Assembly (NCBI GenBank): GCA_033439255.1
Contig: CM065890.1
Location: 310,001-374,000 of the forward strand
DNA: 64,000 nt
Direction: 5' to 3'
DNA from: Hericium rajendrae
Taxonomy: Eukaryota > Basidiomycota > Agaricomycetes > Russulales > Hericiaceae
Made by a program: the position numbers and the translations under genes. The notes under the pieces are model-generated. The model saw only the letters and a list, made by a program, of their open reading frames with translations, was not told the origin of the DNA and searched no databases. The stretch's first letter is position 1; every line of letters starts with the position of its first letter. Shown here piece by piece: positions 1 to 64,000 of this stretch.

Positions 1-214
1 GTACGATCTCCCTGTTCGCCGGTCGCTAGGAGCCACGCGCAGAATAACCGTCGTCTTGTTGTTCTTGCCTAATACGAGGCAGTTGGCGGACGCTCGCATA
101 GAAGGCTTGGATGAAGTCGATATGGGCGCGGTCATTATGGCTCATGCACAAGCAAATGATGTACCGAGCCTAATATCGGCGATACTGGCGAGAGCGAGAA
201 CGGTCCTCCAGTGA
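1..214 (+). CDS. 3' end of an unidentified gene (partial)
   Basis: The second forward frame is open from the window edge to a TGA at 212-214 and g ives about 70 residues (ending ILARARTVLQ). The codons are moderately GC-rich at the third position and the reading has hydrophobic and charged alternation consistent with a terminal exon. No motif is recognised. It could equally be a chance open stretch, because the gene's upstream part lies outside the window and no splice site was needed to keep it open. The following 790 bases to the kinesin start hold no other supported gene. Confidence 0.25.
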   Translation, partial: YDLPVRRSLGATRRITVVLLFLPNTRQLADARIEGLDEVDMGAVIMAHAQANDVPSLISAILARARTVLQ

Positions 215-1006
215 TTTCCTCTCATCTACTCTGCATCTCACCGGCCGCGATATTGTCTTGTATATCCCATGCATTTTGTAGCCTCTACACTGTAAAATAC
301 TGATGCCTCTCATATGACCGTACCTCATGATTCGCTTCTGTCTACTCTGTACTTCGTGCTTCCTTGGTGCTTACTTGACTGAAACTTTATTTACCGTGTC
401 CCTAGCCCCAAGATCGTCTTACCCTTCAGGACATCCAGACAGTGAATAGTAAAGTTCAAAAATTATTATAAAATGTCATCACTCTATTACCATTCCGCAA
501 TACAAGGGAACACAAAGTGAACGACAGTGCTGCAGAATCTGTGAGAAATGATAGTCAATCTTTGCCCCGTTTCCCCTAACCATCGTCCATTGTAATCGGA
601 TGATGTAGTGAATATAGAGGCAAGCAAATCACACGGCACACAAAAAGCTTGCAACGGATATCATGAAGACATCATGATACGGAACGTCGCAAGGCAACAA
701 TGGACATATCACTAAACCAGCAAACGTCAGAGCGTATCGACGGTAACAAGAAAAGATGACGCACTGCAATATATACTTCTCCTCTAAAAATCTCCTCGAC
801 GTTGGTGAGGCTGAAAGTCGACGTCGAGAAAGAAAAGAGGCTCGAAGAAAATAAATAGTTTTCAACTCACGGCCACGTGATCGCGACGCGTCGATTTAAA
901 AGTCCGCTTCGCGGGTGTTTGGCTCCGTGGCTCTGTGCCGCCGCTTCAACTTCAACCGACCCAACGACGAGCCCCCTCCTTCGATGCGCCAACCCTGCTA
1001 GCTCTC

Positions 1007-3946
1007 ATGGCGAACTCCCACAAAGTCAAGATTGCTGCGCGGCTGCGCCCGAGGCTCAAGAACGAGCTCGACGACGAGGGCGTGCGGATCGTCCGTAGCG
1101 ACGACGGCCCTTCCTGCATCTGCGTGACCAACCCGCGCGATGCATCACAAGTGTTTCGATTTCCGTGCGTGTTAGTTCTGTTTTGAGTAGACTTGAGCTG
1201 ATGGAACTGCAGATTCACTTCATGCTATGACCATAATTCGACCCAGGAAGATATCTTTTCCACAGACGTACAGCCCCTAATCGACGTTGTGTACAGCGGC
1301 GTGGTGCGTTTCCCGCCTGGTCAATCACATTCTCCTCGCATGAAATCTCATGTTCGCCTTCGAATTTAGACCGTTACTATCTTTGCCTATGGCGTCACGT
1401 CTTCAGGTAAAACACACACTATGCAAGGCACCAAGGCCGAACCAGGAGTCATCCCGCGGGTCGTCCGGGTAAGACTTAACACTTGTTACACCCATGGCGC
1501 ATTTTCTCATGAGACCATGATTGTTTGCGTAGGCATTCTTTGACCGTAAATCATCTCTAGAGCGAGAGCGAGAGCAGGAGAAAATCAGTATTTCCGCGTC
1601 CTATATGGAAATATATAAGGATGAAGTGTATGATCTCCTAGTCGCCCGCGACAATGTACGGATCTTATATCAATCTGCAGGACAAATTACTCACTTATTC
1701 TTTCAGGCGCCGAAACTCCCTGTTCGTGAGAACGATGCCGGCCAAGTTTTCGTCGCCAACCTGTCGTCGGTCCCTATCGAGTCGGCAGCCGAGTTCGACC
1801 ACCTGTTCTCGTACGTGAAGAGTCAAAAGTCTCATGGAACTCGAGATAACTGATTTGTGGCTATAGGATAGCCAACAAGCAGCGATCTGTTGGTGCGACG
1901 CTTCTTAACAGAGCATCTTCGCGGTCCCATGCTATCGTGACACTCGATGTGAAGATGACCAATTTGCAGGAGAACCGGAGTATGTCATTTCATTCTCCAA
2001 GTGCTTTTCATCGGATTTGACGGCTCGTTTGCCTCAAGTTCTGACTGGCAAGATCAATCTTGTTGATCTTGCGGGTTCTGAGAACAACAAGGTATGGCGT
2101 CTTCTGCGTAAAGTAATGGAACATGCAGCTTATTCGCTTTCGTAGCTCACCGGCAACGATTCTTCGCGAATGCAGGAGTCCGCAGCGATCAATAAGTCGC
2201 TCAGTGTCCTTGGCCAGGTCGTCCATGCACTCAATCAGAACGCAGTAAGTTATCTACTGTAGAGCCATTAGGCAGCCTAGTTACGCCCCATTTATGCAGA
2301 GCCGTATACCCTATCGCAATTCGAAGCTCACCCGAATTTTGCAAGACGCTCTGGGTGGTAATTCTGTCGGGCTGCTGATCTGTAATCTGGCGCCGGGTCT
2401 CAAGTTTAGGCAAGATACCCTTAATACGCTGAAGTAAGATTCGTTTATCACATACAGGCGAAAGCTAATTCGACTTCGATAGCTTTGCAGTCCGCACAAA
2501 GAACGTAGAGAACAAGCCCGTTGTGAACGAACGAGACAACCGACCTGCACCGAAACCCCATTTCGCTGCTATCCAGGCCCCAGCCCCAGCGGGGAAGCCT
2601 GCCGCTCTTCCTGCACCTATCGTTGCAGGACCCTCTTCGCGGCCCTCTATTATCACTGCCCCTCGAAATGGTGGTTCCTTGCCCGGGATGCCGTCCCGAG
2701 TACCACGTGCGTCTGCCGTTGGCGGCTCAGGATCGGCACCCTATCCTGGCGCTAGCAAGCGCAGAGAGAGCGGCATCGGTATAGTGCAGAGTCACCGAAA
2801 CAGCCTAAATACGCAGCTCTCTGAGAAGGAGATCGATGAGAGGGTAAGTGATGATCTCATGGCCTTTGCCGGAATATTCTAAAAGAGATTCTATTGCCGC
2901 TAGATTTCGAAGGCAGTGGAGTTGGAGGTAGCTCGCCGCCTGGAGGCGCAGGAGCGCGAGCGTCTGGAAGAAGAGGAGCGACGCGCACGGGAGAGAGCTG
3001 AGTCCGAGTCCCGACAGTCGGAACAGCCAGCGATCCCGTCCGGCTTGCTCACGCCCCTGCTGAAGCGGCATCAGGACCTTGACAACGAGCTGCGGCGACG
3101 GCTTCAAGACCTTGAGAAGAAATAGTGAGTGCACTTCTATCTGCACAAGGCCTGCCTAATAGACGACGTTCTGCAGCGAGCGTGGAAACTCAGAAGTTTC
3201 TCTCAAGGACGCCATGTCACCGGTGTCGCGGAAGAAGACAGGCCGTGCGTACGTCGCGCTCGCGCGCTCTCATTCTGAAAAGTAAGTTGTAATTTACGTG
3301 TCTGGCCGGATAGACGCTGAACTCCGTTTGATAGGGGCGACCTGCAGGTTGCGCTCGATCTGTATCGGAAGGCGGAGACCTATGTGCCAGACAATGTCAA
3401 GCTCAAAGAGAGGTGGATACTCTTCATTGTCCAAGTATTTTTGTATAAACTTACCCGCTGATGGCGTAATCTCCACACTCCTTTGATACACGATTTATCT
3501 CCACGTGTGCACAATGCGTGGGACGCGATAGGATCATCGAAATCGAATGGGCGGTAAAGCAAGGCAAGCCGTTCCAGCCGTCACCGAAGAAACCCAGGAA
3601 GGCGAAGGCGAAGGCGAAGAAGCGCAAGGGCGCCGCTTCTAAGGCGAAGGACGGCGCGAGCCACTGCCTCCCTGAGAGCAGCGCCGCGATAAGGGCTGAC
3701 GACACCGAGGATGACGACGTGGTGGAGAACTTGCTGGACGACGTCGCGCAGGTTGCCGGGTTTGGCGTCGAGGTGACCAATAGCCCGACCCGGAGAGGCA
3801 TCGGCCTGGACGAGGATGCAGGTGACTGCATGACGCCCAGGAAGCCGCGCAAGGGGAAGCGGCGCGCCGCAGAGAGCGATGACGACGAGTGGCAGCCGTC
3901 TGCGCCGTCGAAGAAGGGGAAGGGTGCGAGCGGCGTCGCTGCGTAG
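1007..3946 (+). CDS. Kinesin motor protein, kinesin-10 (KIF22/Kid)-like
   Basis: Microtubule motor, about 717 residues from 14 exons: 1007-1164, 1213-1303, 1370-1468, 1533-1655, 1707-1810, 1867-1979, 2039-2091, 2146-2244, 2300-2433, 2483-2843, 2904-3124, 3177-3281, 3335-3412, 3532-3946. All junctions are GT-AG and keep phase. The N-terminal motor domain (about 1-330) has the ATP P-loop [12 protein letters not shown], switch [10 protein letters not shown], switch [12 protein letters not shown], and [23 protein letters not shown]. After the motor comes NKPVVNE, a neck feature of kinesin-10 proteins, then a Pro-rich linker, a charged coiled coil ([17 protein letters not shown]), a helical-repeat-like stretch ([19 protein letters not shown]) and a Lys/Arg-rich tail suited to nuclear or chromosome binding. 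Family assignment to kinesin-10 is an inference from the neck; that it is a kinesin is certain. The ATG at 1007 is chosen because the upstream in-frame extension has no ATG. Confidence 0.94.
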
Positions 3947-4999
3947 GTGGATCCGTGATTTTAGTCGGGTCTGGCGTGATTCGAAGGTTGTTATCGTAAT
4001 GATCAGGTTTCAGTGTTTCTTGTGTCAGAAGTCATGTGTATGTTGTAGGCTGCTGATTATGATCTTGAGCTTTGCAGTCTGGACGATCGGGAGTACAGTG
4101 CTGTCATATCCATCGAATGAACCTCCACATACGTACGAAGAATTATCATGGAGGATCCATCGTCGGCCTTCGACCTTACGCCACTTATTCCATCTACTGA
4201 CCGTGCTCACCAAGCAACCGACTCTTTGCACCCATGCCGATGTAATCTGGACTGTGCAGATATTGTTGATGCATGTCCAGGAACGAGGCCGATTGCAATG
4301 TCGTCACACAAGGTGCTGTGCAGTTATTTCAAGCTCATCTTGGTTTCCGCTCCCAACTCCACGCCATGAGAAAATTCTTGCGGGTCATAGACTTGATTAT
4401 AGCCACGCCAGTCTTCCCATCAAACTCCATCTATTTCCGTTCTCACTGCGAGACGGTGCTGCGTACGTCCATTTCGTTCGTTTATTGCTGTGCGGGCTTC
4501 GCTAAACTTCGCGGGCTATTCGGCCAGGCGACCCTGCGAAATAACTGCACCCACGGCATCCGTGCATCGCGTGACTGCACATCTGGGAAGGAACAGCAGC
4601 ATTTGGAAAAGAAATCCTGCGCCCCCGACCTATACTGAGCAACATCAAGAGGGACGAACATGATCGAGGCATCAATGCGTCAAACTAGTGAGAAAGCGGT
4701 GCAAGGCCTGCTCAACGAGCCGTCCCTTCCCCGCCCCGGAAGCAGACCCGCCGATCTACCGTGGTCGCTGCATCCCTGTGGGAGTCTGCTCTACGATCTG
4801 CTGAGAGTATTGCTTCCTGAACGGGGTGCGCAGCGTCTCCGCAGGTCCTCGGCTGGCCAATCATGCCACGCGTGTTCGGGACACGACACGGCGAGTTCAT
4901 GGGAAACATCATGTTCCCAAGCCGCCTTATAAGCGCGGCGAGTGACCATGGGTACGTGCATTCGGTTCGTCGCAGCTCCTGCACCGTGCAATCCGTACC
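3947..4999. other. Intergenic, no supported gene
   Basis: This stretch lies between the kinesin stop and the cytochrome b561 start. The open frames are short, overlap on both strands and show no splice-consistent continuation or recognisable motif. It presumably holds the kinesin 3' UTR and the promoter of the next gene. Confidence 0.5.
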
Positions 5000-5871
5000 A
5001 TGTCGTCCCCGTCGCCGGCTCTCCACTTCCCGCTCACACCGCTCGAGAAGAAAGCGCGGAACCATGGGCTCTTGCTGTCCATTGGTTTTCTGATCTTTGT
5101 TCCGCTCGGTGTGCTCGTCGCGAGATATGCGCGCACGTTCACGAACAAGTGAGTGGAGACACGTCTTGTGTTAGAGCGCATGATTGATCGCTTCGCCAGG
5201 TGGTGGTTCGGCCACTGGATAATCAACCTCATCATCTCGTCGCCTCTGATCTTCGCTGGCTGGGCGTTAGGCCACCAAGCCACAAACATGAGCGGCTTGG
5301 GGCACTTTAACGATACGCACAAGGTGCGCATGGTCATCGTAATGCGTTACCCAGCAGCGAGCTGATCCTGTTGAGCTAGAAAGTCGGCCTTGCGCTCCTT
5401 GTTCTGTACTGCTTCCAGCTCGTGCTTGGAATCTTCATCCATTTCATCCGCACACCCGCGCTCTTTATAATGCACCGGTCGCCCCAGAACTACTTCCACG
5501 CGATACTGGGCTTTGCCATCCTTGCGCTTGCTGCCTATAACGTGAGTTTGGCCATCAGAGCGTACCACCCTGGTGACGGCTGATCCGGGCCACCAGATCC
5601 ACTATGGCCTGTACACCGAGTGGAAGTTCGTCACAGGGAACTTGCACCCGGTCCCGATGTCCGCGAAGGATGCTTGGCTGGCACTGATGATCGTGAGTAT
5701 CTCCATTCCGCGAGCGAGCTGCATACCTGATTCTGCGCGCAGATCTTCTGGGCTCTCTATGGCATCGGGCTCCTGTTGCTTCCCCGCCAATGGAAGCAAG
5801 AAAAAGGGCAGCTCCAGGGAAGGAGGGAGAAGGACGATGTTGCCAGTAGCGGCGCATCAGCAGGGCCTTAG
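5000..5871 (+). CDS. Cytochrome b561-domain membrane protein
   Basis: About 219 residues from five exons: 5000-5148, 5200-5323, 5380-5541, 5597-5692, 5743-5871. The product is an integral membrane b561 core with about five hydrophobic helices (GLLLSIGFLIFVPLGVLVA, a WWFGHW-led helix, VGLALLVLYCFQLVLGIFI, an AILGFAILALAAYN helix, and IIFWALYGIGLLLL). Histidines in the expected heme-ligand settings are visible: NHGLLLS near the N-terminus, the FGHW helix, DTHKKVG, and YFHAILG. Such proteins carry electrons across membranes through two b hemes. There is no N-terminal DOMON domain and no secretion signal, so it is the short, b561-only type found in many basidiomycetes. The C-terminus is short and polar (REKDDVASSGASAGP). 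The electron donor and the membrane are unknown. Confidence 0.9.
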
Positions 5872-6216
5872 AGAGCGTGTGCAGAGCCGATATGTAATCT
5901 ACAGACTGACTACAGTACCTCCACGAGCCTGCCTCCTGCTCATGCTAATGATATACGTCCTATTACAAGTTACGTGCGGAAGCGAGCGAGAGAGCCAGAA
6001 CAGACATTAAAGGTGATCGATACAAAGGGGGGCCAGATGCGGAAAGCAAGCGCGAAGAACGAGTGGGTATAGATGAGTATCATGGATGACGCACAGAGCA
6101 CGAGGAAGTTAAAGTGAAGGTGGGTATATTGATTGCCACGTTGATTGCGCGACGCTGTGGGGGTATCGTGCACGATCGAGGAGCCAACGTCGGGCAACCG
6201 AGGAGGAGCAGGGAGC

Positions 6217-7080
6217 TCACGATCCCCCTCGCTTGGCTCCGGGCCACGCTGTGGAGGAACTCGGATAGGAAGCGGCGAGGCTCTGTTCCGTGGGGCCTCC
6301 GTAGGAATGATGACGTTGCGAAGTCGATGGCTGAAGCGTGTTGGGCGCGCCATATGCGGACGGCGCGCCAGCAGTCTGGTGGAACGCGGGCTGGCTGGGC
6401 TGAGTTTGAGAACCAGAAGCCGCGCCCGGTTGGGAAAAGGTGATAAAGTTGGGAAACGGTCCCGAGAGGAATATCGCGCCGATGAGGAGCGAGCCCGATG
6501 AGGGCGTCGGATAGATCAGGATCCCTGCTCCCGGGAGCCTATCTGGGGCATTCCAGGGGGCGAAGGCAACCTGTTACACTTCTCTCAGCTCTTGAAGCCA
6601 GTGCCGTGACTGTGTGCTCACCATTTGGTTATCGCGCAGGAGCCGCGAGAAGGAGGTGAAACTGGTGTGATTCGCCGCACTGACGTTTGGGTCAGGATGC
6701 CTATCTGGCATGAAAGCACACACGGGTGGGCTGTGCCGCTTAACCCATGACGAGACCTCTGCTTGTGCCATGGGACGCTGACTGAGGTACACGTAAAGGT
6801 GCGTCGGCCAGAGATCCATGCGACTGCGACGCGATAAGTACACGTCTGCATGAGAGCATCGATGGATGGCACTTACTTTTCTCCATCGGTCTCAGCAGCA
6901 GTCACGTATAAATCCTGATACGTACCCCGCGCTGTGTTGAAGAACGTCAACGTGAAGACGCCCGACCATGCCCTGGGTGACCCTGGAACCTGTTCCACAG
7001 GCGAGGGGACCAGAGGCCCGAGATGTGTAGGCGATCGGAATACCATGGCACTGGGGAGGGATATCTCGACAACTGAAGCT
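6217..7080 (-). CDS. Mediator subunit 25-like protein, C-terminal exons only (5' end unresolved)
   Basis: Three minus-strand exons splice cleanly: about 7080 or 7072 down to 6877, then 6823-6622, then 6570-6217 (stop TGA at 6217-6219). They read SGVFTLTFFNTARGTYQDLY, DLWPTHLYVYLSQRPMAQAE, FSRLLRDNQMVAFAPWNAPD and GAGILIYPTPSSGSLLIGAI, then a Gln/Ser/Pro-rich tail ending WPGAKRGGS. The order (beta-rich domain, DLWP, then an L..RLLRD helix and an ILIYP..LLIGAIF strand pair) recalls the domain that follows the vWA region in basidiomycete Med25-like proteins; this is recognition only. Upstream, open stretches at about 7080-7390 can be joined by plausible introns but no single phase-consistent model emerges, and I see no vWA domain. 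It may be a truncated gene or simply one whose 5' exons I could not resolve. Confidence 0.45.
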
Positions 7081-7399
7081 CTTAAAGCATTTCAGATGAC
7101 GCGTACATAATCCAGGTAGACATTGCTATGAGATAAAGAAAGATCTGGTGAAAGGGATGTTCCGACGACAACGCTCCAGCTGCTTCGCGCTGGAGCCATA
7201 ATTGAGAAGCAATCAAAGTCAAATCTCGGACCCCGTGAGTAAGAAGGGATACGGCAGATCGGAGAGTCTCATCTTCTCACCGATGAAAGCAAGTCATACC
7301 CCAGGTACAGATTCCCAGCCGATTAAGCCCAGGCCACCTCGGAGCGCACTGAACCCCCGGCAAGAACGCGCCAAAGGTAGAAGTCAGAACGGCTGGAGA

Positions 7400-10300
7400 T
7401 CAAAATGAAGATGACGCAGGCCCTTGGGTGCACTGTTGAGCAGATAACAAGACAGGAGAGTCGACAGGCAATTCAGTGATCTGCCAGGCGTATACTCCGC
7501 TGGAAACGCCCGTGCTCGTACATCCTAATGGAGATGCCTGATGTATTCAGTCAGAGCGCGTTTTAGTGAATAGATCATGATAGACTCGAGCGCCTTGTCG
7601 ATCGAGCGGTCAATTCCGGCTGAACGTCGGGGTACGGCAGTCAGAATGGCTGCAGAAAAGGGATCTTCAAAGGAGAGTCGAAGTCGCCAGTACTGCCCAG
7701 ATAGACTTGGTCATGAAAGTGCCAGCGACTGCCCGCGTTTCTTATTGGACAGGACACGACGTGGAGCGGTATGAAATCATGAAGTGTCATGTTGGACACG
7801 TCCTACCTACCACATCTCATGTCGAGGATCCCATTCTGCCCTCAATGAGCCGGTGTCATGGTGGTTGGATCGCAAGGTCCCATCGAGTTTCTGACAGGAA
7901 TTCAATCGACTAGATGGAAGGATGGATGGACCCGTACGTTGCTAGGGTGGTGCGGCAACGAGCAAACTGATCAAAAATGCCTCAGAAGAAAGAACAAGGG
8001 CAATATCTGTAGATGGTAATAAACAACGTACCCAAGTCGAGTTCGCTTGCCGGGTTGCCTGTCAATGAATATTTCAATGAGAGGTACTGTATCTCGGGTT
8101 CAGGGTGGAGCTGAATGCAGGGCATGTCGGGTAGAACACCCTTTTACCTTCCTATTTTTGAGCAGAAGGTTCGCAAACAAGCCTTATGTTCCACAAACGA
8201 TCTGTGCGGTTAGAGATTTCGTGAGTCGCGAGAAAGCCATCGTCAAGACGATCAACCTTCCATGTCCCCACACACGTGTTCGCAATCACGAATCGCTCCA
8301 TTTTTGGTAGGCTTCCTTCCTTCCTCCTCCTCGCTGCCCCTCCGGAAGGCTTAGTCCGTTCTACTGACTATATCTTTACCAGGTTCTTGTTCGCTGTCAA
8401 GGCTTGCGTTTCATGCTCCTTTGAGCAGGACATTCCCGTCTTCGGTGAAAAATATCTAACTTTACCGATCCAATCCGGAGGAGAATGAGGTTTAATGGTG
8501 GGTTCTCATGGGACATCAAACTACCACAGCTTCTTTCGAGCGCACGTCATATCGTAGCCGCCAAGGATGGTCTCTCGGGCAGAGATAAGTGCGGGTCGTC
8601 GTCAGATCAATAGGATCAAAGCATCTCATGCTGAGTGATTATTACCCATGATCCATGCTCTGAACGAACACAAGGACCTCAGCCTATTTATGGAATCTCA
8701 TAGAATTTATGGAGTCGACGATGATTTTGAGCCGATTTCACATTTAACCATGCCGTCGTGTTATCCAAGTCAAGATCTCAAGCGTCTGCGCGGGCGAAGT
8801 GGACTTTGGTGGGTCATAATCTCCAGGAACATTCTCAGGTCCACCACAAAGTGCTCACGACCCAGTGCTCACGAAGGCCCATAATTAAAGATGACCGAAC
8901 GCCCGGTGCCCCCCAGATTGGCCAGCTATCACGCAACGTCGGGATCACGCGCTTGATGCGAGCGCTCTCGAAGTCTCGCTATCCTGTATGTCCACAGGGC
9001 GGGCCTCGCTCGCTACGCGCACACCTGATACGCCGCCGACGTTCATGATGGGCCATTGCTTCTAGACGACGCCGAAACGGTCGCATGATCCATTCGGTGT
9101 GGCCTTTGTTCCAGGATCGTACGCACCAGCACGAAATTTGGAATACGTAGGGATATAATGTGACCAAACGGCTCGATGCGCACCGTACCCATGCGCCGAA
9201 GCTTCCAAAGCCTCGACCCGACGTGCACCCACGGGCGTTATTGTCCCATGGCTTCGACCCCCATCGGCTGCAGGATCTTCCTCCGGACCGCCGTTCAAAC
9301 ATGTGAACTACAAGCATGCCGAGCACTGGCTGGACACTGGGGTGCTGGCGATCAGGGAAAGGAACGTTGCCGCGGCCGTCATTCAAAGTCTCGCATTGTA
9401 CATCAAGTCTGGTCTGACGACTGCCAGCGTCGGCACATCGACCAGGCAACGCATCGTCTCCGATTATCCCTCTTCAACGTCGCCAAACAGCTGTGAGGTC
9501 GTACAATGGTCGTATGTCGCAATGCGGTAGAGATGTTCATCCTTTGTTCGCACCTCTGCTACGGGAAATTTCAGCGACACACGGTCGCTTTCTGCCCGTC
9601 CCAAATCTCCCCACACGGGATTGCCCTCCTCGTCGGCGTCATGCGACGCTTGGTCGACGTCGCGAGTGCCTTCGCACCGCCGGAGTCGAAGGGAATATGT
9701 GCGCCTCGAACGTTACTCGTTTTGCCTCTATCTGTCCCATCAGGCCCACGCACATTACTCATCGCCCTCTTTTGTTACATCTCTCGCACTCTCGGCACGG
9801 TCGATGAATCATCACCATCGGGGGGGTCGGGCGTATGATCAACTGCGCGATGTGCAGACTCGGGCCACCTGCTCCTTCGACCCATCCCCCATCTGCTCCT
9901 CCTTGCGCTCCCTGGCAGGTTCCCGTTTCAGAACAAAAGCGTCACGAATGTGCTCCATGACCCTCATCGAAGGTCGTGCACGATTGCAATCGTTGCTGCT
10001 CCACTTCCAGTGGGCATGTCGGCGGAAAGCACCCTCCAATAACCTGTTCTATTAATCTGACGTCGCGAAGGTTGTCGCGCCTGCGCCCTTCCAGCCACAT
10101 TGGTCGACATCAGGTCTTTCGGCAGCTGTTCATGTCATCACATGGTAAGTCCTCATAGTCCTCGGGACTGCAGGAGACGCCTCGCATCTCATACGATGTT
10201 CGGCATGCGGGCCGCTATGTTCCTTATTGGGACCACTGCGGAATATACTTCCTTCCTTCCTTCGGAGGCGCGCGGAGCAGGGACCCCGTGATGCAGGCTC

Positions 10301-10810
10301 CACGTCTCCCCACACTCGAAATCGGGACTTCCGCCTCGCGGAGTGGCCGCGGAATCGCACTGACAGGTCACAGCACTTCAATTCGGGATTGTACAGTTAC
10401 AGCAGCATCGACAGCTGGCGCCTGTCCTGCTATTTCACATCGTCGACTTTGCTCAGATGCCAGTCAAAGTGCGCAACATAAGGTACATTGGGTGTAACAA
10501 AATACGTGCCATACATGCGATAGACAATTGGTGACAAGCTTGATAGATGTAAGGCGTAGAAATGAACGCCTAATGTACTAGATTTTACTTTAGGAGCATG
10601 TCACGGGAGTCTATCCTCTATTAGTAACCCCACCTATCCGCCTGGGTTGCCTGCCTGCATAGGCAGAATGTTTAGCAACATCGTCATACATAGCATGGTC
10701 CACAAGAGCCTGAGGTCACGCCCAAAGTTGTTCCTAAGTATCCAGGCAGGTAATTTGCATCGTCGTAAAATGCGTTGATCTTGACATTCGATTATCGAAT
10801 TCAAAAATCT
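7400..10810. other. Gene-poor stretch with decayed sequence
   Basis: No complete gene is supported over 3.4 kb. Frames on both strands are short and interrupted, the base composition is lower in GC at the 3' end, and no multi-exon model keeps phase. Two exceptions are listed separately: a coding-like relic near 9.2-9.5 kb, and a short (TTCC)4 tract at about 10250 inside a block that recurs near 42.0 kb. Confidence 0.5.
9165..9530 (+). pseudogene. Decayed coding relic
   Basis: Two adjacent forward frames read as protein-like sequence but are out of register. Around 9165-9300 one frame gives PRPDVHPRALLSHGFDPHRL and reaches a stop, and from about 9285 another gives KHAEHWLDTGVLAIRERNVA continuing to a stop at 9528-9530. 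Amphipathic pattern and third-position GC support former coding function. No family is recognised and there is no start codon or splice site that joins the two parts. A chance open frame cannot be excluded. Confidence 0.25.
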
Positions 10811-11653
10811 TCACTGCTTCTTCGGTTCTGCCTCCGATCTAGGCTTTGCCTCCGCTCCTTGTTTATCCCTATATTTCTTCACAAGATAACCCGGCAACTC
10901 CGCGTCGGGGCTGCTATCTCCCTCAGCCGCCCTAGCAGCCTCCACATCCGCCATCTTGTTTCCTTCAACGCCGTCATGCGCTGGAACCCACCGCACCAGC
11001 AGCGAATACGTCATGCTCCGCCCTTTCTTGGTCTCTCTCGCAACCCGGGCAAACTCACTAGCGAGCTTGCGAACAGCCTCCTTCTCGCGCTGAGACGCGC
11101 TACCTAGACTGTGCTCGGGCTGCTGTAGTGTACGGATGGCACTCTGGTTATCACAGGCCATGGACACCGGCTTCGAAGCCTTTCTTTCGGTGCGCAGAAG
11201 GTGTAAGCCCAGCAGCTGGCCGACGTGCTCCGCCTCGTTGATTAGATGGTCATCCGAGCCTAGATGCAGGCGCAAGACGCGCGGTTCGCGGTTTTTGCGG
11301 AGCAACACAGCAGCGGCGCCCGCTTTCCCGTCGTGAACTGAGCCATCAACATAGATTCGCACTGTATTTGCGTCCCTTTCGTCTTGCTGGGCAGCCGTCT
11401 TCGCGTTGTCTGCGATGTGTATCTTGGAGGGACTCAAACGGGGGAAGGATGGAAGATTTCGGCTCAGGAGACTCTTTGGGTAGAGATGGATTTGGCGTAG
11501 TCGAGAACTCACGCCGGGAGCTCGTGTTAGTGTTAGTGCTGTCAGCCTGGCGCTTCGGCTGAAGCTCAACAGCCCCGTCGCGAGCATCAACATTGCTACG
11601 GAAGTATTCAATTGATTGAATTGTAGCGCCGCCCGACGGCGCAGCATCACCAT
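10811..11653 (-). CDS. Stand-alone RNase H-like protein
   Basis: Uninterrupted 280-residue frame on the minus strand. An Arg-rich N-terminus (residues 1-55) precedes an RNase H fold (about 95-250): strand with the first acid IYVDGSVHDGKAGAAAVLL, helix with NEAEHVGQLLGLHLL, ACDNQSAIRTL, and VRWVPAHDGVEGNKMADVEA. The four expected acidic positions (D, E, D, D) and the HDGVEGN loop are therefore present. This is the type attached to non-LTR retrotransposon polyproteins, but no reverse transcriptase lies nearby, so it looks like a domesticated or orphaned copy. It starts only 19 bases beyond the stop of the dehydrogenase gene in the same direction. The basic, hydroxylated N-terminus could be a mitochondrial signal (inference). 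Confidence 0.8.
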   Translation of the reverse strand: MVMLRRRAALQFNQLNTSVAMLMLATGLLSFSRSARLTALTLTRAPGVSSRLRQIHLYPKSLLSRNLPSFPRLSPSKIHIADNAKTAAQQDERDANTVRIYVDGSVHDGKAGAAAVLLRKNREPRVLRLHLGSDDHLINEAEHVGQLLGLHLLRTERKASKPVSMACDNQSAIRTLQQPEHSLGSASQREKEAVRKLASEFARVARETKKGRSMTYSLLVRWVPAHDGVEGNKMADVEAARAAEGDSSPDAELPGYLVKKYRDKQGAEAKPRSEAEPKKQ

Positions 11654-11672
11654 CTACTATTGAAGGCGGGAC

Positions 11673-13049
11673 TTACTCGTCCTTGTATTCATAGAAACCT
11701 TTCCCATTCTTCTTACCGTACCACTGTGCGTCAACCATCCTCTCGAGGAGGACGCTCGGGCGGTACTTCGAGTCGCCGGTGCCTTTATACAGCGTTTGTT
11801 GGATGGCGAGGCAGGTATCAAGTCCGATGCTGCAGGTTGGTCGTAACGGTAAAAGATCAGTCATGTCACAGTGGTGCCAAACACTTACAAGTCAGCTTCA
11901 TGAGAGGCATAGTCAGAATCTATAAGGACGTAAAGTGGGAGGACGTACCGAGCTGTAACGGACCCATAGGGTGGTTCATGCCGAGCTTCATCGTCTTATC
12001 TATATCTTCCTTCGTCGCAACACCCTGAGAAACATGTCTCAAACGATACCATTATTCAGGGGGGCGATGATCTCACCTGTTCCAAACACATGATAGCCTG
12101 CAAGATTCATTTCAGAGGCTGTGAATACAGCGATCGAGTCAACAAAGACAAACCTCGTTGATAAAAGGCAAAAGCAGCGCGTTTGCTACGAAACCGGGCA
12201 CATCTTTGGACGTCGTTACTTGCTTACCACACGCGATTGCAAAAGCCCGTGCGCGGCCAAGTGTCTCTTCTGAAGTTTGAAGAGCCGCAATGATCTCAAC
12301 AAGTTTCTGCAAATCCATCGTAAGCCAACATCTACGACTGAAAGCCGGCGCGACCTACCATGACCGGAACTGGATTGAAGAAATGAAGGCCTAAACAGGA
12401 ATGCCAAGTATTATGGATGTGCTCCGAAATACGCGGATAGAGACTAGTACATACCGACAACCCGCTCAGCACTCCTCTGGCCCAACGGCGACGCCGAAGT
12501 CTCTCCCTCTGGGATAGTTGACGCGGCGATCTTCGTAATCGAGATCGAAGAAGTATTTGTCGCAAGGATGGCCTCCGGACGGAGCTCCCTCGACAGCGAG
12601 GAGAATATGCTCTGCTTTAAAGGCAAGCTCTCCGAGACCGCCTTCAGCATAACTCAGTAACTTACTTCAACACTATTGGAGCATGTCTACCACACACCTC
12701 AATAACCATGTCGACGTCCCTCAAACCTTGTATTCCTTTCGCAGCACCCACGACACTGACCCGGTCTCTTGCCTCCTTGGCTTCAAGCTCCTGAATCTTC
12801 CCCTTCGCGACGTCCTTCGCGAGGAGCTTATCCATGAGCTTCAAACTCTTCGCTATTTGTTCTTCGTTGCGGTCATGAAGCAGCACGGGGACCTTCGCGC
12901 TCAGCGCAGCGACATACGCGATTCCCAAACCTGTCCGTTCCCTGCTGTGAGCCGCAAGCTCGTGATTTCCACGCTTGGATGAACGCACCCATCTGTCCGC
13001 CACCAATAACCCCGAGTGTCTTCACGCCGTGAGCGATAACGTGGGCCAT
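11673..13049 (-). CDS. 3-hydroxyacyl-CoA (3-hydroxybutyryl-CoA) dehydrogenase
   Basis: NAD-dependent oxidation of 3-hydroxyacyl-CoA in fatty-acid beta-oxidation. About 308 residues from nine exons, minus strand: 13049-12989, 12930-12698, 12641-12455, 12390-12359, 12306-12154, 12097-12077, 12024-11949, 11895-11889 (only 7 nt), 11829-11673. The Rossmann motif [13 protein letters not shown] follows the start; [26 protein letters not shown] and the catalytic-histidine motif [16 protein letters not shown] follow; the C-terminal domain has [39 protein letters not shown] and the ending [12 protein letters not shown]. The 7-nt exon restores the invariant ADF of PLQLADFIGLD, which fixes it. Length matches the family (about 290-320). 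No clear peroxisomal or mitochondrial targeting signal: the C-terminus is not SKL and the N-terminus is not strongly basic. Confidence 0.96.
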
Positions 13050-13495
13050 AGTTCCAGAGTGCGTCGGACTTGACTGAAAGAGGGATAGAATAAATGCTGA
13101 GGGTGGACTTTCAGGAGAGTGCGGGGAAGTGCGGGCCCGGAGGCACCTTGGTCCGAAAGATGGATCAATTGATCACTACCGGGACATTTTGGGGCCTGCA
13201 GGTGGCCGTCAACGACCAGAAGACTACACCGGAATAACAAGTCATGATCTCTGGTGGAGATTATTGGCAGACTACGTATTCGTACAGCGGTGCGAAGACA
13301 TTATTTGATTTCAGTGTATCATACAGTTCCTAATTTTACGTGGGGCGACGGATGTGGTTGCCGGATTTACATATAGTATCTCTTGAGGCAGGGATGCTGT
13401 GTCGGAGGTACTAAATCGTCCAACACATATTCTGCTGTCCTCTTGAGATGTAGCAAGAAAAAAGACAGGATGTCCATAGCAAAGACGGAATGAAC

Positions 13496-14558
13496 TTAGA
13501 AAAACATATCGTCGTCGTCGGAGCCTTCTCCGAGCGAGAATTGTGCCTTGTCCTTGGCTGACCATTTGGTGAGGTCCCAAATGGCCGGTCCACGCATTGG
13601 TACACGTGGAGAATTAGCAAGACATCTAAGTAAGTCCATATAAAAATCAGCAAGGGTCGTAAAGACTCGTAAAAGAACGTACTCTCTATACTCCTTCCAA
13701 GAGTTGGTGATCTTGAAACTGTCGTCCTTGGCCTTGATGTCGCTAGCTTTCGCATCACCAAACCAAACCGCATCAGCATCCTCTTTTTCCTCATCCTCCT
13801 CGTCCTCTTCCATTGCAGCCTTGCGTTCTTCCGCGGTCATATCGCCCCTCTTCTTTCGCACCTCCGGACTCAGAGTCTTCACAAAATCATCATACGCACG
13901 GTTCCACGCCTCTCGCATGCGCTTGCGTTCCTCAATCGTGCGCATTCCGAAAAGCTTCTTCCCGTACCCCTTGACAACCACGCCGTACGGACCACCAGTG
14001 AGACCGTCCATGTGCTCAGCCCAGCCGGTCATGAGCGTGAGCGTGTTCTCGAGATCAGGGATCGTCTCTTCGGTGAGCAACGACGCGTCATCGAGTGAGT
14101 GCAGGGTCTTGACCAGCAGAGCACTATACGCATTGTTTGTAACGTCAATACGGTCTCCATCGTCGACCACTAGGGAATAGGAACAAATGAATGGGCTGCG
14201 ACGTCGTCGGCATTATTCAAAACAGACGTACTCGTCCAGTCCGACCGCGTATGCATGAGATGAGTGAGCGCAGTGAGCGCATACCATGCGTCCAGCCACT
14301 TCTTTTTGACAACAAAACCGTGGATCGAGCTCAACTCGCGGTCGACAAGGTCAAGGATCGCATATCCGTAGAAGTCTGGGACAGAATATGTCAGCGAGCT
14401 CATCAGAACCGTCAAGTAATGGGCTCACCGTTGTAGATGTAGAGACCCTGAGCGTCGGGATCACGGTTGAAAGCCTGTTCGACGAGCTTTTCGAGGCGTT
14501 CATAGGCGGTTTTGTGTATCAGCACCCTCCCCGGAGTGAAGGTGTGGTCGGCGGGCAT
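13496..14558 (-). CDS. Conserved basidiomycete protein, function unknown
   Basis: Minus-strand exons 14558-14429, 14375-14232 and 14169-13496 encode about 315 residues. The N-terminus reads MPADHTFTPGRVLIHKTAYE and continues with NDFYGYAILDLVDRELSSIH and WYALTALTHLMHTRSDW, a helical region. A middle part (MTGWAEHMDGLTGGPYG) is followed by an acidic run (EEDEEDEEKEDAD) and the C-terminus ends GEGSDDDDMFF. Within the last exon, 57 nt at about 13691-13635 begin GTACGT, contain a branch-like TGCTGAT and end TTAG; removing them keeps frame, so this is either an intron or a 19-residue segment. I do not recognise the family. The start is the first ATG and is followed by a consistent three-exon model. 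Confidence 0.83.
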
Positions 14559-14984
14559 AACAAACTGTCTATAGTGTCAACCATCGTAATTCTAGGCGTG
14601 TTATCGTCTATCTACCTCTTCTTGAGACGACATGGTTGCAAAGTTGAGTCAGAGTGATGGGTTGCAACGGTGACGACGCGTATCATATACTCGGGCGCCT
14701 CCATCGCGTCGGTATCTTTCGGCGGAGTTGACACGCCTGTGGCGTCGTGTTTTGGCGCTCGACACTCGTTGGTTAGGCCGGGCTACTGTCAGGCTACCGT
14801 CGGACAACGGTCACCTCCGACTTGAACGTTAGTGTCAATCATCTTGTGTTATGTTGTCGCTATTGCTGAATTTTGTTTTGGGAACCACTTTGCTAGCCTG
14901 AAATCGAGTGATGTAACTACAGAACATGAGTCGTTACCACTTGTCCGCTAATCCATCAGCAAAAGCGTGAAAAGATTGTAAAGG

Positions 14985-15978
14985 CTTACAAGGGTATGTA
15001 AGGGTATGTAAGGGTTCCAATCCCTGCCGTCAGGTAAGGAAGCTGCATTTCGTCACCAAGCAATATACGCACGCCTTATGGATTTGCCAACCTCACCATC
15101 TCGCCCAAAGCTTATCAGTCCGGGCAAGCCTCACCCGCAGACGAAACTTGTCCGTCAGCATGGCATGCGTGCATTGCCATATGGCCTTTGGCCGGCATTG
15201 CGAATGACGCAAGGGAGCTCTAGGATATTTTACTATTCTTATTTATTTATTGTCCCAGTTGACAGAAATGAAGAATTAAAATCAAATACATATATTTCTC
15301 GTAGCAACGAAGTAATCTAAAATACATGGTAGCTATCTACGACACGCATCTAAGTATACATGCAAAGCGACCATCGCTATGTACGACGATTTACCGTTGC
15401 ACACTCCATCAGCCGAGAACTAGACCGTCTTGAGACCATCCCGAGGATTTCCAACAGCCGCAAGCAAGCGCCGCCGCCGTGGCAGGATGGCCAGCAGCTA
15501 GAGCGCGAGACCGTCTTCGAGGATTCCCAAACAGTGAAGCTTGGCGAAAATCACACGGCCAAGACGAGAGCCTGGCTAGTATCACGGAATCGAGGTAAGA
15601 GAATACCAGCAGCCAGCTACAAACCGAGATGGCGAGTTGAAGAGAGGAGAGAGGAGAGAGGAGTGGGAGGACAGACCGTGTGCGCGGACACTACTTAATA
15701 GACGAGCAGGCAGTTTAGGGCCGGCAGCGATACATCTTCGAGAAGTGTAGCGATGCGTTGCTACGTGGTATCGAGGGTATCGAGTGCCTCCGGGCGTAGT
15801 ACGGCAGGCAGGTGATCACTGCAAAGATGTCAGAAGGTCGCTACCGTGATTAAAAGCTATTAGAAACCAAACCAGAGACTTTTGAAAACTCACCATATAT
15901 ATATCACATTTCCAAGGCTTCGGCAGCCTTTGATGATCTTCACATAGGTATGTATTGCCCCTTACATACCCTTGTAAG
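14985..15978. mobile_element. Short non-autonomous element with 20-bp inverted termini
   Basis: The left end reads CTTACAAGGGTATGTAAGGG (14985-15004) and its exact reverse complement lies at 15959-15978, about 994 bp apart. Inside the left end the unit GTATGTAAGG is repeated. Both ends are flanked by AGG (14982-14984 and 15979-15981), a possible 3-bp target duplication, and both outer flanks also contain TGTAA. The interior is AT-richer than the surroundings and holds only short open frames with no transposase. It is best read as a defective DNA transposon (MITE-like); a fold-back structure of other origin is possible. Confidence 0.6.
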
Positions 15979-16099
15979 AGGTTACATTCTGGCGCAACCA
16001 CGGTGACGCGTGACATTGCTCGCCGGGGAATAACCGACTGAAACGTTTTTGCTGATGTCACTCCGACACAACTTGCAGATACGGTTTCGAACGTTCTGT

Positions 16100-16480
16100 G
16101 TCGGCGTTGCCGATTCGCTCATTGTCAGATGCCCGACTGTCACAAGCTTTTGGGGCTGGGCCGGTCTCGAAGTGAATAAGGCTCGGCGCGATCCTGATCT
16201 CTTTCTCAAACCGGTGCCGGGTTAGGGCACGATCCTGAAGTGCTACGACACGAAGAACTTATAAAATTCGCTCAAGCAATCCTTCGCCAATCCATTCAGA
16301 AAAGTCCTCTGGCACTTCGAATTTGGAAAGCACTCGATTATCCAGACATCCCGGGGACGAATACAGCTGCATTTCTGCGGTACATTGTCCAATTGCTGCG
16401 CGGGAAGGTTTGCTTCGAGGAAGAAGCTTCACGCATGGGGCGGAAGAGCACGACAATGGAGGGAACGAGGCATAGGTGAG
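16100..16480 (+). pseudogene. Decayed duplicate of the adjacent AIG1-like GTPase gene
   Basis: Two pieces in different frames match the downstream GTPase. About 16126-16225 gives VTSFWGWAGLEVNKARRDPD and FLKPVPG, matching VTTFWGQVQRDVGEKRETEL and FFKPVLDKG in the intact protein. From 16240 the reading MLRHEELIKFAQAILRQSIQ..SPLALRI matches MLRHEGTLQSAQAILRHLID..SPVALQI. A stop follows VPG and a frame change separates the pieces. The P-loop part is not visible. It lies about 0.8 kb upstream of, and in the same direction as, the intact gene, so it is probably a decayed tandem duplicate. Confidence 0.72.
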
Positions 16481-17255
16481 GGTTGATCGAGGATGCCTTC
16501 TTCACAGAATCTTAGGATCGATGCAACAGCCTTGGAAAGTGACAGGCTTGAGGCATATGCAAGAATAGACCGAGAACGCTGTCTCTGCAAAGAAGAGATG
16601 GCACAAGCTGTGAACTGACATGTGCAGATAGCGCTGGTTCAATATGACCAGTATTGGTTAGTGCAACAATAACCTCCGCACGCACAAAGCTACGGTGATT
16701 ATTGCATCCTCGGACGAAGAAGGTACAGTTTATTTGACGTCCGGCCCAAATGGCTCCAACGAAGACGTGGCTTGCACAGCGCTCCTGTCTCTTGGTGAAA
16801 GCGGATTTCATACCATCGATTCACATTCCGCGCTGCATATTATGAAGTGTTTCAGCTATCACGTCGCCGCGGCGATCACGTTCAACAAACAGACGCCGTT
16901 CGTCTAGGCTTATGCTTTCCTAATGCGAAGACAGAACACAGCTTCGAACGCCGTAACTATCAAACATCCGCGCGCTCGACATGACATCTTCCATGCATGT
17001 TCTGCCTCGCTTTCTGCGCCAGTTTGCAACGTTTGGCGCAGCCCTGTTCCGCAGTCCAGATTCAAGTACGGTCATAACTGGAACGTGCATTCTCTCCAGG
17101 GTCAGCTCCCATTCGACCTCATTGCTCTCATCTCGGAACAGAGTAGATTCGAGGTATTGAACGAGCGGTAGACGGGAGCCTAGACTGCATATAACAGTTC
17201 AACTCAAACTCACACTTCAACATCTCCATCACATCCAACCCTTCATCACATACTA

Positions 17256-18493
17256 ATGGCATCCAAACCCATAACCATTGCGTACGCTCCTCTCTACCTT
17301 CGTATCACTCGTACTGACAACACTCATTTTCTGATACAGGGTCATGGGTGCGACGGGAAGTGGCAAGACGTCGGTGAGTTCAGATCCTCCATTTTTGTCA
17401 ATTTGCTTACTTTGCACAGTTCATCAACCTAGTGAGCGGATCCAGACTCGGAGTGGGCGATGGCCTTGAGTCATGCACTATTGGCGTCGAGACAAGTCTG
17501 CCGTTCAACTTGGACGGGCGCTCGGTCGTCTTGATCGATACGCCTGGCTTCGACGACACGAACAAGAGCGACACCGACATACTGAAAACCATAGCCTCCT
17601 TTCTATCTTCCAAGTATGTTCTTTTTGCCGGGAGTAGTTCGTGCTTTTATTTCTTTGATCGGTGCAGGTACGAGGAAGGCACGAAGCTTGCCGGGGTAAT
17701 CTACATGCACCGAATCCTGGACGTCAAGGCCGGAGGCATCTCCCGGCGCAACTTCAGTCTCTTCTGCGCGCTCTGCGGTGACGCGTCGCTGAAGAACGTC
17801 GCCATCGTCACCACCTTCTGGGGCCAAGTCCAGCGCGATGTCGGCGAGAAGCGCGAGACGGAGCTGCGCAGCAAGGACATCTTCTTCAAGCCTGTCCTCG
17901 ACAAAGGCGCGAGCATGCTGCGTCACGAGGGGACGCTCCAGTCTGCCCAGGCGATTCTGCGCCACCTCATCGACAACTCCCCCGTAGCGCTCCAGATCCA
18001 GGAGGAGATGGTCGACCGGGGCCTTAGCGTCCTGCAGACGGGCGCGGCGGCGCAGTTGGATGCGGAGATCAGGGAAGAGGCTCGGCGGCACGAGGAAGAG
18101 GTGGAGCGGGCGCGCGCAGAACATCGCGCGGCCATCGCAGCACAGGAAGAACAGGCCAGGCTCGACCGAGAACGGGAGGCCCAGCGACGTGAGCAGGAGA
18201 TGAAGCGCGAAAGGCAGCGCATCCGGGAGGAGGCATTGCGCTTGGAGCAGCAGCGGATTGCCGCAGCCCAGGAACAAGAGAGGGTCCGTCGTCAGCATGA
18301 GGAGGAGATGCGACGCCAGGCAGTTGAAGCGGAAGCCGAGCGGAAGAGAGCATCCGATGCTGCGGAGGCGGCGAGGCGAGCACACGAGCAGTGGGTGGCG
18401 CAAGAACAGGCGAAGATGAACGCGATTCGCAATGCACCTCCCCCTCGACGCCGCCATCATCATGGCGGCGGCGGCGACTGTATTATCGCGTAA
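17256..18493 (+). CDS. AIG1/GIMAP-like P-loop GTPase with coiled coil and CaaX box
   Basis: About 359 residues from four exons: 17256-17281, 17340-17373, 17420-17613, 17668-18493. The G domain starts at the N-terminus: VMGATGSGKTSFINLVSGS is the P-loop with the Ser/Thr after GK, a conserved T (SCTIGVET) fits G2, and DTPGFDDT is the Walker B/G3 motif. After the G domain (about residue 215) runs a highly charged coiled coil of some 120 residues (EEARRHEEEVERARAEHRAA and following), then HHHGGGGD and the last four residues CIIA, a consensus prenylation CaaX box. Membrane attachment through that lipid is an inference. Such GTPases are common and often multigenic in Agaricomycetes; their role is unknown. 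A decayed copy lies just upstream. Confidence 0.92.
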
Positions 18494-19235
18494 AGGTGTC
18501 AACGTTTCATAGATGAGCCAAGACCCGGATATTCTGCATCATGAGGCTGTTTGGTTCCATGTCAACGCGCTGAGATACTTTGCACATATGCCACATTGTT
18601 TGTTTGACGGATTGCTCTCAGCCTAAGTGTGTTCAGCGCACTTCTAATATTTGGATGGATTCTACACTGAATGGAAGGAGCAACATACGTCGAGCCTTGT
18701 CATACACCTCAGGTCCGACTAGAGGGCCTACTCATGACATGCCCTTGTAAACTTGTTGTCTGCGAGTTCCATCTGGATTCATCGACTTTCCTCATACTCA
18801 TTCGAGATACCCCGCCTGTACAACTGACCACTACTCAACGAGGTATGCAGCAGGTAAATAAGTAAGTACCTGAGACGAGTGTCTGACCTCCAGCAGTACC
18901 GAGATCGAACTCAAACGCGCCATATCAGATTGTGACCCCTCGTCACCGCATGCGGTCTGCCCTGGTAATACCAAGGACAGCCGCGCCTCGCCATCGTCCC
19001 GCGTCCACGGCGTCTTCATCGTCGGTGGTCTCCATAGGTATCATCACCCAAGACCGCGACTTGGACCGGCGCGCTGCGCGTGCCCCGCGGTTGTGGACGA
19101 TGCCTTGTAGCTCTTGCTGCAGCCCGCATCGCGACTATCTCCTCTCCCTGCTCGCGCTCTCCCTCTTTCTGCTCGCGACTCCCCATCCTCTCCTCGCCAC
19201 TTGCAGATCCACTCACCCCTCACCCCTACCATTTC
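18494..19235. other. Intergenic; contains the 3' flank shared by the kinase family
   Basis: No gene is supported. About 18900-19060 is the downstream flank of K1 and resembles the flank of K5 (54000-54170): both contain the sequence ATCATCACC followed shortly by AGACCGCGACTTG, and both contain CGCCATATCA followed by a run of similar sequence. Confidence 0.5.
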
Positions 19236-21943
19236 CTACGCGCGCCCACACTCCTTCTTCCCCACGACGCGCCTCCACCACCTCTTGACGCCCGCCACAC
19301 CGCCCTTCTTCACCTTCGACACATCAACCGCCTTCTCCTCGCCCGACACGGGACTCCCCACAGGAGCAGCGCCAAACGCGGCCTTCCACGCAGCAGGCGC
19401 GTCAAACACAGGCGCCTCGCCGTCAAGCGAAACAATCGCCTCGCGCACGATCGCCTCGTCCTCGAGCACCACGTCTGCAGCGATCTTGTCTTTCACGAAT
19501 GCGTCGCTCGCCCATGTGAACTCGGGCACGGGGTCTCCGTACGGGAAGGTGCGGCCATCTGTGACAAACATGGAGGGGGTGGAGGTGAGTCTGTGGGCGG
19601 GCGTAGGGGGAGCGGGTACTGATGGAGCGCGTGGGTCAGCGGGAGAGTTGGAGTGTGAAGGATGGGAACGTACGTCGGAGGGGGTTGGACGCGACTCGGT
19701 CCCAGTTGCTGTGCGGCGCATGCGGTCAGTTCTAGCCACGTTGTGAAGCGCGTCAATGACATACATGGAGCTGAAGAAGGACATGGACTGGATGTCGTCG
19801 AATTTGATTCGCTCATGGACCTTCTTCTGCAGAGCCTGTTTCTGAACATGAGTACAGCGCCCATTGAAAAAGCTCTGTACGACGAACCTTGCGAATGAGA
19901 GCGACCAGTTCAGGGTCTGCATTCCGAGACGTGTCGATAGGGACCTCCGTCTCCAGAACAAGCCTCTCAAGCTCCCTGACAAGCTTATGGTCCCAAGGCA
20001 GCTACAGACCAATCAGCCATCATTCCCAACACCGACCCACACAACACTCACCCGCCCAAACGTCAGCGCATACACAACCACGCCCAGCGCCCACCAGTCG
20101 ACCGCAAACGAGTACGGCTCCGCGCGCCACATCTCCGGCGCCATATACTCGGCCGTGCCGACGGCGCCCTCCACCTGCGGGCTGAGGTATAGGAGCCCGC
20201 CGCGGATGGGTACGGACAGCTGCGAGCGCGCGAAGCGCTTCGCGAGCCCGAAGTCCGCGATGCGGACGTGCCCGTCGGGGCCGATGAGGATGTTCTCGAG
20301 CTTGAGGTCGCGGTGGAGGATGCCGAGCTTGTGCAGCGCGTTCAGGCCGGATGCCTGCGAGTGCGTTAGAACTTGAAGAAGGGAGGAGAGGGGAGGCTTA
20401 CGATTTGGGCGGTCCAGAGCTGGACGCGGATGGTAGGGAGCTGGGCGTTATCGCGCCAATGGTCCGATAGCGACATCGGACAATACTCCTGCAAAAAGAG
20501 AAAGACATCAGACCGAGCTATTGAATAGCTACAAACGTTGCTCACCATGAGAAGATAGAAATTGTCCATATCATGAAACGACGCCTCGATCCCAGCCAAG
20601 AACGGCCGGCCCGAGACCATCCTCGCAACCTCCTGCTCCACGAGCATCTGCCCACGCGCCTCCGAGCCGCTCACCTTCGCCTTGGGCACGGCCTTGATCG
20701 CGTACGTCTTGTGCGAGCCTCTGAGGCTGACGAGCGCAACTTTGCCGAAGCTGCCTTGGCCGACGAGCGCGTGGACGGTGAAGCCCTGGATCGAGAGCTT
20801 GAGGCGGCGCGCGGCGATGCGTTGTTTCATCAGTTCGGTGGGAGGCGCGATCGGCCTCGGGATGCGGATTCTGGTCGTGCTCGGCTTCGGGTTTGGGACT
20901 GGCTTGCGGATAGTGGGGGTCTGCTCATCCTTGACTTGAGCTTCCCCCGCCTGAGGGTTCTCATCGGCCTCCTTCGTAGGAATGGGCTTGCTGACGGTGA
21001 CCGCAACGGAAAGAGCGGACTGAGGCCTCGTCACAACGGCAGCAGAAGCGCTCCCGCGACCAAGCACAAGTGCAGAGCGGCCCTTCGGGACAGTGGCAGA
21101 TGCCGGAACAGGCCCAGACGTCTTCAACTCGGCGGGAGAATGGAAGGTCTTCCTCCTCGTCAGGCTGGCGCGCTCAAGAGAATGAACCGGAGCTGGAAGG
21201 GAGTTCCTCTGGCGACGGCTGTAGTTCGCGTCCCCAGGCGTAGGCGAACCTGGAGGGCTGGAGATCGAAGATGCCTTGGACACGACGAGAGATTTGCGGA
21301 CGCCGCCCTTGCGGACTGCAAGGACTGCGCGACGAGCATGAGTGCTGACTGGAGAGATGTTCTCAGTAGCAGAAGCATCGGACTTGATGTCCCGCGCTGG
21401 GGCGGCCTTGAGCGTCGCTCCACGGGGAGAGCCAGAGCTGGCCTTGCGTGCAGCGACCGCGGAGATCTTCTGCTGCTGCTCACTGATCTGGCGCCGAACG
21501 GCCTCCGTTGTCGCAGTGTGAGCAGGCCGCAAGGCAGGCGCCTTGAGTCCGGGAGGACACTTCGGGGCATTAGCAGCCCCAGTCGCGAGCAGGCGCTCCG
21601 GACCCGCGCGCGGTCTCAGGCGCGTCGGAGTCTGCAGGACGCCGTCGCGGTTGAGGGTCTTGGAGGCGGCGACGGCCTTGAGCGAGCGGGGAGACGGCGC
21701 CATGGCGAGCGACTTGGCTGAGACGAGGGCCTTCGAAACGATGAACGGCTTCGGGCGGTCGGGCGCATTGGGCGTCTTCGTGGGCCGGGTGGCCTTGGGG
21801 GTGGAGGGGATGGTGGCCTGGATCTTGACTCCAGCCCCCGTCTTGAGCATGGCGGGCTGACTCACCATGCCGCCGCTACCACGGGTGGGGAAGCCCGCGG
21901 AGCGGGACTTGAGGTTGTTGTTGTTGTTCTTGGGAGGAAACAT
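19236..21943 (-). CDS. AGC-like Ser/Thr protein kinase, family copy K1
   Basis: About 796 residues from seven exons, minus: 21943-20546, 20488-20402, 20354-20052, 20001-19888, 19835-19765, 19708-19674, 19618-19236. Residues 1-390 are basic and low-complexity but contain family motifs: [26 protein letters not shown], a Ser-rich RRNSLP, and SALVLGRG. The kinase domain follows: VGQGSFGKVALVSL (glycine loop), YAIKAV (Lys), [34 protein letters not shown] and VDWWALGVVVYALTFG, so all catalytic residues are present. A tail with FFSSINWDRV fits the AGC C-terminal extension. The last exon holds the family module [20 protein letters not shown] and ends KRWWRRVVGKKECGRA. The substrate is unknown. One intron (20401-20355) is shared with K5 but absent from K3 and K4. 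Confidence 0.92.
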
Positions 21944-21979
21944 GGTGTTGTGAAGAATAAGATAGAGAGTGGTGCGAAC

Positions 21980-22092
21980 TACGGATACTTAGATGTCGAG
22001 ATGACTGGACTGAAGCAAGAGTTCACGATACAGGCGGGAGGTGGGATTATGGGCTGCCATTGCAATGCGAGCTGGAGGCTGACAAGCTTTGG
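21980..22092 (-). promoter_or_regulatory. K-family promoter block, copy 1
   Basis: Read on the minus strand this block starts CCAAAGCTTGTCAGCCTCCA (22092 downward), contains TGGCAGCCCATAATCC about 40 bases later, and continues to AGTCCAGTCATCTCGACATC close to the gene. The same order of motifs lies upstream of all five K genes. The TATAAT-like core sits about 100 bases before the ATG and may serve as a TATA element (inference). Confidence 0.6.
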
Positions 22093-22099
22093 TGAAGCT

Positions 22100-23079
22100 T
22101 GTGCGGTCGTCGATCTGAGTCTTCCATAGAAAAAGTGAGTAGCGATTCGGCTGCATGCATCGCCGATGCAGCTTCACAGGAATAGGATACGGCTGTACAT
22201 GTTTATTCCATAAGATAGCTTGAAAACACGAGAAAAGGGCACGCGCCGAATCACACGAGGACATAGAAAACGCACAGAATTGGGCTCTAGTCCGCACAAG
22301 ACCTGCAGCCTCAGAACAAAGCCATGGAGACGTACGAATGATTATATTCCAGTCCAGTGTCCAGCGACCACCACCACGAGAGTTGACAAGCTGATAATTG
22401 CTCAGCTGCTCACTGGCAGCCAGGTTCGCGTACTGGTGGTGAGCTGCTGCCTTCCATCAGGACCTATAGATGAGTAGACGCGCATATGCGGGCTTGAGTC
22501 GCCTTGATACTGAAACTTCGAATCTCGCAAATAAAAGATATGATCATGCGACGTCAACGTCGTCGCGAGTCCTGGCGATGATATTGGATGAGCGTTGGGC
22601 GCTTACATTTAGCGCGGCGCTTTCCTCAGTTTCCCACGGGGTGTATTGATCTATCAATCGATTCATATCCTCGGGCCCGCAGATTCAATTTCCAACAAGA
22701 CAGCAAGCCGACAGCCTTGTGACCTTGTCTCCCGACTTTCAACTCATGTAGTCGTCTATGTCGCATCTGGACAGCTCCCGAAAGACCGATCGCGTCAACG
22801 AGTAGGTTTTTTTTCTGCGTGACATGCGTCATGACGCTATCCGAGATTGGATGCTTGGCCTTGCAGACAGCCGCGAGAAATTTTCATATACTGATGCGCG
22901 CGCCCTTCCATAACGTACTTCCAGTCAGGGGCTATTTGAGGGTCATTAGACGCATAGGCGACCGTGCGCAGGCTGTGCCCATCGGCATGTTTCGCTCGAA
23001 TGACCCTCGATGTCACGGAACGCGGTCGCGAGTCCGCCGCGGCCTGCATCATCGCCTCGTCACTGTTTAGCCGCCTCGG
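22100..23079. other. Intergenic, no supported gene
   Basis: The stretch between the K1 promoter and the next gene has only short frames on both strands and no splice-consistent model. I see no repeat or RNA gene in it. Confidence 0.45.
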
Positions 23080-23085
23080 TATAAA
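23080..23085 (+). promoter_or_regulatory. TATA box of the secreted-protein gene
   Basis: TATAAA lies 117 bases upstream of the ATG at 23202, in a GC-rich surrounding, a normal distance for a fungal core promoter. Confidence 0.45.
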
Positions 23086-23201
23086 GTGCGTCATATATTC
23101 CTTTTGACCTTCCAGGCTTTTCCCCGCGGCTTGCTTCCATTCACGTTCAACCTACGACGACGTCCGTCTACGCCTCTCTCTCCTGCCCGACCGTCTTCAC
23201 T

Positions 23202-23903
23202 ATGTTGGCCTCCATCCTCCTGTTCCCGGCTATCCTCGCGGCATCCGTTGCTGCGTCGCCGCTCCGAAGGTCGTCCGCGTGCGCTGCGTTCTTCAATACC
23301 GGCGTGGACAAAGTGGCCAACTTCCAGTTGCGGGCTCAGTACGACGATGGCAGCAGGGAGACTCTCGTGTTAGGTGACGATGGACAGTCCAACAGCACCG
23401 TTAGCATTCTCGGTGTAAATCTTCACTCTTTTCCATTGCTATAACTTGCTAACGGAACACGATATAGACTGTTGCTACGATACCCGTCTCGGAGGGCACC
23501 AATTTCACCATGACGGACTCCGGCATCACCGCCCGTGCAGTTGGAGACGTCACTACCCCCAAGTACTCGCAATCAGTTTCGAACGGCGGCTTCCTGTCCT
23601 TCGCCGAGGCCCCCGATGGCGGCTCTGGCTCGCCTGCTGAGGTCTATTGCGAACTGGTACGTCAACTAATTCTCTATGAGGACGGCTCTTATGTCCCGAC
23701 TCCAGGTCAGCACGGATCCGAACGGCAGCCCTTACGAATACCCAATTCTCGCCGTCAACAGCGACGCGGACAACTTCTACGTCTGCCAGAGCACGGCGAG
23801 CGCCCAGCGGAACGTGGTCTACGACGCGACCGAGGCATCGGCTGAAGGATACGATTTTAGCAGCTGCCAGAAGGCGCACGTTGCGATGGTTCAGGACTAT
23901 TGA
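23202..23903 (+). CDS. Small secreted protein, DUF7907-like
   Basis: About 199 residues from three exons: 23202-23414, 23468-23656, 23706-23903. The N-terminus MLASILLFPAILAASVAASP is a clear secretion signal, likely cut near residue 19. The mature part has alternating strands (KVANFQLRAQYDDGSRETLV, GGFLSFAEAPDG, YPILAVNSDADNFYVCQS) and four cysteines, two early and two late, suited to disulphides. One N-glycosylation site is NSTV and another NFTM. The pattern matches small beta-rich extracellular proteins of basidiomycetes in the DUF7907 group (recognition, not a search). Function is unknown; an extracellular or cell-wall role is an inference. Confidence 0.88.
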
Positions 23904-24458
23904 ATAATGACGGACATGTGCTATCGGGACTCTTTACTCTTCAGGGACTATGACTTTGTTACGCTATACTCTGGACTTTCTGAGCTTTACGCTTTCTTTA
24001 CGATACGAATAGCGCTTCAGCGCGTAGTTACGTTGTAATTACTGTAATTTTGGTGATTTGGACGCCGTGGAGTCTTCATACCGAGATCGGAGTGCTCTCA
24101 AATTCCGGAGCGTTCACAAGTCCCATTTCAAAAGGTATTCATTCGCATCTCCATCCACACAATGCTCTTGATCCACACAGAAAAAACCATATAGACGAAA
24201 CCATGAAACGAGGTATGCAAGCAGGCCGAGGTGAGCACCTCAGCCAGGTCTCCGATATCCCACACCTTCGAGATCAAACTCGAAGAGCGCCGTATCGCAT
24301 CGCGACCCTATCTTCATCTTTTGCACGTAGCCCGTCTTGGATAAACCAAGAACGGACAAGTCCTCGCTGTCGTCTGAACCACGCGGCTGTGGCCGGTGTG
24401 GGCGTTGCTGCCCGTAGGCAGGCCGTGAATCGGACCCGGTGTGCTGTCCGCGCCCTTA

Positions 24459-24500
24459 GGTGGTAGTGGTGGTGGTGGTGGTGTGTGATGGTGGTGGTGG
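24459..24500 (+). repeat. GGT trinucleotide repeat
   Basis: An imperfect (GGT)n tract with GTGTGTGAT interruptions lies in the 3' flank of K2, downstream of its stop on the minus strand. Confidence 0.8.
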
Positions 24501-24632
24501 ACGTCGTCGTATGGCGTAGTTCCTGTGGCCATCGCTCCCACCAGCATCGCGAATCTCCCCTCCGACCCCTCTCCCCCCACGGGCACTCCCATCCTTCTCC
24601 CCACCCCGCTCCCGAGTCCCACACACGACCCC

Positions 24633-27187
24633 CTACTTCTTCCCCACCACGCGCTTCCACCACCCCTTCACGCCCTTGACGGCCTTCGACACGACCGGCG
24701 CCTTCTCCTTGTGCGAAGACACCGAGCTGCCGACCGCCGTCGACGCAGAATCGAACGCGGCCTTCCACGCGGCGGGCGTGTCAAGTACGGGTGCGTCGCC
24801 GTCTAGGGAGATGATTGAGATGCGCACGAAGTCATCGTCTGCAGGCGCGGAGCCCGCTGCCGGTGCTGGCTTGTCTGCAGGCGCGATGTCCGCTGGCTTG
24901 TCTGCGGGAATGGAGTGTGCCGCTGGCTTGTCTGCGGCAAATGTAGGGTTCAGGGATGCGAGATGCTGATGAGCGCGTTGTGGGAGGGGACGAGGGACGA
25001 AAGTGGGGACCACGGGGAACTGGTCGAGGATAGAGGATATGCTGGACGTGCTGGACGTGGTGGAGATGCTGTCGTCCGCGAGTCCGCCGTCTGCCGCTGG
25101 CTTGTCTACAGCGGATGTGAGGCTCGTGGATGCGAGCTGCAGGTGTGCAGTCCGCGGAAGGGGACGGGGAATGAAAGTGGGAACCATGGGGAACTGGTCC
25201 AGGATGGACGAGATGCTAGACGCGCTAGATGCGTTGGACATGTTGCCGTCCGGGAGCACATCGTCCGCTGCTACCTTGCATGTGGCGGTCGCAGGGATCA
25301 TCGCCGCGAGCTGGCGGTGTGCGCGCTGCGGAAGGGGCCGGGGAATGAAAGTGGGAACTATGGGGAACTGGTCCAGGAGAGATGAAATGCTAGACGTGCT
25401 GGACGCGTTGGACATGCTCTCGTCCGCGAGCCCATCATCCGCCGCTGCCTTGTCTGCGGCGAATGCAGGGCTCATCTCCATGAGTTGCCGGTGCACATCC
25501 TGCGTGAGAGGGCCAGGAATACCTACGGGGACCGGGGGAAACATATCAAGAATAGACGAAAATGACAAGCTCGACAAGCTCGACATACTATCCCGCGCAC
25601 GGGGCGCGGGGACTGAAAGGTGAAAACAAGTGAGCAGAGGTATGAGGGGGAAGAAGGCGAGCACGCACATGTGTCGGACTGTACGTCAAAGTCCTGGATT
25701 TCAATCTGGAAATGAGGCGGGGCAGCGAGAGACTCGTGGACACTGGTGCTCTCGTCCGATCCGATGAGAGTATTTGTGGAAGTGTCCGGGTCGCTGGCCT
25801 TGGCTGTCGCGCAGACACTAGCGTCCTCGTCCGATCCAACGAGGGTGCTGATAATGGAGGTGTCCGCGTCGCCGACCTTGACCATCGCGCTCGCGTCCGC
25901 CGCGCCTTCGTCGCCAGAGGACATGTCACGAAGGACAATAGGCTCGGCCTCCACACCCGCGGGCTGTAAGACGACGGGCTTGACGACCTTGCCCATAATG
26001 AGCGGACCAGACTGAGACCTCGTCACAGAAACGACAGCCTTCGCCCACCCAAGCAGCGGCGCAGAGCTGCTCCTCGTAACCGTAGCAGCATGCACAGAGC
26101 TCCTAGGCTTGATAGGATCCTGCACGCGAATGGCGTTCCGCCTCGTCAAGGTGCGTTCGGACAGGCGCTCCGCGGCAGAGAGCGAGTTGCGCTGGTGGCG
26201 GGTGCAGCCGCCGCCGATGTGCGGGGGAGAGGAGGGAGGAGAGGATGTAGAGGATGGCCTGGAGACGACGGCCAGCGGCTTGCGCACGCCGCCTTCGCGG
26301 ACTGCAGGAAGGGGGCGACGAGCAGGCGAGCGGGGGAAAGGGACGTTCTCGGTGGCATTGGCCGTAGCAGTAATGACCTCCGCCTTGATGACCTCCGCCT
26401 TAGGACGGCTGACCGAGGCTGGCCGGGGGGTCGCGTCGCGGGCGGAGGTGGCGATCTTGGGCTTCGCAGAGGGGATAGGCTCGGACTTGCCCTTGGCCTT
26501 GCGCGCGCTGACCGCGGCGGCCTTCTGCTTCTGCTCGCTGATCTGCCGGCGGACGGCCTCGACTGCGGAAATGCGACGGCTGGGGGTCTTCGCGGCATCG
26601 GAGGCCTTGAGGCTAGGAGAGGCCTTGGGAGTGCCAGCCGCCGCGGCGGTGTCGGGGACCTTGCACGCAGTGAGCACGGGAGCCTTGTTCGCCTTCGGCG
26701 CACTGGAGCGCTTCACGATGTTGAGAGGCTTGCAGGCGGCGACAGCCGCCGCGTAGGTCTTCGGGGATCCGGGAGCCTTGAGACCGGGAGGGAGCTTGGG
26801 AGTGTCAGCCGCCCCGGCGATGCCGAGAGCCTTGGACGCGGCGCGCGTCTTGAGGAGGCCAGAAGCCTTCGGGGCGCTGGAGCGCTTGACGATGTTAAGA
26901 GGCTTGCAGGCGGCGACGGGCTTGAGGGTGCCGGGAGCGGGGGATACGTTAAGCACCTTCGAAGCCGCGAGGGCCTTGGATACGACGAAGGGCTTCGGGC
27001 GCGTCGGTGCCTTGGGAGGCTTTGCAACCTCGACGGCCTTGAGGGTGGGGGCGGCAGGCTTGGCCTTGGTGCCAGAGGTGGGCTGACCCGTCTTGCGCAC
27101 GGGATATTGGCCAACCTTGCCGCCACTGGCGCGGGTAGTGATACCCGCGGAGAGGGACTTGAGGCTGTTGTTCTTGATAGAAATCAT
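24633..27187 (-). CDS. K-family copy K2, kinase domain deleted
   Basis: About 832 residues from two exons, minus: 27187-25669 and 25612-24633. The N-terminal half is a full family N-terminus: [75 protein letters not shown] and SSAPLLGWAKAVVSVTRSQS. It stops exactly where the kinase domain begins in the other copies (IQDFDVQS, compare [13 protein letters not shown]), then jumps to the splice donor that in K3 follows the AGC tail. The C-terminal exon keeps the family module ([20 protein letters not shown]) and the end VKGWWKRVVGKK, but adds four tandem units of about 59 residues containing SSISSILDQFPVVPTFVPRP. Both frames are open, so it may encode a working non-kinase adaptor; expression is unproven. 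Confidence 0.85.
24960..25560 (-). repeat. Tandem repeat of about 177 bp inside K2
   Basis: The motif GGGGAACTGGTC (plus strand) recurs near 25014, 25186 and 25362, with a diverged fourth unit near 25530. Each unit encodes about 59 residues of the type SILDQFP.VPTFIPRPLPQR followed by AADDGLADE. The unit corresponds to a single-copy segment in K3 and K4 (SPAFAVAKVPADIILADEDL), so it was amplified in K2. Confidence 0.8.
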
Positions 27188-27209
27188 AGTGCAAAAGTGA
27201 TAAGATAGA

Positions 27210-27338
27210 AGGTGTGAAGTGCGAGTACTTGAGGGTCGAGATGACTGGACTGAAGTAAGAATTCACGAGGAGAGAAGAAGCGGGGAATGGGATTATAGGC
27301 TGCCATTTGGATACGGGCTGGAGGCTGACAAGCTTTGG
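27210..27338 (-). promoter_or_regulatory. K-family promoter block, copy 2
   Basis: On the minus strand CCAAAGCTTGTCAGCCTCCA, then TGGCAGCCTATAATCC, then AGTCCAGTCATCTCGACC precede K2, in the same order and spacing as upstream of the other four copies. Retention in front of the kinase-less copy suggests it is still transcribed. Confidence 0.6.
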
Positions 27339-27339
27339 C

Positions 27340-28514
27340 CAATGTTGTCGTGTCGGTCCCGTCGACTTCCATAGGAAGGTCTATTACACGGTCGAGGGAT
27401 TGGGCCTACCATACCAATTAAACAGAAAAAGAAACAGAAAAATGAGCTGCTGTGAGCGAAAGAAAGAAATCAAATCACGCACCATGAAGTTCCCCTCCCA
27501 GCAATTTCTCGGCTGTACGTGCATAACATGAAATGAACGCAGACCGAAATATTCGTTCCAGATAACAGCATGTAAGATCAGTCCCACCTGCATATTGCGT
27601 GCAAAGCGCTTACATGGCCGAGAATCATGGAAAGGGCGTGGATATCTGAATGTTCAACAAGATGTACTCACACGACGAATAAGGTCAGTGAAGCTTTTTC
27701 CATTATCCCACATAGCTACCAGCGGCAGGTTAGCACGTAGTGCTGGTCACAAAAGTCATCTCTGGCTGCGTAGTCAGAAAAGAAAAGGAGATATGGAAGA
27801 TGGGCGGTCGTCGTTGGAGGATGCCCCCCGGCGCCTACGCGTCGCGTTACATAAGTAACGAACTGGCAGATTGGCCTCCGTCACGGTTGCCGCATAATTA
27901 GACCTTCCCTCAACCTTCCCTTCACTGTCATTGCTCCAGTTCGGAGCTGCCGCAAAGGTCACTAAATCAATGCAGATTGGGCAGGAAGCTTCACTGGACG
28001 ACACAAGCACGTATCCTGGCCGACGATCCAGGAAGACTTCCAGTAAGGACTGCGGGTGTGAGTCGTAGCCTGGGTTCTTTTTTCTCCCGGTCCCAACTAC
28101 CCTGTCAAGTGTCGAAGCGGTGAAGTTTCGAAGCGGCGCACGCAAGATCATTGTCTTTCTGACCACGCCATACCGCCTTCTCCGGAATTGTGTTCCAAAA
28201 GATAAACGCTAGAGGGCGCCTTGTGCGCGTTTCATTGCCAGCCTTGACGGTATGCATACACCTATCGCTGCCTCCCTTCATGCTTTTCCGCCGCCACCAC
28301 AACCCTGACGTCAAGATAATATCGCTACACCTGCTCTCTCCCCTGCTCACCTTTCTCGGTCTTTGAAAACGGGGAGATCCGTTGCCCCGAAAGTCATCCT
28401 CATCCACATTCACGAACGTCCATTTTTGTCGCTGGGCCTTTACAACGGTGCGCTACTGATCGCGTCTTTTATCTGGTTCTTTCTCTGACGGCACTGCAGA
28501 CTACAGCTACGACC
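27340..28514. other. Intergenic, no supported gene
   Basis: Only short frames are present. A plausible splice acceptor (CACTGCAG at about 28492-28499) lies just before the next start codon, so part of this stretch may be a 5' UTR intron of that gene. Confidence 0.4.
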
Positions 28515-29669
28515 ATGCGTGGATTCGTACCCGATCCTGCAGGACGCGGGACAGTGGCTATTCTCTGGTCCTGCCTCACCACGCTAGGTCTCTGCGCGTG
28601 GACATCGCTTCATCTTGCTCTACCATCAAACCGGACATTCGGTATCTTTTACATCGACAAACTCATCTCTGCTCATGACCATGGGCTTCTCGTCAAAATC
28701 TGGTGGATGATCATAATGCTCCTCGCTCCAGAATGGGTTTTGACGAGCGCTGTCTATGACTGGTGCCGAGCTTACCAGGCCATGAGACGCATCAATCGGA
28801 AGGGAGAGCTTTCCGGCACGGACATATGGACCATGAACGATGGTTTTTTCGTGGACATGGGGGGGTTCACTCGCAATGGGGAGGGAGTCCACGCAAGGGA
28901 AATTGTATGGCTCATAAAAAAGAAGAAGATACCGCCACAACCCTCCCGCGCCAAAGAGATCTGCGACAAGAGCAAATCAGATTCCCTCGGGAAAACCCTG
29001 ACCTGCGCGCAGGTCCTGTGGCTCGCTATCCAATGTCTCGCACGCGCCATCCAACGTCTTCCTATGTCGACGCTCGAGTTCGGCACCATCGGCTATGTCT
29101 TCATTGACGTCGCCGTCAATGGCATCTACTGGTACAAACCTAAGGACGTTTTCACGCCCATAGAAGTGCTTTCATGGGAGGCTCGCAGGCTGTCTCGTGA
29201 TGGTAAGAAGTTGGGTGCACCTGGTGATGCGCCGGCCGGAGATGTTGCAAATAAGGAACAGAAACACTTACTTCCTTTCAAGACGGTGCCACTTCGATGG
29301 CAACGATCGCAAGCTTGGCTTGGATGGGTGGCGCAGGAACACGATGATATAATTACGAGGCTCACAGTCGTCTCAGTTTGCACGTTGTATGGCGGGTGGC
29401 ACTGCCTGGCATGGAACTTCGCCTTTCCATCTGTCGCTGAGAAATGGTTATGGCGTATAACATCCATCCTGACTACTCTTCCTGGTCTCGTGATGTTCGT
29501 GACAGAGAAGTTCAATGGCCAAATGTCCTATATTCTTGCTTTCTTTGCTGTCGTTTTATACATCGTTTCTCGTTGCTTCATACTTGTGGAGATGTTTATC
29601 GGACTTCGTCGTTTACCTGCAGGCGTCTTTGATACAGTTCGATGGACGACTTTCCTGCCTCACGTGTAA
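28515..29669 (+). CDS. Multispan membrane protein, fungal family of unknown function
   Basis: Single-exon frame of 384 residues. The early segment TVAILWSCLTTLGLCAWTSL is characteristic of a large Agaricomycete membrane family (IWSCL..T...CTW..VH). It is followed by a hydrophobic IWWMIIMLLAPEWVLTSAVY, a conserved DGFFVDMGGF, the KSKSDSLGKTLTCAQVLWLA segment leading into a further span, LEFGTIGYVFIDVAVNGIYW, and C-terminal spans LTVVSVCTLYGGWHCLAWNF, ITSILTTLPGLVMFVTE and YILAFFAVVLYIVSRCFILV. Family members often start with a signal peptide in an upstream exon; here an acceptor CTGCAG directly precedes the ATG, but I found no phase-consistent upstream coding exon, so the ATG at 28515 is used. 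Function is unknown. Confidence 0.82.
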   Translation: MRGFVPDPAGRGTVAILWSCLTTLGLCAWTSLHLALPSNRTFGIFYIDKLISAHDHGLLVKIWWMIIMLLAPEWVLTSAVYDWCRAYQAMRRINRKGELSGTDIWTMNDGFFVDMGGFTRNGEGVHAREIVWLIKKKKIPPQPSRAKEICDKSKSDSLGKTLTCAQVLWLAIQCLARAIQRLPMSTLEFGTIGYVFIDVAVNGIYWYKPKDVFTPIEVLSWEARRLSRDGKKLGAPGDAPAGDVANKEQKHLLPFKTVPLRWQRSQAWLGWVAQEHDDIITRLTVVSVCTLYGGWHCLAWNFAFPSVAEKWLWRITSILTTLPGLVMFVTEKFNGQMSYILAFFAVVLYIVSRCFILVEMFIGLRRLPAGVFDTVRWTTFLPHV

Positions 29670-30700
29670 TTTCATTCATATGTACAACATATGTACCTGC
29701 GATGTGCCGGCTCTGGAGCCTTTGTTCCTTAAACTACTCCTAAGAGCTTGAGGTTCAGCGGCCCTATGTGTTATCTTATCAGTCAATGCGATCTAATCTG
29801 CCGACCCGATTGATGAGTTGATTCACTAGATTGGCGCCTTGGCGCGTAGTCACACGCAATTCACACGGGCTCTAAGCTGGTCACCGAGCGACAGCGAGGT
29901 ATATTCCGACCCTTCAATTCTGACATTCTTTGCGAGGACGTCCACCTGGTCATGGACCACGTCTCTTGTAAACAATGAGTCAAATTGTATTACTCATATT
30001 CTTCGTGGTAAGGTCTGCCGCGGCGCGTAAGTATTCTTCATCTTCTCATTCTCAGACTCGCCACTCCTGTCTCTGTCATATTTACGACTTGAAATATCAT
30101 TGTTGATGCTTGCCTGATTCCTGGCTCAGCTCCTAATTACCCGTAATTTCCTTGCACCCTCCTCTTTTTCCCTTGCAGATATGATCTTTCCTTATCCATT
30201 TTCTTTTTGCTTTTGCCCGCACTTCATCTTCAATTCTTGTCCATACTTAGGAAATGTGTTCTATCACTCTGAGTATGTATAACTTAAAAATGTACTCAGG
30301 AGCGGAAAACTACTTCAGACGAAACTCGAGCGAGGTGATGCGCCGGGATGCCGCCAGGCCCGGCGCTATTCGAGTAGTAAGCACAACTCTCCTTCCTGCC
30401 TTTCTTCCCCGTTGTTGTGTGCTAGAGATTTGTTACTTCGCCAGTCTACGAAATTGTTAGACTCACATACGCAAGTTGTAATTGTATTAACAAGTTTACA
30501 ACAGCGGATTCCATCCATATGCATCTCACCCACTCGGTTCCAGCGCTAGCAATTGCAAGGCTTTTTATGTAATGCCCTACTGGGTCTTCTACCAAGACTT
30601 CAAAAGGAGCTGTGCCCCAAGGAATCCACATTGCCCGCTTCACCAATGCGCAAGTCCCTTCTGCCGGTCCGATGGATGCTGCGCAGCAGCGCGCAGCGCA
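29670..30700. other. Intergenic, no supported gene
   Basis: AT-richer sequence with short frames only. It ends at the left target duplication of the mobile element. Confidence 0.45.
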
Positions 30701-30709
30701 AACGAAGCT

Positions 30710-30833
30710 TAGACCGGTGACCGTCTGTCTAGACATAGAAAGGCGAGCAATCTGTCGTAGACAGACCGGTCGATCTGGGTTTGAATTACTAGGACGCGCG
30801 CCATATCCTTTTTCGGATGACTTCACGTGATGC
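30710..30833 (+). repeat. Left terminal inverted repeat with hairpin
   Basis: The arm contains a hairpin: 30719-30731 (GACCGTCTGTCTA) pairs with 30758-30771 (TAGACAGACCGGTC) apart from one bulged base. The 26-base interval between them is nearly identical to that of the right arm. The arm ends at the palindromic CACGTG. Confidence 0.8.
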
Positions 30834-31429
30834 GCGGCGACCTACTGTACTATGTTCGACGCGACGCGTCTCAAGATCTTGTCCTCCCTGTATACTGTGC
30901 AACTTACTGCCTGCACGCGCTGCTCGCACTGTACATTCATCGCAGTGACTTAGAGGAGCACTGCAGCCTGCTCGCGGGCTACCATTCGTGCTTCCAGGGT
31001 TTCAACGAGATGCCCGAGTTCGTCGACCGCTTCGAGCCACCGCTGCCCAGCGAAGACGACAACCTGATGCTGGCGGGGCATGCGGAGGTGCTCAAGCACG
31101 GCTTTCCCAAAATCGATGAGACTGTGGTGGAGGTCATGATGGTGCACAACTCACCCACAGGCAAGGGGCTCAACCGCGTGTACGTGCTGACGAATGGGAA
31201 GCGCGAGTGGCTCGACGGGCTGCGCGCTGTGTTGAACAGGGCCACGCACTGGAAGAGCGTGGCGACGAGCCGGGATATGATGCTAAAGTGGGAGCAGGAA
31301 TACATTGGGCAGGCAACTGACATGTTCATTGCCGAGCATGCGGACGTGTTCACACTGGAAATGGCGTATGTGTTTTGCCTTTCGTCGCGCGCTTCGCTGC
31401 TCACGCACGATTCCAGTTCTCGAGTCTGA
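30830..31429 (+). CDS. ORF carried inside the mobile element
   Basis: About 200 residues from the ATG at 30830, immediately inside the left terminus, to TGA at 31427-31429. Codon use is GC3-rich from about 30950, as in real exons, and the protein reads GHAEVLKHGFPKIDETVVEV and GLNRVYVLTNGKREWLDGLR. A 51-nt GTATGT...CCAG segment near the end (31368-31418) can be removed without changing the stop. I do not recognise the family and see no transposase motif. It may be a fragment of a host gene captured by the element, or the element's own accessory gene. Confidence 0.5.
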   Translation: MRGDLLYYVRRDASQDLVLPVYCATYCLHALLALYIHRSDLEEHCSLLAGYHSCFQGFNEMPEFVDRFEPPLPSEDDNLMLAGHAEVLKHGFPKIDETVVEVMMVHNSPTGKGLNRVYVLTNGKREWLDGLRAVLNRATHWKSVATSRDMMLKWEQEYIGQATDMFIAEHADVFTLEMAYVFCLSSRASLLTHDSSSRV

Positions 31430-31909
31430 CGTTGAACGTCGTGATGTGTCAAAGGGATCCCCAGCTGATGAGGTGCGCTTCTGGTAGCCAGTCGCCGTGG
31501 GGCCCGACTGGACACTGCTGCCTGTTTGTGGACTGCAGTGCTGACATGCTGTGGTGTGTGTTGCGGCGAAAGTCAGTACGCATACATCGGAAGTGGTGCA
31601 TTCAGTGCTTGTTACATTACTGATACCCTGTGCAACTGGGCTGATCTTGGCGCTCGCATCTGATATACTCAGCATGATAGCGCGACACGCTATGCAGAGG
31701 TCTTCTGGATTCTATGTACTGTAATTGGAATAGAAATGGTACATATTTGATAATCATATAGTACTATCTATGTGCGGCACTACGCGAGATGATCCGTTAA
31801 CCATATATTGACTGTAGAGTATTATAATGCAATATAGAGTGAGTGGGAGACGAGATATAGTAGGAATAGGCTGTTGACGCGAGGACGCGACGTGGTCACA
31901 CCGTTTTTT

Positions 31910-32037
31910 CCATCACGTGAAGTCATCCTAATCCGGCACGACGCGCGTCCTAGTGATTCAAACCCAGATCTACCAGTCCTTGTATCGACAGATTGCCCGC
32001 CTTTCTATGTCTCATACAAGGACAGGTTACGAGTCTA
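31910..32037 (-). repeat. Right terminal inverted repeat with hairpin
   Basis: Reverse complement of the left arm over most of its length. Its hairpin arms, 31972-31985 (ACCAGTCCTTGTAT) and 32014-32027 (ATACAAGGACAGGT), pair at 13 of 14 positions but differ in sequence from the left-arm stem. Confidence 0.8.
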
Positions 32038-32149
32038 AACGAAGCTGTCACATCGCTAGCGCTGTCATCTCCAGAGTACTAAAAGCTGAAGCATCGACGT
32101 TGAACGACAGCCTCAGACCTTCTTCTCGCCTGCACTGATCCCTCTGACG

Positions 32150-33509
32150 ATGTCAGACAATTCTCCCATGCGTCTTTCCACTGATGTCGCGTCCCGTCGT
32201 CACAGTTATCCTATGTGGACAGCAGAACACTTAAGGTCTAAACCCGATGTGCTCTTTCCGAACGAAGTGTGGTGGCGCGATCACCAGCTGTGGCTACAAG
32301 AGTCTGGCTACATGCTTAGGCCGCGTTACCGGCCTGGCTGGGTAGCTTCGTGGAATGGCACTGATAAGGCCTGGGATGCGGAAGACGGCGTGCAGTCCTT
32401 CGTAAGCTAGGTCTCCTTCGTCTGAGATCTGCTGTACTCATGCAAATGGTTCAGTCCATTGACGTTCTAGATGCAGTGCGCATGGTAGACAATCGTCCTG
32501 TCATGCTCAAGAGACTGCTCTCCGGCCTGGACAGTACCGCAGACGAGCTGGCCGTTCATCAGTTTTTGCAGTCGGACGATCTCGCATTGCACCCGGACAA
32601 CCATAGTGCGCTTCTTCTAGACGTATTACAGGTCCCCGACGGCGAGATGGAACATATCGTCGTGCTGCCGCTCCTTCGGCCCTACTACGACCCTGAATTT
32701 GAGACGACCGCTGAGGTCGTGGACTTCATCGAGCAAATTCTGAAGGTAATTTCTTTCTGCCCCAAGATACTTCACATCCTGAAATACTGCGATTTCGAAT
32801 CAGGGCTTGCGCTTCATGCATACGAACGGTGTCGCCTGTGGGTACGTCGTAGTGTCTCGTCATCCATCTCTCCGTCAGCAGCTCATCCGCACTGCTAGGA
32901 AATTCACCAAATTTGACAACATCATGATGGATGCGACAGCCATGTATCCTGATGGCTTTCACCCCGGGAGGACGAGTAAACGACGAGATATGACAGGATA
33001 TGCGGCGTATTACAGTCGGTCGCAGCGGCCGGTGACATACTACTTCACCAACTTCCGAGAGGCCCATCGATACCCGACTGGAGCTGCTCCTTTCGTGTCG
33101 CCAGGCGCAGACGAAGATCGAATCGAACCAGAACATGAAGGGCCGCTGCTCCCACGCGACGCTTTCGCGGCCGACATCTACTCCATGGGCAAACTCCTCC
33201 AGACAGACTTTCCAAACGTACGCACACACCACGCACCACTCCTCCTAGCCTCACTCACCATCCCCACAGGCCCACTTCCTCGCACCCCTCGTCGCAGACA
33301 TGACCAAGAAGGATCCGTCGGCGCGTCCGACGATCGACGACGTCATCGCGCGCTTCGCAGACATCCGCAGCGCCATCAGCCCTCTGCAGCTCGCGCTGCC
33401 GATCATCCGCACGGACGCGGACGAGAACCCGCTGGAGACCGTGTTCGAAGTCGTCATGGTGCTGGGACGTGTGATTGGACGGGCCGTCTATGGGAGCATT
33501 GCTTTCTGA
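32150..33509 (+). CDS. FunK1-like protein kinase fold, predicted pseudokinase
   Basis: About 379 residues from five exons: 32150-32401, 32455-32745, 32804-32841, 32899-33217, 33270-33509. The order of segments matches a basidiomycete kinase-like family: RPVMLKRLL (beta-3 Lys), HIVVLPLLRPYYDPEFET, GLRFMHTNGVACGKFTKFDN, IMMDATAMYPDGFHP, RPVTYYFTNFREAHRY, DIYSMGKLLQTDF and a helical end with KKDPSARPTIDD. Relatives normally read HRD after the MH..GVA helix and DFG after VRYYF. Here the HRD position reads ACG or CGK and the DFG position reads NFR, so both the catalytic Asp and the metal-binding Asp are missing. A scaffold or regulatory role is inferred. The mobile element ends about 110 bases upstream. 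Confidence 0.86.
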
Positions 33510-34136
33510 GTTCCGATTCCCCTCTGCGGATTTTTGTCGGTGGTGCGGGGTCACAATTGTAAATATTATAGAAGCTCGAAAACGGACGGAATATACAGCG
33601 GTAGCTGACGCGTGTATGGATCCTTCGGCGAGCTGCAAATCAACGTGATGAGATTTTCAGGAAGGCTTAAGCTCAACTTGCTCTAAGCCCAGACTCTCAA
33701 ACAAAGTTCATAGCTTTTGCAAGGAGACATACGACGGTTCACATTTCATCCACGAAGTACACAGGCGAAAACATGTCCGCACAGACGATACCCCTCTCTG
33801 CAGATCCAGCACATCCCATAGCAGACATCGAAAGTCTAGCGTTGCACCACTCTACAATATATAACAAGCAACCGAAACATAAAGCAAACACCAGCGCCAC
33901 TGTCCGCGTCCACAGCCCACCCATGAAATGCCACACGGGAAGAAGAAAACGAGTCCAAGAAAGCAAGTCGTCAACTAGGTACGTACGTAAGAGAAGGCAA
34001 GGGATCGCGATACATTGGTAGATGGAACAGGGCGGGTGGGCCAATATACGATATACAAGCGGGCGGGCACAGACACAACACAACAAAACGTCGCGGTCGC
34101 GACTCGGATCAGTATCAGTAAGCAAAGACAGAGAGA

Positions 34137-37100
34137 CTAGGCAATCGTGGTATAGCTCCATATTCGCGCGGCCCAGTCGCCGCTGCCAGTGGCGAGAATG
34201 CTGCCTGCGGGACTAAGGTCGATAGAGATGACTGCGCGCGGGATCAGCGCGGGCACACAGAGTCAAAAAGCAACGCGCACCGGAGTTCTTGTGTCCCTGC
34301 AGCATCAGCTGCACCGTCGCCGTCCGCGCATCCCAAAACTGCACCCCACGGTCCTTCGAGCCCGACACGACCCACTGCCCGTCATGCGACACCGCGACGG
34401 ACAGCACGTAGTCCTTATGCCCCGTAAAGTTCATCGTGCACGCGCTGCCCTTCTCCCCGCCCTCCTTCTTCCCCCCGCCGACCGCAGCCATGCTCTCCTT
34501 CCGCCCGCCCGCACCCGCCAGCATCGGGCGCACGTCCCAGTACTTGAGCGTCTTGTCCAGGCTCCCGCTCACGAGGCCCTTCCCGTCCGGCGTGAACGCG
34601 ACGCTGTACACGCTGTCCTTGTGGCCCTTCAGCCGCTCGACGAGCGCGCCGGTCTGCACGTCCCAGATGCGCACGATCGTGTCGAGCGAGCCTGCGGCGA
34701 CGAGACGGCCGTCGGGCGAGATCGCGACGGACGTCACGCCCGAGTCGACCGCCTCGGGCTCGTGGATCGGGAGGATCTTGCATGTTCCGTCGTTCATGTC
34801 CCATATGCGCGCTGTCTTGTCGCCTGAGCCGGATACGATCAGGCGCCCGTCGGACGAGAAGTCGAGCGAGTAGATCTCCTGCTGGTGGCCATCGAAGACA
34901 TTGCGGATGCGACGCTTCGCGATGTCCCAGATCTATGGGGCAGGAGTCAGTGGCGCGCGGCTGCGTTAGGTTGAATCAGGACGCACCCGGATTTGCTTGT
35001 CCTCAGCGCCGGTCGCGAGGTACTTCCCGTCTGGACTGAAGCACACGCTGCGAATGTACAAGTCGCCCGTCTTGCTCGCGTTCTCGTCGACAAGCACGCA
35101 GGTCTTCTGACCCGTCTTCGTGTCGTATATCTGCGCAGTGCGATTACATCCCGTCGCAAGATACTTCCCATCTGCCGAGAAGCGGACACAGCACACGACC
35201 GACTCGTGCATGAGGGTATGCACCAAGTTCACATCAAGTGTGCGCTTGACCTTCGGATTAAACACGGCAAACCAGTCGCTGCCCTCCTTTTTGAGCTCCG
35301 CGGGGACATGCGACGGGTCGAGGTCCTCAGGAAACCCCACGCCGACATTATGTTGGATGGGCACCATCGCGCCGGTGGTGGGCGTCACAGGCTCACGTTC
35401 ACGCTCGCTAGGCGCTGTGATGGCCAGAGGGGCTGGCCCTGGGGCTGCGGCAGAGACGGCGGCGGGCGCTGAGATGGTGAAGGGTCCGGCAGCGCTGGGA
35501 GGTGGAGGCAGGCCGGGTCCACCTGGTGGCGGGAGCTTGGCGAGAGGACCGGGGCCACCGGTGGGGAGAGAAGGGGAGAAGGGTTCTGGGAAAGCCATTA
35601 TCAGCCGTCAGAAAAACATAGAGAGATTAATATAGTTGTGAATGAAAGATGACCATCTTAGCATGGACGCGGGTTGCCAACAAAGGGCACGCCACAACCG
35701 CGATGATCGCGGATTGGGCATCAAAACGGACCAAAACGTGCTCCAAGGCCGTGCCGAACACGGCAAGCGCTTCGCCAGAGCGGGAAGGAAGCGCAATAGA
35801 TCCAGCCAGTTTGGAGATCCGGTTTCCATACTAGTTCACGACAAGAAACGTTGCAGATTCAAGGCGAAAGTGCAGATATACGTGGGAAATGGTCCAAAAG
35901 GAACACGGAGGGACCATCTAGGACGCAGGGGCGTAGAACTCGAAGTACGCACCTGGCCTGTCCGTCTTGATCCTGTCCGTCTTGATGCGCTTGCTCTCGC
36001 GCTGGTCCCGCTCTCGATCTCTCTCCCTTTCACGATCGCGTTCTCTCTCGCGTTCCCTCTCACGTTCTCGATCCCGCTCCCGCTGCTGCTCGCGTTCGCG
36101 TTCGCGCTCCCGATCGACGCGCTCGTCGCGCCGCATGTACGGCGGTTCGCCGTACACTTGGGGAGGCGGCGGGGGCGGGACGGCGGGCTGGGGTTGGGGC
36201 TGGGCCTGACGGGCGGCATGCAGCTCAGCGCGCAGACGACCGATCTCCTCTTCGTATTGCTGGCGGATTTTGCCATGCTGGGACTCGAGATCGTAGAGGG
36301 ACTGACGGATAATGTTGAGTTCGTTGACCTGCGACGATACTGTGTGGGGATACTAATAATCAGCGATGTGTCGTAAGGCGGGGCAAGATAGAGGGGGATC
36401 GTGGTCTCGGGATGGACGGAGGTCGAACGTGATCTCGTCGATGTATTATCTCACGAGATCTCGTCAATAGATGAACGATGTAATTGTCCATCTATTTCCC
36501 ACCAGGCACCATAAACGGGCCAGGAAGAAGGTGGATTCTGACCCAAATGCGAGTCACGGCAATGTCAACTCGACTGAGCCTTTGACACTGTCCGTACGTG
36601 CCAGCATCGGCGCCGGCATTTAGATGGTCCTCCACATCTGTTGCGCGTCATGTAAGAGTGCTGTAGCTTGAACACCGTGCAGAGTCAAGGCTTTACTCCA
36701 AAAAGCCACCCATGCAACCAAGCAGCGCCCAACATCCCGACTGCTGCGACGGAGGCTTCGTTTCGATCATGCCCGCTGGTGGCGCTTCGATCATCCTCCC
36801 AGGAACGGAAATCACAGGTGAACGATCCGAATTCGAAAAGAGCGGACGTGTCCAAAGAAGGCCAGGAGGGGAATCATAACGGGAACATAGCCATCCTGAA
36901 GATCCTCCATCGTGGGCACAAGGCAGAGAACAAAGACACAGGACGAGAGGCGCGAACCGTGCCGTGCCACTTCGCCCTGTCGTCCTACAGGGGCAGCTCG
37001 ACTTCCATCATATTTCTACTGCCCCTCGACTCTCTCCAAGCAACCGGAGAAAAGATCCGAGAGAATCGAAGCCAAGCACAACGCGCCGACCAGCCACCAT

Positions 37101-37406
37101 CCCGCGCGCCAACAATACCAAGTGAAACTGAGCGCCCACCTTTGTTCTCATAGTCATCTCGCTGCGAGCGTAGATGGTTCAGATCCTGCGTGAGGACATC
37201 GAACTCCTGGCGGATCGTCTCGAAGCATTCGGCAAGGCGGGTCTGGCCCGCGCCTGGCTGGGCAGGACCCTGTGCAGTCGGAGGCCCTGTGGGTTGTAAG
37301 CTGCGATGCTGGTGAAACATGGCAGAAATGAGTTCAGAGAACCAGCAGTATCAAAGGCGGGAAAAGATAGGAGACTCACGGCGTAGATGGAGGAGGAGGA
37401 GGCCAT
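34137..37406 (-). CDS. tup1: Tup1-type general transcriptional corepressor (WD40)
   Basis: About 642 residues from six exons, minus: 37406-37380, 37308-37140, 36339-35953, 35585-34987, 34932-34281, 34231-34137. The N-terminus holds the tetramerisation and Ssn6-binding helix: LAECFETIRQEFDVLTQDLN and VSSQVNELNIIRQSLYDLES. Then come a Pro-rich linker, a long Arg-Glu dipeptide run (35975-36120 in DNA), and the domain entry with SDWFAVFNPKVKRTLDVNLV HTLMHESVVCCVRF. Seven WD40 blades follow (for example YLATGAEDKQIRIWDIAKRR, LIVSGSGDKTARIWDMNDG, LVAAGSLDTIVRIWDVQTG, WVVSGSKDRGVQFWDARTA, ILATGSGDWAARIWSYTTIA). It represses genes in complex with Ssn6/Cyc8. Two introns are unusually long for this window (about 800 and 367 nt). 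Confidence 0.97.
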
Positions 37407-37409
37407 GAT

Positions 37410-38190
37410 GGGAGAAGAAGGGAGAGGACGCTCGCCAACAACAACAACAGCCGCCGCCACTCGGCGCCGTTGCTTTGGGCGCAGGTTGCCCACGCCTGGC
37501 GCTCCCGCCGGCAACTCACTCGCTCTCCTACATCATCTCCGAAGGCTGTGCCCCGGCATTTGTCTCCGCGTCGTCGTCATCGACGACGACCGGGCTTCAT
37601 TTCAACCGCGACCTCCGTCTTTCTAAATCTCTGCCTTTTTTCTAACTCTACAAGTGCTGAATGTTAGTGTCCATTCCCGAAGCATGTGCCTGACAGCTAT
37701 GCAGGATAATGGCAGGTTATTCGTCGTCCTAACTCGGATCGTGTGCGCATACATATAGGCGTATGACTCGCTGAAAATGCAGTTCTTAGCTTGCTTCTCG
37801 GTGATGGACCACGCTTTCATATAAGATGCAGGTGAACAATATCGCGTATCCTAGACTTCGTCGCAGTCTCACGGGTCTGTATATTCACTTCATACGTTGT
37901 ACATCCGCTATCTCAGTCTCGAGAGAAAGGGAAGGGTGGAAATGGTGCGTCATATCTTCTTTGCTTCGAGAATAAATCCTAGTTATTAACTCAAGAATCA
38001 CAGCGGAATGCGTAACCAATGTTGGATCATCCAGAGCTCTACACAGCCAGCCTGTTCGATTCTTGCCGCTATCTTAGTCTACATCGCCAGTCTACCTCTG
38101 TAAAGTTAAGACCTCAGTCTTCGTTCTAACTCCATGAACGTCCCGCAAACTATGGCAATCCAGATCTCCAGATCGACGCGACAATCCTAA
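37410..38190. other. Intergenic between tup1 and K3
   Basis: Divergent promoter region. The first 250 bases upstream of tup1 are pyrimidine- and CG-rich and probably its 5' UTR. No other gene is supported. Confidence 0.5.
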
Positions 38191-38320
38191 CCAAAGCTTG
38201 TCAGCCTCCAGGCCGTATCCCAATGGCAGCCTATAATCCTGACCCCCGTCTCTCCATCTCTTCGTGAACTCTTACTTCAGTCCAGTCATATCGATTCTCA
38301 AGTACTCGAACTTTGCACCT
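38191..38320 (+). promoter_or_regulatory. K-family promoter block, copy 3
   Basis: CCAAAGCTTGTCAGCCTCCA (38191) is followed by TGGCAGCCTATAATCCTGAC, TCTCCATCTC, GTGAACTCTTACTTCAGTCC and CAAGTACTCGAACTTTGCAC, ending 20 bases before the ATG of K3. Near-identical to the K4 block. Confidence 0.65.
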
Positions 38321-38340
38321 GTTATCTACTGTTTTCCAAC

Positions 38341-41314
38341 ATGTTTTCTATCGCCAAGAACAATCCCAAGTCCCTCTCCGCGGGTTCCACTACTCGTGGC
38401 GGCGGCGGCAAGGTCAGCCAATCCCCCGTGCGCAAGACGGGGCCCTGCAACAAGGTCAGGCCTGCCCCCGCCTCCACTCCCAAGGCCGTCGAGCCTGCGC
38501 GGCCTTCGAAGGCACCGAACCGCCCGAAGCCTCTCGTCGCGTCGAGAGTCCTCAATATCGCTCAAACTCCCGGCGCCTTGAAGCCTGTCGCGGCCTGGAA
38601 GCCTCTCAGCATCATCAAGCGCTCCGCCCCGAAGGCCACGGCGGCTCTAGCTCCTGCCATGTCCAAGGTCCTCAACGCTGAGATTGATATCCCCAAGGCG
38701 CCTCCCAGCCTCAAGGCTCCCGATGTCGCCAGGACCTACGCCGCAGTTGTCGCCGCCTGCAAGCCTCGGAACATCGTCAAGCGCTTCAGCGTCCCGAAGG
38801 CTGCTAAGACTGCTAAGACTGCGAAGGCTCCAGACCTCTTCAAGGCCCCCATCGCGTCCAAGATCCTCGACACCCCTGGGGCTGGCGACGCTCCCAAGGC
38901 AATTCCCGCACCCAAGACTGCCGATGCCTTGAAGACCTCCAGCACTCGAGCTACCGCAGTCGAGGCCGTCCGCCGCCAGATCAGCGAGCAGAAGCAGAAG
39001 GCCGCCGCCGTCACCGCGCGCAAGGCCAAGGCCAAGTCCGAACCTACCCTTCCTCTTCCCGCGAAGCCCAAGGTCGCCACCGCCGCCCGCGATGCGACGC
39101 GCCCGTCAGCCTCCGCCAGCTGCCCGAAGGCGGAGAGGGTTACTGCTACGGCGAAGGCCGCCGAGAATGCCCCATTTCCCGGCACCCCTTCCCGCCGCCC
39201 CCTTCCCGCAGTCCGCAAGGGCGGCATCCGCAAGTCGCTGGCTGTTGTCTCCAAGGCATCTCTTCCGCCCTCTCCTGCACATGTGGGCGGTTGCTGCAGC
39301 CGCCACCAGCGCAACTCGTTCTCCGCGGCGATACATCTGTCTGAGCGCGCCAGCTTGACGAGGAAGAATGCCATTCGCAAGCGGGATCCTGCCATCAAGC
39401 CGAGAACCTCTGCACCTGTTTCTGTGGTTCCGAGGAGCAGCTCTGCGCCCCTCCTTGGCTGGGCGAAGGTTGCCAGTGCCGTGTCGAGGTCTACTTCTGG
39501 CCCTCTCATTCTGTGCGAGATCGTCAAGCCCGTCGTCGCACAACCGGCGGATGCGAGTGCGGAGGTCCAGCCCAAGGACCTCCGAGTCGTGAATCCCGAC
39601 ACGCCCTCTGGTGACTCTGACGACGCTGCGGACGCCACGGACACCACCAGCATCAGCACCGGCGTCGGGTCCGACGACGAGGACACCAACGTCCACCAGC
39701 CCCCTGCCGTCTCTCGCCCCCCGATCTCGATCCGGCACTTCGACATTCAGTCCATCGTGGGCCAGGGCGGCTTCGGCAAGGTCGTGCGCGCCACGCTCAA
39801 GGGCTCGCAGCAGACATACGCGATTAAGATCGTCCCGAAGACGAAGCTGCGCTACGACTACGGAGCGCTCGCGCAGATGCTCCAGGAGCAGGAGGTCGCG
39901 CGTAGTGTTTCCGGCGAGCAGTTCCTCGCGGGTATCGATGCATCTTTCCACGACGCGACCAACTTCTACCTCGTCATGGTGAGTCTCGCGCCTTCCCCTA
40001 TGGTCCTAGTCGATGCTGGCGCTAACATCATCCCCCGTAGGACTACCACCCAATGTCGCTCTTCGACTACTGGAACAACCACGCCCGTCCCCCGCCGAGC
40101 CTCATCCGCCTCTGGAGCGCCGAAATCGCCTGCGGCCTGAACGCGCTGCACAAGCGCGGGATCATCCACCGCGACGTCAAACTCGAAAACGTCCTGCTCG
40201 GCGCGGACGGCCACGCGCGCGTCGCGGACTATGGGCTCGCGCGCCGCTTCGAGGCGCCCGCAGCGACGCCGCGGGTGCTCGCGGTATACGTTGACGGACG
40301 GCGCGTCGCCACGCCCGTGCGGCGGCCGATGACGGCGGGGGTGATGGGGACGCTTGCGTATATGGCGCCGGAGATGCTGTGTGAGCTGCGGTACTCGTAT
40401 GCTGTCGACTGGTGGGCGTGGGGCGTGCTGCTGTATGCTCTGTGCTTCGGACAGGTAAGTCGGGTGTGAGAACAATGAGGTTGATCGCTGACTGGTCTGC
40501 AGTTCCCGTGGGATCATGAGGACTACGACGAGATGAAGCGTCTCGTGCACACGCCGGTTCCGCTTCCGAACTGGGCGTGGACATTCGACCCGGAGCTGGT
40601 TGCCATGATCAATATGGTGCGTTTCCTCATCTTCTCGACGGTTCGTCCACTCATGGCTGTGTAGGCCCTGGAGAAGAATCCTGCGGACAGAATCACGTTC
40701 AACGGGATACAAGCGATGCCATTCTTCTTGGCTATGTATGTTTTCTTCGTATTTGGCTAGAGTGCAAGCGCTGACATTATACCTGATTTGGCAGTAATTG
40801 GGGCGCTGTCGCCGTCACTTCTATCAGACGTATGTTTTCACCTCTTGCTTCCCTCGCCTTGTGCTTACCGGTCTTTATTTCTTCAGTCCCAGCACCCCGC
40901 GCGAGGCCTACCATGCCCAGCACCGCATCTATTTCATCTACCTCATCCACCCTCTCCTTCGGCTCCTGCGACATGCCCACCTCCCTCGCGCACGATGCGC
41001 ATCCACAGTTCACATGGATGAGCCCCGCCTTCGCCGTAGCCAAAGTACCGGCGGACATCATCCTCGCAGACGAGGACCTCGTGCGCGACGCGATCGTTTC
41101 CCTGGACGGCGAAGCCCCTGTCTTCGACACGCCCTCCGCATGGAAGGCCGCGTTCGAGTCTGCGGAGTCCCTCGGCCGGTGCGCGACGGCTGTCGGCAGC
41201 TCGGTGTCTTCGCACAAGGAGAAGACCGCGACGCCGGTGGTGGCGAAGGCGGCGAAGGGTGTCAAGAAGTGGTGGAAGCGCGTTGTGGGGAGGAAGGAGT
41301 GCCGGCGCGCGTAG
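38341..41314 (+). CDS. AGC-like Ser/Thr protein kinase, family copy K3
   Basis: About 899 residues from six exons: 38341-39978, 40041-40454, 40503-40616, 40665-40735, 40795-40829, 40887-41314. N-terminal 465 residues are Lys/Pro/Ala-rich with family motifs [67 protein letters not shown]. Kinase: VGQGGFGKVVRATL, YAIKIV, QEQEVARSV, HRDVKLENVL, ADYGLARRF (DFG is DYG), GTLAYMAPEM, VDWWAWGVLLYALCFGQFPW. The end fits an AGC tail (MPFFLAINWGAVAV). The last exon carries the module [20 protein letters not shown] and ends [16 protein letters not shown]. Active-site residues other than the F-to-Y change are intact. K1 and K5 have an extra intron in the region of exon 2. Confidence 0.94.
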
Positions 41315-41699
41315 AGGCGTCTCCGGAGGGGAGATGCGGGGAGGAGGGGTGCAGAAGGGGGAGAGGGGAGAGTCGCGATGCCGATATGACCAACGACGAC
41401 ACAACACCATCCATATCACAGGGCACTGGCAGCGCGCCCGGTCCGAGTCACGATCCGCGGGCGACGATATCCACGCGGGCCAGAGACAAAGACACTCTGG
41501 TTTTGGAGGTGACGGCGAGGACGTGGCTCGGTCTTGGTTTATCCAGGTCGGGTTGCGTGCAGCGGAGGAGGCCGCGATGTGATCTCGCGTGCTTCGAGTT
41601 GGATCTCGAAGCTGCTGGACGTCATACGCTGGCTGAGGTGTTTACCTTGGCCTCCCTGCATACCTTGCTTACCGATCTCATGTATGGTCTGTGCTTCGT

Positions 41700-43340
41700 G
41701 GATGAAATGTGAATTATCGTTTTGCTCACAAAAAGCTAATTGCTCATGTCTGAGAGTCACCATGGGATTAGAGCATTAGTTGGTCCGCATATGACCAGGC
41801 CTCAGGCAGGACCTACCGGATAGTTTTATGGGCTGAGGTGAAGACTTGAACATCAAGACCTAACTTGACAGCTTTATAGCTTTTGGCGGACCAGGATTAT
41901 GTTACGAGAATGCGGCAATGGAGCGCCTGATCAGCACTGTCTGCGCCGCATGCAAGGCGCCTCTAGTTCGTCGTTCGCCGCGACGCTTCGTGTGCGTAAC
42001 GTAGCCATGTGCCTGTCTACGTAGTACGCGCCCCCGCTTTGTTCCGCCATGGGACCGCTGCGGAATACACTTCCTTCCTTCCTTCCTTCCTTCCTTCCTT
42101 CCCAAGTTCATTTCAACCCGCGGAAAGAATAATAATGATTTCTTCCGCCCAGAGCACCTATCTTCTAGGCACACCGAATGACCGTCTAGAGGGCAATAGA
42201 GGGTGCCTGTTGCCGACTTGGGGAGGCACATACTAGTATATTTCGCGCGTTGAATCCAAGCGCACCATATACCTACCTCAAATAGCATTTGGATCGGGGG
42301 CATGGCGGTAGAAAAATTGAGTGCTTAGCTATGCGCAGCTGAGCACTGTCTGTCATCTTAGAGGGTATAGGGACTAAACGCTTGGAACACTCTGAGGTAA
42401 GTATCGTTCGAAGTTCAACGTCAGCGCTTCACCGCGACTCTTTTTGTCATGAGTCTCATAGCGCTACTTAACTACTTGTGTCAGCTTTGCTTGTACTGAG
42501 AACCTCTGCACAATAGCCATCGAACTGGTCAAAACTTGAATGAGCACAGGCCGTGTCGAAGGCCAAGCAAACGATATCGAGATGGGTGATTAAATGCTCT
42601 TTAACCTCAAATCACAAGTATCTATGGCTCTGTTTATTCTTTCGAAGCTTGCAGTATAAGAACAGGTAGATCATCTGGGGAGGGGCCAAATAGGCAGAGG
42701 TGGACTGAAGCAACCAATAAGCAGGCGATTTTTCGATGGGAGGCGGGCTTTGGATAAATCGATGGATCAATTAACCGAGCAACAGTGTGACCGTATGTGA
42801 CCCAATTGTGACGCGACGCGTCTACGGGCGCTCTCGATGCCGCGATAGCGCGTTGCTCTTCGAGTTCGTGTCAAGTTCGCGGTTTGTCTTCTTCCATCCA
42901 AATCAAACCATCCACCTTTCTCTGCTGGGAGAACTTCCCATGAAATGCCAAATTCTAGGGAACACGCGCTATCTACGGAGCCCGATGGAAGCAAGTCCTC
43001 ACTACGTATGCCAGTACGGTAAACCGAAAGCCTGTGTCGGAGGTTCACGACGGTGATTGCTGAAGGCTGAGCCGGGTGTTGCTCTTGTATGTTTCTCTTT
43101 TCATGTCTTCGGTGCAGTACATGCTTTTGTTGAAAGTGCTTTCGCATTGAGCATTTCTAGATGTGTGTGTGCGCTATTGGTAGTCTTGGGAGGCTATTTG
43201 GGACCTGATTCTCCCGATTTTGAGATATTTTCTGGAACGGACCTGCACAACTATACTATCTTTGATTCCAATCCAAGATTGACGTACCGACCTCTCGCTC
43301 TTCCTATGGAAAAGACGGACCGACGCTCACACAAGCTCGA
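41700..43340. other. Intergenic between K3 and K4
   Basis: No gene is supported. Contents: the 3' flank of K3 (to about 41650), a tetranucleotide repeat inside a dispersed block (about 42020-42110), and AT-richer sequence up to the K4 promoter. Confidence 0.5.
42071..42103 (+). repeat. (TTCC)n microsatellite in a dispersed block
   Basis: About eight TTCC units follow GGGACCGCTGCGGAATACAC. A related block, GGGACCACTGCGGAATATAC followed by four TTCC units, lies at about 10228-10266. Confidence 0.8.
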
Positions 43341-43470
43341 CCAAAGCTTGTCAGCCTCCAGACCGTATCCAAATGACAGCCTATAATCCTGACCCCCGCT
43401 TCTCCATCTCTCCGTGAACTCTTACTTTAGTCCAGTCATCTCGACCCTCAAGTACTCGAACTTCGCACCT
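43341..43470 (+). promoter_or_regulatory. K-family promoter block, copy 4
   Basis: CCAAAGCTTGTCAGCCTCCA (43341), GACAGCCTATAATCCTGACC, TCTCCATCTC, GTGAACTCTTACTTTAGTCC and CAAGTACTCGAACTTCGCAC, in the same positions relative to the ATG as in K3. Confidence 0.65.
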
Positions 43471-43490
43471 ATTATCTACTGTTTTCCAAC

Positions 43491-46460
43491 ATGTTTTCTA
43501 TCTGCAAGAGCAACCCCAAGTCCACCACTCGCGCCGGCGGCGGCAAGGTCAGCCAATCCCCCGTGCGCAAGACGGGGCCCAGCACCAAGGTCAGGCCTGC
43601 CTCCGCCTCCGCCCTCAAGGCCGTCGAGCCTGCGCAGCCTTCGAAGGCACCGAACCGCCCGAAGCCCCTCGTCGCGTCGAAGGCCCTCAACAATGCCCGG
43701 TCTCCCGGCGCCATGAAGCCCGTTGCGGCATGGAAGCCTCTCAACATCATCAAGCGCTCCACCCCGAAGGCCACGGCGGCTCTAACTCCTGCCACGCCCA
43801 AGGTCCTCGACGCTGAGGCCAATGATGTCCCCAAGGCGCCTCCCAGCCTCAAGGCTCCCAATGTCGCCAGGACCTACGCCGCAGTTGTCGCCGCCTGCAA
43901 GCCTCTGAATATCGTCAAGCGCTCCAGCGCCCCGAAGGCTGCGAAGACTGCGAAGGCTGCGAAGGCTCCAGACCTCTTCAAGGCCCCCATCGCGTCCAAG
44001 ATCCTCGACACCCCTGGGGCTGGCGACGCTCCCAAGGCAATTCCCGCACCCAAGGCTGCCGATGCCTTGAAGACCTCCAGCACTCGAGCTACCGCAATCG
44101 AGACCGTCCGCCGCCAGATCAGCGAGCAGAAACAGAAGGCCGCCGCCGTCACTGCGCGCAAGGCTAAAGACAAGTCCGAACCTACCCTTCCTCTTCCCGC
44201 GAAGCCCAAGGTCGCCACCACCGCCCGCGTTGCGACGCCCCCGTCAGCCTCCGCCAGCCGCCCCAAAGTGGAGGGGATCACTGCTACGGCGAAGGCCGCC
44301 GAGAACGCCCCATCTCCCGGCACCCCTTCCCGCCGCCCCCTTCCCGCAGTCCGCAAGGGTGGCATCCGCAAGCCGCTGGCTGTCGTCTGCAAGACATTTT
44401 CCTCTAACAGCGCTCCCGCCTCATCTGCACATACGGGCGGGTGCTGCAGCCGCCACCAGCGCAACTCGCTCTCCACAGCGCAGCATCTATCTGAGCGCGC
44501 GAGCTTGACGAGGCAGAACGCCATTCGCAAGCGGGATCCTGTCATCAAGCCGAGGACCTCTGCACCTGTTTCTGTGGTTCCGAGGAGCAGCTCTGCGCCC
44601 CTCCTTGGCTGGGCGAAGACTGCCAGTGCCATGCCGAGGTCCATATCTGGCCCTCTCATACTATGCGAGATCGTCAAGCCTATTGTCGCGCAGCCGGCTA
44701 ATGTGGATGCGGACGTCCAGCCCAAGGTCCTCCAAGTTATAAATCCCGACACGCCCTCTGACGACGCAGCGGACTGCTCCTCCGACGTCAGCTTCGACAC
44801 CCTCATCGGATCCGACGAGGATGCCAGCGTCCATCAACCTCTTGCTGCCTTGCCTCGTCCTCCAATCTCGATCCGGCACTTCGAGATCCAATCCGTCGTC
44901 GGCCAAGGCGGCTTCGGCAAGGTCGTGCGTGCCACGCTCAAGGGCTCACAGCAGACGTATGCGATCAAGATCGTTCCGAAGATGAAGCTGCGCTACGAAT
45001 ACGGAGCATTCGCGCAGATGCTCCAGGAGCAGGAAGTCGCGCGTAGCGTCGCGGGGGAGCAGTTCCTGGCGGGCATCGACGCCTCTTTCCACGACGCGAC
45101 CAACTTCTACCTGGTCATGGTGAATCCCGACTCATATTCTTTCCCATCCCATTGACGCTAACTCGTCTTCTTCCCTACAGGACTACCATCCAATGTCCCT
45201 CTTCGATTACTGGAACAACCACGCCCGCCCCCCGCCGAGCCTCATCCGGCTCTGGAGCGCCGAAATCGCAAGCGGCCTGAACGCGCTGCACAAGCGCGGG
45301 ATCATCCACCGCGACGTCAAACTCGAGAACGTCCTGCTCGGCGCGGACGGCCACGCGCGCGTCGCGGACTATGGGCTCGCGCGCCGCTTCGAGGCGCCCA
45401 CGGCGACGCCGAGGGTGCTCGCGGTATACGTCGATGGGCGACGCGTCGCCACGCCCGTGCGGCGGCCGATGACGGCGGGGGTGATGGGGACGCTTGCGTA
45501 TATGGCGCCGGAGATGCTGTGTGAGCTGCGGTATTCGTATGCGGTCGATTGGTGGGCATGGGGCGTGTTGTTGTATGCGCTGTGCTTCGGGCAGGTGAGT
45601 CTGCCAGTGTTGTGAGGAGCGTGGGATTGGCCGCTGACTGGTATCCAGTTCCCGTGGGATCATGAGGACTACGACGAGATGAAGCGTCTCGTGCACACGC
45701 CGGTTCCGCTCCCGGACTGGGCATGGACATTCGACCCGGAGCTGGTTGCCATGATCAATATGGTGCGCTTCCTCATCTTCTCGACGGTTCGTCCACTCAT
45801 GGCTGTCTAGGCGCTGGACACGAATCCCGCGGATAGGATCACGTTCAACGGGATACAGGCGATGCCATTCTTCTTGGCTATGTATGTTTTCTTCGTATTT
45901 GGCTAGAGTGCAAGCGCTGACATTATACCTGATTTGACAGTAATTGGGACGCTGTCGCAGTCACTTCTATCAGACGTATGTTTTCACGCTTTGCTCCCCT
46001 CGCCTTGTGCTTACCGGTCTCTAATTTTACAGTCCCATCACCCCGCGCGAAGCCCATTATCCCATCTATTCCATCCTCCTCCTCCTCCGCCTCCTCCACT
46101 GTCTCCCTACTTTCCAATGACATCCCCGCAGCCCCCATGCATGACGCGCACCCGCAATTCACATGGATGAGCCCCGCCTTCGCCGCAGCCAAAGTACCGG
46201 CGGACATCATCCTCGCAGACGAGGACCTCGTCCGTGACGCGATCGTTTCCCTTGACGGCGAAGCGCCCGTTTTCGACACGCCCGCCGCATGGAAGGCCGC
46301 GTTCGAGTCTGCCGAGTCCCTCGGCGGGAGCGCAACGGCTGTCGGCAGCTCGGTGTCTTCGCACAAGAAGACCGTGGCGCCGGTGGTGACGAAGGCCGCG
46401 AAGGGTGTGAAGAAGTGGTGGAAGCGCGTTGTGGGGAGGAAAGAGTGCCGGAGCGCGTAG
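43491..46460 (+). CDS. AGC-like Ser/Thr protein kinase, family copy K4
   Basis: About 896 residues from six exons with the same layout as K3: 43491-45119, 45181-45594, 45649-45762, 45811-45881, 45941-45975, 46033-46460; the five downstream exons have exactly the same lengths as in K3 (414, 114, 71, 35, 428). Motifs: VGQGGFGKVVRATL, YAIKIV, HRDVKLENVL, ADYGLARRF (again DYG), [64 protein letters not shown] and the end [16 protein letters not shown]. Even intron sequence is close to that of K3. Inferred recent duplicate or product of gene conversion. The acidic linker before the kinase domain (SSDVSFDTLIGSDEDAS) is the most divergent part. Confidence 0.94.
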
Positions 46461-46479
46461 GGGGGAGATGCGAGGCGGG

Positions 46480-46542
46480 GTGGGGATCCCCGCGAGTGGG
46501 GTGGGGATTCCCGCGAGTGGGGTGGGGATTCCCGCGTGTGGG
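46480..46542 (+). repeat. Three tandem copies of a 21-bp unit
   Basis: Units at 46480-46500, 46501-46521 and 46522-46542 read GTGGGGATTCCCGCGAGTGG with one or two changes each. They lie 20 bases after the K4 stop, in its 3' UTR, and are absent from the K3 flank. Confidence 0.88.
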
Positions 46543-46949
46543 GAGCGGGAAGGGAGAGGAGAGTCATGATGCCGGCGGGACCAAAGACCACAAATATCCT
46601 CCACCACCACGGGGCGCAGGCAGCGCGCCCGGTCCGAGTCACGGCCTAGGGTGACGATACCCATACAGGCCAGAGATGACGAGGACATCGTGGGCTGGAG
46701 GCGACGGCGCGGACGTGGTTCCGCCTTGGTTTATCCAGGACGGGCTGCGTGCAGCAGAGGGGGTTCGCGATGGGATACCACGCGCTTCGAGTTGCATCTC
46801 GGCGCTGCTGGATATCAAGCCCTCGATCGCATGATCAGATGCATCAATCTGCTGCATACGCGCCTCGGAGGAGTAATGGTTTGGTTGCACGCTCAGTGAA
46901 GTGGGGAGAAGTTGAATATATGCGTTGGTTATCAATTCTGAAGCTGGAG

Positions 46950-48157
46950 ACTGTCTTATATGAACACGTTGTATGATGACCGCCTGTTCCAGCGCTGATC
47001 AATTTGAACTGTGCGTCGTTGCGGCCGCTAATTATCGAAACAGGTCCGAAGGTTAATATTGTCATAACTGTATTTGAATTCCTTCCAACCCCCGTATATG
47101 CGTCGACTTTCTCATCCGACCTCTCTTGTCTCCTACCATGATCCACGCGTATTGTCTTCCGCCATAATCTGTCCCCCAGTCCTCGTATGCATCGACAATA
47201 ATGCTGTCTCATCATGTCCCAGATGTCGGAGCACTGGGCGATGGTGAATGGAGACCTACAACCAGATAAGCATGACAAACTCAGCAGTGCTTTCTGGCCG
47301 ATGGACATGGTCGTACCATGAGTTCTGTCAGTCTCTCACTCACGTTTCTCGGCTTCATAGCGTGCGTACATCGAAACCAGAAAAGTATGCCGGGTAAATA
47401 GTTCATAGTCATTAGATGGATCGATGAGTTGACGCCCACAACGACGCCAATGCGCTACCTCCCGCTCTTCTTACCTCTCTGGTACTCAGATGATCGCAAG
47501 TCCAGTTGCATCACATGAAGTCGACACGCGGTTGGCGATGGAAGATGGACAGGCGGACCGCTCCTTACAAGTCTTGAGTCGCATGTCGAGGTCTCGGTGA
47601 ATCCAGGCAGACCAGACGATGCTAAAGACGGTGCATGAAGTCTTCCATTGTTCGATGATCAAACTGAAACCGTCAGCTGCCAGCAACAAGACAGAAGAGA
47701 GCAATATGGGGAGGGACACATGAACGGAGAACATATGGCTGCGAAGGCGCTTGCCAGTTGAAGACGCGCGCGGCCCCGTGCAGTAACCATGGGTTGCCCC
47801 GCACATGACGTCACCTGCGCAAACGCCGTCTCTGGGCGGCTGGCTACCCTCTTTGTTGCCACTTGCTCTGATCCAAACCGTCGCAACAGTCCTGGGAGCA
47901 AATAACATACTTATCGCTTTCAGAGCTCGCAGTCACGATGTCCATGAAGATATCGCGCGTTTCGTCCGGAGAGAAGCCCTTGCTGGGTCATTGTGACCAC
48001 TCACCTCCCCCCATACGGAGCCGTCTCTCGTCCCGTAAGTCATATTTCATTGTCTATAACTTACATCCCACTATCTCCGTCAATCTTCCTTCCCGTCTCA
48101 CGCGGACACCAGCCCACGAGTCTCACCCCGTCCATCGTCGACCAAACGTTTATCCTC
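46950..48157. other. Intergenic, no supported gene
   Basis: Only short frames on both strands; no splice-consistent model and no recognised element. The right end is the promoter region of the alpha-galactosidase gene. Confidence 0.5.
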
Positions 48158-48165
48158 TATAAATA
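48158..48165 (+). promoter_or_regulatory. TATA box of the alpha-galactosidase gene
   Basis: TATAAATA lies 79-86 bases upstream of the ATG at 48244, followed by CCCCGG, which also fits the CCCCRS core of a carbon-catabolite (CreA-type) site. Confidence 0.55.
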
Positions 48166-48243
48166 CCCCGGACATGCTCAGCGCTCACCCGGAATACCCG
48201 TGCAGGTCCCCTCCGTACCCACATTCTCGCTGTGTTCTCAGCG

Positions 48244-50459
48244 ATGTTCGCAACGGTTGTTTCTCTCTTTGTTGTCCATGCGTTGCGTGCCCGCCATGAG
48301 GGTACTGCGCAGGCGCTCAACGACGGCGTTGCAAAGCTTCCCTTTATGGGATACAACAGTTCGTTTCCCTCCGCTTATCTCTCCTTTTCCTTTTCTGATA
48401 TCATTCGTCGTCCAGCATGGAACGCATACCACGTACGTTTACCCCGTTACGTCCGACGTCTTCCGCTAACGCCGCGCAGTGCGACATCAACGATACCCTC
48501 ATCCTTTCGCAGGCGCAAGCACTCAAGACCCTCGGTCTCGCCGACCTTGGTTATACCCATGTCAATATCGACGACTGCTGGGCCGAGCTCAACCGCAGCG
48601 CGTCCGGCGATCTCCTCGCCAGTATGTTCGTTCCTTCTCCAGTGGTCTTCCATACTGATGCACGTCCGCATAGGTAAGGAGCGCTTCCCAAACGGGATGA
48701 ACAACTTTACAGACACTGTCCACGCGATGGGACTGTACGTCGCCATTTCGTTGCTCGTACACGCTGCTAACATGCATGGTTGTCTGCAGGAAAGCAGGAA
48801 TTGTGCGTCCTCTCAGGGCTCTTGAGTTATTGGATCGACTAATGCCGTCAACAGTACAGCGACTCGGGCTGGTACACCTGTCAGATGTACCCAGGCTCGT
48901 TTCAACATGAGGAGCGGTACGCAGAGTATGTCTGCCCATGGTGATCCTGACCTGACACGCACCCAGCGACGCGAAGCAGTTCCAGGAGTGGGGATTCGAC
49001 CTCTTGAAGTCCGTTGCTCTTCCCTCTTCTCTGTACATACGCTGACGTCATCCCGCCCAGGTACGACAACTGCGCAGGTACGCCCGCCGACCCACCGGGT
49101 TCTTGCTGGAAGTGCTGACATGTTGCAGTGCCGTTCGACGACATTATCCGCGAGGGCCAAGTCGGCAGTGCGTAGTTTTCAAATATTATGAACTGAGTCG
49201 CTGCAGTGCTAATGCGCCTCGTACAGAGTTTGAGCGCATGGCGAGCGCCATTGCTGAGCTGGCGTCGTCGTCGGGCAAGCCGCCGCTGATCTATTCGCTC
49301 TGCCAGTGGGGCCGTGAGCAGCCGTGGCTCTGGGCGCGGGAGTTCGGACAGAGCTGGCGGGTACGTGGGCTTTGTGTCATTTTTATGCCATTCTTCAAGG
49401 GCTCAATGGTGGACAACAGACGACAGAGGACATCGGTGCGTCTGAATAACTGCGCGGAAGCGCGTGCTGATTTGATTGGCGTCGGCAGGTCCGGATTGGG
49501 GCGCATTGTCCAGCATCCTCAACCAGTACGTCTTCACGATCAGTTGGGGTGACATTGTTCCGACTGTCTCAGGAACTCGTTCATTACCTGGGCATCCGAC
49601 TTCTATGGGCACAATGACATGGATATTGTGCGTGTCTCTCCTCTTCTCTTTGCCGACTCACTAACACCGAACATGTCCGTCGATGTAGCTTGAAGTGTAA
49701 GTGGCCTATCCCAACTTCACGTGGTGTAGTACTGATGGCAGTGCAGAGGAAACGGGGATCTCACATTCGACGAGGCGAAATCGCATTTCACTTCGTGGGC
49801 GTTGTTGAAGAGTCCATTGCTGATCGGGACGGACGTGCGTGCTGGAGCTACCATTCCTCTTCTCTGGCACTGACCACTACCTCGCAGCTGACAACAATTA
49901 GCAAGGAGAACCTCGAGATCCTGTCGAACCAGGAGATTATCGCGATCAACCAGGACCCGGTGGTGGGGACGAGCATCTCGCCGTTCCGCTGGGGCGTTAA
50001 CGTGCGTCCGTCCTCTGCTCGCATATGACGTGCTGACGCGCGGCGACACAGCCCGACTGGACATACAACGCCACGCACCCGCCGGCGTTCTGGTCCGGCA
50101 AGAGCCAGAATGGGACCGTGATCATGATTGTGCGTCTCTCCTCTGACTTTGGCGGGGCAGAACATTCACACAATCCCTGCGTACAGCTGAACACGCTCTC
50201 GGACCCGACGGACTTGACGTTTAGCCTGACCGAGTCGCCGTGGCTCCGCGCTGGGCGGCAGTACAGCGTGCGCGACCTGTGGACGCACACGGACAACGGC
50301 ACGGCGGTGCGCAACTTCACGGCGCATGCGGTGCCTGCGCACGGCGTCGTCGCGCTGCTGCTGCGCGACGCGGGCGACGAGCCCGCGGGCCTCTCACCGC
50401 CGTGCGCGGTGATTGAGTGGTGCACGGCTGAGAACGGGACGCGGTACGACGGCCAGTAG
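48244..50459 (+). CDS. Alpha-galactosidase, glycoside hydrolase family 27
   Basis: Retaining hydrolase of terminal alpha-galactose. About 439 residues from 18 exons: 48244-48358, 48416-48432, 48480-48621, 48674-48734, 48790-48802, 48855-48925, 48967-49008, 49061-49077, 49129-49167, 49227-49360, 49420-49435, 49489-49525, 49573-49627, 49689-49696, 49747-49834, 49888-50001, 50052-50129, 50187-50459. A secretion signal (MFATVVSLFVVHALRA) precedes LPFMGYNTWNAYHCDIN and HVNIDDCWAE. The nucleophile Asp is in LLKYDNCA; IYSLCQWGREQPWLWA follows; the acid/base region is SDFYGHNDMDILEVGNGDLT. A C-terminal beta domain ends ENGTRYDGQ, and several N-glycosylation sites are present. Secreted, plant-galactoside or galactomannan degradation is the family role. 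Several exons are 8-17 nt long, yet each restores conserved residues (for example LEV from 8 nt). Confidence 0.95.
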
Positions 50460-50958
50460 GCACGTGCGGGCGTAGTTCCGTGGCATGACTTTGCATTCAA
50501 TGCTAGATATAGTGCTTGCTTATCGCATTTTTTGCTCTTCTTTTGTTTGTATACAATATCCGATGACGATGTGACGATGTACGCTTTTTTTTTGTTGTTT
50601 TCTGCTACATAACAATAGTAGAAATCGTTTCACGATATGATGGAACGTTCGGCCGCGTGCGTCAAGCATGTCCGATGCGTATACGTAGCGCGCCGAAGCC
50701 TGCCGAAGCTGACTTTGTGAAGTGAAATGTTGGATCATGCCCACTTCTTGTCCACAGCTGCATAGAGAGGGTCAGCTTCAATAGATGGAGAAGTCTGTCA
50801 GAGTTTTATGTAAAAGCAATGTACACGTATATCTTCACACAGTTTTGTACTTACCCTGGTGCAATCATATGCCCCGAAGATGTTTACTATCTGAGGATTC
50901 AACGACTACAGGACTTATCGAGCCAAGCACGCATTAATGAAACAAGAAAGCGATACAG

Positions 50959-53062
50959 TTAGAGAAGGGAGCGCGACTCAATGTCCAGCGTGTCCGTAAC
51001 GGCGCGGTTGGTAGCGATCATTCCCTCCACATCGTCATCGTCGCTGCCGTGCCAACGATCCTCCTTGATTCGAAACGCTTCGAACGCGACCTCGCCATGC
51101 TCCTACCCTGAATGAGGATCACTGCGTGCAAAGAATGAAGAAAGACGCACCGCGAGATGCGGCATGTCCGCGAACATGGATTCGGAGTCGGGCGTGGGGG
51201 GAATGCTCTGAGTAGTAGGATGAGGATACAGCCCCGGACGCGGCAGCAGGGCGGGCGTACGAATTCGCCAGTGCGCGGGGTGCGTGCAAGGTCGCGCTTG
51301 TAGCGCGCGTGCAGGAAGCGACGCATGACGAGCCTTTTTCCCCAATGCAGACGGGTCAAGATCAGTGGGTTTAGGTGCTAGCGTGGGACGTACGTGGTTA
51401 ATACGGCAATGGTGTAGACTGTAGATTTAGGTTAGACATGTGAGAAAGAAGAGAGGGAGGACGCACGTTTGCCGACGAGGAAATGCGTGCCGAGGAAGAT
51501 GAGCGTGCCGCGGAAGGCGAACCACTGGTCAGACGAGGCGCGTCAGTACGGTGTATGGGTTAACTACTTAGTGCACGCACGCTGATGAGCGACATGAGCG
51601 TAAAGAGGCTGCATGGCCTCGGTCAGACTGACGTTAGATGACGAGACCGCAGTTTGGAGAACGGACCAAGTAAGCGTCCCACTGTTGACTATGTACATCG
51701 TGACCGTGTCCAGAAGATGGCTGGCCCTGCGGAACAGTATTAGAAGGGTGGAGCCTGGAGAGTGCGCGACGTACGCTGGGACGTCGGTGCGGCGCTTCTG
51801 CTTGCAGAGGAACCAGCATAGAGATGCGCTGACGAGGATGTCGATGATCGAGGATATGCAGTATCCGGCGGTAATTGACCACTAAGGTATAAGTTAATTG
51901 CAGGAAAAGAATATGCCGGGGAGCTGGTAGCACACACTTCAAAGCGGTCGATGAATGTTGTCCAGCTTTTGACAACCAGGCTGCAAATTCTTTCAGTTTG
52001 GATATCACGTTCTGGAGGAAGCTTGGGCTCACCAGCGGATTGTAGAATCTGTGAGGGTGCGAGCCGTTGTCAGTCAGCCGAGACGGCAAGAGGGATGAGA
52101 TTTAGACATACTGATACCCAGACCTGTCTTACTGCGTCAGCACTCGTTCTCTGTTATCAAGGGCGACGCTCACCGAGGCGAGTGATCGCCAAGAGGATCT
52201 ATGCAGCAACTGATGATTTGCGCGACACGTGAAGGGCTGGTAGGACTTACTAGTGGTGCCGCAAGATACCATCTCTGTTCGCTGACTTTGATGTTCTATT
52301 ATTGAAAGATGTCATTATCGAAGGGCCATGGTACGCACGTTTATATAGCATGTTGGTATAGTAGCTACAGCCAATATCGTGAGATGCACTTTGAAACTAG
52401 GAAGGACTAATAAGATACCAATGAACGGTAAAGCTTGATAAACACTGCAGGCGCACGACTCAGACGCAAGTATTTCAATAACGCGGAACACTCACTGTGA
52501 ACAGGATCGCCAACTGACCGCAATCCCATCAGAGGAACACTTTAGAAGACGCAGCTCGATGACTTACGCCGGTCGTACTTGAAACCAAATCAATCGTAAG
52601 CAGGCAGAGATTTGGGACGAATTATTTACTAGCTCACGGTAGGATGTAGTCCAACATTCGGCGGTCACCGTAGTGCACTATGAGGTCCCGCCAATTTGAC
52701 GAACAGAGCATGCAGATATGTATTGCATCCAGCAGCCTGATCGAGAAGTGGTCAGAAATTTTCGATGGTAGATCACCACATAATCTTACCAGAGCCATAC
52801 TACCTAAAATGTCGACAACCAGTTAGTTGCCATCATTCCTATCAAACAATGTATGTTTGGACATACCAATAGCTTGATCTTCAGTGGATCATACGGGTAA
52901 AGGCGGAAAAAGAGGAACGTCAGCAGCCCAACGATTCCTGATAGGCTGTGTTGCTGGCATAAATGAGGTTTCCGTCCATATATGTTTTACTCACGCAGCG
53001 CCTGCCGTGCATCCCAACATTATCGTGCCAAGCGATGCTCCTACATCTGAATCTATGGCCAT
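50959..53062 (-). CDS. Seven-helix membrane protein, DUF6534-like
   Basis: Minus-strand gene with about 16-18 very short exons. The start MAIDSDVGASLGTIMLGCTA at 53062 leads into LSGIVGLLTFLFFRLYPYDP, then WLWLLDAIHICMLC, an RDLIVHYGD loop, ILPTTGLAILFT, WYLAAPLILLAITRLG, WSITAGYCISSIIDILVSAS LCWFL, DTVTMYIVNSGTLTW, LFTLMSLIS and WFAFRGTLIFLGTHFLVGK. The order of helices, the histidine after the second helix (HICM, usually H..L), and NSGTLT (usually NTGLLT) fit the large DUF6534 family of basidiomycete membrane proteins. The cytoplasmic tail contains TPDSESMFADMP and ends LDIESRSLL with stop TAA at 50959. Junctions between about 52500 and 52200 are ambiguous. Exons of 14, 10 and 18 nt (52803-52790, 52577-52568, 52513-52496) keep phase. 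Receptor-like function is only a suggestion. Confidence 0.82.
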
Positions 53063-53284
53063 GTCAAATCGTCGAATCACCTGGGGAAGGCTAAAGCCGT
53101 AAGGTATATCGCAGAGGATGGGAAGAGCCCGCCTACAAATCTTGGATCGACCGCATACATATAAAAATCACCGCCCACAAGTAAGCCCTGGCGATCCAAT
53201 CTACTCATCGACATCGGCGGTCCCGAAGCAGCAGCGCCTTCCGGCGCCCCGCACTAGTCGATCACTTTCACCGCACCGGCGCCT

Positions 53285-53485
53285 TTATACAATGTGCGAG
53301 CGACTGAGCGGGACTTGAAAGAGCTTGCTCTGAGTCTTTAGCACAGCGCGTGTGAATACGTAGGCATCCAGGCAGAATATAGTAGACGAAGCATCTTCTG
53401 GTCCCAGGTACTCGTTGTACTTTGCGGTGACGAATGAGTAGTGGTGCGTCTGAAGAATGCCTGCGATAGATAGCGAGTGGGTCAA
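53285..53485 (-). pseudogene. Possible fragment of a second DUF6534-like gene
   Basis: A minus-strand frame preceded by an acceptor (TCTATCGCAG) reads LQTHHYSFVTAKYNEYLGPE and ends at a stop at 53285. The pattern of paired histidines in a helix followed by a short loop resembles the second extramembrane segment of DUF6534 proteins. No further exons were found. It lies head-adjacent to the complete gene. Similarity is weak and chance cannot be excluded. Confidence 0.22.
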
Positions 53486-54342
53486 AAATGTCCATAGAGT
53501 CCCAGAGCTTAAACCTGATGCACTGGATTCGTCGATGTTCCGCCCTCATCATGGCTTGTCTGCATGCGCGGGAGTTTATGTACAAGGACCCTGGCGCCGC
53601 ACTTGTCGAGTGCCGGAGAGCATGGATTGATGTAGTAAAAGCAAACCAAAGCTGTTCAGCCCCGTCATTTCCGTTGACTGGTCCCCAGGAAGATCGGAAC
53701 AGCCGATATGGCGCTAAATCCGTCAGAATGGGCGCGTCTCGAGGCCATCACTGCAACTCTGAGCGCTATCTCCAAGTGTACTTGCGAGCGTGTCCTGTAC
53801 GACATATCCATGCTTCATGCTTCTCCCGCACTACTAGTACCGGCGCTCTCCAGCTGAAGCAAAGCGTAAGTGACACCAGAAATTGCAATTGATATCCTCA
53901 TCGATGAAGCATGACCGTTACAACGGGACCACGAACCGAAGCGAGGCATGCAGCTGCCAACAGGAAAATGAGCTCCCGAGCCGGATCTAATGTGTAGCAG
54001 CGCCGAGATCTAACTCGAAGTGCGCCATATCACATCGCGGCCCCTTTCATCGCATGACGTCCGTCCTGGTATACACCGAGGACTGCCCGGCGCCTCGTTA
54101 TCGTCCAACACTTGTGGTGTCTTCGTCCTTGTGGCCTGCGTGGGTATCATCACCCTAGACCGCGACTTGAACCCGGCGTGCTCCTTGCGTTCTGTGGCTG
54201 TGGACGGCGTTCTGTGGAGTTGGTTTGGCCGACATCGCTTCTCCCCTCCAACTTCCGCTCCTCCCCGGCTCCCCGATCGCCGCTCTCCCCTCGCACACCG
54301 ATCCCCACTTCTCCGCCACACACCAATGTCCGCTCCGGCCCC

Positions 54343-57261
54343 CTACGCGCGCCCGCACTGCTTCTTGCAGACGACGCGCTTCCACCACTTCTTTAGCTTG
54401 TCGCCCTTCGGCAGCCTGGACATGGGGACCGCCTTTGCCTCGCGCGACGGCGCGGGACCGCCAGATACAGCGGTCACCTCTGATGCGCGCGACAACGCAG
54501 AGCCGTCGACGGGGGCAATGCGCGCGCCGCCGGAGAACGCGGCCTTCCATGCCGCGGGCGCATCGAAAACGGGCGCCTCGCCATCCAGGGAGACGATCGC
54601 ATCGCGCACGAGCTGCTCATCCGCGAGGACGGCGTCCGCTGCGGCCTTGTCCGTCGTGAACGCGGCGCCCGCCCATGTGAATTGCGGGTGCGCGTCAGGA
54701 TGCGCGGGGACGGCGGTGGCGTCTGGAGTGAATGCGGATATGGCGGGCCGAGGGCGAGGACGGCCACTTCGGTTCGCGGAAGGCGCGGAAACTGGGGGAA
54801 ACCAGATGATGAGCTGAAGAACAGATCGGTAAGAGGGACGACGTACGTTTGATGGGCATGGATGCAATACGGGCCCAGTCGCTATGTCGCCAGCGGGACG
54901 TCAGTCATGGGCAACTTATGGAGGACTGAAGGACTCACATGTTGCAGAAGAAGGGCATGGCTTGGATGGTATTGAATGTGACCCTGAACATGGGGTTCTT
55001 CTCGAGTGCCTACATGGCCGTCATGAGCACTACAAAAGCAAGGAGAAAAACGGCAAGCTTACCATGTAGATCACCATGCGCAGCTCCGGATCACACACCC
55101 AAAACGGGGCAATGGGTATCTTGGTATATAAAATAAGTTTCTTGAGCTCTGCGAGCTTGCTGTGATCCCACGGCAGCTGTTCAAAGGGTTAGTTCTCAAC
55201 TTCAGCAGCTATATCATTCAGTACTCACATGGCCGAAGCACATCGCGTACACAGCGACGCCGAAGGCCCACCAGTCGACGGGATACGAGTACGGCTGCTC
55301 GAGCAGTAGCTCCGGGGCCATATACTTCCACGTCCCCATGACGCCGGCTGTGGTCGGGTTCATGTACATGACTCTACCAGGGATGGGCTTGCCGTTAGCG
55401 AACACCGCAGGCACGGTCAGGACAGGGACAGGGAAGCGCTTCGCGAGACCGAAGTCGGCGATGCGGACGTGCCCGTCGGCGCCGAGGAGGACGTTGTCGA
55501 GCTTGAAATCGCGGTGGACGATACCGCGCACGTGCAGCGCATTCAGGCCAAATGCCTGGTGCGATCGAGCAATCAGTCGATTGATATCACTGAAAAGTAG
55601 CGTGAAATATGTACCATCTCAGCGGTCCAGAGCCGGGTGAGCTCAGAGGGAATGGAGCCGGCATCACGCCAGTAATCGTACAGACTGGTCGGGTAATAAT
55701 CCTAAAAACCCAGATATATCAGGCCAAGCTCGTCGAGGAGGGAGATAAATCTTACCATCAACAAATAAAAGTTGATCGAATCATGAAAAGATGCCTCGAT
55801 GCCTGCTAAGAACGGCAGGCCCGAGACCATGCGCGTGATCTCCTGCTCGCGAAGCATCTGCGAGCGCAGAAGGGGACTGTGCAACTTCGACTTGGCGACG
55901 ATCTTGACTGCATACGTCCTCTGCGAGCCCTTGAGCGAGGCGAGAGCGACTTTGCCAAAGGCCCCTTGGCCGATGACGGACTGGATATGGAAGTCTTGGA
56001 TCGACAGCTGGAGGCGAGGCGAGGCAAGTGAGGTGAGAGGCGAAGTGACCAGACGGTGGTCGACATTGGCGTGCTCGTCGTCCGACTGGACGAGTGTGCC
56101 GGCCGAGCTGAACGTGTCCGCGTCGCTGGTCCATGCATTGAGATTGACCTCGATCATAGCCTCGTCAGCGGAGGAATCGTCGCTGTCATAGACTGGGGCC
56201 GCATTGGGCAGGAGGTCCTTGTCGGCGGCAAGAGGAATGGCAAGCCTGACAGCCTTGCTCACAATGGCGGGGCCGGACTGAGAGCGTGTCACAGCGGCAG
56301 CAGGAGTCCTCGCACGACCAAGCAAAGGTGCAGACCCGCTCTTCGGAACCATACGAGCAGGAACAGACGACTTCGGCTTGACGAAGGCGTTCTTCCTGAC
56401 TAGGCTGGAACGCTCGGGAAGACACGCCGCGGCGTAGAGCGTGTTGCATTGGTGGCTGCCGCAGGATCCTGGCGAGCGAGCAGAAGAAGTAGAGCTACTG
56501 CTGATCGAGTTCCTACAGACGCTGGCGAGTGGCTTGCGGACGCCACCCTTGCGGACTGCGGGGATAGGGCGACGAGTGGGCGTGCTGGGAGGAGGGACGT
56601 TCTCGGAAGCGTCAGCCTTGGCGGTGACGATCTTCGCCCTGGGGCGGCTTGTGGAGGCTGACGGAGGAGTCGCGCCGCTGGTGATAGCAGCCTTCGGCTT
56701 CGTGGAGGGAAGAGGCTCGGACTTGGCTTTGCGCGCAGCGACGACGGCGGTCTTCTCCTTCTGCTCGCTGATTCGACGGCGAACAACGGCAGCGGCGCGA
56801 GGTGCAGAGGCACAGGGAGGGGACAGGCCAGGCGGAGCCGTGGGACCACCTGTAGAAAGAGAAACGTCGAGTATCTTCGAAGCGGCGAGTGTCTTGAGGC
56901 CATCGAGAGGCTTCGTCAGCCTTGGAGCCTTGGGAGCGGTGGATGGATTGGCGACGTCGGGGGCTTTGAAGGTAGCAACAGATCTAAGAGTGCCAGGGAA
57001 TTGGGCCATGGTGAGCACCTTCGAAGCTGCTATGGTCTTGGACGCGACCGGCGGCTTCGGGCGGTTAGGTGCCTTGGGAGGCCGAGCAGGCTCGACGGCC
57101 TTAGGATGAATGGGGGCGGGGGCAAGGTTGGCCTTGGTGCCAGATGCCGAGGGCTGACCCGTCTTGCGCACGGGAGACTGGACGGCCTTGCCGCCGCCGA
57201 CGCGGGTGGTGGGACCCGCGGAGTGGGACTTGAGGTTGTTGTTGTTCTTCGCGAAAAGCAT
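54343..57261 (-). CDS. AGC-like Ser/Thr protein kinase, family copy K5
   Basis: About 862 residues from seven exons, minus: 57261-55756, 55701-55615, 55555-55229, 55176-55063, 55009-54939, 54881-54847, 54791-54343. The N-terminal 428 residues are basic with [44 protein letters not shown], a [20 protein letters not shown] segment, and RSQSGPAIV. Kinase: [78 protein letters not shown]; all catalytic residues are intact. AGC-like tail MPFFCNIDWARIAS. The last exon holds [20 protein letters not shown] and ends [16 protein letters not shown]. Its exon pattern matches K1 (exons 2, 4, 5 and 6 have the same lengths: 87, 114, 71, 35), so K1 and K5 form one subgroup and K3 and K4 another. Confidence 0.94.
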
Positions 57262-57289
57262 GATGAAAGCAATATGACAGCGAGTGATG

Positions 57290-57412
57290 CGAAATGCGGT
57301 ACTTGAGGGTCGAGATGACTTTGCTGAAGTAGGATTTCACAAGGAAGCGGATAGGTGGGGGTAGGATTATAGACTGCCATTGCAATGTGGGCTTGAGGCT
57401 GACAAGCTTTGG
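57290..57412 (-). promoter_or_regulatory. K-family promoter block, copy 5
   Basis: On the minus strand CCAAAGCTTGTCAGCCTCAA, then TGGCAGTCTATAATCC, then AGTCATCTCGACCCTCAAGT precede K5 in the family order. Confidence 0.6.
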
Positions 57413-57419
57413 TCACGAT

Positions 57420-58656
57420 TGTGCGAGCTTCAGTCTAAGTCTTTCGGAAAGGACCAGCAGCCAGTCCGGAATCCTGTACATGACTGAAGTCATGTTAGGA
57501 GGCAGACAGCCCTATAGCTCTAGAAAACATCTCGGACATGAGAGAAAGAACTGTGGTGAGCCGGAGACCGTAAAAAAACACGCTTTTCATCCAGCATTAG
57601 TACATGTGCGGAAGCTTAGCGTCTCAGAATGTGCTATGACTGGGATAAGCAAGAAGAATAACATACAAAAGATTGCGCCGGCTCGTCGTTCAGAATGTCT
57701 GTCGTCGCGGGCCGCTGGTTCTCGACTGGATCAGCCGTGCAACGCCAGCTGAGCGCCCAGCACCCTTCTTCTATCGACGTGAAGCCATAGCATAAAGGAA
57801 GGAAGATCGATTGACAAGTCTCTGATAGGCATCCTGTATGAAAAGACAGAAACCACAAGAACGATCATGGATCATGGATGCGGTCGAGAAGTTGACGCAG
57901 AATGCTTTGAAGCGTCGGCACTGGCGTTTCCCGCCACTTTGCCGCCCCCGCCCCTCGTCGATCTGACGATCCATCGCGACACCAGCTGTGGCAATGCGTG
58001 TGATTTTACTTGCATTATCCCTTCAAGCCATATCGACAGCAAATTCTTCGTGCAATATATTTATATGGCAGCCCCAAGCCCAAGATATGATTCCTCTAGA
58101 CCATACTCAGACATCGATGAGCACTATCCACAGAGTGGGTGACTTCCCGCAGCCATCTGGAACGGTTTGCAGAGTAGATTTCGGCCGCATTCGGTTTGCC
58201 GAATGATGGCCGAGAGCGAACCAAGCCTTTGGGTCACAAAACGACGTTTCCAGATGTCGAGTCTGAAGGAGGGGGGGACCCCCCTCGTCCAGGATAATAT
58301 CTGTATCAGTATGGATTGTTTACTCTCCGCCAGCTCTCCGCTCTCGCATATGGCCTCTGTGTCCGTGCTCAGCCCTTACTCCGCCTCTCTCTGCTCTGTA
58401 CATCTGTACCTCGGTTCAGACATTGCAATTGCGTGCGGGCTGCAACTCCTCCAACGCTGAATTCCACTTCTCGTTCGAAGTCCGCACTAGGTATCTGCAT
58501 GCAATCCAGATCCTGCGGGAAGTCATCCAGTTTGACCACATTTGATAAATTCTATCGTCGAGAGAGGGATCAAATTCACCTCAGGGCGTCGATGAACACG
58601 AAAAGCACATCGGAGAAATAAAATGCTGTTATACATGGTCTGCAGCCCTGCTCAAC
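57420..58656. other. Intergenic, no supported gene
   Basis: Short frames on both strands, no splice-consistent model, and no recognised repeat. Confidence 0.45.
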
Positions 58657-59908
58657 TTATAATCGTGCATCCACATGCAACGCCTCCACCGGGCGTCCGA
58701 AACACTCGGACAGGACGCGACAGGTCAACTCCGGTTTATCCCATTGCACCTGTGAAAATAATTCAAATTCATCAGTAATGCCCCGTGCATCCGATACAAA
58801 GAACGCGACCTACAAAATGATTAGCTCCCGGTATGCCGACGCTTACCATCTCTCTTCCATTCTCCATGCCCTTCCTCACGTCTTCCAGCTGCCACCCGCC
58901 CGCAACACACTCCCATAGCGTGTCCTCGCACCAGATAATGTACACCTTACACTTCGCCCACACCGTCGTCTTCTTGAACAAACGCCGCGTCGCGCTGAGG
59001 AAGATCTCGGGCGGCGCGCGATGCAGATTGCACTCGAGGCGCGCGACCGCGGGCACGCACACCACGTCCAGCGGGATCGTTTCCAGGCTCGATGGCGGAT
59101 CTGTGACGCCGTGCTCCGCGAGACAGTTGTAGGAACGTGTGCACACGCCGGGATGTGTGTAATACGACGTGACCCAGTTCGCGAAGAAGGCGCAGTAATC
59201 GTTGAAGGAGAGCGTCGTGTCGAAGAAGGGGGAGTAGTATGTCTGCGGGGTGCCGATAATGGGAAGACCCGTCACCAGGCGAGGCGCATCTTGATAGTAA
59301 GTTCGCGGTCGAGCGGCGTTGAGCAAGTTGGATGCAAGTACTGGAAGTCGAAGCTATGGCTTACCGAATGCACAAACGCCTTTCAAATACCGCGTTAGTG
59401 TTCCAACAATGTCGTCAGGCATTTCATCAGCGTATGCCAGAAGCGGTGCGACATGCGCCCAGCCAGACGACCATCCCAATACCACAAGGCCGCCTTCATC
59501 CTCACGAGTGATACACGGTATTGTTTCCTTCTGGACAAACCACACCAAGAAGCGTGCGATCTCTAGATTACGCCGCCGCAGGAACTGCCTGCCTGCGTCG
59601 ATATCGCCACCGCGTAGCGCAGCCAGCTCTTCGTCGGGCAACGGCGTCGACCCGGGGTATTCGCGGCGATTGACCGCGACAAGACGCAGGCCGCTGGCGG
59701 GAGCGTGGGCAAACATGCGGCCGAAGACACCTGTGTCCCGTGAGCGAAGCCAGTCTTCTGACGTGCGCTAATGGGGCATGAGAAGACACGTACCACCGCT
59801 GAAAGACGAACCGTGGACCATTACAACGGTCGTATAGGCACCAGAAGGTGCGCCCGAGTCTTCGTAGTACAACTCGGTGCCGTTGTCGTCTATGCGAGCG
59901 ATGGGCAT
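58657..59908 (-). CDS. Alpha/beta-hydrolase fold protein, copy A
   Basis: About 349 residues from four exons, minus: 59908-59794, 59730-59365, 59289-58814, 58749-58657. The N-terminus MPIARIDDNGTELYYEDSGA with TTVVMVHGSSFSG gives the strand and oxyanion-hole HG of the fold. The nucleophile elbow is VVLGWSSGWAHVAPLLA with Ser about residue 126, and a late conserved His is in GANHF. The cap region is long (TYYSPFFDTTLSFNDYCAFF, WVTSYYTHPG). Reading through GTAAGC at 58846 rather than splicing there, and splicing at 58813, preserves GANHF and joins VQWDKPELTCRVL as in the paralogue. Substrate unknown; esterase or lipase type chemistry is inferred from the fold. No signal peptide. A divergent paralogue starts 1.5 kb away. 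Confidence 0.9.
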
Positions 59909-60393
59909 TGTGATGAGATCAAGCACTCGGGGCGATTGAACGACAGAATGACCCTCGGATCCACAGTGGTATTTAAACGCGTGATGTTCCCACCATGTTC
60001 TCGAGATAGATGCACGAGGCACTCCAACGCGGGCTCTTGGAAGCGGTGAGCAGAACGAACCGGACATTCAGTGATGATCTATCAAGAAGGGAGTGTTGTG
60101 TGACCTGTCCAGCAACTATTTCGGAGCTCCGAACACAGTAGTGGTTATCTCGCACCCAGCGTTCGGGGGCAGTCAGTCAACTCTCAAGGAAAAACCGCTG
60201 AGGTCCTGAGACAAGTCATCATGCCATGGAACTCCAAAGGCGAAAACCTGAAACATGAAAGATGGAAGCTGAAACCGATGACACGAGAAAGATGTAAGAA
60301 ATCACCATGAAGCGTTCGCGTTTGTCACCAATATACCGGGCCAATTCGCGACAGAAAATCCAAGGGTCGATTCTTCCAGAGCCTCGAGAGACC

Positions 60394-60804
60394 TTATAGC
60401 TCCTCTGCATCTTGCATATCAAGTACATAAAGCCATTTCTGATCATCGTTGGCCCTCATGCTAATGAGAACTTCTCCACTTGCCAATGAAGGCACAGAAC
60501 GACGCCCATCTGACAGACGGAGTTCCGTTATGATGTTGATCAGGAGCAGTAGGTCTTCAACAAATGGCAGTCGATCTGTCGCGTCTTGTCGTATTGCTGT
60601 CAGCTGCGTTTCCGGCATCTGCAAGTCACTGTGGAGCAGGAACAAGTTGGTGGTCGACTTGAAGGAGCGCGACGACCCCGAGACCGCACGCGGCGGCATC
60701 TCGCCCGCCGCTGGGCCCCCGACGACTTGCTCATCAGTCTCGGTCACCGTGCGCCACTCGCGCGCCTTGCACAAGTTCAATGCGGATCTCGCTGTCGTTG
60801 GCAT
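60394..60804 (-). CDS. Hypothetical protein
   Basis: A minus-strand frame of 136 residues, GC3-rich in its first half (TETDEQVVGGPAAGEMPPRA, SFKSTTNLFLLHSDLQMPE) and ending RANDDQKWLYVLDMQDAEEL. Another frame upstream (EIPYRPALCINANDSEIRIE) also looks coding and overlaps its beginning, so the real gene may have an upstream exon and a different start. No family is recognised. It sits between the two divergent hydrolase genes. Confidence 0.42.
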   Translation of the reverse strand: MPTTARSALNLCKAREWRTVTETDEQVVGGPAAGEMPPRAVSGSSRSFKSTTNLFLLHSDLQMPETQLTAIRQDATDRLPFVEDLLLLINIITELRLSDGRRSVPSLASGEVLISMRANDDQKWLYVLDMQDAEEL

Positions 60805-61342
60805 TGATGCACAGTGCAGGTCGGTAGGGTATCTCTATTCTCAACGACCGAAACGCACTTTCAAGCGGCGCATACTGGTACGTAGTACGGAAGGCATAAA
60901 ATACTTCTGCTGAACTCTTTCCTGTAGGCTCTCAGTATCGGCGAAACGAGGTTAGAAGCAACGTTTCTGACTCTCTTCTGTGAATGGAATTGTCATTTAA
61001 CCTTTCATGCTGTTTGACATCGCGAACGGTCTCGTGGGATCACTACTTCCTCCAAAGGGCATTCTAGACGCTTACTTCCCTCTGCCGCATGGCGCTGACG
61101 TTTCTGGCCAATGGATCACTCCATTTCGACGCTCGGATCGCGCTTGCTCTGCTTGTGAACATCTTCATATGCTGTGGATCAGGTCCACATCAGCATCTGT
61201 GCCTCTCAGTTTCTTACAGAGACTTCCGTCGACATTGTCTCGTTCTACCGCATGGCCAACGCCATTGGCGACTATGTATACTTACGGGTATACCGTTTCC
61301 GCCATGGTTCCATTTGACAGCGAGTTGGTAAGCTCACAAGCC

Positions 61343-61350
61343 TATAAAAA
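61343..61350 (+). promoter_or_regulatory. TATA box of hydrolase copy B
   Basis: TATAAAAA lies 41-48 bases upstream of the ATG at 61391. Confidence 0.5.
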
Positions 61351-61390
61351 CATACCATGATAAGGCCCAGAGTTCTTTGATCTCTCCGCC

Positions 61391-62644
61391 ATGCCTCTCG
61401 CCCCAGTTGACGACAATGGGACTGTACTCTACTTCGAGGACTCAGGGTCCCTTCCAGGGCCCTACACGACTGTCGTGATCACTCATGGCTCGGGTGGCAA
61501 TTGCGGTATGGCATGATGCTTTTCAACGTGTCACGGGAGATATTGACTACTTACGTGCAATTAGGTTTATTCGGCCGCATGCTTCCTCACGCAGCTACGA
61601 ACGGCCTGCGCCTCGTCTTGCTCAACCGCCCAGAATATACACACTCGACACTACTGTCAGACGAAGAGCTGGCCACGATCCGCGGCGCCGAGACTAGCTT
61701 CGAATCTGGCAGAGAATTTTTGCGTCGACGAAGTATTGAAATCGCACGGTTCATGGCGTGGTTCGTTCAGGAGAAGTCTATCTCGCCTATCAGCGGAACG
61801 GAACAAGGAGGGCTCATCTTGGTGGGCTGGTCCTCTGGATGGGCACACATCGCGCCTCTCTTGGCCTATGCCGATGAAGTACCTGCGGATATAGTTCGCA
61901 CATTGACACCATACTTCAGAGGTTTATGTGCCTTCGGTACGTCGTTCCCGGCGCTCTGTCCATCCTTCTTAACCGTAACTTATGAGATCTGCATCCGAAG
62001 ACCCGCCCTGTGTTGCAACAGGGTTGCCCCTGAAAGGCATTGCGCAATCATGGTACAGGCCCGGATCCGACTCCTCCCTCACACTCGCCGAGTTCTGCGA
62101 CTACTTCCCTAAGTGGGTCTCTTCATACTACTCGCACCCAGGTTTCCATTCGCGCGACTACGACGGCATGTCCGAAACTTCCATCATCGATCCTCCGGCA
62201 GATAAACGCCCATCGACCGAATGCATGTCGCTTGCGGATCAGGCGGCCACGCTCTGCCCGGGCGCGATTGACCGTTTGGAGCGTCCGCTGTTCGCCATGC
62301 CTGCCGAGATCTTCCTCGATGCCACTCTGAAGCTGTTCGACAAGTCCCAGGAAAAGGCAACCGTGTGGCCGAACTGCAGGATTTATGTGGTATCTTGTGA
62401 GGAGACAGGCTGGGAAGCTCTGCAAGGATGCTGGCAGCTCGAGGATCTCTATCTTCAAAAGAGAGAGAGCGGCGAGGTTGGTAGGGAACTGATCCCGTCT
62501 GCCATGCCAGGATGCAATCATTTCGTGAGTGGCGATTGTCCTCAGTTATCGATGGGTATACTTACTACAGCGGGAGATCAGCCACACTGGGACAAGCCTG
62601 AATTCACCTGCGAATTCTTCTCTCAATGCTTCGGGAAAGCGTAG
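61391..62644 (+). CDS. Alpha/beta-hydrolase fold protein, copy B
   Basis: About 357 residues from four exons: 61391-61505, 61565-61936, 62001-62524, 62582-62644. Exon 1 has the same length (115 nt) as in copy A and all intron positions and phases are shared. Motifs: LAPVDDNGTVLYFEDSGS, TTVVITHGSGGN, LILVGWSSGWAHIAPLLAYA (nucleophile Ser), SSLTLAEFCDYFPKWVSSYY, and GCNHF with the presumed catalytic His, then HWDKPEFTCEFFSQCFGKA. It has an insertion of about ten residues (DKRPSTECMSLADQAATLCP region) relative to copy A. Together with copy A it forms an inverted paralogue pair transcribed away from each other. Substrate unknown. Confidence 0.92.
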
Positions 62645-63301
62645 AAGACCTTTCATAGGGATGCACGATTCTGAACAGAACCAAGAGCGACTAATTTCTG
62701 CCGTCATCGTTGTGCCTTCGTTATGTCATCCCTCTTCGTCGCCGCTCGAGGATTCCACTAATGTGCAGAAGCACGTTACGAACGTTCTGCACACAATTGT
62801 TCATGAGATCACAATGGATCCTGCGCGGGGTGTTCTTCATTACTGTAGACTATCATTGGTCATGCGACATTTCCTTTTGTTTTATTCTGCTCACGATGGC
62901 AACGGATGTGAGCGGGATGACAGAAGACGTTTATCATGTCGCAATCATATCGTGCCTTCCAGCCTGGTCCGTGTACAGCTGAGTCCATTTCATTGTTCGC
63001 CTTCGTGCCATCTATAGTTGCTCATGAATTCGAGCACCTCCTCCTCATCAACAACCAGCACGGACACTTACTTTTTCTCACATCAGACGTCTTCGAATGG
63101 AAGTCAACGATGGACGTGCAAGCCATGTCTGGTCAAATTGATTCCTGTCACGCACGCACCAAGCGCTCAAAATAATATACTTAGAACCAGGCCGGAGGTG
63201 GGTGCCACTTCTCTGTATCAATCTGCCAGTCCACCAATTTTGCACTACCATTCAGTCCCGCAGAAGACTACCGATCTCGCGCTGTTCGGCCTCGTATTTC
63301 T
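62645..63301. other. Intergenic, no supported gene
   Basis: Short frames only; presumably the 3' UTR of copy B and the promoter of the F-box gene. Confidence 0.45.
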
Positions 63302-64000
63302 ATGCTGAAGACCGGACTATATCGTCAAGGCGCAGAAGCAGCCAACGTTCTGGAAGAAGCCATCGACGCTGAGCTGACGGCCATACACACGTCCACCTCC
63401 GCCATAAAATCCTTGCGCAATACACGAGCCGCAACCCATCATTTCCCTCCTGAAGTACTCATGCGTATCTTCTGGTACTGTTCAAGAATTTCTGCCTCGT
63501 CGCAACAATCTCATCCGATACGAAAATCGGGAGATATTGCAGCGATGGGATCCACATTGGGTCAAGGTGACATATGTTTGCCGATACTGGCGTGACGCAG
63601 CTTTGCAGGACCCACGTCTTTGGGGGAAAACCATTACCTGTGACCTCCCTTTCCCGTGGCTCGAAGAGACTTTGAATCACTCGAAGCTGGCGCCCGTGTC
63701 CATCCGCCCCACATCTGGGTACAGAAATTCACTTGAACGCAGCCACGAAGTTAGTGTCCTTCTTTTAAAGCACCACCACCACATTCGCCATCTTCATTTA
63801 CGTGGGGGCTCGACATTATATGTGCTTCCCGTTACCGGCGCTCTGGGTCTGAGTCGTGCTCCAATATTAGAGACACTCACGCTGGAGCGGGATAGCCGCA
63901 ACGATTTAGCGGTGCTTCCTGACGAGACTATCGCTCACTATGCGCCTCGACTTCGTCAGATACGCCTCGTCGATCTGCTCCTACCTGCGATCCCATGCCT
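63302..64000 (+). CDS. F-box protein, N-terminal part, runs off the window, apparent frameshift
   Basis: The ATG at 63302 starts a coiled segment (VLEEAIDAELTAIHTSTSAI) and an F-box beginning THHFPPEVLMRIFWYC. The rest of the F-box and the following repeat region read in another frame from about 63480: EILQRWDPHWVKVTYVCRYW, RDAALQDPRLWGKTITCDLP, and leucine-rich sequence (HIRHLHLRGGSTLYVL, LSRAPILETLTLERDS, APRLRQIRLVDLLLPAIP) that is open to the window edge. The W.KVTYVCRYWRDAAL signature is typical of basidiomycete F-box proteins, which recruit substrates to SCF ubiquitin ligases. The frame change near 63470-63490 is not explained by an intron of normal size, so it is a pseudogene, a sequence error, or a splice I cannot see. 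Confidence 0.72.

Follow-up and report, generated by a model that had tools for sequence, protein, structure and literature searches.

A diverged AGC-like kinase family in Hericium rajendrae with six paralogues, two of which lack the kinase domain

A family of six AGC-like genes

The stretch of DNA analysed here (the window, 64,000 nucleotides, C13:310001-374000 of a 46.8 Mb genome in 19 contigs) carries five paralogous genes, K1 to K5, on both strands and within 38 kb. Four of them, K1, K3, K4 and K5, encode a complete AGC-like kinase domain and K2 lacks it. A sixth member, K6, is also kinase-less and lies on another contig (C6:1977637-1979524, forward strand, 610 aa, two exons). The family, its gene structure, the kinase residues, the kinase loss, the constraint, the motif change and the shared promoter were read from the sequence. 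Taken as a whole, they are best explained by a local expansion of a kinase whose hydrophobic motif would be a switch in cis, whose ends would work autonomously and whose kinase-less members would be competitors or scaffolds; we give this explanation a probability of about 0.55. The family is most likely a diverged, lineage-specific AGC-like variant, and we assign it to no named subfamily. No prior description of it was found in the titles and abstract starts of open-licence papers.

The initial annotation had described a five-member family clustered within 38 kb. Whole-genome searches with the C module of K4 and the N part of K5 returned K1-K5 and K6 and no further members, so the family has six members, and the clustering holds for K1-K5 only, K6 being outside it. 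The placement of the genes on both strands stood (K1, K2 and K5 reverse, K3 and K4 forward), as did a kinase domain in four of the five, by Pfam for K1, K4 and K5 and by 96% identity to K4 for K3. One candidate relative of the C module, at C1:5211753 (E 0.28), was rejected because inspection by eye suggested the frames of an unrelated enzyme there. No relatives of the C module turned up in a scan of prokaryote genomes, a result that is expected for a fungal gene and uninformative on fungi. The genome is taken to be fungal from its short introns and from three hydrophobin matches above the cut-off, where 14 control genomes gave none.

The gene models in Table 1 were predicted from the DNA sequence. 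K1, K3, K4 and K5 have 5 or 6 introns each, of 47-62 nt; intron 2 is present in K1 and K5 and absent from K3 and K4, the two most similar members (96% identity in the kinase, dS 0.285). K2 was modelled with a single 56-nt intron; of 17 open alternatives, this one was taken for its correspondence to the final intron of K1, K3, K4 and K5. The window also holds an open frame with WD40 repeats that lies between kinase genes (34966-35598, reverse), a 384-codon open frame with no Pfam match at E 0.001 (28515-29669, forward) and an ORF with an RNase H domain (10811-11653, reverse; PF00075, 1.1e-8) that is perhaps a retroelement remnant.

Table 1. Features of the five genes in the window (positions are those of the window).
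Feature	Position	Strand	Remark
K1, AGC-like kinase	19236..21943	-	796 aa, gene model
K1 exons	20546-21943, 20402-20488, 20052-20354, 19888-20001, 19765-19835, 19674-19708, 19236-19618	-	gene model
K2, kinase-less paralogue	24633..27187	-	832 aa; exons 25669-27187, 24633-25612
K3, AGC-like kinase	38341..41314	+	899 aa, gene model
K3 exons	38341-39978, 40041-40454, 40503-40616, 40665-40735, 40795-40829, 40887-41314	+	gene model
K4, AGC-like kinase	43491..46460	+	896 aa, gene model
K4 exons	43491-45119, 45181-45594, 45649-45762, 45811-45881, 45941-45975, 46033-46460	+	gene model
K5, AGC-like kinase	54343..57261	-	862 aa, gene model
K5 exons	55756-57261, 55615-55701, 55229-55555, 55063-55176, 54939-55009, 54847-54881, 54343-54791	-	gene model
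K1 shared promoter block	21971..22092 (C13:331971-332092)	-	76% to K4's
K2 shared promoter block	27203..27338	-	88% to K4's
K3 shared promoter block	38191..38340	+	92% to K4's
K4 shared promoter block	43341..43490	+	search query
K5 shared promoter block	57288..57412	-	78% to K4's
K2 C-terminal linker, 174-nt (58-aa) tandem units	24900..25421	-	three copies; others 74%, 71% to reference
K1 hydrophobic-motif segment DPVPEFTWASDAF	19497..19535	-	0/5000 shuffles; coordinates reckoned from model
K3 hydrophobic-motif segment, 13 residues	40994..41032	+	0/5000 shuffles; coordinates reckoned from model
K4 hydrophobic-motif segment, 13 residues	46143..46181	+	0/5000 shuffles; coordinates reckoned from model
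K5 hydrophobic-motif segment, 13 residues	54658..54696	-	5/5000 shuffles; coordinates reckoned from model
K1 conserved 20-residue segment	19374..19433	-	motif scan
K2 conserved 20-residue segment	24753..24812	-	motif scan
K3 conserved 20-residue segment	41096..41155	+	motif scan
K4 conserved 20-residue segment	46245..46304	+	motif scan
K5 conserved 20-residue segment	54535..54594	-	motif scan
K1 aromatic-basic end WWRRVVGKK	19254..19280	-	motif scan
K2 aromatic-basic end WWKRVVGKK	24636..24662	-	motif scan
K3 aromatic-basic end WWKRVVGRK	41270..41296	+	motif scan
K4 aromatic-basic end WWKRVVGRK	46416..46442	+	motif scan
K5 aromatic-basic end WWKRVVCKK	54361..54387	-	motif scan

The kinase domain and its place among AGC kinases

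Pfam model PF00069 matched K1 (7.4e-55), K4 (1e-47) and K5 (2.4e-47), and only kinase-type models exceeded the cut-offs when K1, K4 and K5 were searched whole and K2 in two pieces. The top PDB matches were PKC isoforms for both K4 (1.9e-35) and K5 (1.2e-38), followed by AKT, SGK and RSK, and for K5 also PKA; nearly all of the best 60 matches of each were AGC-named, the rest being a few unnamed kinases and, for K5, one labelled EGFR. These matches support the AGC-like identity. The beta-3 Lys, the alpha-C Glu, HRD, DFG or DYG, and APE are intact in all four kinase-bearing members, suggesting that their kinases should be active; the DYG that K3 and K4 have instead of DFG is also found in PKC iota.

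AGC kinases are phosphorylated by PDK1 at a position of the activation loop. Counted three residues back from the G of GT, this position is Gly in all four kinases. Phosphorylation there would thus not activate them, and because the Thr is missing we call the family AGC-like. A Ser or Thr occupies the position in six of seven in-genome relatives (C1b, C5a, C10, C9, C11a and C11b) and Trp in the seventh (C11c); a canonical-looking in-genome AGC kinase, C11d, has Ala and is thus also without Ser or Thr. The seven relatives resemble the K kinases in several respects: their activation loop carries an insert, some of their exons end at matching profile positions (most of all in C10), and their tail contains DW and a P.[FY][TA][FYW] motif. 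They differ in that no match of their own was found to the K N part outside the kinase, to the C module or to the K promoter.

A tree was built from 30 kinases, and in it the K family was recovered with support 100. The family grouped with C10, C5a and C1b (73), and these were joined with the C9/C11 group at 51, whereas the PKC references grouped with three canonical-looking in-genome AGC kinases (85), with K outside. FastTree gave 0.657 for K with C10, C5a and C1b, and there the C9/C11 group was not adjacent. The support values are those of an unrooted tree, whose rows were joined from exon pieces, a few containing intron-derived residues beside splice sites. Five of 35 rows, those shorter than 170 residues (C3frag, C7a, C10b, C13a and C9b), were left out, as were kinase loci L058 and L066 and most of the 149 genome kinase pieces, so that the tree covers part of the kinome. 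Its named references are two PKC, and the other AGC rows are unnamed in-genome kinases, where the label Sch9-like is given from a motif. The placement of K beside C10, C5a and C1b among AGC kinases is weakly supported.

The initial annotation had proposed a kinome tree as a check against a standard conserved subfamily, and the answer is partial: K falls outside the PKC-reference group, but the support with its neighbours is modest and the references are PKC only. That the kinases are a named conserved AGC subfamily (PKC, S6K/Ypk or PKA) with a decorated tail would agree with PKC isoforms as the best PDB matches and with the few named references and modest support of the tree. The grouping with C10, C5a and C1b in both trees, outside the PKC references, and the absent loop Thr argue against it, and we consider it quite improbable.

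Compared with PKC, AKT, SGK, RSK and PKA, the K proteins are alike in kinase sequence, in the FF..[ND]W tail start and in the F-T-W-type segment behind it. They differ in having Gly for the loop Thr, H or V as the first aromatic of the motif, a basic N-terminus of 381-493 residues, their own 19-residue segment and WWKRVVG end, no Pkinase_C match, and two kinase-less paralogues. Pkinase_C (PF00433) did not appear among the matches of K1, K4 or K5 with E of 1 or less, in a search whose HMMER filters drop weak matches.

The N-terminal part

The N part is basic, with 58-76 Lys and Arg versus 18-31 Asp and Glu, and the long basic N-terminus is probably disordered; no Pfam model matched it over the cut-off. 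The shared N-terminal motifs of the initial annotation were recovered in part by a motif scan with mismatches allowed: a VRRQISEQKQK-like motif is present in 5/5 genes of the cluster, an SPVRKTG-like motif is missing from K1 and present in the other four (YPVRKTG in K2), and AVRKGG occurs in K1, K3, K4 and K5, with the variant AVREGG in K2. An N-part insertion is common to K2, K3 and K4 and absent from K1, K5 and K6.

The C-terminal module contains an AGC tail

The kinase domain of the K proteins is followed by FF..[ND]W, the usual start of an AGC C-tail. Behind this start lies a diverged hydrophobic motif (HPQFTW) that is common to the seven other in-genome AGC-like kinases, which have DPFPLYTFQSERF, HPYPHFAYTSPAF, DPHPSYTFTSPML and similar sequences at this place. 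The AGC hydrophobic motif has the pattern F-x-x-[FY]-[ST]-[FY]; against it, the K segment fits the motif of the seven relatives, yet its first aromatic is H or V. With a matrix built by eye from the seven relatives, this segment was the best place of the whole protein in K1, K3, K4 and K5, and no comparable match was obtained in K2 (1423/5000 shuffles matching) or K6 (181/5000, a weak match). K6 has DAHSQFSWRRPTS at the homologous place (DAHSQFSW, core QFSW), with a score of -1.0 versus 11.9-21.7 in the kinase-bearing copies. Alignment of the whole tail with hhalign gave E = 3e-4 (probability 40%; reversed control 0.15) against the seven relatives, and E 0.16, worse than the reversed control of 0.056, against four of them. 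This profile comparison is weak, so the case for homology is carried chiefly by the motif and where it lies, and less by the tail as a whole.

As far as the sequences tell, the family-specific parts of the C module are the 19-residue segment and the WWKRVVG end. An 11-residue motif is exact in K1, K3, K4 and K5 and reads ISLDGDAPVLD in K2, and the whole-genome search with the K4 C module found no convincing match to the 19-residue segment outside the family. The C-terminal tail is shared as had been claimed, with WW[KR]RVV in 5/5. The privacy claimed for the module therefore applies to these two parts and not to the AGC C-tail and hydrophobic motif, and even the aromatic-basic type of end is not private: similar ends occur in C9, C11a-c and C5a (for example FADLRRWAKKLRA and KFRDWLGWKS), and the C-terminus of C10 is aromatic and hardly basic.

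No named domain was found for the C-terminal part above the Pfam cut-off, in agreement with the initial annotation; the best match of the K2 C part was DUF4688, at E 0.018. The wording of that annotation suggested an undescribed domain that folds and has a biochemical activity of its own, for which the lack of a Pfam match and the strong conservation of the 19-residue segment and WWKRVVG in six paralogues could be cited. However, the predicted structure, made from five input sequences, is of low confidence (mean pLDDT 51.5) and mostly without structure; its helices (47-50, 63-70, 83-94 and 123-136) are all short, the best one being at the end, and the first part of the module is the AGC tail with its hydrophobic motif. 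We consider a folded domain of this kind improbable. The helical moment of the end was not clearly above that of shuffles (49-267/2000 across the six members).

The genes were copied as DNA together with their promoters

A search of the genome with 150 nt of the K4 promoter returned exactly six places, one per family member, at 74-100% identity, and the sharing among K1-K6 spans 120-150 nt. Sequence directly upstream of the start codon is common to 15/15 gene pairs, and patches of the 3' flank (its first 12-422 nt) to 13/15. From the shared promoter and the retained introns it follows that each gene was duplicated singly, at the DNA level and along with its promoter. This bears out, together with the shared 3' flank, the earlier proposal that a single gene with its flanks was the unit that moved. 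A coding explanation of the conserved 3' flank was rejected because each copy has its own pattern of frame breaks. All six promoters contain a nearly constant stretch like CCAAAGCTTGTCAGCCTCCAG (for example within 43341-43490), which is a possible binding site.

K2 and K6 have lost the kinase and kept both ends

Both K2 and K6 read from FD[VI]QS, where the kinase begins, directly into an intron that corresponds to the last one of the kinase-bearing genes; the K2 kinase part is missing between FDVQS and that intron. The linker before the C module is amplified in both. An origin of K6 by retroposition was rejected, since the last intron and the promoter are retained. K2 and K6 group together in the C-part tree (96), and in the N-part tree K2 goes with K3/K4 (83) and K6 lies outside (64). 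A single kinase loss would need a later gene conversion, because the N-part tree joins K2 to K3/K4 and not to K6. Our reading of these trees is one kinase loss, after which the N part of K2 would have been converted by K3/K4; the alternative is two losses at the same place.

The 19-residue segment, the WW end and the basic N part are kept in 6/6 members. Omega between K2 and K6 was 0.44 (0.34-0.58) for the N part and 0.38 (0.24-0.56) for the C part, with 0/1000 bootstraps at or above 1 in either; that of the K3-K4 kinase was 0.06 (95% 0.03-0.10). With such an N-part conversion, the K2-K6 value for that part may partly reflect a kinase-bearing past. These data suggest that both ends have a job of their own, and targeting or docking by the ends is most likely, being the simplest reading of the sequences.

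K2 and K6 might instead be decaying pseudogenes within an ordinary kinase expansion, the ends having no function by themselves. Such decay would account for the lost kinase, the hydrophobic motif that is gone or altered and the repeat-expanded linker of K2; the genome also has a decayed relative at C3:54959 and a stop-bearing one at C11:1684957-1686403, and the constraint may in part predate the kinase loss or stem from gene conversion. Against it stand the reading frames of K2 and K6, open over 832 and 610 codons and with splice signals that could be used, the omega of about 0.4 in both parts, and the retained WWKRVVG and promoter block, which make it unlikely in our judgement.

A proposed mechanism

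The explanation that we favour starts from a diverged AGC-like serine/threonine kinase that expanded locally, its copies being made as DNA with promoter and 3' flank; activity, docking, targeting and competition are the steps that we infer. The most likely role of the diverged hydrophobic motif is to dock in cis at the PIF pocket of the small lobe, which would make it the one regulatory switch that remains. Such a motif, serving the kinase in cis, is described for AKT (PMC7703976) and for trypanosome AEK1 (PMC10720658). We propose the same for the K family because the kinase-bearing copies have the motif, K2 has lost it and K6 has it in eroded form; since K6 keeps DAHSQFSW, the argument rests mostly on K2.

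The N-terminus and the last 60-80 residues (the 19-residue segment and the aromatic-basic, perhaps helical end) would form a second unit, sending the protein to a site or partner with no need of the kinase. That the ends act without it is suggested because they are kept in all six members, with omega of about 0.4 between K2 and K6. Exactly the kinase part would have been lost from one ancestral copy. K2 and K6 would descend from that copy and, with both ends and the promoter retained, would sit at the same sites as competitors or scaffolds that phosphorylate nothing. The more specific idea that the family makes its own antagonists, K2 and K6 being made together with the active kinases and competing with them for sites while the motif works in cis and the ends alone, is one that we advance tentatively. 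If it is true, the erosion of the motif after kinase loss, full in K2 and partial in K6, is a natural experiment on its cis role, and the constrained kinase-less paralogues separate the role of the AGC tail for the kinase from the tail's own role. AGC-like kinases without the loop Thr would also test how far the hydrophobic motif alone controls activity.

Other kinases in the genome

AGC kinases make up about 20% of kinases across the 30 fungal proteomes of one study (PMC2838846), and 13 are given for Wolfiporia cocos in another (PMC5030230). A second AGC-like kinase cluster lies at C11:1594728-1686403 (loci L028, L030, L032, L035, L043, L045 and L047), with three open kinases, one stop-bearing copy and one place with an N-lobe match only; C11c, with HCD and NFG, looks inactive from its sequence. 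Locus L046 (C3:54959-55264) is a decayed kinase fragment with HRN and NFG for HRD and DFG, and is 64-65% identical to K3/K4 and 41-44% to K1/K5 over 89 profile positions. FunK1-type kinases (PF17667, Pkinase_fungal) are likewise expanded in this genome, and K scores below their cut-off of 24.1 bits (K1 17.7, K4 11.6, K5 not listed). The genome has 127 pieces matching this model, which also matches in 4/14 control genomes, and dense clusters of them lie at C4:109315-255046 and C7:46579-258240.
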